NCBI GenBank assembly: GCA_037893245.1
Contig: JBAIAA010000255.1
Location: 558,001-622,000, forward strand
DNA: 64,000 nt
Source: Crossaster papposus
Lineage: Eukaryota > Echinodermata > Asteroidea > Velatida > Solasteridae
Direction of reading: 5' to 3'
In this document: in pieces, positions 1 through 64,000 of the stretch
Layout of the letters: each line of letters opens with the position of its first letter
Numbering within the stretch: position 1 is the first letter of the stretch
Notes under the pieces: generated by a model
Databases searched by the model: none
The model's input: the letters and a program-made list of their open reading frames with translations, nothing else
What the model was told of the DNA's origin: nothing
Position numbers and translations under genes: made by a program

Positions 1-68
1 TAGTGGCGCAGTTGAAGCGTGCTGGGCCCATAACCCAGAGGTCCGAGGATCGAAACCTCGCTCTGCTA
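1..68 (+). tRNA. Partial T1 iMet-like tRNA cut by window start
   Basis: This T1 copy lacks its first four bases because the window starts at acceptor position 5. The rest matches the T1 consensus, including the CAU loop and the AUCGAAA T-loop. It is followed by a decayed D1 at 100-171 and a T4-type element at 221-292 with one T-stem change, giving an irregular T1-D1-T4 monomer. Confidence 0.85.
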
Positions 69-394
69 ACAAGTTTTTGGTATGACATGAGGTACTCGAC
101 TCAGAGTGACAAAGTAGACACTTTCTTGGTCAGTACCCGAGAGTTTGGTTGACCACAACCTCGGTCTGCTCAGGATAATTATTTCCTTGAAAGTGATTTC
201 ATTTTCATTACAAATAGTTACGCAGAGTAGTGCAGCGGGAGCGTGATGGGCCCATAGCCCAGAGGTCCGAGGACCAAAACCTGGCTTTGCTAACTAGGTA
301 TTTTTGCTTCACTGCTATTCACATTTAATAAATATTGTAGAATGTTTTTAGAATGTCTGCTTTCATTTTGTTTGCATTTTCTAAATTTACATGA

Positions 395-466
395 GGCATA
401 GTGGCGCAGTTGAAGCGTGCTGGGCCCATAACCCAGAGGTCCGAGGATCGAAACCTCGCTCTGCTA
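395..466 (+). tRNA. T1 iMet-like tRNA (CAU)
   Basis: Matches the T1 consensus. Confidence 0.8.
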
Positions 467-1021
467 ACAAGTTTTTGGTATGACATGAGGTACTCGACTC
501 GGAGTGACAAAGTAGACACTTTCTTGGTCAGTACCCGAGAGTTTGGTTGACCACAACCTCGGTCTGCTCAGGATAATTATTTCCTTGAAAGTGATTTCAT
601 TTTCATTACAAATAGTTACGCAGAGTGGTGCAGTGGGATCGTGATGGGCCCATAACCCAGAGGCCCGAGGACCGAAACCTCGCTTTGCTAAAGAGTTATT
701 TTTGCTTCACTGTTATTCAAATTTAATAATTATTTTAGAATGTTTTTAGAATGTCTGCTTTTATTTTGTTTGTTGTTTTTCTAAATTTACATGAGGCATG
801 GTGGCGCAGTGGAAGCTTGCTGGGCCTAAAACCCAGAGTGCCGAGGATCAAAACCTCGTTCTGCTGCTAATAAGTTTTTGGTATGACTTGAAGTACTCGA
901 CTCAGAGTGACAAAGTAGACCCTTTCTTGGTCAGTAACCGAGAGTTCGGATGATCACAACCTCGGTCTGCTCAGGATAATTTTGTATTTGATAGGGATTT
1001 CATTTTCATTAAAAATAGTTA

Positions 1022-1086
1022 CGCAGAGTAGTGCAGCGGGAGCGTGATGGGCCCAGAGGTCCGAGGACCAAAACCTCGCTTTGCTA
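1022..1086 (+). pseudogene. T4 copy with 7-nt anticodon-loop deletion
   Basis: Only 65 nt long because seven bases of the anticodon arm between two CCC runs are missing, which makes this dimer 794 bp. Confidence 0.8.
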
Positions 1087-1188
1087 ACTAGGTATTTTTG
1101 CTTCACTGCTATTCACATTTAATAAATATTGTAGAATGTTTTTAGAATGTCTGCTTTCATTTTGTTTGCATTTTCTAAATTTACATGA

Positions 1189-1260
1189 GGCATAGTGGCG
1201 CAGTTGAAGCGTGCTGGGCCCATAACCCAGAGGTCCGAGGATCGAAACCTCGCTCTGCTA
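1189..1260 (+). tRNA. T1 iMet-like tRNA (CAU)
   Basis: Matches the T1 consensus. Confidence 0.8.
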
Positions 1261-1996
1261 ACAAGTTTTTGGTATGACATGAGGTACTCGACTCGGAGTG
1301 ACAAAGTAGACACTTTCTTGGTCAGTACCCGAGAGTTTGGTTGACCACAACCTCGGTCTGCTCAGGATAATTATTTCCTTGAAAGTGATTTCATTTTCAT
1401 TACAAATAGTTACGCAGAGTGGTGCAGTGGGATTGTGATGGGCCCATAACCCAGAGGCCCGAGGACCGAAACCTCGCTTTGCTAAAGAGGTATTTTTGCT
1501 TCACTGTTATTCAAATTTAATAATTATTTTAGAATGTTTTTAGAATGTCTGCTTTTATTTTGTTTGTTGTTTTTCTAAATTTACATGAGGCATGGTGGCG
1601 CAGTGGAAGCTTGCTGGGCCTATAACCCAGAGTGCCGAGGATCAAAACCTCGTTCTGCTGCTAATAAGTTTTTGGTATGACTTGAAGTACTCGACTCAGA
1701 GTGACAAAGTAGACCCTTTCTTGGTCAGTAACCGAGAGTTCGGATGATCACAACCTCGGTCTGCTCAGGAAAATTTTGTATTTGATAGGGATTTCATTTT
1801 CGTTAAAAATAGTTACGCAGAGTAGTGCAGCGGGAGCGTGATGGGCCCATAGCCCAGAGGTCCGAGGACCAAAACCTCGCTTTGCTAACTAGGTATTTTT
1901 GCTTCACTGCTATTCACATTTAATAAATATTGTAGAATGTTTTTAGAATGTCTGCTTTCATTTTGTTTGCATTTTCTAAATTTACATGAGGCATAG

Positions 1997-2007
1997 TGGC
2001 GCAGTTG
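1997..2007 (+). promoter_or_regulatory. Internal Pol III A box of T1
   Basis: TGGCGCAGTTG fits the A-box consensus TRGYNNARNNG at tRNA positions 8 onward. The same block is intact in nearly all T1 and T3 copies; exceptions are the T8G copies at 12368 and 13969. T2 and T4 carry weaker versions beginning TGGTGC and TAGTGC. Confidence 0.75.
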
Positions 2008-2039
2008 AAGCGTGCTGGGCCCATAACCCAGAGGTCCGA

Positions 2040-2050
2040 GGATCGAAACC
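2040..2050 (+). promoter_or_regulatory. Internal Pol III B box of T1
   Basis: GGATCGAAACC is the B-box form of eukaryotic iMet genes and would be the main TFIIIC contact. Equivalent blocks are GGACCGAAACC in T2, GGATCAAAACC in T3 and GGACCAAAACC in T4, so T3 and T4 have lost the central G of the TCGA core. Confidence 0.75.
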
Positions 2051-2066
2051 TCGCTCTGCTAACAAG

Positions 2067-2071
2067 TTTTT
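2067..2071 (+). terminator. Pol III T5 terminator after T1
   Basis: Five T residues begin six bases after the discriminator A. The run is present after nearly all T1 copies (at 19.65 kb it is followed by A rather than GG). Confidence 0.75.
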
Positions 2072-2092
2072 GGTATGACATGAGGTACTCGA

Positions 2093-2164
2093 CTCGGAGT
2101 GACAAAGTAGACACTTTCTTGGTCAGTACCCGAGAGTTTGGTTGACCACAACCTCGGTCTGCTC
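2093..2164 (+). pseudogene. D1 reference: decayed tRNA-iMet copy
   Basis: D1 is colinear with the tRNAs over exactly 72 nt and ends in the same CCTCG plus TCTGCT block. It preserves a full five-pair anticodon stem (CTTGG/CCGAG, one T-G wobble) with loop TCAGTAC. The D-arm and T-stem no longer pair properly and the acceptor has several mismatches. No T run of four or more follows immediately, unlike T1-T4. The A box is lost and the B box reduced, so I read it as an old pseudogene fixed in the monomer. Confidence 0.75.
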
Positions 2165-2213
2165 AGGATAATTATTTCCTTGAAAGTGATTTCATTTTCA
2201 TTACAAATAGTTA

Positions 2214-2285
2214 GGCAGAGTGGTGCAGTGGGATCGTGATGGGCCCATAACCCAGAGGCCCGAGGACCGAAACCTCGCTCTGCTA
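2214..2285 (+). tRNA. T2 reference: initiator-Met tRNA-like element (CAU)
   Basis: T2 has the better acceptor stem of the two CAU elements in monomer X. GCAGAG pairs perfectly with CTCTGC; position 1 is G here, wobbling with T72, and C in most other copies. The loop is CCCATAA with GGG/CCC pairs, but A27 x G43 is mismatched and the D-stem is weakened by T22 opposite C13. The T-loop is ACCGAAA (T55 changed to C). Many copies have CTTTGCT at the 3' side, which still pairs by wobble. Probably a tRNA pseudogene with a surviving Pol III layout. Confidence 0.7.
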
Positions 2286-2293
2286 AAGAGGTA

Positions 2294-2298
2294 TTTTT
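2294..2298 (+). terminator. Pol III T5 terminator after T2
   Basis: Five T residues start nine bases after the discriminator A. The run is conserved across nearly all T2 copies. Confidence 0.65.
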
Positions 2299-2389
2299 GC
2301 TTCACTGTTATTCAAATTTAATAATTATTTTAGAATGTTTTTAGAATGTCTGCTTTTATTTTGTTTGTTGTTTTTCTAAATTTACATGA
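2299..2389 (+). other. AT-rich spacer between T2 and T3
   Basis: About 90 bp rich in A+T, ending in acatgag just before T3. It contains a tandem tagaatg pair separated by four T residues. A deletion of 11 bp that removes one copy of this pair occurs near 3926, 7919 and 10312 and produces the 790-bp dimers. No gene is seen. In the other spacer type ttgttgtttttc is replaced by ttgcattttc. Confidence 0.85.
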
Positions 2390-2461
2390 GGCATGGTGGC
2401 GCAGTGGACGCTTGCTGGGCCTATAACCCAGAGTGCCGAGGATCAAAACCTCGTTCTGCTG
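2390..2461 (+). tRNA. T3 reference: iMet-derived tRNA-like element with UAU anticodon
   Basis: T3 has the initiator backbone (GGG/CCC anticodon stem, A54 and A60) but loop CCTATAA, so the anticodon reads UAU, the isoleucine AUA decoder, with C33 retained. The acceptor GGCATGG/TTCTGCT has a T5 x C68 mismatch and several wobbles. The D-stem has a C11 x T24 mismatch. The T-loop is ATCAAAA (G57 lost). The A box TGGCGCAGTGG is intact. The discriminator is G. Decoding as tRNA-Ile is unlikely; more likely a transcribable pseudogene. Confidence 0.65.
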
Positions 2462-2469
2462 CTAATAAG

Positions 2470-2474
2470 TTTTT
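2470..2474 (+). terminator. Pol III T5 terminator after T3
   Basis: Five T residues start nine bases after the T3 discriminator G. Present in nearly all copies; a T to G change near 9659 interrupts one. Confidence 0.65.
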
Positions 2475-2495
2475 GGTATGACTTGAAGTACTCGA

Positions 2496-2567
2496 CTCAG
2501 AGTGACAAAGTAGACCCTTTCTTGGTCAGTAACCGAGAGTTCGGATGATCACAACCTCGGTCTGCTC
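2496..2567 (+). pseudogene. D2 reference: decayed tRNA-iMet copy
   Basis: D2 aligns without gaps to an iMet tRNA. Over its first 42 nt about 29 positions match an iMet consensus. The anticodon stem CTTGG/CCGAG is fully paired with loop TCAGTAA, placing AGT at the anticodon positions. The T-stem and D-stem are broken. In several dimers one T of the TTT run at the end of the D-arm is lost (near 12094, 13695, 15296 and 18498). Confidence 0.75.
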
Positions 2568-2616
2568 AGGATAATGTTGTATTTGATAGGGATTCCATTT
2601 TCATTAAAAATAGTTA

Positions 2617-2688
2617 CGCAGAGTAGTGCAGCGGGAGCGTGATGGGCCCATAGCCCAGAGGTCCGAGGACCAAAACCTCGCTTTGCTA
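2617..2688 (+). tRNA. T4 reference: iMet-derived tRNA-like element (CAU)
   Basis: The acceptor CGCAGAG/CTTTGCT pairs at six positions (one G-T wobble) with a C1 x T72 mismatch. The loop is CCCATAG with TGGG/CCCA stem pairs and an A27 x G43 mismatch. The T-loop ACCAAAA departs from the initiator form at two positions. A T5 run follows at 2697-2701. Several copies have lost one G of the GGG run (for example near 11.42, 22.63, 23.43, 24.23, 26.63 and 27.43 kb), so the anticodon arm cannot form normally there. Best read as a pseudogene. Confidence 0.65.
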
Positions 2689-2701
2689 ACTAGGTATTTT
2701 T

Positions 2702-2790
2702 GCTTCACTGCTATTCACATTTAATAAATATTGTAGAATGTTTTTAGAATGTCTGCTTTCATTTTGTTTGCATTTTCTAAATTTACATGA
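2702..2790 (+). other. AT-rich spacer between T4 and next T1
   Basis: Related to the T2-T3 spacer, with gctattcaca in place of gttattcaaa and ttgcattttc in place of the ttgttg block. It ends in acatgag before T1. No gene or further signal is seen. Confidence 0.85.
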
Positions 2791-2862
2791 GGCATAGTGG
2801 CGCAGTTGAAGCGTGCTGGGCCCATAACCCAGAGGTCCGAGGATCGAAACCTCGCTCTGCTA
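2791..2862 (+). tRNA. T1 iMet-like tRNA (CAU)
   Basis: Matches the T1 consensus. Its dimer carries a T3-D2 linker variant (ctcgtctcag) also found in the dimers at 6785 and 9177. Confidence 0.8.
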
Positions 2863-3591
2863 ACAAGTTTTTGGTATGACATGAGGTACTCGACTCGGAG
2901 TGACAAAGTAGACACTTTCTTGGTCAGTACCCGAGAGTTTGGTTGACCACAACCTCGGTCTGCTCAGGATAATTATTTCCTTGAAAGTGATTTCATTTTC
3001 ATTACAAATAGTTAGGCAGAGTGGTGCAGTGGGATCGTGATGGGCCCATAACCCAGAGGCCCGAGGACCGAAACCTCGCTCTGCTAAAGAGGTATTTTTG
3101 CTTCACTGTTATTCAAATTTAATAATTATTTTAGAATGTTTTTAGAATGTCTGCTTTTATTTTGTTTGTTGTTTTTCTAAATTTACATGAGGCATGGTGG
3201 CGCAGTGGACGCTTGCTGGGCCTATAACCCAGAGTGCCGAGGATCAAAACCTCGTTCTGCTGCTAATAAGTTTTTGGTATGACTTGAAGTACTCGTCTCA
3301 GAGTGACAAAGTAGACCCTTTCTTGGTCAGTAACCGAGAGTTCGGATGATCACAACCTCGGTCTGCTCAGGATAATTTTGTATTTGATAGGGATTTCATT
3401 TTCATTAAAAATAGTTACGCAGAGTAGTGCAGCGGGAGCGTGATGGGCCCATAGCACAGAGGTCCGAGGACCAAAACCTCGCTTTGCTAACTAGGTATTT
3501 TTGCTTCACTGCTATTCACATTTAATAAATATTGTAGAATGTTTTTAGAATGTCTGCTTTCATTTTGTTTGCATTTTCTAAATTTACATGA

Positions 3592-3663
3592 GGCATAGTG
3601 GCGCAGTTGAAGCGTGCTGGGCTTATAACCCAGAGGTCCGAGGATCGAAACCTCGCTCTGCTA
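3592..3663 (+). tRNA. T1 variant with UAU anticodon
   Basis: The loop is CTTATAA: C33-C34 changed to TT, restoring U33 and giving anticodon UAU. The dimer is 790 bp through an 11-bp spacer deletion. Confidence 0.75.
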
Positions 3664-4381
3664 ACAAGTTTTTGGTATGACATGAGGTACTCGACTCGGA
3701 GTGACAAAGTAGACACTTTCTTGGTCAGTACCCGAGAGTTTGGTTGACCACAACCTCGGTCTGCTCAGGATAATTATTTCCTTGAAAGTGATTTCATTTT
3801 CATTACAAATAGTTAGGCAGAGTGGTGCAGTGGGATCGTGATGGGCCCATAACCCAGAGGCCCGAGGACCGAAACCTCGCTCTGCTAAAGAGGTATTTTT
3901 GCTTCACTGTTATTCAAATTTAATAATGTTTTTAGAATGTCTGCTTTTATTTTGTTTGTTGTTTTTCTAAATTTACATGAGGCATGGTGGCGCAGTGGAC
4001 GCTTGCTGGGCCTATAACCCAGAGTGCCGAGGATCAAAACCTCGTTCTGCTGCTAATAAGTTTTTGGTATGACTTGAAGTACTCGACTCAGAGTGACAAA
4101 GTAGACCCTTTCTTGGTCAGTAACCGAGAGTTCGGATGATCACAACCTCGGTCTGCTCAGGATAATTTTGTATTTGATAGGGATTTCATTTTCATTAAAA
4201 ATAGTTACGCAGAGTAGTGCAGCGGGAGCGTGATGGGCCCATAGCCCAGAGGTCCGAGGACCAAAACCTCGCTTTGCTAACTAGGTATTTTTGCTTCACT
4301 GCTATTCACATTTAATAAATATTGTAGAATGTTTTTAGAATGTCTGCTTTCATTTTGTTTGCATTTTCTAAATTTACATGA

Positions 4382-4453
4382 GGCATAGTGGCGCAGTTGA
4401 AGCGTGCTGGGCCCATAACCCAGAGGTCCGAGGATCGAAACCTCGCTCTGCTA
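4382..4453 (+). tRNA. T1 iMet-like tRNA (CAU)
   Basis: Matches the T1 consensus. Confidence 0.8.
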
Positions 4454-5182
4454 ACAAGTTTTTGGTATGACATCAGGTACTCGACTCGGAGTGACAAAGT
4501 AGACACTTTCTTGGTCAGTACCCGAGAGTTTGGTTGACCACAACCTCGGTCTGCTCAGGATAATTATTTCCTTGAAAGTGATTTCATTTTCATTACAAAT
4601 AGTTAGGCAGAGTGGTGCAGTGGGATCGTGATGGGCCCATAACCCAGAGGCCCGAGGACCGAAACCTCGGTTTGCTAAAGAGGTATTTTTGCTTCACTGT
4701 TATTCAAATTTAATAATTATTTTAGAATGTTTTTAGAATGTCTGCTTTTATTTTGTTTGTTGTTTTTCTAAATTTACATGAGGCATGGTGGCGCAGTGGA
4801 AGCTTGCTGGGCCTATAACCCAGAGTGCCGAGGATCAAAACCTCGTTCTGCTGCTAATAAGTTTTTGGTATGACTTGAAGTACTCGACTCAGAGTGACAA
4901 AGTAGACCCTTTCTTGGTCAGTAACCGAGAGTTCGGATGATCACAACCTCGGTCTGCTCAGGAAAATTTTGTATTTGATAGGGATTTCATTTTCGTTAAA
5001 AATAGTTACGCAGAGTAGTGCAGCGGGAGCGTGATGGGCCCATAGCCCAGAGGTCCGAGGACCAAAACCTCGCTTTGCTAACTAGGTATTTTTGCTTCAC
5101 TGCTATTCACATTTAATAAATATTGTAGAATGTTTTTAGAATGTCTGCTTTCATTTTGTTTGCATTTTCTAAATTTACATGA

Positions 5183-5254
5183 GGCATAGTGGCGCAGTTG
5201 AAGCGTGCTGGGCCCATAACCCAGAGGTCCGAGGATCGAAACCTCGCTCTGCTA
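5183..5254 (+). tRNA. T1 iMet-like tRNA (CAU)
   Basis: Matches the T1 consensus. Its dimer shares a spacer variant (ttttaagaatg) with the one at 8376. Confidence 0.8.
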
Positions 5255-5983
5255 ACAAGTTTTTGGTATGACATGAGGTACTCGACTCGGAGTGACAAAG
5301 TAGACACTTTCTTGGTCAGTACCCGAGAGTTTGGTTGACCACAACCTCGGTCTGCTCAGGATAATTATTTCCTTGAAAGTGATTTCATTTTCATTACAAA
5401 TAGTTACGCAGAGTGGTGCAGTGGGATTGTGATGGGCCCATAACCCAGAGGCCCGAGGACCGAAACCTCGCTTTGCTAAAGAGGTATTTTTGCTTCACTG
5501 TTATTCAAATTTAATAATTATTTTAGAATGTTTTAAGAATGTCTGCTTTTATTTTGTTTGTTGTTTTTCTAAATTTACATGAGGCATGGTGGCGCAGTGG
5601 AAGCTTGCTGGGCCTATAACCCAGAGTGCCGAGGATCAAAACCTCGTTCTGCTGCTAATAAGTTTTTGGTATGACTTGAAGTACTCGACTCAGAGTGACA
5701 AAGTAGACCCTTTCTTGGTCAGTAACCGAGAGTTCGGATGATCACAACCTCGGTCTGCTCAGGATAATTTTGTATTTGATAGGGATTTCATTTTCGTTAA
5801 AAATAGTTACGCAGAGTAGTGCAGCGGGAGCGTGATGGGCCCATAGCCCAGAGGTCCGAGGACCAAAACCTCGCTTTGCTAACTAGGTATTTTTGCTTCA
5901 CTGCTATTCACATTTAATAAATATTGTAGAATGTTTTTAGAATGTCTGCTTTCATTTTGTTTGCATTTTCTAAATTTACATGA

Positions 5984-6055
5984 GGCATAGTGGCGCAGTT
6001 GAAGCGTGCTGGGCCCATAACCCAGAGGTCCGAGGATCGAAACCTCGCTCTGCTA
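5984..6055 (+). tRNA. T1 iMet-like tRNA (CAU)
   Basis: Matches the T1 consensus. Confidence 0.8.
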
Positions 6056-6784
6056 ACAAGTTTTTGGTATGACATGAGGTACTCGACTCGGAGTGACAAA
6101 GTAGACACTTTCTTGGTCAGTACCCGAGAGTTTGGTTGACCACAACCTCGGTCTGCTCAGGATAATTATTTCCTTGAAAGTGATTTCATTTTCATTACAA
6201 ATAGTTAGGCAGAGTGGTGCAGTGGGATCGTGATGGGCCCATAACCCAGAGGCCCGAGGACCGAAACCTCGCTCTGCTAAAGAGGTATTTTTGCTTCACT
6301 GTTATTCAAATTTAATAATTATTTTAGAATGTTTTTAGAATGTCTGCTTTTATTTTGTTTGTTGTTTTTCTAAATTTACATGAGGCATGGTGGCGCAGTG
6401 GACGCTTGCTGGGCCTATAACCCAGAGTGCCGAGGATCAAAACCTCGTTCTGCTGCTAATAAGTTTTTGGTATGACTTGAAGTACTCGACTCAGAGTGAC
6501 AAAGTAGACCCTTTCTTGGTCAGTAACCGAGAGTTCGGATGATCACAACCTCGGTCTGCTCAGGATAATTTTGTATTTGATAGGGATTTCATTTTCGTTA
6601 AAAATAGTTACGCAGAGTAGTGCAGCGGGAGCGTGATGGGCCCATAGCCCAGAGGTCCGAGGACCAAAACCTCGCTTTGCTAACTAGGTATTTTTGCTTC
6701 ACTGCTATTCACATTTAATAAATATTGTAGAATGTTTTTAGAATGTCTGCTTTCATTTTGTTTGCATTTTCTAAATTTACATGA

Positions 6785-6856
6785 GGCATAGTGGCGCAGT
6801 TGAAGCGTGCTGGGCCCATAACCCAGAGGTCCGAGGATCGAAACCTCGCTCTGCTA
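6785..6856 (+). tRNA. T1 iMet-like tRNA (CAU)
   Basis: Matches the T1 consensus. Confidence 0.8.
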
Positions 6857-7585
6857 ACAAGTTTTTGGTATGACATGAGGTACTCGACTCGGAGTGACAA
6901 AGTAGACACTTTCTTGGTCAGTACCCGAGAGTTTGGTTGACCACAACCTCGGTCTGCTCAGGATAATTATTTCCTTGAAAGTGATTTCATTTTCATTACA
7001 AATAGTTAGGCAGAGTGGTGCAGTGGGATCGTGATGGGCCCATAACCCAGAGGCCCGAGGACCGAAACCTCGCTCTGCTAAAGAGGTATTTTTGCTTCAC
7101 TGTTATTCAAATTTAATAATTATTTTAGAATGTTTTTAGAATGTCTGCTTTTATTTTGTTTGTTGTTTTTCTAAATTTACATGAGGCATGGTGGCGCAGT
7201 GGACGCTTGCTGGGCCTATAACCCAGAGTGCCGAGGATCAAAACCTCGTTCTGCTGCTAATAAGTTTTTGGTATGACTTGAAGTACTCGTCTCAGAGTGA
7301 CAAAGTAGACCCTTTCTTGGTCAGTAACCGAGAGTTCGGATGATCACAACCTCGGTCTGCTCAGGATAATTTTGTATTTGATAGGGATTTCATTTTCATT
7401 AAAAATAGTTACGCAGAGTAGTGCAGCGGGAGCGTGATGGGCCCATAGCACAGAGGTCCGAGGACCAAAACCTCGCTTTGCTAACTAGGTATTTTTGCTT
7501 CACTGCTATTCACATTTAATAAATATTGTAGAATGTTTTTAGAATGTCTGCTTTCATTTTGTTTGCATTTTCTAAATTTACATGA

Positions 7586-7657
7586 GGCATAGTGGCGCAG
7601 TTGAAGCGTGCTGGGCTTATAACCCAGAGGTCCGAGGATCGAAACCTCGCTCTGCTA
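7586..7657 (+). tRNA. T1 variant with UAU anticodon
   Basis: Loop CTTATAA as at 3592, with the same 11-bp spacer deletion downstream: a copy of the same ancestral dimer 3,994 bp away. Confidence 0.75.
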
Positions 7658-8375
7658 ACAAGTTTTTGGTATGACATGAGGTACTCGACTCGGAGTGACA
7701 AAGTAGACACTTTCTTGGTCAGTACCCGAGAGTTTGGTTGACCACAACCTCGGTCTGCTCAGGATAATTATTTCCTTGAAAGTGATTTCATTTTCATTAC
7801 AAATAGTTAGGCAGAGTGGTGCAGTGGGATCGTGATGGGCCCATAACCCAGAGGCCCGAGGACCGAAACCTCGCTCTGCTAAAGAGGTATTTTTGCTTCA
7901 CTGTTATTCAAATTTAATAATGTTTTTAGAATGTCTGCTTTTATTTTGTTTGTTGTTTTTCTAAATTTACATGAGGCATGGTGGCGCAGTGGACGCTTGC
8001 TGGGCCTATAACCCAGAGTGCCGAGGATCAAAACCTCGTTCTGCTGTTAATAAGTTTTTGGTATGACTTGAAGTACTCGACTCAGAGTGACAAAGTAGAC
8101 CCTTTCTTGGTCAGTAACCGAGAGTTCGGATGATCACAACCTCGGTCTGCTCAGGATAATGTTGTATTTGATAGGGATTCCATTTTCATTAAAAATAGTT
8201 ACGCAGAGTAGTGCAGCGGGAGCGTGATGGGCCCATAGCCCAGAGGTCCGAGGACCAAAACCTCGCTTTGCTAACTAGGTATTTTTGCTTCACTGCTATT
8301 CACATTTAATAAATATTGTAGAATGTTTTTAGAATGTCTGCTTTCATTTTGTTTGCATTTTCTAAATTTACATGA

Positions 8376-8447
8376 GGCATAGTGGCGCAGTTGAAGCGTG
8401 CTGGGCCCATAACCCAGAGGTCCGAGGATCGAAACCTCGCTCTGCTA
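8376..8447 (+). tRNA. T1 iMet-like tRNA (CAU)
   Basis: Matches the T1 consensus. Confidence 0.8.
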
Positions 8448-9176
8448 ACAAGTTTTTGGTATGACATGAGGTACTCGACTCGGAGTGACAAAGTAGACAC
8501 TTTCTTGGTCAGTACCCGAGAGTTTGGTTGACCACAACCTCGGTCTGCTCAGGATAATTATTTCCTTGAAAGTGATTTCATTTTCATTACAAATAGTTAC
8601 GCAGAGTGGTGCAGTGGGATTGTGATGGGCCCATAACCCAGAGGCCCGAGGACCGAAACCTCGCTTTGCTAAAGAGGTATTTTTGCTTCACTGTTATTCA
8701 AATTTAATAATTATTTTAGAATGTTTTAAGAATGTCTGCTTTTATTTTGTTTGTTGTTTTTCTAAATTTACATGAGGCATGGTGGCGCAGTGGAAGCTTG
8801 CTGGGCCTATAACCCAGAGTGCCGAGGATCAAAACCTCGTTCTGCTGCTAATAAGTTTTTGGTATGACTTGAAGTACTCGACTCAGAGTGACAAAGTAGA
8901 CCCTTTCTTGGTCAGTAACCGAGAGTTCGGATGATCACAACCTCGGTCTGCTCAGGATAATTTTGTATTTGATAGGGATTTCATTTTCGTTAAAAATAGT
9001 TACGCAGAGTAGTGCAGCGGGAGCGTGATGGGCCCATAGCCCAGAGGTCCGAGGACCAAAACCTCGCTTTGCTAACTAGGTATTTTTGCTTCACTGCTAT
9101 TCACATTTAATAAATATTGTAGAATGTTTTTAGAATGTCTGCTTTCATTTTGTTTGCATTTTCTAAATTTACATGA

Positions 9177-9248
9177 GGCATAGTGGCGCAGTTGAAGCGT
9201 GCTGGGCCCATAACCCAGAGGTCCGAGGATCGAAACCTCGCTCTGCTA
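9177..9248 (+). tRNA. T1 iMet-like tRNA (CAU)
   Basis: Matches the T1 consensus. Confidence 0.8.
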
Positions 9249-9977
9249 ACAAGTTTTTGGTATGACATGAGGTACTCGACTCGGAGTGACAAAGTAGACA
9301 CTTTCTTGGTCAGTACCCGAGAGTTTGGTTGACCACAACCTCGGTCTGCTCAGGATAATTATTTCCTTGAAAGTGATTTCATTTTCATTACAAATAGTTA
9401 GGCAGAGTGGTGCAGTGGGATCGTGATGGGCCCATAACCCAGAGGCCCGAGGACCGAAACCTCGCTCTGCTAAAGAGGTATTTTTGCTTCACTGTTATTC
9501 AAATTTAATAATTATTTTAGAATGTTTTTAGAATGTCTGCTTTTATTTTGTTTGTTGTTTTTCTAAATTTACATGAGGCATGGTGGCGCAGTGGACGCTT
9601 GCTGGGCCTATAACCCAGAGTGCCGAGGATCAAAACCTCGTTCTGCTGCTAATAAGTGTTTGGTATGACTTGAAGTACTCGTCTCAGAGTGACAAAGTAG
9701 ACCCTTTCTTGGTCAGTAACCGAGAGTTCGGATGATCACAACCTCGGTCTGCTCAGGATAATTTTGTATTTGATAGGGATTTCATTTTCATTAAAAATAG
9801 TTACGCAGAGTAGTGCAGCGGGAGCGTGATGGGCCCATAGCACAAAGGTCCGAGGACCAAAACCTCGCTTTGCTAACTAGGTATTTTTGCTTCACTGCTA
9901 TTCACATTTAATAAATATTGTAGAATGTTTTTAGAATGTCTGCTTTCATTTTGTTTGCATTTTCTAAATTTACATGA

Positions 9978-10049
9978 GGCATAGTGGCGCAGTTGAAGCG
10001 TGCTGGGCTTATAACCCAGAGGTCCGAGGATCGAAACCTCGCTCTGCTA
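9978..10049 (+). tRNA. T1 variant with UAU anticodon
   Basis: Loop CTTATAA, with the 11-bp spacer deletion in its dimer. Confidence 0.75.
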
Positions 10050-10767
10050 ACAAGTTTTTGGTATGACATGAGGTACTCGACTCGGAGTGACAAAGTAGAC
10101 ACTTTCTTGGTCAGTACCCGAGAGTTTGGTTGACCACAACCTCGGTCTGCTCAGGATAATTATTTCCTTGAAAGTGATTTCATTTTCATTACAAATAGTT
10201 AGGCAGAGTGGTGCAGTGGGATCGTGATGGGCCCATAACCCAGAGGCCCGAGGACCGAAACCTCGCTCTGCTAAAGAGGTATTTTTGCTTCACTGTTATT
10301 CAAATTTAATAATGTTTTTAGAATGTCTGCTTTTATTTTGTTTGTTGTTTTTCTAAATTTACATGAGGCATGGTGGCGCAGTGGAAGCTTGCTGGGCCTA
10401 TAACCCAGAGTGCCGAGGATCAAAACCTCGTTCTGCTGCTAATAAGTTTTTGGTATGACTTGAAGTACTCGACTCAGAGTGACAAAGTAGACCCTTTCTT
10501 GGTCAGTAACCGAGAGTTCCGATGATCACAACCTCGGTCTGCTCAGGATAATTTTGTATTTGATAGGGATTTCATTTTCATTAAAAATAGTTACGCAGAG
10601 TAGTGCAGCGGGAGCGTGATGGGCCCATAGCCCAGAGGTCCGAGGACCAAAACCTCGCTTTGCTAACTAGGTATTTTTGCTTCACTGCTATTCACATTTA
10701 ATAAATATTGTAGAATGTTTTTAGAATGTCTGCTTTCATTTTGTTTGCATTTTCTAAATTTACATGA

Positions 10768-10839
10768 GGCATAGTGGCGCAGTTGAAGCGTGCTGGGCCC
10801 ATAACCCAGAGGTCCGAGGATCGAAACCTCGCTCTGCTA
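10768..10839 (+). tRNA. T1 iMet-like tRNA (CAU)
   Basis: Matches the T1 consensus. Confidence 0.8.
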
Positions 10840-11567
10840 ACAAGTTTTTGGTATGACATGAGGTACTCGACTCGGAGTGACAAAGTAGACACTTTCGTGG
10901 TCAGTACCCGAGAGTTTGGTTGACCACAACCTCGGTCTGCTCAGGATAATTATTTCCTTGAAAGTGATTTCATTTTCATTACAAATAGTTACGCAGAGTG
11001 GTGCAGTGGGATCGTGATGGGCCCATAACCCAGAGGCCCGAGGACCGAAACCTCGCTTTGCTAAAAAGGTATTTTTGCTTCACTGTTATTCAAATTTAAT
11101 AATTATTGTAGAATGTTTTTAGAATGTCTGCTTTTATTTTGTTTGTTGTTTTTCTAAATTTACATGAGGCATGGTGGCGCAGTGGAAGCTTGCTGGGCCT
11201 ATAACCCAGAGTGCCGAGGATCAAAACCTCGTTCTGCTGCTAATAAGTTTTTGGTATGACTTGAAGTACTCGACTCAGAGTGACAAAGTAGACCCTTTCT
11301 TGGTCAGTAACCGAGAGTTCGGATGATCACAACCTCGGTCTGCTCAGGATAATTTTGTATTTGATAGGGATTTCATTTTCATTAAAAATAGTTACGCAGA
11401 GTAGTGCAGCGGGAGCGTGATGGCCCATAGCCCAGAGGTCCGAGGACCAAAACCTCGCTTTGCTAACTAGGTATTTTTGCTTCACTGCTATTCACATTTA
11501 ATAAATATTGTAGAATGTTTTTAGAATGTCTGCTTTCATTTTGTTTGCATTTTCTAAATTTACATGA

Positions 11568-11639
11568 GGCATAGTGGCGCAGTTGAAGCGTGCTGGGCTT
11601 ATAACCCAGAGGTCCGAGGATCGAAACCTCGCTCTGCTA
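11568..11639 (+). tRNA. T1 variant with UAU anticodon
   Basis: Loop CTTATAA, but without the 11-bp spacer deletion in this dimer. Confidence 0.75.
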
Positions 11640-12367
11640 ACAAGTTTTTGGTATGACATGAGGTACTCGACTCGGAGTGACAAAGTAGACACTTTCTTGG
11701 TCAGTACCCGAGAGTTTGGTTGACCACAACCTCGGTCTGCTCAGGATAATTATTTCCTTGAAAGTGATTTCATTTTCATTACAAATAGTTACGCAGAGTG
11801 GTGCAGTGGGATCGTGATGGGCCCATAACCCAGAGGCCCGAGGACCGAAACCTCACTCTGCTAAAGAGGTATTTTTGCTTCACTGTTATTCAAATTTAAT
11901 AATTATTTTAGAATGTTTTTAGAATGTCTGCTTTTATTTTGTTTGTTGTTTTTCTAAATTTACATGAGGCATGGTGGCGCAGTGGAAGCTTGCTGGGCCT
12001 ATAACCCAGAGTGCCGAGGATCAAAACCTCGTTCTGCTGCTAATAAGTTTTTGGTATGACTTGAAGTACTCGACTCAGAGTGACAAAGTAGACCCTTCTT
12101 GGTCAGTAACCGAGAGTTCGGATGATCACAACCTCGGTCTGCTCAGGATAATTTTGTATTTGATAGGGATTTCATTTTCATTAAAAATGGTTACGCAGAG
12201 TAGTGCAGCGGGAGCGTGATGGGCCCATAGCCCAGAGGTCCGAGGACCAAAACCTCGCTTTGCTAACTAGGTATTTTTGCTTCACTGCTATTCACATTTA
12301 ATAAATATTGTAGAATGTTTTTAGAATGTCTGCTTTCATTTTGTTTGCATTTTCTAAATTTACATGA

Positions 12368-12439
12368 GGCATAGGGGCGCAGTTGAAGTGTGCATGGCCC
12401 ATAACCCAGAGGTCCGAGGATCGAAACCTCGCTCTGCTA
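12368..12439 (+). tRNA. T1 variant, damaged
   Basis: Position 8 is G instead of T and the anticodon stem reads CATGG instead of CTGGG, breaking both the A box and the stem. Confidence 0.7.
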
Positions 12440-13168
12440 ACAAGTTTTTGGTATGACATGAGGTACTCGAATTGGAGTGACAAAGTAGACACTTTCTTGG
12501 TCAGTACCCGAGAGTTTGGTTGACCACAACCTCGGTCTGCTCAGGATAATTATTTCCTTGAAAGTGATTTCATTTTCATTACAAATAGTTACGCAGAGTG
12601 GTGCAGTGGGATCGTGATGGGCCCATAACCCAGAGGCCCGAGGACCGAAACCTCGCTCTGCTAAAGAGGTATTTTTGCTTCACTGTTATTCAAATTTAAT
12701 AATTATTTTAGAATGTTTTTAGAATGTCTGCTTTTATTTTGTTTGTTGTTTTTCTAAATTTACATGAGGCATGGTGGCGCAGTGGACGCTTGCTGGGCCT
12801 ATAACCCAGAGTGCCGAGGATCAAAACCTCGTTCTGCTGCTAATAAGTTTTTGGTATGACTTGAAGTACTCGACTCAGAGTGACAAAGTAGACCCTTTCT
12901 TGGTCAGTAACCGAGAGTTCGGATGATCACAACCTCGGTCTGCTCAGGATAATTTTGTATTTGATAGGGATTTCATTTTCATTAAAAATAGTTACGCAGA
13001 GTAGTGCAGCGGGAGCGTGATGGGCCCATAGCCCAGAGGTCCGAGGACCAAAACCTCGCTTTGCTAACTAGGTATTTTTGCTTCACTGCTATTCACATTT
13101 AATAAATATTGTAGAATGTTTTTAGAATGTCTGCTTTCATTTTGTTTGCATTTTCTAAATTTACATGA

Positions 13169-13240
13169 GGCATAGTGGCGCAGTTGAAGCTTGCTGGGCT
13201 TATAACCCAGAGGTCCGAGGATCGAAACCTCGCTCTGCTA
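13169..13240 (+). tRNA. T1 variant with UAU anticodon
   Basis: Loop CTTATAA; the D-stem 3' side is GCTT as in T3, suggesting conversion from T3. Confidence 0.72.
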
Positions 13241-13968
13241 ACAAGTTTTTGGTATGACATGAGGTACTCGACTCGGAGTGACAAAGTAGACACTTTCTTG
13301 GTCAGTACCCGAGAGTTTGGTTGACCACAACCTCGGTCTGCTCAGGATAATTATTTCCTTGAAAGTGATTTCATTTTCATTACAAATAGTTACGCAGAGT
13401 GGTGCAGTGGGATCGTGATGGGCCCATAACCCAGAGGCCCGAGGACCGAAACCTCACTCTGCTAAAGAGGTATTTTTGCTTCACTGTTATTCAAATTTAA
13501 TAATTATTTTAGAATGTTTTTAGAATGTCTGCTTTTATTTTGTTTGTTGTTTTTCTAAATTTACATGAGGCATGGTGGCGCAGTGGAAGCTTGCTGGGCC
13601 TATAACCCAGAGTGCCGAGGATCAAAACCTCGTTCTGCTGCTAATAAGTTTTTGGTATGACTTGAAGTACTCGACTCAGAGTGACAAAGTAGACCCTTCT
13701 TGGTCAGTAACCGAGAGTTCGGATGATCACAACCTCGGTCTGCTCAGGATAATTTTGTATTTGATAGGGATTTCATTTTCATTAAAAATGGTTACGCAGA
13801 GTAGTGCAGCGGGAGCGTGATGGGCCCATAGCCCAGAGGTCCGAGGACCAAAACCTCGCTTTGCTAACTAGGTATTTTTGCTTCACTGCTATTCACATTT
13901 AATAAATATTGTAGAATGTTTTTAGAATGTCTGCTTTCATTTTGTTTGCATTTTCTAAATTTACATGA

Positions 13969-14040
13969 GGCATAGGGGCGCAGTTGAAGTGTGCTGGGCC
14001 CATAACCCAGAGGTCCGAGGATCGAAACCTCGCTCTGCTA
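13969..14040 (+). tRNA. T1 variant
   Basis: Position 8 is G and C23 is T; the anticodon loop is normal CAU. Confidence 0.72.
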
Positions 14041-14769
14041 ACAAGTTTTTGGTATGACATGAGGTACTCGAATTGGAGTGACAAAGTAGACACTTTCTTG
14101 GTCAGTACCCGAGAGTTTGGTTGACCACAACCTCGGTCTGCTCAGGATAATTATTTCCTTGAAAGTGATTTCATTTTCATTACAAATAGTTACGCAGAGT
14201 GGTGCAGTGGGATCGTGATGGGCCCATAACCCAGAGGCCCGAGGACCGAAACCTCGCTCTGCTAAAGAGGTATTTTTGCTTCACTGTTATTCAAATTTAA
14301 TAATTATTTTAGAATGTTTTTAGAATGTCTGCTTTTATTTTGTTTGTTGTTTTTCTAAATTTACATGAGGCATGGTGGCGCAGTGGAAGCTTGCTGGGCC
14401 TATAACCCAGAGTGCCGAGGATCAAAACCTCGTTCTGCTGCTAATAAGTTTTTGGTATGACTTGAAGTACTCGACTCAGAGTGACAAAGTAGACCCTTTC
14501 TTGGTCAGTAACCGAGAGTTCGGATGATCACAACCTCGGTCTGCTCAGGATAATTTTGTATTTGATAGGGATTTCATTTTCATTAAAAATAGTTACGCAG
14601 AGTAGTGCAGCGGGAGCGTGATGGGCCCATAGCACAGAGGTCCGAGGACCAAAACCTCGCTTTGCTAACTAGGTATTTTTGCTTCACTGCTATTCACATT
14701 TAATAAATATTGTAGAATGTTTTTAGAATGTCTGCTTTCATTTTGTTTGCATTTTCTAAATTTACATGA

Positions 14770-14841
14770 GGCATAGTGGCGCAGTTGAAGCGTGCTGGGC
14801 TTATAACCCAGAGGTCCGAGGATCGAAACCTCGCTCTGCTA
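14770..14841 (+). tRNA. T1 variant with UAU anticodon
   Basis: Loop CTTATAA, otherwise consensus. Confidence 0.75.
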
Positions 14842-15569
14842 ACAAGTTTTTGGTATGACATGAGGTACTCGACTCGGAGTGACAAAGTAGACACTTTCTT
14901 GGTCAGTACCCGAGAGTTTGGTTGACCACAACCTCGGTCTGCTCAGGATAATTATTTCCTTGAAAGTGATTTCATTTTCATTACAAATAGTTACGCAGAG
15001 TGGTGCAGTGGGATCGTGATGGGCCCATAACCCAGAGGCCCGAGGACCGAAACCTCGCTCTGCTAAAGAGGTATTTTTGCTTCACTGTTATTCAAATTTA
15101 ATAATTATTTTAGAATGTTTTTAGAATGTCTGCTTTTATTTTGTTTGTTGTTTTTCTAAATTTACATGAGGCATGGTGGCGCAGTGGAAGCTTGCTGGGC
15201 CTATAACCCAGAGTGCCGAGGATCAAAACCTCGTTCTGCTGCTAATAAGTTTTTGGTATGACTTGAAGTACTCGACTCAGAGTGACAAAGTAGACCCTTC
15301 TTGGTCAGTAACCGAGAGTTCGGATGATCACAACCTCGGTCTGCTCAGGATAATTTTGTATTTGATAGGGATTTCATTTTCATTAAAAATGGTTACGCAG
15401 AGTAGTGCAGCGGGAGCGTGATGGGCCCATAGCCCAGAGGTCCGAGGACCAAAACCTCGCTTTGCTAACTAGGTATTTTTGCTTCACTGCTATTCACATT
15501 TAATAAATATTGTAGAATGTTTTTAGAATGTCTGCTTTCCTTTTGTTTGCATTTTCTAAATTTACATGA

Positions 15570-15641
15570 GGCATAGTGGCGCAGTTGAAGTGTGCTGGGC
15601 CCATAACCCAGAGGTCCGAGGATCGAAACCTCGCTCTGCTA
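15570..15641 (+). tRNA. T1 iMet-like tRNA, C23T
   Basis: The D-stem has a G12-T23 wobble in place of G-C. Confidence 0.78.
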
Positions 15642-16370
15642 ACAAGTTTTTGGTATGACATGAGGTACTCGACTCGGAGTGACAAAGTAGACACTTTCTT
15701 GGTCAGTACCCGAGAGTTTGGTTGACCACAACCTCGGTCTGCTCAGGATAATTATTTCCTTGAAAGTGATTTCATTTTCATTACAAATAGTTACGCAGAG
15801 TGGTGCAGTGGGATCGTGATGGGCCCATAACCCAGAGGCCCGAGGACCGAAACCTCGCTCTGCTAAAGAGGTATTTTTGCTTCACTGTTATTCAAATTTA
15901 ATAATTATTTTAGAATGTTTTTAGAATGTCTGCTTTTATTTTGTTTGTTGTTTTTCTAAATTTACATGAGGCATGGTGGCGCAGTGGAAGCTTGCTGGGC
16001 CTATAACCCAGAGTGCCGAGGATCAAAACCTCGTTCTGCTGCTAATAAGTTTTTGGTATGACTTGAAGTACTCGACTCGGAGTGACAAAGTAGACCCTTT
16101 CTTGGTCAGTAACCGAGAGTTCGGATGATCACAACCTCGGTCTGCTCAGGATAATTTTGTATTTGATAGGGATTTCATTTTCATTAAAAATAGTTACGCA
16201 GAGTAGTGCAGCGGGAGCGTGATGGGCCCATAGCCCAGAGGTCCGAGGACCAAAACCTCGCTTTGCTAACTAGGTATTTTTGCTTCACTGCTATTCACAT
16301 TTAATAAATATTGTAGAATGTTTTTAGAATGTCTGCTTTCATTTTGTTTGCATTTTCTAAATTTACATGA

Positions 16371-16442
16371 GGCATAGTGGCGCAGTTGAAGCGTGCTGGG
16401 CCCATAACCCAGAGGTCCGAGGATCGAAACCTCGCTCTGCTA
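16371..16442 (+). tRNA. T1 iMet-like tRNA (CAU)
   Basis: Matches the T1 consensus. Confidence 0.8.
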
Positions 16443-17171
16443 ACAAGTTTTTGGTATGACATGAGGTACTCGACTCGGAGTGACAAAGTAGACACTTTCT
16501 TGGTCAGTACCCGAGAGTTTGGTTGACCACAACCTCGGTCTGCTCAGGATAATTATTTCCTTGAAAGTGATTTCATTTTCATTACAAATAGTTACGCAGA
16601 GTGGTGCAGTGGGATCGTGATGGGCCCATAACCCAGAGGCCCGAGGACCGAAACCTCGCTTTGCTAAAGAGGTATTTTTGCTTCACTGTTATTCAAATTT
16701 AATAATTATTTTAGAATGTTTTAAGAATGTCTGCTTTTATTTTGTTTGTTGTTTTTCTAAATTTACATGAGGCATGGTGGCGCAGTGGAAGCTTGCTGGG
16801 CCTATAACCCAGAGTGCCGAGGATCAAAACCTCGTTCTGCTGCTAATAAGTTTTTGGTATGACTTGAAGTACTCGACTCAGAGTGACAAAGTAGACCCTT
16901 TCTTGGTCAGTAACCGAGAGTTCGGATGATCACAACCTCGGTCTGCTCAGGATAATTTTGTATTTGATAGGGATTTCATTTTCATTAAAAATAGTTACGC
17001 AGAGTAGTGCAGCGGGAGCGTGATGGGCCCATAGCCCAGAGGTCCGAGGACCAAAACCTCGCTTTGCTAACTAGGTATTTTTGCTTCACTGCTATTCACA
17101 TTTAATAAATATTGTAGAATGTTTTTAGAATGTCTGCTTTCATTTTGTTTGCATTTTCTAAATTTACATGA

Positions 17172-17243
17172 GGCATAGTGGCGCAGTTGAAGCGTGCTGG
17201 GCCCATAACCCAGAGGTCCGAGGATCGAAACCTCGCTCTGCTA
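17172..17243 (+). tRNA. T1 iMet-like tRNA (CAU)
   Basis: Body is consensus; the trailer before the T5 run has one C to T change, shared with 20375. Confidence 0.8.
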
Positions 17244-17972
17244 ATAAGTTTTTGGTATGACATGAGGTACTCGATTCGGAGTGACAAAGTAGACACTTTC
17301 TTGGTCAGTACCCGAGAGTTTGGTTGACCACAACCTCGGTCTGCTCAGGATAATTATTTCCTTGAAAGTGATTTCATTTTCATTACAAATAGTTACGCAG
17401 AGTGGTGCAGTGGGATCGTGATGGGCCCATAACCCAGAGGCCCGAGGACCGAAACCTCGCTCTGCTAAAGACGTATTTTTGCTTCACTGTTATTCAAATT
17501 TAATAATTATTTTAGAATGTTTTTAGAATGTCTGCTTTTATTTTGTTTGTTGTTTTTCTAAATTTACATGAGGCATGGTGGCGCAGTGGAAGCTTGCTGG
17601 GCCTATAACCCAGAGTGCCGAGGATCAAAACCTCGTTCTGCTGCTAATAAGTTTTTGGTATGACTTGAAGTACTCGACTCAGAGTGACAAAGTAGACCCT
17701 TTCTTGGTCAGTAACCGAGAGTTCGGATGATCACAACCTCGGTCTGCTCAGGATAATTTTGTATTTGATAGGGATTTCATTTTCATTAAAAATAGTTACA
17801 CAGAGTAGTGCAGCGGGAGCGTGATGGGCCCATAGCCCAGAGGTCCGAGAACCAAAACCTCGCTTTGCTAACTAGGTATTTTTGCTTCACTGCTATTCAC
17901 ATTTAATAAATATTGTAGAATGTTTTTAGAATGTCTGCTTTCATTTTGTTTGCATTTTCTAAATTTACATGA

Positions 17973-18044
17973 GGCATAGTGGCGCAGTTGAAGCGTGCTG
18001 GGCCCATAACCCAGACGTCCGAGGATCGAAACCTCGCTCTGCTA
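17973..18044 (+). tRNA. T1 iMet-like tRNA, variable-loop change
   Basis: The variable loop reads ACGTC rather than AGGTC, shared with 21176. Confidence 0.78.
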
Positions 18045-18772
18045 ACAAGTTTTTGGTATGACATGAGGTACTCGACTCGGAGTGACAAAGTAGACACTTT
18101 CTTGGTCAGTACCCGAGAGTTTGGTTGACCACAACCTCGGTCTGCTCAGGATAATTATTTCCTTGAAAGTGATTTCATTTTCATTACAAATAGTTACGCA
18201 GAGTGGTGCAGTGGGATCGTGATGGGCCCATAACCCAGAGGCCCGAGGACCGAAACCTCGCTCTGCTAAAGAGGTATTTTTGCTTCACTGTTATTCAAAT
18301 TTAATAATTATTTTAGAATGTTTTTAGAATGTCTGCTTTTATTTTGTTTGTTGTTTTTCTAAATTTACATGAGGCATGGTGGCGCAGTGGAAGCTTGCTG
18401 GGCCTATAACCCAGAGTGCCGAGGATCAAAACCTCGTTCTGCTGCTAATAAGTTTTTGGTATGACTTGAAGTACTCGACTCAGAGTGACAAAGTAGACCC
18501 TTCTTGGTCAGTAACCGAGAGTTCGGATGATCACAACCTCGGTCTGCTCAGGATAATTTTGTATTTGATAGGGATTTCATTTTCATTAAAAATGGTTACG
18601 CAGAGTAGTGCAGCGGGAGCGTGATGGGCCCATAGCCCAGAGGTCCGAGGACCAAAACCTCGCTTTGCTAACTAGGTATTTTTGCTTCACTGCTATTCAC
18701 ATTTAATAAATATTGTAGAATGTTTTTAGAATGTCTGCTTTCCTTTTGTTTGCATTTTCTAAATTTACATGA

Positions 18773-18844
18773 GGCATAGTGGCGCAGTTGAAGTGTGCTG
18801 GGCCCATAACCCAGAGGTCCGAGGATCGAAACCTCGCTCTGCTA
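18773..18844 (+). tRNA. T1 iMet-like tRNA, C23T
   Basis: Same body as the copy at 15570, 3,203 bp upstream. Confidence 0.78.
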
Positions 18845-19573
18845 ACAAGTTTTTGGTATGACATGAGGTACTCGACTCGGAGTGACAAAGTAGACACTTT
18901 CTTGGTCAGTACCCGAGAGTTTGGTTGACCACAACCTCGGTCTGCTCAGGATAATTATTTCCTTGAAAGTGATTTCATTTTCATTACAAATAGTTACGCA
19001 GAGTGGTGCAGTGGGATCGTGATGGGCCCATAACCCAGAGGCCCGAGGACCGAAACCTCGCTCTGCTAAAGAGGTATTTTTGCTTCACTGTTATTCAAAT
19101 TTAATAATTATTTTAGAATGTTTTTAGAATGTCTGCTTTTATTTTGTTTGTTGTTTTTCTAAATTTACATGAGGCATGGTGGCGCAGTGGAAGCTTGCTG
19201 GGCCTATAACCCAGAGTGCCGAGGATCAAAACCTCGTTCTGCTGCTAATAAGTTTTTGGTATGACTTGAAGTACTCGACTCGGAGTGACAAAGTAGACCC
19301 TTTCTTGGTCAGTAACCGAGAGTTCGGATGATCACAACCTCGGTCTGCTCAGGATAATTTTGTATTTGATAGGGATTTCATTTTCATTAAAAATAGTTAC
19401 GCAGAGTAGTGCAGCGGGAGCGTGATGGGCCCATAGCCCAGAGGTCCGAGGACCAAAACCTCGCTTTGCTAACTAGGTATTTTTGCTTCACTGCTATTCA
19501 CATTTAATAAATATTGTAGAATGTTTTTAGAATGTCTGCTTTCATTTTGTTTGCATTTTCTAAATTTACATGA

Positions 19574-19645
19574 GGCATAGTGGCGCAGTTGAAGCGTGCT
19601 AGGCCCATAACCCAGAGGTCCGAGGATCGAAACCTCGCTCTGCTA
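19574..19645 (+). tRNA. T1 variant with anticodon-stem change
   Basis: CTGGG has become CTAGG, breaking the first of the three initiator G-C pairs. Its partner copy at 16371 lacks the change. Confidence 0.72.
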
Positions 19646-20374
19646 ACAAGTTTTTAGTATGACATGAGGTACTCGACTCGGAGTGACAAAGTAGACACTT
19701 TCTTGGTCAGTACCCGAGAGTTTGGTTGACCACAACCTCGGTCTGCTCAGGATAATTATTTCCTTGAATGTGATTTCATTTTCATTACAAATAGTTACGC
19801 AGAGTGGTGCAGTGGGATCGTGATGGGCCCATAACCCGGAGGCCCGAGGACCGAAACCTCGCTTTGCTAAAGAGGTATTTTTGCTTCACTGTTATTCAAA
19901 TTTAATAATTATTTTAGAATGTTTTAAGAATGTCTGCTTTTATTTTGTTTGTTGTTTTTCTAAATTTACATGAGGCATGGTGGCGCAGTGGAAGCTTGCT
20001 GGGCCTATAACCCAGAGTGCCGAGGATCAAAACCTCGTTCTGCTGCTAATAAGTTTTTGGTATGACTTGAAGTACTCGACTCAGAGTGACAAAGTAGACC
20101 CTTTCTTGGTCAGTAACCGAGAGTTCGGATGATCACAACCTCGGTCTGCTCAGGATAATTTTGTATTTGATAGGGATTTCATTTTCATTAAAAATAGTTA
20201 CGCAGAGTAGTGCAGCGGGAGCGTGATGGGCCCATAGCCCAGAGGTCCGAGGACCAAAACCTCGCTTTGCTAACTAGGTATTTTTGCTTCACTGCTATTC
20301 ACATTTAATAAATATTGTAGAATGTTTTTAGAATGTCTGCTTTCATTTTGTTTGCATTTTCTAAATTTACATGA

Positions 20375-20446
20375 GGCATAGTGGCGCAGTTGAAGCGTGC
20401 TGGGCCCATAACCCAGAGGTCCGAGGATCGAAACCTCGCTCTGCTA
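20375..20446 (+). tRNA. T1 iMet-like tRNA (CAU)
   Basis: Copy of 17172 displaced by 3,203 bp. Confidence 0.8.
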
Positions 20447-21175
20447 ATAAGTTTTTGGTATGACATGAGGTACTCGATTCGGAGTGACAAAGTAGACACT
20501 TTCTTGGTCAGTACCCGAGAGTTTGGTTGACCACAACCTCGGTCTGCTCAGGATAATTATTTCCTTGAAAGTGATTTCATTTTCATTACAAATAGTTACG
20601 CAGAGTGGTGCAGTGGGATCGTGATGGGCCCATAACCCAGAGGCCCGAGGACCGAAACCTCGCTCTGCTAAAGACGTATTTTTGCTTCACTGTTATTCAA
20701 ATTTAATAATTATTTTAGAATGTTTTTAGAATGTCTGCTTTTATTTTGTTTGTTGTTTTTCTAAATTTACATGAGGCATGGTGGCGCAGTGGAAGCTTGC
20801 TGGGCCTATAACCCAGAGTGCCGAGGATCAAAACCTCGTTCTGCTGCTAATAAGTTTTTGGTATGACTTGAAGTACTCGACTCAGAGTGACAAAGTAGAC
20901 CCTTTCTTGGTCAGTAACCGAGAGTTCGGATGATCACAACCTCGGTCTGCTCAGGATAATTTTGTATTTGATAGGGATTTCATTTTCATTAAAAATAGTT
21001 ACACAGAGTAGTGCAGCGGGAGCGTGATGGGCCCATAGCCCAGAGGTCCGAGAACCAAAACCTCGCTTTGCTAACTAGGTATTTTTGCTTCACTGCTATT
21101 CACATTTAATAAATATTGTAGAATGTTTTTAGAATGTCTGCTTTCATTTTGTTTGCATTTTCTAAATTTACATGA

Positions 21176-21247
21176 GGCATAGTGGCGCAGTTGAAGCGTG
21201 CTGGGCCCATAACCCAGACGTCCGAGGATCGAAACCTCGCTCTGCTA
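21176..21247 (+). tRNA. T1 iMet-like tRNA, variable-loop change
   Basis: Copy of 17973 displaced by 3,203 bp. Confidence 0.78.
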
Positions 21248-21977
21248 ACAAGTTTTTGGTATGACATGAGGTACTCGACTCGGAGTGACAAAGTAGACAC
21301 TTTCTTGGTCAGTACCCGAGAGTTTGGTTGACCACAACCTCGGTCTGCTCAGGATAATTATTTCCTTGAAAGTGATTTCATTTTCATTACAAATAGTTAC
21401 GCAGAGTGGTGCAGTGGGATCGTGATGGGCCCATAACCCAGAGGCCCGAGGACCGAAACCTCGCTCTGCTAAAGAGTTATTTTTGCTTCACTGTTATTAA
21501 AATTTAATAATTATTTTAGAATGTTTTTAGAATGTCTGCTTTTATTTTGTTTGTTGTTTTTCTAAATTTACATGAGGCATGGTGGCGCAGTGGAAGCTTG
21601 CTGGGCCTATAACCCAGAGTGCCGAGGATCAAAACCTCGTTCTGCTGCTAATAAGTTTTTGGTATGACTTGAAGTACTCGACTCAGAGTGACAAAGTAGA
21701 CCCTTTCTTGGTCAGTAACCGAGAGTTCGGATGATCACAACCTCGGTCTGCTCAGGATAATTTTGTATTTGATAGGGATTTCATTTTCATTAAAAATAGT
21801 TACGCAGAGTAGTGCAGCGGGAAGCGTGATAGGCCCATAGCCCAGAGGTCCGAGGACCAAAACCTCGCTTTGCTAACTAGGTATTTTTGCTTCACTGCTA
21901 TTCACATTTAATAAATATTGTAGAATGTTTTTAGAATGTCTGCTTTCATTTTGTTTGCATTTTCTAAATTTACATGA

Positions 21978-22049
21978 GGCATAGTGGCGCAGTTGAAGCG
22001 TGCTGGGCCCATAACCCAGAGGTCCGAGGATCGAAACCTCGCTCTGTTA
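21978..22049 (+). tRNA. T1 variant, acceptor C71T
   Basis: The 3' acceptor reads CTCTGTT, giving a G2-T71 wobble. The trailer T5 run is changed to ttgttg, so the nearby terminator is lost. Confidence 0.72.
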
Positions 22050-22777
22050 ACAAGTTGTTGGTATGACATGAGGTACTCGACTCGGAGTGACAAAGTAGAC
22101 ACTTTATTGGTCAGTACCCGAGAGATTGGTTGACCACAACCTCGGTCTGCTCAGGATAATTATTTCCTTGAAAGTGATTTCATTTTCATTACAAATAGTT
22201 ACGCAGAGTGGTGCAGTGGGATTGTGATGGGCCCATAACCCAGAGGCCCGAGGACCGAAACCTCGCTCTGCTAAAGAGTTATTTTTGCTTCACTGTTATT
22301 CAAATTTAATAATTATTTTAGAATGTTTTTAGAATGTCTGCTTTTATTTTGTTTGTTGTTTTTCTAAATTTACATGAGGCATGGTGGCGCAGTGGAAGCT
22401 TGCTGGGCCTATAACCCAGAGTGCCGAGGATCAAAACCTCGTTCTGCTGCTAATAAGTTTTTGGTATGACTTGAAGTACTCGACTCAGAGTGACAAAGTA
22501 GACCCTTTCTTGGTCAGTAACCGAGAGTTCGGATGATCACAACCTCGGTCTGCTCAGGATAATTTTGTATTTGATAGGGATTTCATTTTCATTAAAAATA
22601 GTTACGCAGAGTAGTGCAGCGGGAGCGTGATGGCCCATAGCCCAGAGGTCCGAGGACCAAAACCTCGCTTTGCTAACTAGGTATTTTTGCTTCACTGCTA
22701 TTCACATTTAATAAATATTGTAGAATGTTTTTAGAATGTCTGCTTTCATTTTGTTTGCATTTTCTAAATTTACATGA

Positions 22778-22849
22778 GGCATAGTGGCGCAGTTGAAGCG
22801 TGCTGGGCCCATAACCCAGAGGTCCGAGGATCGAAACCTCGCTCTGTTA
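22778..22849 (+). tRNA. T1 variant, acceptor C71T
   Basis: Same changes as the copy 800 bp upstream, including the lost T5 run: a recent single-dimer duplication. Confidence 0.72.
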
Positions 22850-23577
22850 ACAAGTTGTTGGTATGACATGAGGTACTCGACTCGGAGTGACAAAGTAGAC
22901 ACTTTATTGGTCAGTACCCGAGAGATTGGTTGACCACAACCTCGGTCTGCTCAGGATAATTATTTCCTTGAAAGTGATTTCATTTTCATTACAAATAGTT
23001 ACGCAGAGTGGTGCAGTGGGATTGTGATGGGCCCATAACCCAGAGGCCCGAGGACCGAAACCTCGCTCTGCTAAAGAGTTATTTTTGCTTCACTGTTATT
23101 CAAATTTAATAATTATTTTAGAATGTTTTTAGAATGTCTGCTTTTATTTTGTTTGTTGTTTTTCTAAATTTACATGAGGCATGGTGGCGCAGTGGAAGCT
23201 TGCTGGGCCTATAACCCAGAGTGCCGAGGATCAAAACCTCGTTCTGCTGCTAATAAGTTTTTGGTATGACTTGAAGTACTCGACTCAGAGTGACAAAGTA
23301 GACCCTTTCTTGGTCAGTAACCGAGAGTTCGGATGATCACAACCTCGGTCTGCTCAGGATAATTTTGTATTTGATAGGGATTTCATTTTCATTAAAAATA
23401 GTTACGCAGAGTAGTGCAGCGGGAGCGTGATGGCCCATAGCCCAGAGGTCCGAGGACCAAAACCTCGCTTTGCTAACTAGGTATTTTTGCTTCACTGCTA
23501 TTCACATTTAATAAATATTGTAGAATGTTTTTAGAATGTCTGCTTTCATTTTGTTTGCATTTTCTAAATTTACATGA

Positions 23578-23649
23578 GGCATAGTGGCGCAGTTGAAGTG
23601 TGCTGGGCCCATAACCCAGAGGTCCGAGGATCGAAACCTCGCTCTGCTA
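23578..23649 (+). tRNA. T1 iMet-like tRNA, C23T
   Basis: G12-T23 wobble, otherwise consensus. Confidence 0.78.
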
Positions 23650-24377
23650 ACAAGTTTTTGGTATGACATGAGGTACTCAACTCGGAGTGACAAAGTAGAC
23701 ACTTTCTTGGTCAGTACCCGAGAGTTTGGTTGACCACAACCTCGGTCTACTCAGGATAATTATTTCCTTAAAAGTGATTTCATTTTCATTACAAATAGTT
23801 ACGCAGAGTGGTGCAGTGGGATCGTGATGGGCCCATAACCCAGAGGCCCGAGGACTGAAACCTCGCTCTGCTAAAGAGTTATTTTTGCTTCACTGTTATT
23901 CAAATTTAATAATTATTTTAGAATGTTTTTAGAATGTCTGCTTTTATTTTGTTTGTTGTTTTTCTAAATTTACATGAGGCATGGTGGCGCAGTGGAAGCT
24001 TGCTGGGCCTATAACCCAGAGTGCCGAGGATCAAAACCTCGTTCTGCTGCTAATAAGTTTTTGGTATGACTTGAAGTACTCGACTCAGAGTGACAAAGTA
24101 GACCCTTTCTTGGTCAGTAACCGAGAGTTCGGATGATCACAACCTCGGTCTGCTCAGGATAATTTTGTATTTGATAGGGATTTCATTTTCATTAAAAATA
24201 GTTACGCAGAGTAGTGCAGCGGGAGCGTGATGGCCCATAGCCCAGAGGTCCGAGGACCAAAACCTCGCTTTGCTAACTAGGTATTTTTGCTTCACTGCTA
24301 TTCACATTTAATAAATATTGTAGAATGTTTTTAGAATGTCTGCTTTCATTTCGTTTGCATTTTCTAAATTTACATGA

Positions 24378-24449
24378 GGCATAGTGGCGCAGTTGAAGTG
24401 TGCTGGGCCCATAACCCAGAGGTCCGAGGATCGAAACCTCGCTCTGCTA
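24378..24449 (+). tRNA. T1 iMet-like tRNA, C23T
   Basis: G12-T23 wobble. The T2 of this dimer (starting at 24602) has lost seven bases of its anticodon arm. Confidence 0.78.
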
Positions 24450-25178
24450 ACAAGTTTTTGGTATGACATGAGGTACTCGACTCGGAGTGACAAAGTAGAC
24501 ACTTTCTTGGTCAGTACCCGAGAGTTTGGTTGACCACAACCTCGGTCTGCTCAGGATAATTATTTCCTTGAAAGTGATTTCATTTTCATTACAAATAGTT
24601 ACGCAGAGTGGTGCAGTGGGATCGTGATGGGCCCAGAGGCCCGAGGACCGAAACCTCGCTCTGCTAAAGAGTTATTTTTGCTTCACTGTTATTCAAATTT
24701 AATAATTATTTTAGAATGTTTTTAGAATGTCTGCTTTTATTTTGTTTGTTGTTTTTCTAAATTTACATGAGGCATGGTGGCGCAGTGGAAGCTTGCTGGG
24801 CCTATAACACAGAGTGCCGAGGATCAAAACCTCGTTCTGCTGCTAATAAGTTTTTGGTATGACTTGAAGTACTCGACTCAGAGTGACAAAGTAGACCCTT
24901 TCTTGGTCAGTAACCGAGAGTTCGGATGATCACAACCTCGGTCTGCTCAGGATAATTTTGTATTTGATAGGGATTACATTTTTATTAAAAATAGTTACGC
25001 AGAGTAGTGCAGCGGGAGCGTGATGGGCCCATAGCCCATAGCCCAGAGGTCCGAGGACCAAAACCTCGCTTTGCTAACTAGGTATTTTTGCTTCACTGCT
25101 ATTTACATTTAATAAATATTGTAGAATGTTTTTAGAATGTCTGCTTTCATTTTGTTTGCATTTTCTAAATTTAAATGA

Positions 25179-25250
25179 GGCATAGTGGCGCAGTTGAAGC
25201 GTGCTGGGCCCATAACCCAGAGGTCCGAGGATCGAAACCTCGCTCTGCTA
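25179..25250 (+). tRNA. T1 iMet-like tRNA (CAU)
   Basis: Body is consensus; preceded by a T4 with a 7-bp anticodon-arm duplication. Confidence 0.8.
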
Positions 25251-25979
25251 ACAAGTTTTTGGTATGACATGAGGTACTCGACTCGGAGTGACAAAGTAGA
25301 CACTTTCTTGGTCAGTACCCGAGAGTTTGGTTAACCACAACCTCGGTCTGCTCAGGATAATTATTTCCTTGAAAGTGATTTCATTTTCATTACAAATAGT
25401 TACGCAGAGTGGTGCAGTGGAATCGTGATGGGCCCATAACCCAGAGGCCCGAGGACTGAAACCTCGCTCTGCTAAAGAGGTATTTTTGCTTCACTGTTAT
25501 TCAAATTTAATAATTATTTTAGAATGTTTTTAGAATGTCTGATTTTATTTTGTTTGTTGTTTTTCTAAATTTACATGAGGCATGGTGGCGCAGTGGAAGC
25601 TTGCTGGGCCTATAACCCAGAGTGCCGAGGATCAAAACCTCGTTCTGCTGCTAATAAGTTTTTGGTATGACTTGAAGTACTCGACTCAGAGTGACAAAGT
25701 AGACCCTTTCTCGGTCAGTAACCGAGAGTTCGGATGATCACAACCTCGGTCTGCTCAGGATAATGTTGTATTTGATAGGGATTCCATTTTCATTAAAAAT
25801 AGTTACGCAGAGTAGTGCAGCGGGAGCGTGATGGGCCCATAGCCCAGAGGTCCGAGGACCAAAACCTCGCTTTGCTAACTAGGTATTTTTGCTTCACTGC
25901 TATTCACATTTAATAAATATTGTAGAATGTTTTTAGAATGTCTGCTTTCATTTTGTTTGCATTTTCTAAATTTACATGA

Positions 25980-26051
25980 GGCATAGTGGCGCAGTTGAAG
26001 CGTGCTGGGCCCATAACCCAGAGGTCCGAGGATCGAAACCTCGCTCTGCTA
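25980..26051 (+). tRNA. T1 iMet-like tRNA (CAU)
   Basis: Matches the T1 consensus. Confidence 0.8.
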
Positions 26052-26779
26052 ACAAGTTTTTGGTATGACATGAGGTACTCGACTCGGAGTGACAAAGTAG
26101 ACACTTTCTTGGTCAGTACCCGAGAGTTTGGTTGACCACAACCTCGGTCTGCTCAGGATAATTATTTCCTTGAAAGTGATTTCATTTTCATTACAAATAG
26201 TTACGCAGAGTGGTGCAGTGGGATCGTGATGGGCCCATAACCCAGAGGCCCGAGGACCGAAACCTCGCTCTGCTAAAGAGGTATTTTTGCTTCACTGTTA
26301 TTCAAATTTAATAATTATTTTAGAATGTTTTTAGAATGTCTGCTTTTATTTTGTTTGTTGTTTTTCTAAATTTACATGAGGCATGGTGGCGCAGTGGAAG
26401 CTTGCTGGGCCTATAACCCAGAGTGCCGAGGATCAAAACCTCGTTCTGCTGCTAATAAGTTTTTGGTATGACTTGAAGTACTCGACTCAGAGTGACAAAG
26501 TAGACCCTTTCTTGGTCAGTAACCGAGAGTTCGGATGATCACAACCTCGGTCTGCTCAGGATAATTTTGTATTTGATAGGGATTTCATTTTCATTAAAAA
26601 TAGTTACGCAGAGTAGTGCAGCGGAAGCGTGATGGCCCATAGCCCAGAGGTCCGAGGACCAAAACCTCGCTTTGCTAACTAGGTATTTTTGCTTCACTGC
26701 TATTCACATTTAATAAATATTGTAGAATGTTTTTAGAATGTCTGCTTTCATTTTGTTTGCATTTTCTAAATTTACATGA

Positions 26780-26851
26780 GGCATAGTGGCGCAGTTGAAG
26801 TGTGCTGGGCCCATAACCCAGAGGTCCGAGGATCGAAACCTCGCTCTGCTA
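26780..26851 (+). tRNA. T1 iMet-like tRNA, C23T
   Basis: G12-T23 wobble, otherwise consensus. Confidence 0.78.
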
Positions 26852-27578
26852 ACAAGTTTTTGGTATGACATGAGGTACTCGACTCGGAGTGACAAAGTAG
26901 ACACTTTCTTGGTCAGTACCCGAGAGTTTGGTTGACCACAACCTCGGTCTGCTCAGGATAATTATTTCCTTAAAAGTGATTTCATTTTCATTACAAATAG
27001 TTACGCAGAGTGGTGCAGTGGGATCGTGATGGGCCCATAACCCAGAGGCCCGAGGACTGAAACCTCGCTCTGCTAAAGAGGTTTTTTGCTTCACTGTTAT
27101 TCAAATTTAATAATTATTTTAGAATGTTTTTAGAATGTCTGCTTTTATTTTGTTTGTTGTTTTTCTAAATTTACATGAGGCATGGTGGCGCAGTGGAAGC
27201 TTGCTGGGCCTATAACCCAGAGTGCCGAGGATCAAAACCTCGTTCTGCTGCTAATAAGTTTTTGGTATGACTTGAAGTACTCGACTCAGAGTGACAAAGT
27301 AGACCCTTTCTTGGTCAGTAACCGAGAGTTCGGATGATCACAACCTCGGTCTGCTCAGGATAATTTTGTATTTGATAGGGATTTCATTTTCATTAAAAAT
27401 AGTTACGCAGAGTAGTGCAGCGGAAGCGTGATGGCCCATAGCCCAGAGGTCCGAGGACCAAAACCTCGCTTTGCTAACTAGGTATTTTTGCTTCACTGCT
27501 CTTCACATTTAATAAATATTGTAGAATGTTTTTAGAATGTCTGCTTTCATTTTGTTTGCATTTTCTAAATTTACATGA

Positions 27579-27650
27579 GGCATAGTGGCGCAGTTGAAGT
27601 GTGCTGGGCCCATAACCCAGAGGTCCGAGGATCGAAACCTCGCTCTGCTA
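27579..27650 (+). tRNA. T1 iMet-like tRNA, C23T
   Basis: G12-T23 wobble, otherwise consensus. Confidence 0.78.
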
Positions 27651-28381
27651 ACAAGTTTTTGGTATGACATGAGGTACTCGACTCGGAGTGACAAAGTAGA
27701 CACTTTCTTGGTCAGTACCCGAGAGTTTGGTTGACCACAACCTCGGTCTGCTCAGGATAATTATTTCCTTGAAAGTGATTTCATTTTCATTACAAATAGT
27801 TACGCAGAGTGGTGCAGTGGGATCATGATGGGCCCATAACCCAGAGGCCCGAGGACCGAAACCTCGCTCTGCTAAAGAGGTATTTTTGCTTCACTGTTAT
27901 TCAAATTTAATAATTATTTTAGAATGTTTTTAGAATGTCTGCTTTTATTTTGTTTGTTGTTTTTCTAAATTTACATGAGGCATGGTGGCGCAGTGGAAGC
28001 TTGCTGGGCCTATAACCCAGAGTGCCGAGGATCAAAACCTCGTTCTGCTGCTAATAAGTTTTTGGTATGACTTGAAGTACTCGACTCAGAGTGACAAAGT
28101 AGACCCTTTCTCGGTCAGTAACCGAGAGTTCGGATGATCACAACCTCGGTCTGCTCAGGATAATGTTGTATTTGATAGGGATTTCATTTTCATTAAAAAT
28201 AGTTACGCAGAGTAGTGCAGCGGGAGCGTGATGGGCCCATAGCCCAGAGGTCCGAGGACCAAAACCTCGCTTTGCTAACTAGGTATTTTTGCTTCACTGC
28301 TATTCACATTTAATAAATATTGTAGAATGTTTTTAGAATGTCTGCTTTTATTTTGTTTGTTGTTTTTCTAAATTTACATGA

Positions 28382-28453
28382 GGCATAGTGGCGCAGTTGA
28401 AGTGTGCTGGGCCCATAACCCAGAGGTCCGAGGATCGAAACCTCGCTCTGCTA
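28382..28453 (+). tRNA. T1 iMet-like tRNA, C23T, after a hybrid spacer
   Basis: The upstream spacer starts as the T4-T1 type and ends as the T2-T3 type (ttgttgtttttc), marking a recombination between spacer types. Confidence 0.78.
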
Positions 28454-29182
28454 ACAAGTTTTTGGTATGACATGAGGTACTCGACTCGGAGTGACAAAGT
28501 AGACACTTTCTTGGTCAGTACCCGAGAGTTTGGTTGACCACAACCTCGGTCTGCTCAGGATAATTATTTCCTTAAAAGTGATTTCATTTTCATTACAAAT
28601 AGTTACGCAGAGTGGTGCAGTGAGATCGTGATGGGCCCATAACCCAGAGGCCCGAGGACTGAAACCTCGCTCTGCTAAAGAGGTATTTTTGCTTCACTGT
28701 TATTCAAATTTAATAATTATTTTAGAATGTTTTTAGAATGTCTGATTTTATTTTGTTTGTTGTTTTTCTAAATTTACATGAGGCATGGTGGCGCAGTGGA
28801 AGCTTGCTGGGCCTATAACCCAGAGTGCCGAGGATCAAAACCTCGTTCTGCTGCTAATAAGTTTTTGGTATGACTTGAAGTACTCGACTCAGAGTGACAA
28901 AGTAGACCCTTTCTCGGTCAGTAACCGAGAGTTCGGATGATCACAACCTCGGTCTGCTCAGGATAATGTTGTATTTGATAGGGATTCCATTTTCATTAAA
29001 AATAGTTACGCAGAGTAGTGCAGCGGGAGCGTGATGGGCCCATAGCCCAGAGGTCCGAGGACCAAAACCTCGCTTTGCTAACTAGGTATTTTTGCTTCAC
29101 TGCTATTCACATTTAATAAATATTGTAGAATGTTTTTAGAATGTCTGCTTTCATTTTGTTTGCATTTTCTAAATTTACATGA

Positions 29183-29254
29183 GGCATAGTGGCGCAGTTG
29201 AAGCGTGCTGGGCCCATAACCCAGAGGTCCGAGGATCGAAACCTCGCTCTGCTA
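29183..29254 (+). tRNA. T1 iMet-like tRNA (CAU), last full copy of left arm
   Basis: Matches the T1 consensus. The following Y monomer runs through T4 (29810-29881) into a hybrid spacer and a second T3 rather than T1. Confidence 0.8.
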
Positions 29255-29985
29255 ACAAGTTTTTGGTATGACATGAGGTACTCGACTCGGAGTGACAAAG
29301 TAGACACTTTCTTGGTCAGTACCCGAGAGTTTGGTTGACCACAACCTCGGTCTGCTCAGGATAATTATTTCCTTGAAAGTGATTTCATTTTCATTACAAA
29401 TAGTTACGCAGAGTGGTGCAGTGGGATTGTGATGGGCCCATAACCCAGAGGCCCGAGGACCGAAACCTCGCTTTGCTAAAGAGGTATTTTTGCTTCACTG
29501 TTATTCAAATTTAATAATTATTTTAGAATGTTTTTAGAATGTCTGCTTTTATTTTGTTTGTTGTTTTTCTAAATTTACATGAGGCATGGTGGCGCAGTGG
29601 AAGCTTGCTGGGCCTATAACCCAGAGTGCCGAGGATCAAAACCTCGTTCTGCTGCTAATAAGTTTTTGGTATGACTTGAAGTACTCGACTCAGAGTGACA
29701 AAGTAGACCCTTTCTTGGTCAGTAACCGAGAGTTCGGATGATCACAACCTCGGTCTGCTCAGGATAATGTTGTATTTGATAGGGATTCCATTTTCATTAA
29801 AAATAGTTACGCAGAGTAGTGCAGCGGGAGCGTGATGGGCCCATAGCCCAGAGGTCCGAGGACCAAAACCTCGCTTTGCTAACTAGGTATTTTTGCTTCA
29901 CTGCTATTCACATTTAATAAATACTGTAGAATGTTTTTAGAATGTCTGCTTTCATTTTGTTTGTTGTTTTTCTAAATTTACATGA

Positions 29986-30057
29986 GGCATGGTGGCGCAG
30001 TGGAAGCTTGCTGGGCCTATAACCCAGAGTGCCGAGGATCAAAACCTCGTTCTGCTG
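29986..30057 (+). tRNA. T3 element (UAU) next to the junction
   Basis: The last complete element of the + arm. It follows T4 directly through a hybrid spacer, so two Y monomers are adjacent. Its trailer T5 run and linker continue to 30094, three bases into the next D2. Confidence 0.75.
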
Positions 30058-30094
30058 CTAATAAGTTTTTGGTATGACTTGAAGTACTCGACTC

Positions 30095-30111
30095 TTGAAG
30101 TACTTGAAGGG
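30095..30111. other. Orientation-switch junction of the array
   Basis: The + array stops three bases into a D2 element (its acceptor bases c-t-c end at 30094). The - array starts inside the variable loop of a T2 element near 30110. The linker repeats the flank: cttgaagtact occurs at 30078-30088 and again at 30094-30104, and cttgaag again at 30103-30109. This looks like a short templated or microhomology-driven join. The arms next to the junction are not mirror copies (T3 with its own spacer on the left, truncated T2 then D2 then T3 on the right), which argues against a simple fold-back read artefact. Confidence 0.85.
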
Positions 30112-30156
30112 CCTCTGGGTTATGGGCCCATCACGCTCCCACTGCACCACTCTGCG
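30110..30156 (-). pseudogene. T2 element truncated at the junction
   Basis: Only the 5' part survives (acceptor strand to variable loop, about 47 nt). The T-arm and 3' acceptor strand are cut off by the orientation switch. The D-arm carries a T4-like GAGCG segment, so the element is also a hybrid. Confidence 0.75.
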
Positions 30157-30711
30157 TAACTATTTGTAATGAAAATGAAATCACTTTCAAGGAAATAATT
30201 ATCCTGAGCAGACCGAGGTTGTGATCATCCGAACTCTCGGTTACTGACCAAGAAAGTGTCTACTTTGTCACTCTGAGTCGAGTACTTCAAGTCATACCAA
30301 AAACTTATTAGCAGCAGAACGAGGTTTTGATCCTCGGTACTCTGGGTTATAGGCCCAGCAAGCTTCCACTGCGCCACCATGCCTCATGTAAATTTGGAAA
30401 AACAACAAACAAAATAAAAGCAGACATTCTAAAAACATTGTAAAATAATTATTAAATTTGAATAACAGTGAAGCAAAAATACCTCTTTAGCAGAGCGAGG
30501 TTTCGGTCCTCGGGCCTCTGGGTTATGGGCCCATCACGATCCCACTGCACCACTCTGCGTAACTATTTGTAAAGGAAATGAAATCACTTTCAAGGAAATA
30601 ATTATCCTGAGCAGACCGAGGTTGTGGTCAACCAAACTCTCAGGTACTGACCAAGAAAGTGTCTACTTTGTCACTCCGAGTCGAGTACCTCATGTCATAC
30701 CAAAAACTTGT

Positions 30712-30783
30712 TAGCAGAGCGAGGTTTCGATCCTCGGACCTCTGGGTTATGGGCCCAGCACGCTTCAACTGCGCCACTATGCC
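30712..30783 (-). tRNA. T1 iMet-like tRNA (CAU), first of right arm
   Basis: Matches the T1 consensus. The neighbouring T4 near 30.9 kb has a 7-bp deletion plus a 7-bp duplication. Confidence 0.8.
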
Positions 30784-31109
30784 TCATGTAAATTTAGAAA
30801 ATGCAAACAAAATGAAAGCAGACATTCTAAAAACATTCTACAATATTTATTAAATGTGAATAGCAGTAAAGCAAAAATACCTAGTTAGCAAAGCGAGGTT
30901 TTGGTCCTCTGGGCTATGGGCTATGGGCCCATCACGCTCCCGCTGCACTACTTTGCGTAACTATTTTTAATGAAAATGAAATCCCTATCAAATACAAAAT
31001 TATCCTGAGCAGACCGAGGTTGTGATCATCCGAACTCTCGGTTACTGACCAAGAAAGGGTCTACTTTGTCACTCCGAGTCGAGTACCTCATGTCATACCA
31101 AAAACTTGT

Positions 31110-31181
31110 TAGCAGAGCGAGGTTTCGATCCTCGGACCTCTGGGTTATGGGCCCAGCACGCTTCAACTGCGCCACTATGCC
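31110..31181 (-). tRNA. T1 iMet-like tRNA in a single monomer
   Basis: Consensus body. It lies 398 bp from the previous T1 because the D element between them is a D1/D2 hybrid and the Y half is missing. Confidence 0.78.
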
Positions 31182-31507
31182 TCATGTAAATTTAGAAAAT
31201 GCAAACAAAATGAAAGCAGACATTCTAAAAACATTCTACAATATTTATTAAATGTGAATAGCAGTAAAGCAAAAATACCTAGTTAGCAAAGCGAGGTTTT
31301 GGTCCTCTGGGCTATGGGCTATGGGCCCATCACGCTCCCGCTGCACTACTTTGCGTAACTATTTTTAATGAAAATGAAATCCCTATCAAATACAAAATTA
31401 TCCTGAGCAGACCGAGGTTGTGGTCAACCAAACTCTCGGGTACTGACCAAGAAAGTGTCTACTTTGTCACTCTGAGTCGAGTACCTCATGTCATACCTAA
31501 AACTTGT

Positions 31508-31579
31508 TGGCAGAGCGAGGTTTCGATCCTCGGACCTCTGGGTTATGGGCCCAGCACGCTTCAACTGCGCCACTATGCC
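31508..31579 (-). tRNA. T1 variant with G1-C72 pair
   Basis: The 3' acceptor ends CTCTGCC, turning the G1-T72 wobble into a Watson-Crick pair. The downstream spacer has a deletion of about 11 bp. Confidence 0.75.
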
Positions 31580-32297
31580 TCATGTAAATTTAGAAAATGC
31601 AAACAAAATGAAAGCAGACATTCTACAATATTTATTAAATGTGAATAGCAGTGAAGCAAAAATACCTAGTTAGCAAAGCGAGGTTTTGGTCCTCGGACCT
31701 CTGGGCTATGGGCCCATCACGCTCCCGCTGCACTACTCTGCGTAACTATTTTTAATGAAAATGAAATCCCTATCAAATACAAAATTATCCTGAGCAGACC
31801 GAGGTTGTGATCATCCGAACTCTCGGTTACTGACCAAGAAAGTGTCTACTTTGTCACTCTGAGTCGAGTACTTCAAGTCATACCAAAAACTTATTAGCAG
31901 CAGAACGAGGTTTTGATCCTCGGTACTCTGGGTTATAGGCCCAGCAAGCTTCCACTGCGCCACCATGCCTCATGTAAATTTGGAAAAACAACAAACAAAA
32001 TAAAAGCAGACATTCTAAAAACATTGTAAAATAATTATTAAATTTGAATAACAGTGAAGCAAAAATACCTCTTTAGCAGAGCGAGGTTTCGGTCCTCGGG
32101 CCTCTGGGTTATGGGCCCATCACGATCCCACTGCACCACTCTGCGTAACTATTTGTAAAGGAAATGAAATCACTTTCAAGGAAATAATTATCCTGAGCAG
32201 ACCGAGGTTGTGGTCAACCAAACTCTCAGGTACTGACCAAGAAAGTGTCTACTTTGTCACTCCGAGTCGAGTACCTCATGTCATACCAAAAACTTGT

Positions 32298-32369
32298 TAG
32301 CAGAGCGAGGTTTCGATCCTCGGACCTCTGGGTTATGGGCCCAGCACGCTTCAACTGCGCCACTATGCC
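32298..32369 (-). tRNA. T1 iMet-like tRNA (CAU)
   Basis: Consensus; part of a block duplicated from the 30.3-30.9 kb region about 1,586 bp away. Confidence 0.8.
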
Positions 32370-33091
32370 TCATGTAAATTTAGAAAATGCAAACAAAATG
32401 AAAGCAGACATTCTAAAAACATTCTACAATATTTATTAAATGTGAATAGCAGTAAAGCAAAAATACCTAGTTAGCAAAGCGAGGTTTTGGTCCTCTGGGC
32501 TATGGGCTATGGGCCCATCACGCTCCCGCTGCACTACTTTGCGTAACTATTTTTAATGAAAATGAAATCCCTATCAAATACAAAATTATCCTGAGCAGAC
32601 CGAGGTTGTGATCATCCGAACTCTCGGTTACTGACCAAGAAAGGGTCTACTTTGTCACTCTGAGTCGAGTACTTCAAGTCATACCAAAAACTTATTAGCA
32701 GCAGAACGAGGTTTTGATCCTCGGCACTCTGGGTTATAGGCCCAGCAAGCTTCCACTGCGCCACCATGCCTCATGTAAATTTAGAAAAACAACAAACAAA
32801 ATAAAAGCAGACATTCTAAAAACATTCTAAAATAATTATTAAATTTGAATAACAGTGAAGCAAAAATACCTCTTTAGCAGAGCGAGGTTTTGGTCCTCGG
32901 GCCTCTGGGCCCATCACGATCCCACTGCACCACTCTGCGTAACTATTTGTAATGAAAATGAAATCACTTTCAAGGAAATAATTATCCTGAGCAGACCGAG
33001 GTTGTGGTCAACCAAACTCTCGGGTACTGACCAAGAAAGTGTCTACTTTGTCACTCCGAGTCGAGTACCTCATGTCATACCAAAAACTTGT

Positions 33092-33163
33092 TAGCAGAGC
33101 GAGGTTTCGATCCTCGGACCTCTGGATAATGGGCCCAGCACGCTTCAACTGCGCCACTATGCC
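33092..33163 (-). tRNA. T1 variant, anticodon loop altered
   Basis: A37 is changed to T and C39 to T, disturbing the initiator stem. The long-range partner at 54249 is consensus. Confidence 0.72.
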
Positions 33164-33489
33164 TCATGTAAATTTAGAAAATGCAAACAAAATGAAAGCA
33201 GACATTCTAAAAACATTCTACAATATTTATTAAATGTGAATAGCAGTGAAGCAAAAATACCTAGTTAGCAAAGCGAGGTTTTGGTCCTCGGACCTCTGGG
33301 CTATGGGCCCATCACGCTCCCGCTGCACTACTCTGCGTAACTATTTTTAATGAAAATGAAATCACTTTCAAGGAAATAATTATCCTGAGCAGACCGAGGT
33401 TGTGGTCAACCAAACTCTCGGGTACTGACCAAGAAAGTGTCTACTTTGTCACTCTGAGTCGAGTACCTCATGTCATACCTAAAACTTGT

Positions 33490-33561
33490 TGGCAGAGCGA
33501 GGTTTCGATCCTCGGACCTCTGGGTTATGGGACCAGCACGCTTCAACTGCGCCACTATGCC
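33490..33561 (-). tRNA. T1 variant (T72C, G31T)
   Basis: Has the G1-C72 pair but loses one of the three anticodon-stem G-C pairs (T31 x C39). The same combination is at 54647. Confidence 0.72.
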
Positions 33562-33876
33562 TCATGTAAATTTAGAAAATGCAAACAAAATGAAAGCAGA
33601 CATTCTACAATATTTATTAAATGTGAATAGCAGTGAAGCAAAAATACCTAGTTAGCAAAGCGAGGTTTTGGTCCTCGGACCTCTGGGCTATGGGCCCATC
33701 ACGCTCCCGCTGCACTACTCTGCGTAACTATTTTTAATGAAAATGAAATCCCTATCAAATACAAAATTATCCTGAGCAGACCGAGGTTGTGATCATCCGA
33801 ACTCTCGGTTACTGACCAAGAAAGGGTTTACTTTGTCACTCTGAGTCGAGTACTTCATGTCATACCTAAAACTTGT

Positions 33877-33948
33877 TGGCAGAGCGAGGTTTCGATCCTC
33901 GGACCTCTGGGTTATGGGACCAGCACGCTTCAACTGCGCCACTATGCC
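33877..33948 (-). tRNA. T1 variant (T72C, G31T)
   Basis: Third copy of this variant, only 387 bp from the previous T1 because the Y half is missing. Confidence 0.72.
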
Positions 33949-34670
33949 TCCTGTAAATTTAGAAAATGCAAACAAAATGAAAGCAGACATTCTAAAAACA
34001 TTCTACAATATTTATTAAATGTGAATAGCAGTGAAGCAAAAATACCTAGTTAGCAAAGGGAGGTTTTGGTCCTCGGACCTCTGGGCCCATCACGCTCCCG
34101 CTGCACTACTCTGCGTAACTATTTTTAATGAAAATGAAATCCCTATCAAATACAAAATTATCCTGAGCAGACCGCGGTTGTGATCATCCGAACTCTCGGT
34201 TACTGACCAAGAAAGGGTCTACTTTGTCACTCTGAGTCGAGTACTTCAAGTCATACCAAAAACGTATTAGCAGCAGAACGAGGTTTTGATCCTTGGCACT
34301 CTGGGTTATAGGCCCAGCAAGCTTCCACTGCGCCACCATGCCTCATGTAAATTTAGAAAAACAACAAACAAAATAAAAGCAGACATTCTAAAAACATTCT
34401 AAAATAATTATTAAATTTGAATAACAGTGAAGCAAAAATACCTCTTTAGCAGAGCAAGGTTTCGGTCCTGTGGCCTCTGGGTAATGGGCCCATCACGATC
34501 CCACTGCACCACTCTGCGTAACTATTTGTAATGAAAATGAAATCACTTTCAAGGAAATAATTATCCTGAGCAGACCGAGGTTGTGGTCAACCAAACTCTC
34601 GGGTACTGACCAAGAAAGTGTCTACTTTGTCACTCCGAGTCGAGTACCTCATGTCATACCAAAAACTTGT

Positions 34671-34742
34671 TAGCAGAGCGAGGTTTCGATCCTCGGACCT
34701 CTGGGTTATGGGCCCAGCACGCTTCAACTGCGCCACTATGCC
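34671..34742 (-). tRNA. T1 iMet-like tRNA (CAU)
   Basis: Matches the T1 consensus; start of the higher-order repeat region. Confidence 0.8.
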
Positions 34743-35874
34743 TCATGTAAATTTAGAAAATGCAAACAAAATGAAAGCAGACATTCTAAAAACATTCTAC
34801 AATATTTATTAAATGTGAATAGCAGTGAAGCAAAAATACCTAGTTAGCAAAGCGAGGTTTTGGTCCTCGGACCTCTGGGCTATGGGCCCATCACGCTCCC
34901 GCTGCACTACTCTGCGTAACTATTTTTATTGAAAATGAAATCCCTATCAAATACAAAATTATCCTGAGCAGACCGAGGTTGTGATCATCCGAACTCTCGG
35001 TTACTGACCAAGAAAGGGTCTACTTTGTCACTCTGAGTCGAGTACTTCAAGTCATACCAAAAACTTATTAGCAGCAGAACGAGGTTTTGATCCTCGGCAC
35101 TCTGGGTTATAGGCCCAGCAAGCTTCTAATGCGCCACCATGCCTCATGTAAATTTAGAAAAACAACAAACAAAATAAAAGCAGACATTCTAAAAACATTC
35201 TAAAATAATTATTAAATTTGAATAACAGTGAAGCAAAAATACCTCTTTAGCAGAGCAAGGTTTTGGTCCTCGGACCTCTGGGCTATGGGCCCATCACGCT
35301 CCCGCTGCACTACTCTGCGTAACTATTTTTAATGAAAATGAAATCCCTATCAAATACAAAATTATCCTGAGCAGACCGAGGTTGTGATCATCCGAACTCT
35401 CGGTTACTGACCAAGAAAGGGTCTACTTTGTCACTCTGAGTCGAGTACTTCAAGTCATACCAAAAACTTATTAGCAGCAGAACGAGGTTTTGATCCTCGG
35501 CACTCTGGGTTATAGGCCCAGCAAGCTTCCACTGCGCCACCATGCCTCATGTAAATTTAGAAAAACAACAAACAAAATAAAAGCAGACATTCTAAAAACA
35601 TTCTAAAATAATTATTAAATTTGAATAACAGTGAAGCAAAAATAACTCTTTAGCAGAGCGAGGTTTCGGTCCTCGGGCCTCTGGGTTATGGGCCCATCAC
35701 AATCCCACTGCACCACTCTGCGTAACTATTTGTAATGAAAATGAAATCACTTTCAAGGAAATAATTATCCTGAGCAGACCGAGGTTGTGGTCAACCAATC
35801 TCTCGGGTACTGACCAATAAAGTGTCTACTTTGTCACTCCGAGTCGAGTACCTCATGTCATACCAACAACTTGT

Positions 35875-35946
35875 TAGCAGAGCGAGGTTTCGATCCTCGG
35901 ACCTCTCGGTTTCAGGCCCAGCAAGCTTCCACTGCGCCACCATGCC
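35875..35946 (-). pseudogene. T1/T3 hybrid with damaged anticodon
   Basis: T-arm from T1, 5' half from T3. The anticodon region reads differently from both parents (cggtttcaggcc on the + strand), so the loop is unlike either and the stem is disrupted. Confidence 0.75.
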
Positions 35947-36274
35947 TCATGTAAATTTAGAAAAACAACAAACAAAATAAAAGCAGACATTCTAAAAACA
36001 TTCTAAAATAATTATTAAATTTGAATAACAGTGAAGCAAAAATACCTCTTTAGCAGAGCGAGGTTTTGGTCCTCGGGCCTCTGGGTTATGGGCCCATCAC
36101 GATCCCACTGCACCACTCTGCGTAACTATTTGTAATGAAAATGAAATCACTTTCAAGGAAATAATTATCCTGAGCAGACCGAGGTTGTGGTCAACCAAAC
36201 TCTCGGGTACTGACCAAGAAAGTGTCTACTTTGTCACTCCGAGTCGAGTACCTCATGTCATACCAAAAACTTGT

Positions 36275-36346
36275 TAGCAGAGCGAGGTTTCGATCCTCGG
36301 ACCTCTCGGTTATGGGCCCAGCACGCTTCAACTGCGCCACTATGCC
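36275..36346 (-). tRNA. T1 variant, reference for right arm
   Basis: C41 is changed to G in the anticodon stem. Around it, in + coordinate order: T2 36051-36122, D1 36172-36243, this T1, then T4 36449-36520, D2 about 36570-36641 and T3 36676-36747. Confidence 0.72.
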
Positions 36347-37075
36347 TCATGTAAATTTAGAAAATGCAAACAAAATGAAAGCAGACATTCTAAAAACATT
36401 CTACAATATTTATTAAATGTGAATAGCAGTGAAGCAGAAATACCTAGTTAGCAAAGCGAGGTTTTGGTCCTCGGACCTCTGGGCTATGGGCCCATCACGC
36501 TCCCGCTGCACTACTCTGCGTAACTATTTTTAATGAAAATGAAATCCCTATCAAATACAAAATTATCCTGAGCAGACCGAGGTTGTGATCATCCGAACTC
36601 TCGGTTACTGACCAAGAAAGGGTCTACTTTGTCACTCTGAATCGAGTACTTCAAGTCATACCAAAAACTTATTAGCAGCAGAACGAGGTTTTGATCCTCG
36701 GCACTCTGGGTTATAGGCCCAGCAAGCTTCCACTGCGCCACCATGCCTCATGTAAATTTAGAAAAACAAAAAACAAAATAAAAGCAGACATTCTAAGAAC
36801 ATTCTAAAATAATTATTAAATTTGAATAACAGTGAAGCAAAAATACCTCTTTAGCAGAGCGAGGTTTCGGTCCTCGGGCCTCTGGGTTATGGGCCCATCA
36901 CGATCCCACTGCACCACTCTGCGTAACTATTTGTAATGAAAATGAAATCACTTTCAAGGAAATAATTATCCTGAGCAGACCGAGGTTGTGGTCAACCAAA
37001 CTCTCGGGTACTGACCAAGAAAGTGTCTACTTTGTCACTCCGAGTCGAGTACCTCATGTCATACCAAAAACTTGT

Positions 37076-37147
37076 TAGCAGAGCGAGGTTTCGATCCTCG
37101 GACCTCTGGGTTATGGGCCCAGCACGCTTTAACTGCGCCACTATGCC
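37076..37147 (-). tRNA. T1 iMet-like tRNA, D-loop change
   Basis: One G to A change in the D-loop, shared with 40275. Confidence 0.78.
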
Positions 37148-37876
37148 TCATGTAAATTTAGAAAATGCAAACAAAATGAAAGCAGACATTCTAAAAACAT
37201 TCTACAATATTTATTAAATGTGAATAGCAGTGAAGCAAAAATACCTAGTTAGCAAAGCGAGGTTTTGGTCCTCGGACCTCTGGGCTATGGGCCCATCACG
37301 CTCCCGCTGCACTACTCTGCGTAATTATTTTTAATGAAAATGAAATCCCTATCAAATACAAAATTATCCTGAGCAGACCGAGGTTGTGATCATCCGAACT
37401 CTCGGTTACTGACCAAGAAAGGGTCTACTTTGTCACTCTGAATCGAGTACTTCAAGTCATACCAAAAACTTATTAGCAGCAGAACGAGGTTTTGATCCTC
37501 GGCACTCTGGGTTATAGGCCCAGCAAGCTTCCACTGCGCCACCATGCCTCATGTAAATTTAGAAAAACAACAAACAAAATAAAAGCAGACATTCTAAAAA
37601 CATTCTAAAATAATTATTAAATTTGAATAACAGTGAAGCAAAAATACCTTTTTAGCAGAGCGAGGTTTCGGTCCTCGGGCCTCTGGGTTATGGGCCCATC
37701 ACGATCCCACTGCACCACTCTGCGTAACTATTTGTAATGAAAATGAAATCACTTTCAAGGAAATAATTATCCTGAGCAGACCGAGGTTGTGGTCAACCAA
37801 ACTCTCGGGTACTGACCAAGAAAGTGTCTACTTTGTCACTCCGAGTCGAGTACCTCATGTCATACCAAAAACTTGT

Positions 37877-37948
37877 TAGCAGAGCGAGGTTTCGATCCTC
37901 GGACCTCTGGGTTATGGGCCCAGCACGCTTCAACTGCGCCACTATGCC
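37877..37948 (-). tRNA. T1 iMet-like tRNA (CAU)
   Basis: Matches the T1 consensus. Confidence 0.8.
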
Positions 37949-39080
37949 TCATGTAAATTTAGAAAATGCAAACAAAATGAAAGCAGACATTCTAAAAACA
38001 TTCTACAATATTTATTAAATGTGAATAGCAGTGAAGCAAAAATACCTAGTTAGCAAAGCGAGGTTTTGGTCCTCGGACCTCTGGGCTATGGGCCCATCAC
38101 GCTCCCGCTGCACTACTCTGCGTAACTATTTTTATTGAAAATGAAATCCCTATCAAATACAAAATTATCCTGAGCAGACCGAGGTTGTGATCATCCGAAC
38201 TCTCGGTTACTGACCAAGAAAGGGTCTACTTTGTCACTCTGAGTCGAGTACTTCAAGTCATACCAAAAACTTATTAGCAGCAGAACGAGGTTTTGATCCT
38301 CGGCACTCTGGGTTATAGGCCCAGCAAGCTTCTAATGCGCCACCATGCCTCATGTAAATTTAGAAAAACAACAAACAAAATAAAAGCAGACATTCTAAAA
38401 ACATTCTAAAATAATTATTAAATTTGAATAACAGTGAAGCAAAAATACCTCTTTAGCAGAGCAAGGTTTTGGTCCTCGGACCTCTGGGCTATGGGCCCAT
38501 CACGCTCCCGCTGCACTACTCTGCGTAACTATTTTTAATGAAAATGAAATCCCTATCAAATACAAAATTATCCTGAGCAGACCGAGGTTGTGATCATCCG
38601 AACTCTCGGTTACTGACCAAGAAAGGGTCTACTTTGTCACTCTGAGTCGAGTACTTCAAGTCATACCAAAAACTTATTAGCAGCAGAACGAGGTTTTGAT
38701 CCTTGGCACTCTGGGTTATAGGCCCAGCAAGCTTCCACTGCGCCACCATGCCTCATGTAAATTTAGAAAAACAACAAACAAAATAAAAGCAGACATTCTA
38801 AAAACATTCTAAAATAAATATTAAATTTGAATAACAGTGAAGCAAAAATACCTCTTTAGCAGAGCGAGGTTTCGGTCCTCGGGCCTCTGGGTTATGGGCT
38901 CATCACGATCCCACTGCACCACTCTGAGTAACTATTTGTAATGAAAATGAAATCACTTTCAAGGAAATAATTATCCTGAGCAGACCGAGGTTGTGGTCAA
39001 CCAAACTCTCGGGTACTGACCAAGAAAGTGTCTACTTTGTCACTCCGAGTCGAGTACCTCATGTCATACCAAAAACTTGT

Positions 39081-39152
39081 TAGCAGAGCGAGGTTTCGAT
39101 CCTCGGACCTCTGGGTTATAGGCCCAGCAAGCTTCCACTGCGCCACCATGCC
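39081..39152 (-). pseudogene. T1/T3 hybrid, UAU loop
   Basis: 3' half from T1 and 5' half from T3; the exchange lies in the anticodon arm, giving a UAU loop. Repeated at 42280 and 44685. Confidence 0.78.
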
Positions 39153-39480
39153 TCATGTAAATTTAGAAAAACAACAAACAAAATAAAAGCAGACATTCTA
39201 AAAACATTCTAAAATAATTATTAAATTTGAATAACAGTGAAGCAAAAATACCTCTTTAGCAGAGCGAGGTTTTGGTCCTCGGGCCTCTGGGTTATGGGCC
39301 CATCACGATCCCACTGCACCACTCTGCGTAACTATTTGTAATGAAAATGAAATCACTTTCAAGGAAATAATTATCCTGAGCAGACCGAGGTTGTGGTCAA
39401 CCAAACTGTCGGGTACTGACCAAGAAAGTGTCTACTTTGTCACTCCGAGTCGAGTACCTCATGTCATACCAAAAACTTGT

Positions 39481-39552
39481 TAGCAGAGCGAGGTTTCGAT
39501 CCTCGGACCTCTGGGTTATGGGCCCAGCACGCTTCAACTGCGCCACTATGCC
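39481..39552 (-). tRNA. T1 iMet-like tRNA (CAU)
   Basis: Consensus body; upstream flank carries cctcctg instead of cctcatg, shared with 33877, 42680 and 45085. Confidence 0.8.
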
Positions 39553-40274
39553 TCCTGTAAATTTAGAAAATGCAAACAAAATGAAAGCAGACATTCTAAA
39601 AACATTCTACAATATTTATTAAATGTGAATAGCAGTGAAGCAAAAATACCTAGTTAGCAAAGGGAGGTTTTGGTCCTCGGACCTCTGGGCCCATCACGCT
39701 CCCGCTGCACTACTCTGCGTAACTATTTTTAATGAAAATGAAATCCCTATCAAATACAAAATTATCCTGAGCAGACCGCGGTTGTGATCATCCGAACTCT
39801 CGGTTACTGACCAAGAAAGGGTCTACTTTGTCACTCTGAGTCGAGTACTTCAAGTCATACCAAAAACGTATTAGCAGCAGAACGAGGTTTTGATCCTTGG
39901 CACTCTGGGTTATAGGCCCAGCAAGCTTCCACTGCGCCACCATGCCTCATGTAAATTTAGAAAAACAAAAAACAAAATAAAAGCAGACATTCTAAGAACA
40001 TTCTAAAATAATTATTAAATTTGAATAACAGTGAAGCAAAAATACCTCTTTAGCAGAGCGAGGTTTCGGTCCTCGGGCCTCTGGGTTATGGGCCCATCAC
40101 GATCCCACTGCACCACTCTGCGTAACTATTTGTAATGAAAATGAAATCACTTTCAAGGAAATAATTATCCTGAGCAGACCGAGGTTGTGGTCAACCAAAC
40201 TCTCGGGTACTGACCAAGAAAGTGTCTACTTTGTCACTCCGAGTCGAGTACCTCATGTCATACCAAAAACTTGT

Positions 40275-40346
40275 TAGCAGAGCGAGGTTTCGATCCTCGG
40301 ACCTCTGGGTTATGGGCCCAGCACGCTTTAACTGCGCCACTATGCC
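40275..40346 (-). tRNA. T1 iMet-like tRNA, D-loop change
   Basis: Same D-loop change as 37076, 3,199 bp away. Confidence 0.78.
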
Positions 40347-41075
40347 TCATGTAAATTTAGAAAATGCAAACAAAATGAAAGCAGACATTCTAAAAACATT
40401 CTACAATATTTATTAAATGTGAATAGCAGTGAAGCAAAAATACCTAGTTAGCAAAGCGAGGTCTTGGTCCTCGGACCTCTGGGCTATGGGCCCATCACGC
40501 TCCCGCTGCACTACTCTGCGTAATTATTTTTAATGAAAATGAAATCCCTATCAAATACAAAATTATCCTGAGCAGACCGAGGTTGTGATCATCCGAACTC
40601 TCGGTTACTGACCAAGAAAGGGTCTACTTTGTCACTCTGAATCGAGTACTTCAAGTCATACCAAAAACTTATTAGCAGCAGAACGAGGTTTTGATCCTCG
40701 GCACTCTGGGTTATAGGCCCAGCAAGCTTCCACTGCGCCACCATGCCTCATGTAAATTTAGAAAAACAACAAACAAAATAAAAGCAGACATTCTAAAAAC
40801 ATTCTAAAATAATTATTAAATTTGAATAACAGTGAAGCAAAAATACCTTTTTAGCAGAGCGAGGTTTCGGTCCTCGGGCCTCTGGGTTATGGGCCCATCA
40901 CGATCCCACTGCACCACTCTGCGTAACTATTTGTAATGAAAATGAAATCACTTTCAAGGAAATAATTATCCTGAGCAGACCGAGGTTGTGGTCAACCAAA
41001 CTCTCGGGTACTGACCAAGAAAGTGTCTACTTTGTCACTCCGAGTCGAGTACCTCATGTCATACCAAAAACTTGT

Positions 41076-41147
41076 TAGCAGAGCGAGGTTTCGATCCTCG
41101 GACCTCTGGGTTATGGGCCCAGCACGCTTCAACTGCGCCACTATGCC
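41076..41147 (-). tRNA. T1 iMet-like tRNA (CAU)
   Basis: Matches the T1 consensus. Confidence 0.8.
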
Positions 41148-42279
41148 TCATGTAAATTTAGAAAATGCAAACAAAATGAAAGCAGACATTCTAAAAACAT
41201 TCTACAATATTTATTAAATGTGAATAGCAGTGAAGCAAAAATACCTAGTTAGCAAAGCGAGGTTTTGGTCCTCGGACCTCTGGGCTATGGGCCCATCACG
41301 CTCCCGCTGCACTACTCTGCGTAACTATTTTTATTGAAAATGAAATCCCTATCAAATACAAAATTATCCTGAGCAGACCGAGGTTGTGATCATCCGAACT
41401 CTCGGTTACTGACCAAGAAAGGGTCTACTTTGTCACTCTGAGTCGAGTACTTCAAGTCATACCAAAAACTTATTAGCAGCAGAACGAGGTTTTGATCCTC
41501 GGCACTCTGGGTTATAGGCCCAGCAAGCTTCTAATGCGCCACCATGCCTCATGTAAATTTAGAAAAACAACAAACAAAATAAAAGCAGACATTCTAAAAA
41601 CATTCTAAAATAATTATTAAATTTGAATAACAGTGAAGCAAAAATACCTCTTTAGCAGAGCAAGGTTTTGGTCCTCGGACCTCTGGGCTATGGGCCCATC
41701 ACGCTCCCGCTGCACTACTCTGCGTAACTATTTTTAATGAAAATGAAATCCCTATCAAATACAAAATTATCCTGAGCAGACCGAGGTTGTGATCATCCGA
41801 ACTCTCGGTTACTGACCAAGAAAGGGTCTACTTTGTCACTCTGAGTCGAGTACTTCAAGTCATACCAAAAACTTATTAGCAGCAGAACGAGGTTTTGATC
41901 CTTGGCACTCTGGGTTATAGGCCCAGCAAGCTTCCACTGCGCCACCATGCCTCATGTAAATTTAGAAAAACAACAAACAAAATAAAAGCAGACATTCTAA
42001 AAACATTCTAAAATAAATATTAAATTTGAATAACAGTGAAGCAAAAATACCTCTTTAGCAGAGCGAGGTTTCGGTCCTCGGGCCTCTGGGTTATGGGCTC
42101 ATCACGATCCCACTGCACCACTCTGAGTAACTATTTGTAATGAAAATGAAATCACTTTCAAGGAAATAATTATCCTGAGCAGACCGAGGTTGTGGTCAAC
42201 CAAACTCTCGGGTACTGACCAAGAAAGTGTCTACTTTGTCACTCCGAGTCGAGTACCTCATGTCATACCAAAAACTTGT

Positions 42280-42351
42280 TAGCAGAGCGAGGTTTCGATC
42301 CTCGGACCTCTGGGTTATAGGCCCAGCAAGCTTCCACTGCGCCACCATGCC
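42280..42351 (-). pseudogene. T1/T3 hybrid, UAU loop
   Basis: Copy of the hybrid at 39081, 3,199 bp away. Confidence 0.78.
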
Positions 42352-42679
42352 TCATGTAAATTTAGAAAAACAACAAACAAAATAAAAGCAGACATTCTAA
42401 AAACATTCTAAAATAATTATTAAATTTGAATAACAGTGAAGCAAAAATACCTCTTTAGCAGAGCGAGGTTTTGGTCCTCGGGCCTCTGGGTTATGGGCCC
42501 ATCACGATCCCACTGCACCACTCTGCGTAACTATTTGTAATGAAAATGAAATCACTTTCAAGGAAATAATTATCCTGAGCAGACCGAGGTTGTGGTCAAC
42601 CAAACTCTCGGGTACTGACCAAGAAAGTGTCTACTTTGTCACTCCGAGTCGAGTACCTCATGTCATACCAAAAACTTGT

Positions 42680-42751
42680 TAGCAGAGCGAGGTTTCGATC
42701 CTCGGACCTCTGGGTTATGGGCCCAGCACGCTTCAACTGCGCCACTATGCC
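42680..42751 (-). tRNA. T1 iMet-like tRNA (CAU)
   Basis: Consensus body. Confidence 0.8.
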
Positions 42752-43480
42752 TCCTGTAAATTTAGAAAATGCAAACAAAATGAAAGCAGACATTCTAAAA
42801 ACATTCTACAATATTTATTAAATGTGAATAGCAGTGAAGCAGAAATACCTAGTTAGCAAAGCGAGGTTTTGGTCCTCGGACCTCTGGGCTATGGGCCCAT
42901 CACGCTCCCGCTGCACTACTCTGCGTAACTATTTTTAATGAAAATGAAATCCCTATCAAATACAAAATTATCCTGAGCAGACCGAGGTTGTGATCATCCG
43001 AACTCTCGGTTACTGACCAAGAAAGGGTCTACTTTGTCACTCTGAATCGAGTACTTCAAGTCATACCAAAAACTTATTAGCAGCAGAACGAGGTTTTGAT
43101 CCTCGGCACTCTGGGTTATAGGCCCAGCAAGCTTCCACTGCGCCACCATGCCTCATGTAAATTTAGAAAAACAAAAAACAAAATAAAAGCAGACATTCTA
43201 AGAACATTCTAAAATAATTATTAAATTTGAATAACAGTGAAGCAAAAATACCTCTTTAGCAGAGCGAGGTTTCGGTCCTCGGGCCTCTGGGTTATGGGCC
43301 CATCACGATCCCACTGCACCACTCTGCGTAACTATTTGTAATGAAAATGAAATCACTTTCAAGGAAATAATTATCCTGAGCAGACCGAGGTTGTGGTCAA
43401 CCAAACTCTCGGGTACTGACCAAGAAAGTGTCTACTTTGTCACTCCGAGTCGAGTACCTCATGTCATACCAAAAACTTGT

Positions 43481-43552
43481 TAGCAGAGCGAGGTTTCGAT
43501 CCTCGGACCTCTGGGTTATGGGCCCAGCACGCTTCAACTGCGCCACTATGCC
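43481..43552 (-). tRNA. T1 iMet-like tRNA (CAU)
   Basis: Consensus body. Confidence 0.8.
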
Positions 43553-44684
43553 TCATGTAAATTTAGAAAATGCAAACAAAATGAAAGCAGACATTCTAAA
43601 AACATTCTACAATATTTATTAAATGTGAATAGCAGTGAAGCAAAAATACCTAGTTAGCAAAGCGAGGTTTTGGTCCTCGGACCTCTGGGCTATGGGCCCA
43701 TCACGCTCCCGCTGCACTACTCTGCGTAACTATTTTTATTGAAAATGAAATCCCTATCAAATACAAAATTATCCTGAGCAGACCGAGGTTGTGATCATCC
43801 GAACTCTCGGTTACTGACCAAGAAAGGGTCTACTTTGTCACTCTGAGTCGAGTACTTCAAGTCATACCAAAAACTTATTAGCAGCAGAACGAGGTTTTGA
43901 TCCTCGGCACTCTGGGTTATAGGCCCAGCAAGCTTCTAATGCGCCACCATGCCTCATGTAAATTTAGAAAAACAACAAACAAAATAAAAGCAGACATTCT
44001 AAAAACATTCTAAAATAATTATTAAATTTGAATAACAGTGAAGCAAAAATACCTCTTTAGCAGAGCAAGGTTTTGGTCCTCGGACCTCTGGGCTATGGGC
44101 CCATCACGCTCCCGCTGCACTACTCTGCGTAACTATTTTTAATGAAAATGAAATCCCTATCAAATACAAAATTATCCTGAGCAGACCGAGGTTGTGATCA
44201 TCCGAACTCTCGGTTACTGACCAAGAAAGGGTCTACTTTGTCACTCTGAGTCGAGTACTTCAAGTCATACCAAAAACTTATTAGCAGCAGAACGAGGTTT
44301 TGATCCTTGGCACTCTGGGTTATAGGCCCAGCAAGCTTCCACTGCGCCACCATGCCTCATGTAAATTTAGAAAAACAACAAACAAAATAAAAGCAGACAT
44401 TCTAAAAACATTCTAAAATAAATATTAAATTTGAATAACAGTGAAGCAAAAATACCTCTTTAGCAGAGCGAGGTTTCGGTCCTCGGGCCTCTGGGTTATG
44501 GGCTCATCACGATCCCACTGCACCACTCTGAGTAACTATTTGTAATGAAAATGAAATCACTTTCAAGGAAATAATTATCCTGAGCAGACCGAGGTTGTGG
44601 TCAACCAAACTCTCGGGTACTGACCAAGAAAGTGTCTACTTTGTCACTCCGAGTCGAGTACCTCATGTCATACCAAAAACTTGT

Positions 44685-44756
44685 TAGCAGAGCGAGGTTT
44701 CGATCCTCGGACCTCTGGGTTATAGGCCCAGCAAGCTTCCACTGCGCCACCATGCC
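44685..44756 (-). pseudogene. T1/T3 hybrid, UAU loop
   Basis: Third copy of the hybrid, 2,405 bp from the one at 42280. Confidence 0.78.
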
Positions 44757-45084
44757 TCATGTAAATTTAGAAAAACAACAAACAAAATAAAAGCAGACAT
44801 TCTAAAAACATTCTAAAATAATTATTAAATTTGAATAACAGTGAAGCAAAAATACCTCTTTAGCAGAGCGAGGTTTTGGTCCTCGGGCCTCTGGGTTATG
44901 GGCCCATCACGATCCCACTGCACCACTCTGCGTAACTATTTGTAATGAAAATGAAATCACTTTCAAGGAAATAATTATCCTGAGCAGACCGAGGTTGTGG
45001 TCAACCAAACTCTCGGGTACTGACCAAGAAAGTGTCTACTTTGTCACTCCGAGTCGAGTACCTCATGTCATACCAAAAACTTGT

Positions 45085-45156
45085 TAGCAGAGCGAGGTTT
45101 CGATCCTCGGACCTCTGGGTTATGGGCCCAGCACGCTTCAACTGCGCCACTATGCC
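45085..45156 (-). tRNA. T1 iMet-like tRNA (CAU)
   Basis: Consensus body. Confidence 0.8.
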
Positions 45157-45885
45157 TCCTGTAAATTTAGAAAATGCAAACAAAATGAAAGCAGACATTC
45201 TAAAAACATTCTACAATATTTATTAAATGTGAATAGCAGTGAAGCAGAAATACCTAGTTAGCAAAGCGAGGTTTTGGTCCTCGGACCTCTGGGCTATGGG
45301 CCCATCACGCTCCCGCTGCACTACTCTGCGTAACTATTTTTAATGAAAATGAAATCCCTATCAAATACAAAATTATCCTGAGCAGACCGAGGTTGTGATC
45401 ATCCGAACTCTCGGTTACTGACCAAGAAAGGGTCTACTTTGTCACTCTGAATCGAGTACTTCAAGTCATACCAAAAACTTATTAGCAGCAGAACGAGGTT
45501 TTGATCCTCGGCACTCTGGGTTATAGGCCCAGCAAGCTTCCACTGCGCCACCATGCCTCATGTAAATTTAGAAAAACAAAAAACAAAATAAAAGCAGACA
45601 TTCTAAGAACATTCTAAAATAATTATTAAATTTGAATAACAGTGAAGCAAAAATACCTCTTTAGCAGAGCGAGGTTTCGGTCCTCGGGCCTCTGGGTTAT
45701 GGGCCCATCACGATCCCACTGCACCACTCTGCGTAACTATTTGTAATGAAAATGAAATCACTTTCAAGGAAATAATTATCCTGAGCAGACCGAGGTTGTG
45801 GTCAACCAAACTCTCGGGTACTGACCAAGAAAGTGTCTACTTTGTCACTCCGAGTCGAGTACCTCATGTCATACCAAAAACTTGT

Positions 45886-45957
45886 TAGCAGAGCGAGGTT
45901 TCGATCCTCGGACCTCTGGGTTATGGGCCCAGCACGCTTCAACTGCGCCACTATGCC
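45886..45957 (-). tRNA. T1 iMet-like tRNA (CAU)
   Basis: Consensus body. Confidence 0.8.
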
Positions 45958-47089
45958 TCATGTAAATTTAGAAAATGCAAACAAAATGAAAGCAGACATT
46001 CTAAAAACATTCTACAATATTTATTAAATGTGAATAGCAGTGAAGCAAAAATACCTAGTTAGCAAAGCGAGGTTTTGGTCCTCGGACCTCTGGGCTATGG
46101 GCCCATCACGCTCCCGCTGCACTACTCTGCGTAACTATTTTTATTGAAAATGAAATCCCTATCAAATACAAAATTATCCTGAGCAGACCGAGGTTGTGAT
46201 CATCCGAACTCTCGGTTACTGACCAAGAAAGGGTCTACTTTGTCACTCTGAGTCGAGTACTTCAAGTCATACCAAAAACTTATTAGCAGCAGAACGAGGT
46301 TTTGATCCTCGGCACTCTGGGTTATAGGCCCAGCAAGCTTCTAATGCGCCACCATGCCTCATGTAAATTTAGAAAAACAACAAACAAAATAAAAGCAGAC
46401 ATTCTAAAAACATTCTAAAATAATTATTAAATTTGAATAACAGTGAAGCAAAAATACCTCTTTAGCAGAGCAAGGTTTTGGTCCTCGGACCTCTGGGCTA
46501 TGGGCCCATCACGCTCCCGCTGCACTACTCTGCGTAACTATTTTTAATGAAAATGAAATCCCTATCAAATACAAAATTATCCTGAGCAGACCGAGGTTGT
46601 GATCATCCGAACTCTCGGTTACTGACCAAGAAAGGGTCTACTTTGTCACTCTGAGTCGAGTACTTCAAGTCATACCAAAAACTTATTAGCAGCAGAACGA
46701 GGTTTTGATCCTTGGCACTCTGGGTTATAGGCCCAGCAAGCTTCCACTGCGCCACCATGCCTCATGTAAATTTAGAAAAACAACAAACAAAATAAAAGCA
46801 GACATTCTAAAAACATTCTAAAATAAATATTAAATTTGAATAACAGTGAAGCAAAAATACCTCTTTAGCAGAGCGAGGTTTCGGTCCTCGGGCCTCTGGG
46901 TTATGGGCTCATCACGATCCCACTGCACCACTCTGAGTAACTATTTGTAATGAAAATGAAATCACTTTCAAGGAAATAATTATCCTGAGCAGACCGAGGT
47001 TGTGGTCAACCAAACTCTCGGGTACTGACCAAGAAAGTGTCTACTTTGTCACTTCGAGTCGAGTACCTCATGTCATACCAAAAACTTGT

Positions 47090-47161
47090 TAGCAGAGCGA
47101 GGTTTCGATCCTCGGACCTCTGGGTTATGGGCCCAGCACGCTTCAACTGCGCCACTATGCC
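47090..47161 (-). tRNA. T1 iMet-like tRNA (CAU)
   Basis: Consensus body; here T1 replaces the T1/T3 hybrid seen at the matching place in the earlier repeats. Confidence 0.8.
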
Positions 47162-47890
47162 TCATGTAAATTTAGAAAATGCAAACAAAATGAAAGCAGA
47201 CATTCTAAAAACATTCTACAATATTTATTAAATGTGAATAGCAGTGAAGCAAAAATACCTAGTTAGCAAAGCGAGGTTTTGGTCCTCGGACCTCTGGGCT
47301 ATGGGCCCATCACGCTCCCACTGCACTACTCTGCGTAACTATTTTTAATGAAAATGAAATCCCTATCAAATACAAAATTATCCTGAGCAGACCGAGGTTG
47401 TGATCATCCGAACTCTCGGTTACTGACCAAGAAAGGGTCTACTTTGTCACTCTGAGTCGAGTACTTCAAGTCATACCAAAAACTTATTAGCAGCAGAACG
47501 AGGTTTTGATCCTCGGCACTCTGGGTTATAGGCCCAGCAAGCTTCCACTGCGCCACCATGCCTCATGTAAATTTAGAAAAACAACAAACAAAATAAAAGC
47601 AGACATTCTAAAAACATTCTAAAATAATTATTAAATTTGAATAACAGTGAAGCAAAAATACCCCTTTTGCAGAGCGAGGTTTCGGTCCTCGGGCCTCTGG
47701 GTTATGGGCCCATCACGATCCCACTGCACCACTCTGCGTAACTATTTGTAATGAAAATGAAATCACTTTCAAGGAAATAATTATCCTGAGCAGACCGAGG
47801 TTGTGGTCAACCAAACTCTCGGGTACTGACCAAGAAAGTGTCTACTTTGTCACTCCGAGTCGAGTACCTCATGTCATACCAAAAACTTGT

Positions 47891-47962
47891 TAGCAGAGCG
47901 AGGTTTCGATCCTCGGACCTCTGGGTTATGGGCCCAGCACGCTTCAACTGCGCCACAATGGC
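47891..47962 (-). tRNA. T1 variant, 5' acceptor altered
   Basis: The 5' acceptor strand reads GCCATTG, adding mismatches; the body is otherwise consensus. Shared with 56238. Confidence 0.72.
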
Positions 47963-48691
47963 TCATGTAAATTTAGAAAATGCAAACAAAATGAAAGCAG
48001 ACATTCTAAAAACATTCTACAATATTTATTAAATGTGAATAGCAGTGAAGCAAAAATACCTAGTTAGCAAAGCGAGGTTTTGGTCCTCGGACCTCTGGGC
48101 TATGGGCCCATCACGCTCCCGCTGCACTACTCTGCGTAACTATTTTTAATGAAAATGAAATCCCTATCAAATACAAAATTATCCTGAGCAGACCGAGGTT
48201 GTGATCATCCGAACTCTCGGTTACTGACCAAGAAAGGGTCTACTTTATCACTCTGAGTCGAGTAGTTCAAGTCATACCAAAAACTTATTAGCAGCAGAAC
48301 GAGGTTTTGATCCTCGGCACTCTGGGTTATAGGCCCAGCAAGCTTCCACTGCGCCACCATGCCTCATGTAAATTTAGAAAAACAACAAACAAAATAAAAG
48401 CAGACATTCTAAAAACATTCTAAAATAATTATTAAATTTGAATAACAGTGAAGCAAAAATACCTCTTTAGCAGAGCGAGGTTTCGGTTCTCGGGCCTCTG
48501 GGTTATGGGCCCATCACGATCCCACTGCACCACTCTGCGTAACTATTTGTAATGAAAATGAAATCACTTTCAAGGAAATTTTTATCCTGAGCAGACCGAG
48601 GTTGTGGTCAACCAAACTCTCGGGTACTGACCAAGAAAGTGTCTACTTTGTCACTCCGAGTCGAGTACCTCATGTCATACCAAAAACTTGT

Positions 48692-48763
48692 TAGCAGAGC
48701 GAGGTTTTGATCCTCGGACCTCTGGGTTATGGGCCCAGCACGCTTCAACTGCGCCACTATGCC
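48692..48763 (-). tRNA. T1 variant, T-loop G57A
   Basis: The T-loop is ATCAAAA as in T3, weakening the B box. Confidence 0.74.
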
Positions 48764-49492
48764 TCATGTAAATTTAGAAAATGCAAACAAAATGAAAGCA
48801 GACATTCTAAAAACATTCTACAATATTTATTAAATGTGAATAGCAGTGAAGCAAAAATACCTAGTTAGCAAAGCGAGGTTTTGGTCCTCGGACCTCTGGG
48901 CTATGGGCCCATCACGCTCCCGCTGCACTACTCTGCGTAACTATTTTTAATGAAAATGAAATCCCTATCAAATACAAAATTATCCTGAGCAGACCGAGGT
49001 TGTGATCATCCGAACTCTCGGTTACTGACCAAGAAAGGGTCTACTTTGTCACTCTGAGTCGAGTACTTCAAGTCATACCAAAAACTTATTAGCAGCAGAA
49101 CGAGGTTTTGATCCTCGGCACTCTGGGTTGTAGGCCCAGCAAGCTTCCACTGCGCCACCATGCCTCATGTAAATTTAGAAAAACAACAAACAAAATAAAA
49201 GCAGACATTCTAAAAACATTCTAAAATAATTATTAAATTGAAATAACAGTGAAGCAAAAATACCCCTTTAGCAGAGCGAGGTTTCGGTCCTCGGGCCTCT
49301 GGGTTATGGGCCAATCACGATCCCACTGCACCACTCTGCGTAACTATTTGTAATGAAAATGAAATCACTTTCAAGGAAATAATTATCCTGAGCAGACCGA
49401 GGTTGTGGTCAACCAAACTCTCGGGTACTGACCAAGAAAGTGTCTACTTTGTCACTCCGAGTCGAGTACCTCATGTCATACCAAAAACTTGT

Positions 49493-49557
49493 TAGCAGAG
49501 CGAGGTTTTGATCCTCTGGGTTATGGGCCCAGCACGCTTCAACTGCGCCACTATGCC
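49493..49557 (-). pseudogene. T1 with 7-nt deletion at variable loop/T-stem
   Basis: 65 nt long; seven bases between two cct triplets are missing, removing part of the variable loop and T-stem. Also G57A. Confidence 0.78.
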
Positions 49558-50286
49558 TCATGTAAATTTAGAAAATGCAAACAAAATGAAAGCAGACATT
49601 CTAAAAACATTCTACAATATTTATTAAATCTGAATAGCAGTGAAGCAAAAATACCTAGTTAGCAAAGCGAGGTTTTGGTCCTCGGACCTCTGGGCTATGG
49701 GCCCATCACGCTCCCGCTGCACTACTCTGCGTAACTATTTTTAATGAAAATGAAATCCCTATCAAATACAAAATTATCCTGAGCAGACCGAGGTTGTGAT
49801 CATCCGAACTCTCGGTTACTGACCAAGAAAGGGTCTACTTTGTCACTCTGAGTCGAGTAGTTCAAGTCATACCAAAAACTTATTAGCAGCAGAACGAGGT
49901 TTTGATCCTCGGCACTCTGGGTTATAGGCCCAGCAAGCTTCCACTGCGCCACCATGCCTCATGTAAATTTAGAAAAACAACAAACAAAATAAAAGCAGAC
50001 ATTCTAAAAACATTCTAAAATAATTATTAAATTTGAATAACAGTGAAGCAAAAATACCTCTTTAGCAGAGCGAGGTTTCGGTTCTCGGGCCTCTGGGTTA
50101 TGGGCCCATCACGATCCCACTGCACCACTCTGCGTAACTATTTGTAATGAAAATGAAATCACTTTCAAGGAAATTTTTATCCTGAGCAGACCGAGGTTGT
50201 GGTCAACCAAACTCTCGGGTACTGACCAAGAAAGTGTCTACTTTGTCACTCCGAGTCGAGTACCTCATGTCATACCAAAAACTTGT

Positions 50287-50358
50287 TAGCAGAGCGAGGT
50301 TTTGATCCTCGGACCTCTGGGTTATGGGCCCAGCACGCTTCAACTGCGCCACTATGCC
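50287..50358 (-). tRNA. T1 variant, T-loop G57A
   Basis: Copy of 48692, 1,595 bp away. Confidence 0.74.
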
Positions 50359-51087
50359 TCATGTAAATTTAGAAAATGCAAACAAAATGAAAGCAGACAT
50401 TCTAAAAACATTCTACAATATTTATTAAATGTGAATAGCAGTGAAGCAAAAATACCTAGTTAGCAAAGCGAGGTTTTGGTCCTCGGACCTCTGGGCTATG
50501 GGCCCATCACGCTCCCGCTGCACTACTCTGCGTAACTATTTTTAATGAAAATGAAATCCCTATCAAATACAAAATTATCCTGAGCAGACCGAGGTTGTGA
50601 TCATCCGAACTCTCGGTTACTGACCAAGAAAGGGTCTACTTTGTCACTCTGAGTCGAGTACTTCAAGTCATACCAAAAACTTATTAGCAGCAGAACGAGG
50701 TTTTGATCCTCGGCACTCTGGGTTGTAGGCCCAGCAAGCTTCCACTGCGCCACCATGCCTCATGTAAATTTAGAAAAACAACAAACAAAATAAAAGCAGA
50801 CATTCTAAAAACATTCTAAAATAATTATTAAATTGAAATAACAGTGAAGCAAAAATACCCCTTTAGCAGAGCGAGGTTTCGGTCCTCGGGCCTCTGGGTT
50901 ATGGGCCAATCACGATCCCACTGCACCACTCTGCGTAACTATTTGTAATGAAAATGAAATCACTTTCAAGGAAATAATTATCCTGAGCAGACCGAGGTTG
51001 TGGTCAACCAAACTCTCGGGTACTGACCAAGAAAGTGTCTACTTTGTCACTCCGAGTCGAGTACCTCATGTCATACCAAAAACTTGT

Positions 51088-51152
51088 TAGCAGAGCGAGG
51101 TTTTGATCCTCTGGGTTATGGGCCCAGCACGCTTCAACTGCGCCACTATGCC
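51088..51152 (-). pseudogene. T1 with 7-nt deletion at variable loop/T-stem
   Basis: Copy of 49493, 1,595 bp away. Confidence 0.78.
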
Positions 51153-51881
51153 TCATGTAAATTTAGAAAATGCAAACAAAATGAAAGCAGACATTCTAAA
51201 AACATTCTACAATATTTATTAAATCTGAATAGCAGTGAAGCAAAAATACCTAGTTAGCAAAGCGAGGTTTTGGTCCTCGGACCTCTGCGCTATGGGCCCA
51301 TCACGCTCCCGCTGCACTACTCTGCGTAACTATTTTTAATGAAAATGAAATCCCTATCAAATACAAAATTATCCTGAGCAGACCGAGGTTGTGATCATCC
51401 GAACTCTCGGTTACTGACCAAGAAAGGGTCTACTTTGTCACTCTGAATCGAGTAGTTCAAGTCATACCAAAAACTTATTAGCAGCAGAACGAGGTTTTGA
51501 TCCTCGGCACTCTGGGTTATAGGCCCAGCAAGCTTCCACTGCGCCACCATGCCTCATGTATATTTATAAAAACAACAAACAAAATAAAAGCAGACATTCT
51601 AAAAACATTCTAAAATAATTATTAAATTTGAATAACAGTGAAGCAAAAATACCTCTTTAGCAGAGCGAGGTTTCGGTCCTCGGGCCTCTGGGTTATGGGC
51701 CCATCACGATCCCACTGCACCACTCTGCGTAACTATTTGTAATGAAAATGAAATCACTTTCAAGGAAATAATTATCCTGAGCAGACCGAGGTTGTGGTCA
51801 ACCAAACTCTCGGGTACTGACCAAGAAAGTGTCTACTTTGTCACTCCGAGTCGAGTACCTCATGTCATACCAAAAACTTGT

Positions 51882-51953
51882 TAGCAGAGCGAGGTTTCGA
51901 TCCTCGGACCTCTGGGTTATGGGCCCAGCACGCTTCAACTGCGCCACTATGCC
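51882..51953 (-). tRNA. T1 iMet-like tRNA (CAU)
   Basis: Consensus body; adjacent spacer lacks about 11 bp. Confidence 0.8.
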
Positions 51954-52671
51954 TCATGTAAATTTAGAAAATGCAAACAAAATGAAAGCAGACATTCTAC
52001 AATATTTATTAAATGTGAATAGCAGTGAAGCAAAAATACCTAGTTAGCAAAGCGAGGTTTTGGTCCTCGGACCTCTGGGCTATGGGCCCATCACGCTCCC
52101 GCTGCACTACTCTGCGTAACTATTTTTAATGAAAATGAAATCCCTATCAAATACAAAATTATCCTGAGCAGACCGAGGTTGTGATCATCCGAACTCTCGG
52201 TTACTGACCAAGAAAGTGTCTACTTTGTCACTCTGAGTCGAGTACTTCAAGTCATACCAAAAACTTATTAGCAGCAGAACGAGGTTTTGATCCTCGGCAC
52301 TCTGGGTTATAGGCCCAGCAAGCTTCCACTGCGCCACCATGCCTCATGTAAATTTAGAAAAACAACAAACAAAATAAAAGCAGACATTCTAAAAACATTC
52401 TAAAATAATTATTAAATTGAAATAACAGTGAAGCAAAAATACCCCTTTAGCAGAGCGAGGTTTCGGTCCTCGGGCCTCTGGGTTATGGGCCAATCACGAT
52501 CCCACTGCACCACTCTGCGTAACTATTTGTAATGAAAATGAAATCACTTTCAAGGAAATAATTATCCTGAGCAGACCGAGGTTGTGGTCAACCAAACTCT
52601 CGGGTACTGACCAAGAAAGTGTCTACTTTGTCACTCCGAGTCGAGTACCTCATGTCATACCAAAAACTTGT

Positions 52672-52736
52672 TAGCAGAGCGAGGTTTTGATCCTCTGGGT
52701 TATGGGCCCAGCACGCTTCAACTGCGCCACTATGCC
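52672..52736 (-). pseudogene. T1 with 7-nt deletion at variable loop/T-stem
   Basis: Third copy in the 1.6-kb repeat series. Confidence 0.78.
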
Positions 52737-53465
52737 TCATGTAAATTTAGAAAATGCAAACAAAATGAAAGCAGACATTCTAAAAACATTCTACAATATT
52801 TATTAAATCTGAATAGCAGTGAAGCAAAAATACCTAGTTAGCAAAGCGAGGTTTTGGTCCTCGGACCTCTGCGCTATGGGCCCATCACGCTCCCGCTGCA
52901 CTACTCTGCGTAACTATTTTTAATGAAAATGAAATCCCTATCAAATACAAAATTATCCTGAGCAGACCGAGGTTGTGATCATCCGAACTCTCGGTTACTG
53001 ACCAAGAAAGGGTCTACTTTGTCACTCTGAATCGAGTAGTTCAAGTCATACCAAAAACTTATTAGCAGCAGAACGAGGTTTTGATCCTCGGCACTCTGGG
53101 TTATAGGCCCAGCAAGCTTCCACTGCGCCACCATGCCTCATGTATATTTATAAAAACAACAAACAAAATAAAAGCAGACATTCTAAAAACATTCTAAAAT
53201 AATTATTAAATTTGAATAACAGTGAAGCAAAAATACCTCTTTAGCAGAGCGAGGTTTCGGTCCTCGGGCCTCTGGGTTATGGGCCCATCACGATCCCACT
53301 GCACCACTCTGCGTAACTATTTGTAATGAAAATGAAATCACTTTCAAGGAAATAATTATCCTGAGCAGACCGAGGTTGTGGTCAACCAAACTCTCGGGTA
53401 CTGACCAAGAAAGTGTCTACTTTGTCACTCCGAGTCGAGTACCTCATGTCATACCAAAAACTTGT

Positions 53466-53537
53466 TAGCAGAGCGAGGTTTCGATCCTCGGACCTCTGGG
53501 TTATGGGCCCAGCACGCTTCAACTGCGCCACTATGCC
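53466..53537 (-). tRNA. T1 iMet-like tRNA (CAU)
   Basis: Copy of 51882, 1,584 bp away. Confidence 0.8.
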
Positions 53538-54248
53538 TCATGTAAATTTAGAAAATGCAAACAAAATGAAAGCAGACATTCTACAATATTTATTAAATGT
53601 GAATAGCAGTGAAGCAAAAATACCTAGTTAGCAAAGCGAGGTTTTGGTCCTCGGACCTCTGGGCTATGGGCCCATCACGCTCCCGCTGCACTACTCTGCG
53701 TAACTATTTTTAATGAAAATGAAATCCCTATCAAATACAAAATTATCCTGAGCAGACCGAGGTTGTGATCATCCGAACTCTCGGTTACTGACCAAGAAAG
53801 TGTCTACTTTGTCACTCTGAGTCGAGTACTTCAAGTCATACCAAAAACTTATTAGCAGCAGAACGAGGTTTTGATCCTCGGTACTCTGGGTTATAGGCCC
53901 AGCAAGCTTCCACTGCGCCACCATGCCTCATGTAAATTTGGAAAAACAACAAACAAAATAAAAGCAGACATTCTAAAAACATTGTAAAATAATTATTAAA
54001 TTTGAATAACAGTGAAGCAAAAATACCTCTTTAGCAGAGCGAGGTTTTGGTCCTCGGGCCTCTGGGCCCATCACGATCCCACTGCACCACTCTGCGTAAC
54101 TATTTGTAATGAAAATGAAATCACTTTCAAGGAAATAATTATCCTGAGCAGACCGAGGTTGTGGTCAACCAAACTCTCGGGTACTGACCAAGAAAGTGTC
54201 TACTTTGTCACTCCGAGTCGAGTACCTCATGTCATACCAAAAACTTGT

Positions 54249-54320
54249 TAGCAGAGCGAGGTTTCGATCCTCGGACCTCTGGGTTATGGGCCCAGCACGC
54301 TTCAACTGCGCCACTATGCC
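54249..54320 (-). tRNA. T1 iMet-like tRNA (CAU)
   Basis: Consensus; long-range partner of 33092. Confidence 0.8.
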
Positions 54321-54646
54321 TCATGTAAATTTAGAAAATGCAAACAAAATGAAAGCAGACATTCTAAAAACATTCTACAATATTTATTAAATGTGAATAG
54401 CAGTGAAGCAAAAATACCTAGTTAGCAAAGCGAGGTTTTGGTCCTCGGACCTCTGGGCTATGGGCCCATCACGCTCCCGCTGCACTACTCTGCGTAACTA
54501 TTTTTAATGAAAATGAAATCACTTTCAAGGAAATAATTATCCTGAGCAGACCGAGGTTGTGGTCAACCAAACTCTCGGGTACTGACCAAGAAAGTGTCTA
54601 CTTTGTCACTCTGAGTCGAGTACCTCATGTCATACCTAAAACTTGT

Positions 54647-54718
54647 TGGCAGAGCGAGGTTTCGATCCTCGGACCTCTGGGTTATGGGACCAGCACGCTT
54701 CAACTGCGCCACTATGCC
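54647..54718 (-). tRNA. T1 variant (T72C, G31T)
   Basis: Matches the variant at 33490 about 21.2 kb away. Confidence 0.72.
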
Positions 54719-55436
54719 TCATGTAAATTTAGAAAATGCAAACAAAATGAAAGCAGACATTCTACAATATTTATTAAATGTGAATAGCAGTGAAGCAAAA
54801 ATACCTAGTTAGCAAAGCGAGGTTTTGGTCCTCGGACCTCTGGGCTATGGGCCCATCACGCTCCCGCTGCACTACTCTGCGTAACTATTTTTAATGAAAA
54901 TGAAATCCCTATCAAATACAAAATTATCCTGAGCAGACCGAGGTTGTGATCATCCGAACTCTCGGTTACTGACCAAGAAAGGGTCTACTTTGTCACTCTG
55001 AGTCGAGTACTTCAAGTCATACCAAAAACTTATTAGCAGCAGAACGAGGTTTTGATCCTTGGCACTCTGGGTTATAGGCCCAGCAAGCTTCCACTGCGCC
55101 ACCATGCCTCATGTAAATTTAGAAAAACAACAAACAAAATAAAAGCAGACATTCTAAAAACATTCTAAAATAAATATTAAATTTGAATAACAGTGAAGCA
55201 AAAATACCTCTTTAGCAGAGCGAGGTTTCGGTCCTCGGGCCTCTGGGTTATGGGCTCATCACGATCCCACTGCACCACTCTGAGTAACTATTTGTAATGA
55301 AAATGAAATCACTTTCAAGGAAATAATTATCCTGAGCAGACCGAGGTTGTGGTCAACCAAACTCTCGGGTACTGACCAAGAAAGTGTCTACTTTGTCACT
55401 CCGAGTCGAGTACCTCATGTCATACCAAAAACTTGT

Positions 55437-55508
55437 TAGCAGAGCGAGGTTTCGATCCTCGGACCTCTGGGTTATGGGCCCAGCACGCTTCAACTGCGCC
55501 ACTATGCC
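55437..55508 (-). tRNA. T1 iMet-like tRNA (CAU)
   Basis: Consensus; partner of 47090 at a distance of 8,347 bp. Confidence 0.8.
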
Positions 55509-56237
55509 TCATGTAAATTTAGAAAATGCAAACAAAATGAAAGCAGACATTCTAAAAACATTCTACAATATTTATTAAATGTGAATAGCAGTGAAGCAAA
55601 AATACCTAGTTAGCAAAGCGAGGTTTTGGTCCTCGGACCTCTGGGCTATGGGCCCATCACGCTCCCGCTGCACTACTCTGCGTAACTATTTTTAATGAAA
55701 ATGAAATCCCTATCAAATACAAAATTATCCTGAGCAGACCGAGGTTGTGATCATCCGAACTCTCGGTTACTGACCAAGAAAGGGTCTACTTTGTCACTCT
55801 GAGTCGAGTACTTCAAGTCATACCAAAAACTTATTAGCAGCAGAACGAGGTTTTGATCCTCGGCACTCTGGGTTATAGGCCCAGCAAGCTTCCACTGCGC
55901 CACCATGCCTCATGTAAATTTAGAAAAACAACAAACAAAATAAAAGCAGACATTCTAAAAACATTCTAAAATAATTATTAAATTTGAATAACAGTGAAGC
56001 AAAAATACCTCTTTTGCAGAGCGAGGTTTCGGTCCTCGGGCCTCTGGGTTATGGGCCCATCACGATCCCACTGCACCACTCTGCGTAACTATTTGTAATG
56101 AAAATGAAATCACTTTCAAGGAAATAATTATCCTGAGCAGACCGAGGTTGTGGTCAACCAAACTCTCGGGTACTGACCAAGAAAGTGTCTACTTTGTCAC
56201 TCCGAGTCGAGTACCTCATGTCATACCAAAAACTTGT

Positions 56238-56309
56238 TAGCAGAGCGAGGTTTCGATCCTCGGACCTCTGGGTTATGGGCCCAGCACGCTTCAACTGCGC
56301 CACAATGGC
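56238..56309 (-). tRNA. T1 variant, 5' acceptor altered
   Basis: Partner of 47891 at a distance of 8,347 bp. Confidence 0.72.
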
Positions 56310-57038
56310 TCATGTAAATTTAGAAAATGCAAACAAAATGAAAGCAGACATTCTAAAAACATTCTACAATATTTATTAAATGTGAATAGCAGTGAAGCAA
56401 AAATACCTAGTTAGCAAAGCGAGGTTTTGGTCCTCGGACCTCTGGGCTATGGGCCCATCACGCTCCCGCTGCACTACTCTGCGTAACTATTTTTAATGAA
56501 AATGAAATCCCTATCAAATACAAAATTATCCTGAGCAGACCGAGGTTGTGATCATCCGAACTCTCGGTTACTGACCAAGAAAGGGTCTACTTTGTCACTC
56601 TGAGTCGAGTACTTCAAGTCATACCAAAAACTTATTAGCAGCAGAACGAGGTTTTGATCCTCGGCACTCTGGGTTGTAGGCCCAGCAAGCTTCCACTGCG
56701 CCACCATGCCTCATGTAAATTTAGAAAAACAACAAACAAAATAAAAGCAGACATTCTAAAAACATTCTAAAATAATTATTAAATTGAAATAACAGTGAAG
56801 CAAAAATACCCCTTTAGCAGAGCGAGGTTTCGGTCCTCGGGCCTCTGGGTTATGGGCCAATCACGATCCCACTGCACCACTCTGCGTAACTATTTGTAAT
56901 GAAAATGAAATCACTTTCAAGGAAATAATTATCCTGAGCAGACCGAGGTTGTGGTCAACCAAACTCTCGGGTACTGACCAAGAAAGTGTCTACTTTGTCA
57001 CTCCGAGTCGAGTACCTCATGTCATACCAAAAACTTGT

Positions 57039-57103
57039 TAGCAGAGCGAGGTTTTGATCCTCTGGGTTATGGGCCCAGCACGCTTCAACTGCGCCACTAT
57101 GCC
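57039..57103 (-). pseudogene. T1 with 7-nt deletion at variable loop/T-stem
   Basis: Fourth copy of this deletion, outside the 1.6-kb tandem series. Confidence 0.78.
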
Positions 57104-57832
57104 TCATGTAAATTTAGAAAATGCAAACAAAATGAAAGCAGACATTCTAAAAATATTCTACAATATTTATTAAATCTGAATAGCAGTGAAGCAAAAATAC
57201 CTAGTTAGCAAAGCGAGGTTTTGGTCCTCGGACCTCTGCGCTATGGGCCCATCACGCTCCCGCTGCACTACTCTGCGTAACTATTTTTAATGAAAATGAA
57301 ATCCCTATCAAATACAAAATTATCCTGAGCAGACCGAGGTTGTGATCATCCGAACTCTCGGTTACTGACCAAGAAAGGGTCTACTTTGTCACTCTGAGTC
57401 GAGTAGTTCAAGTCATACCAAAAACTTATTAGCAGCAGAACGAGGTTTTGATCCTCGGCACTCTGGGTTATAGGCCCAGCAAGCTTCCACTGCGCCACCA
57501 TGCCTCATGTAAATTTAGAAAAACAACAAACAAAATAAAAGCAGACATTCTAAAAACATTCTAAAATAATTATTAAATTTGAATAACAGTGAAGCAAAAA
57601 TACCTCTTTAGCAGAGCGAGGTTTCGGTCCTCGGGCCTCTGGGTTATGGGCCCATCACGATCCCACTGCACCACTCTGCGTAACTATTTGTAATGAAAAT
57701 GAAATCACTTTCAAGGAAATAATTATCCTGAGCAGACCGAGGTTGTGGTCAACCAAACTCTCGGGTACTGACCAAGAAAGTGTCTACTTTGTCACTCCGA
57801 GTCGAGTACCTCATGTCATACCAAAAACTTGT

Positions 57833-57904
57833 TAGCAGAGCGAGGTTTCGATCCTCGGACCTCTGGGTTATGGGCCCAGCACGCTTCAACTGCGCCACTA
57901 TGCC
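57833..57904 (-). tRNA. T1 iMet-like tRNA (CAU)
   Basis: Consensus body. Confidence 0.8.
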
Positions 57905-58633
57905 TCATGTAAATTTAGAAAATGCAAACAAAATGAAAGCAGACATTCTAAAAACATTCTACAATATTTATTAAATGTGAATAGCAGTGAAGCAAAAATA
58001 CCTAGTTAGCAAAGCGAGGTTTTGGTCCTCGGACCTCTGGGCTATGGGCCCATCACGCTCCCGCTGCACTACTCTGCGTAACTATTTTTAATGAAAATGA
58101 AATCCCTATCAAATACAACATTATCCTGAGCAGTCCGAGGTTGTGATCATCCGAACTCTCGGTTACTGACCAAGAAAGGGTCTACTTTGTCACTCTGAGT
58201 CGAGTACTTCAAGTCATACCAAAAACTTATTAGCAACAGAATGAGGTTTTGATCCTCGGCACTCTGGGTTATAGGCCCAGCAAGCTTCCACTGCGCCACC
58301 ATGCCTCATGTAAATTTAGAAAAACAACAAACAAAATAAAAGCAGACATTCTAAAAACATTCTAAAATAATTATTAAATTTAAATAACAGTGAAGCAAAA
58401 ATACCTCTTTAGCAGAGCGAGGTTTCGGTCCTCGGGCCTCTGGGTTATGGGCCCATCACGATCCCACTGCACCACTCTGCGTAACTATTTGTAATGAAAA
58501 TGAAATCACTTTCAAGGAAATAATTATCCTGAGCAGACCGAGGTTGTGGTCAACCAAACTCTCGGGTACTGACCAAGAAAGTGTCTACTTTGTCACTCCG
58601 AGTCGAGTACCTCATGTCATACCAAAAACTTGT

Positions 58634-58705
58634 TAGCAGAGCGAGGTTTCGATCCTCGGACCTCTGGGTTATGGGCCCAGCACGCTTCAACTGCGCCACT
58701 ATGCC
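58634..58705 (-). tRNA. T1 iMet-like tRNA (CAU)
   Basis: Consensus body. Confidence 0.8.
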
Positions 58706-59434
58706 TCATGTAAATTTAGAAAATGCAAACAAAATGAAAGCAGACATTCTAAAAACATTCTACAATATTTATTAAATGTGAATAGCAGTGAAGCAAAAAT
58801 ACCTAGTTAGCAAAGCGAGGTTTTGGTCCTCGGACCTCTGGGCTATGGGCCCATCACGCTCCCGCTGCACTACTCTGCGTAACTATTTTTAATGAAAATG
58901 AAATCCCTATCAAATACAAAATTATCCTGAGCAGACCGAGGTTGTGATCATCCGAACTCTCGGTTACTGACCAAGAAAGGGTCTACTTTGTCACTCTGAG
59001 TCGAGTACTTCAAGTCATACCAAAAACTTATTAGCAACAGAACGATGTTTTGATCCTCGGCACTCTGGGTTATAGGCCCAGCAAGCTTCCACTGCGCCAC
59101 CATGCCTCATGTAAATTTAGAAAAACAACAAACAAAATAAAAGCAGACATTCTAAAAACATTCTAAAATAATTATTAAATTTGAATAACAGTGAAGCAAA
59201 AATACTTCTTTAGCAGAGCGAGGTTTCGGTCCTCGGGCCTCTGGGTTATGGGCCCATCACGATCCCACTGCACCACTCTGCGTAACTATTTGTAATGAAA
59301 ATGAAATCACTTTCAAGGAAATAATTATCCTGAGCAGACCGAGGTTGTGGTCAACCAAACTCTCGGGTACTGACCAAGAAAGTGTCTACTTTGTCACTCC
59401 GAGTCGAGTACCTCATGTCATACCAAAAACTTGT

Positions 59435-59506
59435 TAGCAGAGCGAGGTTTCGATTCTCGGACCTCTGGGTTATGGGCCCAGCACGCTTCAACTGCGCCAC
59501 TATGCC
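59435..59506 (-). tRNA. T1 variant, T-stem change
   Basis: The last T-stem base before the loop is A instead of G, so this pair is lost and the B box is altered. Confidence 0.74.
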
Positions 59507-61041
59507 TCATGTAAATTTAGAAAATGCAAACAAAATGAAAGCAGACATTCTAAAAACATTCTACAATATTTATTAAATGTGAATAGCAGTGAAGCAAAAA
59601 TACCTAGTTAGCAAAGCGAGGTTTTGGTCCTCGGACCTTTGGGCTATGGGCCCATCACGCTCCCGCTGCACTACTCTGCGTAACTATTTTTAATGAAAAT
59701 GAAATCCCTATCAAATACAAAATTATCCTGAGCAGACCGAGGTTGTGATCATCCGAACTCTCGGTTACTGACCAAGAAAGGGTCTACTTTGTCACACTGA
59801 GTCGAGTACTTCAAGTCATACCAAAAACTTATTAGCAGCAGAACAAGGTTTTGATCCTCGGCACTCTGGGTTATAGGCCCAGCAAGCTTCCACTGCGCCA
59901 CCATGCCTCATGTAAATTTAGAAAAACAACAAACAAAATAAAAGCAGACATTCTAAAAACATTGTAAAATAATTATTAAATTTGAATAACAGTGAAGCAA
60001 AAATACCTCTTTAGCAGAGCGAGGTTTCGGTCCTCGGGCCTCTTGGTTATGGGCCCATCACGATCCCACTGCACCACTCTGCGTAACTATTTGTAATGAA
60101 AATGAAATCACTTTCAAGGAAATAATTATCCTGAGCAGACCGAGGTTGTGGTCAACCAAACTCTCGGTTACTGACCAAGAAAGGGTCTACTTTGTCACTC
60201 TGAGTCGAGTACTTCAAGTCATACCAAAAACTTATTAGCAGCAGAACGAGGTTTTGATCCTCGGCACTCTGGGTTATAGGCCCAGCAAGCTTCCACTGCG
60301 CCACCATGCCTCATGTAAATTTAGAAAAACAACAAACAAAATGAAAGCAGACATTCTAAAAACATTCTACAATATTTATTAAATGTGAATAGCAGTGAAG
60401 CAAAAATACCTAGTTAGCAAAGCGAGGTTTTGGTCCTCGGACCTCTGGGCTATGGGCCCATCACGCTCCCGCTGCACTACTCTGCGTAACTATTTTTAAT
60501 GAAAATGAAATCCCTATCAAATACAACATTATCCTGAGCAGACCGAGGTTGTGATCATCCGAACTCTCGGTTACTGACCAAGAAAGGGTCTACTTTGTCA
60601 CTCTGAGTCGAGTACTTCAAGTCATACCAAAAACTTATTAGCAGCAGAACGAGGTTTTGATCCTCGGCACTCTGGGTTATAGGCCCAGCAAGCTTCCACT
60701 GCGCCACCATGCCTCATGTAAATTTTGAAAAACAACAAACAAAATAAAAGCAGACATTCTAAAAACATTCTAAAATAATTATTAAATTTGAATAACAGTG
60801 AAGCAAAAATACCTCTTTAGCAGAGCGAGGTTTCGGTCCTCGGGCCTCTGGGTTATGGGCCCATCACGATCCCACTGCACCACTCTGCGTAACTATTTGT
60901 AATGAAAATGAAATCACTTTCAAGGAAATAATTATCCTGAGCAGACCGAGGTTGTGGTCAACCAAACTCTCGGGTACTGACCAAGAAAGTGTCTACTTTG
61001 TCACTCCGAGTCGAGTACCTCATGTCATACCAAAAACTTGT

Positions 61042-61113
61042 TAGCAGAGCGAGGTTTCGATCCTCGGACCTCTGGGTTATGGGCCCAGCACGCTTCAACT
61101 GCGCCACTATGCC
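61042..61113 (-). tRNA. T1 iMet-like tRNA (CAU)
   Basis: Consensus; 1,607 bp from the previous T1 because a D1/D2 hybrid near 60.17 kb leads to T3 instead. Confidence 0.8.
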
Positions 61114-62648
61114 TCATGTAAATTTAGAAAATGCAAACAAAATGAAAGCAGACATTCTAAAAACATTCTACAATATTTATTAAATGTGAATAGCAGTGAA
61201 GCAAAAATACCTAGTTAGCAAAGCGAGGTTTTGGTCCTCGGACCTCTGGGCTATGGGCCCATCACGCTCCCGCTGCACTACTCTGCGTAACTATTTTTAA
61301 TGAAAATGAAATCCCTATCAAATACAACATTATCCTGAGCAGACCGAGGTTGTGATCATCCGAACTCTCGGTTACTGACCAAGAAAGGGTCTACTTTGTC
61401 ACACTGAGTCGAGTACTTCAAGTCATACCAAAAACTTATTAGCAGCAGAACAAGGTTTTGATCCTCGGCACTCTGGGTTATAGGCCCAGCAAGCTTCCAC
61501 TGCGCCACCATGCCTCATGTAAATTTAGAAAAACAACAAACAAAATAAAAGCAGACATTCTAAAAACATTCTAAAATAATTATTAAATTTGAATAACAGT
61601 GAAGCAAAAATACCTCTTTAGCAGAGCGAGGTTTCGGTCCTCGGGCCTCTTGGTTATGGGCCCATCACGATCCCACTGCACCACTCTGCGTAACTATTTG
61701 TAATGAAAATGAAATCACTTTCAAGGAAATAATTATCCTGAGCAGACCGAGGTTGTGGTCAACCAAACTCTCGGTTACTGACCAAGAAAGGGTCTACTTT
61801 GTCACTCTGAGTCGAGTACTTCAAGTCATACCAAAAACTTATTAGCAGCAGAACGAGGTTTTGATCCTCGGCACTCTGGGTTATAGGCCCAGCAAGCTTC
61901 CACTGCGCCACCATGCCTCATGTAAATTTAGAAAAACAACAAACAAAATGAAAGCAGACATTCTAAAAACATTCTACAATATTTATTAAATGTGAATAGC
62001 AGTGAAGCAAAAATACCTAGTTAGCAAAGCGAGGTTTTGGTCCTTGGACCTCTGGGCTATGGGCCCATCACGCTCCCGCTGCACTACTCTGCGTAACTAT
62101 TTTTAATGAAAATGAAATCCCTATCAAATACAACATTATCCTGAGCAGACCGAGGTTGTGATCATCCGAACTCTCGGTTACTGACCAAGAAAGGGTCTAC
62201 TTTGTCACTCTGAGTCGAGTACTTCAAGTCATACCAAAAACTTATTAGCAGCAGAACGAGGTTTTGATCCTCGGCACTCTGGGTTATAGGCCCAGCAAGC
62301 TTCCACTGCGCCACCATGCCTCATGTAAATTTTGAAAAACAACAAACAAAATAAAAGCAGACATTCTAAAAACATTCTAAAATAATTATTAAATTTGAAT
62401 AACAGTGAAGCAAAAATACCTCTTTAGCAGAGCGAGGTTTCGGTCCTCGGGCCTCTGGGTTATGGGCCCATCACGATCCCACTGCACCACTCTGCGTAAC
62501 TATTTGTAATGAAAATGAAATCACTTTCAAGGAAATAATTATCCTGAGCAGACCGAGGTTGTGGTCAACCAAACTCTCGGGTACTGACCAAGAAAGTGTC
62601 TACTTTGTCACTCCGAGTCGAGTACCTCATGTCATACCAAAAACTTGT

Positions 62649-62720
62649 TAGCAGAGCGAGGTTTTGATCCTCGGACCTCTGGGTTATGGGCCCAGCACGC
62701 TTCAACTGCGCCACTATGCC
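62649..62720 (-). tRNA. T1 variant, T-loop G57A
   Basis: T-loop ATCAAAA; 1,607 bp from the previous T1. Confidence 0.74.
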
Positions 62721-63442
62721 TCATGTAAATTTAGAAAATGCAAACAAAATGAAAGCAGACATTCTAAAAACATTCTACAATATTTATTAAATGTGAATAG
62801 CAGTGAAGCAAAAATACCTAGTTAGCAAAGCGAGGTTTTGGTCCTCGGACCTCTGGGCTATGGGCCCATCACGCTCCCGCTGCACTACTCTGCGTAACTA
62901 TTTTTAATGAAAATGAAATCCCTATCAAATACAACATTATCCTGAGCAGACCGAGGTTGTGATCATCCGGACTCTCGGTTACTGACCAAGAAAGGGTCTA
63001 CTTTGTCACTCTGAGTCGAGTACTTCAAGTCATACCAAAAACTTATTAGCGGCAGAACGAGGTTTTGATCCTTGGCACTCTGGGTTATAGGCCCAGCAAG
63101 CTTCCACTGCGCCACCATGCCTCGTGTAAATTTAGAAAAACAACAAACAAAATAAAAGCAGACATTCTAAAAACATTCTAAAATAATTATTAAATTTGAA
63201 TAACAGTGAAGCAAAAATACCTCTTTAGCAGAGCGAGGTTTCGGTCCTCGGGCCTCTGGGCCCATCACGATCCCACTGCACCACTCTGCGTAACTATTTG
63301 TAATGAAAATGAAATCACTTTCAAGGAAATAATTATCCTGAGCAGACCGAGGTTGTGGTCAACCAAACTCTCGGGTACTGACCAAGAAAGTGTCTACTTT
63401 GTCACTCCGAGTCGAGTACCTCATGTCATACCAAAAACTTGT

Positions 63443-63514
63443 TAGCAGAGCGAGGTTTCGATCCTCGGACCTCTGGGTTATGGGCCCAGCACGCTTCAAC
63501 TGCGCCACTATGCC
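63443..63514 (-). tRNA. T1 iMet-like tRNA (CAU), last full copy in window
   Basis: Consensus body; the X-monomer T2 below it (near 63.26 kb) has the 7-nt anticodon-loop deletion. Confidence 0.8.
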
Positions 63515-63843
63515 TCATGTAAATTTAGAAAATGCAAACAAAATGAAAGCAGACATTCTAAAAACATTCTACAATATTTATTAAATGTGAATAGCAGTGA
63601 AGCAAAAATACCTAGTTAGCAAAGCGAGGTTTGGGTCCTCGGACCTCTGGGCTATGGGCCCATCACGCTCCCGCTGCACTACTCTGCGTAACTATTTTTA
63701 ATGAAAATGAAATCCCTATCAAATACAAAATTATCCTGAGCAGACCGAGGTTGTGATCATCCGAACTCTCGGTTAGTGACCAAGAAAGGGTCTACTTTGT
63801 CACTCTGAGTCGAGTACTTCAAGTCATACCAAAAACTTATTAG

Positions 63844-63915
63844 CAGCAGAACGAGGTTTTGATCCTCGGCACTCTGGGTTATAGGCCCAGCAAGCTTCCA
63901 CTGCGCCACCATGCC
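63844..63915 (-). tRNA. T3 element (UAU), last element in window
   Basis: Typical T3 body; the remaining 85 bases to the window end are T2-T3 spacer. Confidence 0.7.
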
Positions 63916-64000
63916 TCATGTAAATTTAGAAAAACAACAAACAAAATAAAAGCAGACATTCTAAAAACATTCTAAAATAATTATTAAATTTGAATAACAG

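Follow-up and report, generated by a model that had tools for sequence, protein, structure and literature searches.

Searches with TRF and with a monomer HMM show that the window, by which we mean the whole 64-kb stretch of sea star DNA analyzed, is satellite DNA made of long head-to-tail arrays of a near-identical ~400-bp unit. TRF resolves two arrays that practically abut, one on the plus strand at positions 1 to 30094 (period 398, 75.3 copies) and one on the minus strand at 30109 to 64000 (period 403, 84.9 copies), and 162 monomer HMM matches, 159 of them full length and three partial, tile the 64 kb with gaps of 1 to 2 bp. A preliminary description of this DNA, which had taken the whole window to be an array of ~400-bp monomers and had proposed a tandem-repeat search as a check, was therefore correct on this point, as it was in pairing the monomers into an X/Y dimer. 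Indeed, the 159 full monomers, which include 108 distinct sequences, comprise 74 of type X, 77 of type Y and 8 others, arranged mainly as a dimer of ~800 bp. Examples on the plus strand are an X monomer of 400 bp at 395 to 794 and a Y monomer of 401 bp at 1589 to 1989. In the plus arm, where the dimer spacing is mostly 800 to 801 bp, X and Y alternate with no same-type neighbors among 75 full monomers; the minus arm contains 10 same-type neighboring pairs among 84 full monomers. The orientation flips at ~30.1 kb, a switch that the preliminary description overlooked, and the junction (about 30095 to 30108) carries a short insert that by eye resembles part of the adjoining monomer.

Within each monomer lie three relatives of the initiator tRNA, iMet: A, which is 72 or 75 nt long, C, of ~73 nt, and B, of 72 nt. 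This bears out the earlier claim of three diverged iMet copies per monomer; with 162 monomer matches this gives about 486 positions (3 × 162), close to the 480 elements first estimated. The tRNA models suggested as a check do recognize these elements, though fewer of them: Rfam RF00005 yields 207 window matches above the gathering score (150 of the 207 were listed), and ARAGORN makes 61 calls, 52 as Met and 9 as Ile-TAT. In the example X monomer (all elements on the plus strand), the iMet-derived element A at 395 to 466, called as Met by ARAGORN and scored at 49.8 bits by Rfam, keeps the CAT anticodon and shows a G1:U72 combination and a 5:68 mismatch. Behind it lies a T5 run resembling a Pol III terminator (467 to 480), followed by element C (498 to 570), which sequence comparison identifies as a strongly degenerate iMet relative, and element B (619 to 690), an iMet-derived pseudogene with the mispairs usual in the X form, at 1:72, in the D-stem and at 27:43. 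In the example Y monomer, also on the plus strand, Rfam and sequence comparison place a 75-nt element A at 1589 to 1663, with a 3-nt insertion in the acceptor arm and a TAT anticodon, and the sequence places element B at 1816 to 1887. Among the 159 full window monomers, the CCCATAA loop is retained in 69 A elements, and the B-box-like string in A reads GGATCGAAACC in 72 and GGATCAAAACC in 85. A run of five or more T residues lies no more than 20 nt from A in 151 of the 159, and a T-run follows B in 156; this retention is open to a Pol III reading and counts against viewing the satellite as dead. Inspected by eye, the monomer shows no SINE-like unrelated body or retroposon tail.

Stem pairing was assessed in the window and 16 other stretches, together holding 474 monomers with 948 A and B elements, of which 640 of standard length were scored and 308 of other length set aside. 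Two of the stretches (L011 and L012) have 4 kb in common, and the 10 doubled monomers were removed (484 to 474) for the stem-pairing and canonical-start counts and kept in the survey of A and B forms. A single element of the 640 is free of mispaired stems, leaving 639 with at least one. The A-T pair at 1:72 occurs in none of the 223 standard-length A elements and in 4 of the 417 B elements, and most of the 223 also have a 5:68 mismatch. The 75-nt A form (the Y type, which carries the 3-nt insertion and in most cases the anticodon TAT) makes up 231 of 474 A elements. None of the 474 monomers has the canonical start, and the window contains no exact copy of the 72-nt iMet. The A1:U72 pair is a feature of initiator tRNAs, and the window elements lack the complete cloverleaf with A1:U72 of a functional one. 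In addition, X and Y differ by 11.1% in A, 8.2% in C and 9.6% in B, compared with 8.8 to 14.9% in the spacers; because the tRNA parts diverge much like the spacers, no tRNA-specific constraint is evident in the window subfamily. Judged by their sequences, the A and B elements of the window are pseudogenes, and the earlier designation of them as genes does not stand.

The window subfamily is abundant: a genome-wide count over both strands gives 8,835 matches to X, which bears on the assembly copy number that had been called for. The satellite family occurs on at least 13 contigs and thus has the high copy number at many places expected of a satellite. Single contigs (C784 and C13) carry it at two or more separate places, and of the stretches sampled on C146, those at 3.09, 3.40 and 3.617 to 3.623 Mb contain it, whereas the one at 3.63 Mb does not. 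Its edges against other DNA lie at C255:525711 and C833:691056, and a second orientation switch, at ~869.49 kb on C833, has a junction that differs from the one at 30.1 kb. Pfam searches of 10 flank ORFs identified one RING/B-box/NHL protein and one integrase, with no match for the other 8.

Although absent from the window, the exact 72-nt iMet sequence has 1,281 copies in the genome. The 100 places listed for it are all on C146; besides these, four exact copies lie in stretches L036 and L038 of that contig and a solo gene lies at C885:574009-574080. The solo gene, whose flanks have no match among the sequences compared, is identical to the array gene and so confirms the iMet sequence. The C146 arrays contain genes with a complete cloverleaf and A1:U72, scoring 58.7 bits. 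Exact copies were located in L035, L036, L038 and L040, and the exact-iMet stretches on C146 also carry the partner elements and spacers of the window; consistent with this, the window monomer profile matches L035, L037, L040, L041 and L043 along their length. The repeat unit of these arrays combines an A element that is often intact and has a T-run to itself with degenerate C and B elements, as well as D; its A-C-B spacing is mostly 103/121/174, and it shares element order and kind of spacers with the window monomer. Exact genes also run at 174-bp spacing. Relative to iMet, B has 6 to 10 mismatches and C 21 to 30 of 72, and A is exact in 8 of 29 cases. The remaining 21 of the 29 A elements are not exact; decay is thus common in these arrays too, which weighs against the origin proposed below for the window. 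The exact genes in other arrays of the repeat family had been overlooked in the preliminary description.

Spacer divergence is at least 5% in 109 of 136 pairs of intact-array monomers, and of these 109, 13 share an identical A, 3 an identical C and none an identical B. The intact arrays thus lean toward conservation of A, opposite to the window, in a sample of 17 distinct monomers from one contig whose pairs are not independent; over all 17, the diversity of A (0.043) hardly differs from that of C (0.047). Uniformity of A in these arrays could also be the result of gene conversion. The low A diversity of the low-mismatch monomer set was not used as evidence because that set is picked by A itself, which would be circular.

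In the pieces sampled, Gly(GCC) genes, picked beforehand as a control, occupy their own tandem arrays with a unit of ~141 bp, and Lys(UUU) genes do so with units of ~576 and ~770 bp. Lys was picked as the top of the tRNA model search, which makes it a biased gauge of the generality of such arrays. The iMet, Gly-GCC and Lys-UUU arrays in these pieces are each tandem arrays of intact genes for a single isoacceptor, which the window is not. An Asp-tRNA pattern based on vertebrates gave no matches, an outcome that is uninformative about Asp in this species.

We consider it probable (roughly 0.8) that the window is an offshoot, pseudogenized and dimerized, of a gene array for iMet and has spread as a satellite. 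The ancestor would have been a tandem array of initiator-tRNA genes, one intact-type unit of which lost its working A and then split into X and Y. Unequal exchange and array transfer would have amplified the X-Y dimer, and the dimer array would have dispersed to numerous sites, undergoing local inversions. The polarity from gene array to satellite is argued from the logic of the sequences rather than from a sea star outgroup. The window array is predicted to yield no initiator tRNA and to persist as a satellite kept uniform by concerted evolution, probably packed as heterochromatin. What is left of its Pol III promoters, together with the T-runs, may still bind TFIIIC or give rise to short Pol III transcripts; nothing shows selection on these parts.

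That the window elements are instead working initiator-tRNA genes amplified for dosage, for example for egg translation, is very improbable, and we rejected it. Although 69 of 159 A elements retain the CCCATAA loop, T-runs are kept and 207 Rfam matches were obtained, the window has no exact iMet, none of the 223 standard-length A elements and 4 of the 417 B elements have A1:U72, a mispaired stem occurs in all but one of 640 elements, and X and Y have changed equally fast in tRNA parts and spacers. The dosage idea could hold for the intact arrays in other parts of the genome, which has 1,281 exact iMet copies. A SINE-derived satellite, in which the monomer would stem from a tRNA-headed retroposon and not from a gene array, finds some support in the repeat periods, since 174 and 398 bp both fall within the SINE range. 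Such satellites are also described in squamates (PMC10702118). However, A in the related arrays is often a complete exact iMet with an immediate T-run, exact genes run at 174-bp spacing, the array gene is identical to the solo gene, the unit holds three tRNA copies with no other body seen, and the Gly and Lys genes share a similar tandem layout, all of which make this origin improbable.

It is also unlikely that the satellite has been selected as a chromatin element, whether through Pol III boxes recruiting TFIIIC as insulators or through centromeric arrays. The spread over at least 13 contigs, the occurrence on C146 at 3.09, 3.40 and 3.617 to 3.623 Mb and none at 3.63 Mb in the stretches sampled, the B-box-like string in A elements of the window monomers and the kept T-runs would suit such a role, whereas the X-Y conservation of the tRNA parts is no better than that of the spacers, and the separate places on one contig (C784; C13) argue against the centromeric reading. 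An assembly artefact, with repeat reads collapsed or misjoined, might be suspected in DNA that is so repetitive and that flips orientation both at 30.1 kb in the window and at ~869.49 kb on C833. This was rejected as extremely improbable, given the 108 distinct sequences among the 159 full monomers, the differing junctions, the edges adjoining other DNA on two contigs and the presence of the family on at least 13.

Several known systems come close to the window satellite. The Arabidopsis SYY unit has three tRNAs, and tandem or clustered tRNA genes, as in the sea star, are found in animals in the Xenopus 3.18-kb tDNA repeat, which includes Met genes, and in zebrafish clusters. As described in PMC2888827, adjoining tRNA genes in the clawed frog and zebrafish are mostly of different kinds, whereas the sea star arrays are single-isoacceptor. 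Almost all tRNA genes of Entamoeba are reported to lie in tandem arrays, with 25 array units of up to five tRNA genes each and short tandem repeats between genes (PMC2652664); in contrast, the sea star arrays examined hold one tRNA species each, and the window holds pseudogenes. The SYY cluster is likewise a tandem repeat of tRNA-gene units, which by the account in PMC12308677 extends into heterochromatin and is silenced in most tissues, but it is one Ser/Tyr cluster, whereas the sea star has derivatives of one gene in thousands of units on many contigs. The frog satellite PcP190, as presented in PMC11675491, is related to 5S rDNA, with ~190-bp repeats that contain one 120-bp gene-like part, in genomes that also hold 5S rDNA. 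The window satellite resembles it in having a Pol III gene-like part and differs in that this part is iMet rather than 5S rRNA, present in three copies per ~400-bp monomer and arranged in an X/Y dimer. The squamate satellites are described as derived from small Pol III-type repeats, from retroposon parts, with loci of up to 1000 units and a suggested dimer-based elongation (PMC10702118); unlike these, the sea star satellite most likely arose from gene arrays.

The pseudogenized offshoot and the C146 arrays would represent a gene family caught in the act of becoming a satellite, its intact and dead stages coexisting in one genome, and would tie tRNA gene number to satellite birth. They suggest that this animal genome organizes its tRNA genes in the manner of 5S rDNA, with a single tRNA species in each array. 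As a tentative generalization, which we regard as possible but somewhat doubtful, sea stars may hold most tRNA genes in separate tandem arrays, each specific to one isoacceptor and evolving in concert as 5S rDNA does. Such arrays would include more than 1,000 identical iMet genes and would go on shedding dead-gene satellites, of which the present one would now be a main, perhaps centromeric, satellite. In Asterias amurensis, 6,779 tRNAs are reported (PMC11090083), and large sea star tRNA counts of this kind may need rereading in light of dead-gene satellites and single-species arrays.

The view in the preliminary description of the whole 64 kb as an array of ~400-bp monomers was borne out by TRF and by tiling with a monomer profile, which together reveal one satellite composed of two abutting tandem arrays (window positions 1-30094 and 30109-64000). 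The 162 profile matches tile the window with gaps of only 1-2 bp, and 159 are full length, representing 108 distinct sequences. The monomers are oriented + to the left of ~30.1 kb and - to the right, and this switch explains why both GC and AT skew flip sign at the array junction. The X and Y monomer types proposed earlier were also recovered among the full-length window monomers (X, n = 74; Y, n = 77; other, n = 8); by eye, the larger groups among the remaining eight resemble X/Y recombinants. No same-type neighbors occur among the 75 full monomers of the + arm, which starts with a monomer that is neither X nor Y; the - arm (84 full monomers) contains 10 same-type neighboring pairs, and the dimer period is mostly 800-801 bp.

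In each monomer, element A is separated from element C by a spacer containing a T5 run, and C from element B by a second spacer; a third spacer, with a T5 run and T-rich sequence, extends from B to the next A. Element A is 72 nt in X and 75 nt in Y. The initiator tRNA (iMet) origin of A and B is plain from the CCCATAA loop and the ATCGAAA/ACCGAAA T-loop in X, and C lies in the same frame as iMet, with 21-30 differences from it in the intact arrays. Rfam gave 207 tRNA matches in the window and ARAGORN 61 tRNA calls. The earlier claim that these elements are initiator-tRNA genes did not hold for the window, as the stems are mispaired, the initiator pair A1:U72 is nearly absent and a search for the exact iMet gene found 0 copies there. 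A standard 72-nt cloverleaf was fitted to the A and B elements of 474 monomers, taken from five contigs altogether (the window plus 16 further stretches, with overlap between stretches removed). Standard length was found in 223 A and 417 B elements; 308 of 948 elements were of other length, including 231 A of 75 nt, and were set aside. All stem pairs were intact in 1 of the 223 A and 0 of the 417 B elements, A1:U72 was present in 0 and 4 of them, respectively, and none of the 474 monomers carries the canonical iMet start. X-Y divergence is similar in the elements (A, 11.1%; C, 8.2%; B, 9.6%) and the three spacers (9.7%, 14.9% and 8.8%), so no additional constraint is visible on the tRNA parts.

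The 5'-terminal 35 nt of animal iMet (≤2 mismatches) gave 252 + 5,140 genome matches, and stretches of contig C146 taken at such matches carry the window's monomer profile over their length. These stretches show the order A-C-B, with spacing mostly of 103/121/174 bp and additional 174-bp units (D). Four of them (L035-L038) hold 29 A elements, of which 8 match the canonical gene exactly and 18 have ≤2 differences; B differs from iMet at 6-10 positions and C at 21-30. The exact gene scores 58.7 bits (Rfam), and the exact 72-mer has 1,281 genome copies (41 forward, 1,240 reverse). The 100 exact copies with listed positions are all on C146; 1,180 reverse copies fall outside this set, four of which were located on C146 as well, in L036 and L038. 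Near 6.5 Mb of C146 the same repeat family is decayed, with 7-11 differences in the non-C elements.

An exact iMet copy with a T-run also lies on C885 (574009-574080), alone within 2 kb. Together with the 40 listed forward copies on C146, this solo gene accounts for all 41 forward copies. The satellite profile aligns to it only across the gene and about nine further bases, and its flanks, compared with the other stretches, gave no match at E 1e-3. The C885 gene independently attests the exact 72-mer as the true iMet gene of the host.

Diversity in the intact arrays was assessed in a small sample of 17 distinct A-C-B monomers from one contig (136 pairs, which are not independent). A has a diversity of 0.043, and the T-run spacer that follows it 0.014; C (0.047) is near A, whereas B reaches 0.072 and the remaining spacers 0.062-0.075. 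Spacers differ by ≥5% in 109 of the 136 pairs; of these 109, 13 share an identical A and 3 an identical C, against 0 for B. This tilts the reading towards A being under selection or gene conversion in these arrays.

The window occupies C255:558001-622000 of the host assembly (1.02 Gb, 1,841 contigs). There, 12 of 18 ten-kb stretches sampled from five contigs are wholly satellite (two of these overlap) and 6 contain none; the satellite borders other DNA at C255:525711 and C833:691056. An X-specific 35-mer (≤2 mismatches) has 8,835 genome matches (4,774 on one strand and 4,061 on the other). If every X represents one ~800-bp dimer, the satellite would total about 7 Mb. Satellite matches occur on at least 13 contigs (C13, C60, C79, C146, C255, C262, C424, C463, C735, C784, C807, C833 and C862). 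A second orientation switch, at L018:9488 (C833, ~869.49 kb), lies within a B element, at the palindrome GGGCCC, with a junction unlike that of the window. At L034:495-1056 (C146, ~3.6175 Mb), ~560 bp of unrelated, internally repeated DNA is inserted within a satellite monomer, and a retroelement integrase ORF (rve, Integrase_p58_C; L031:2259-3167) lies ~0.5 kb beyond the C255 array edge. The end of C146 (L042) carries another tandem repeat, with a unit estimated by eye at roughly 85 bp, to which the satellite profile has 0 matches.

Homology, decay, copy number and intact relatives are demonstrated steps in the origin of the satellite; the direction of descent, the amplification mechanism and heterochromatin are inferred. 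Most likely, a working iMet array would have expanded by duplication within its unit, with exchange and conversion holding some A genes exact as C, B and D decayed. One unit would then have lost its A, with changes at positions 1 and 5 that are common to both types, and split into X and Y. The X-Y pair would have been amplified and transferred to many places. The differing junctions at 30.1 kb of the window and near 869.49 kb of C833 suggest repeated inversion within arrays.

Related kinds of repeat are already known, namely the 5S-related PcP190, the Entamoeba arrays, Arabidopsis SYY and SINE-derived satellites; among the open-licence papers listed, none describes a sea star satellite derived from iMet or sea star tRNA arrays confined to one isoacceptor each. 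As a yardstick, tRNA-Gly(GCC) gave 341 + 1 genome matches. Among those listed, all but two are on C656, in one direction and many at 141-bp steps. The tandem array lies at C656:540-720 kb (L044; ~141-bp unit), and 1.5 kb of this contig holds eight Gly(GCC) genes of 59-67 bits. In a genome-wide tRNA model search, many top rows among the 63 scored of 213,984 first-look candidates are on C479. One top-scoring C479 row, and one on C424, have Lys(UUU) identity, and Lys was selected because it topped this search. Its 5' part has 804 genome matches; those listed fall on just two contigs, at ~770-bp steps on C424 and ~576-bp steps on C479, in tandem arrays at C424:1.269-1.376 Mb and on C479 from 19 kb (L045, L046). 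The match layouts of Gly, Lys and iMet thus indicate single-isoacceptor tandem arrays for all three tRNA species with a matching pattern. An Asp pattern based on vertebrates had 0 genome matches and is uninformative. The Lys(UUU) array on C424 changes orientation.

The mitochondrial contig C1841 contains COX1 with in-frame TGA codons, which reads well under table 9. Frames resembling ND4L and COX2 come after it; upstream of COX1 are tRNA genes, mostly on the opposite strand, and a minus-strand frame resembling ND1 (these three frames recognized by eye). Sea urchins differ from asteroids in this mitochondrial arrangement. ND1, ND2, ND6 and 16S of Acanthaster lie on the strand opposite most genes, and another asteroid shares their order (PMC1382216). 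On these grounds the host is a sea star. Contig C8 (>5 Mb) is bacterial-looking, with stop-free COX1 frames and high-scoring tRNAs, and probably represents an associated bacterium.
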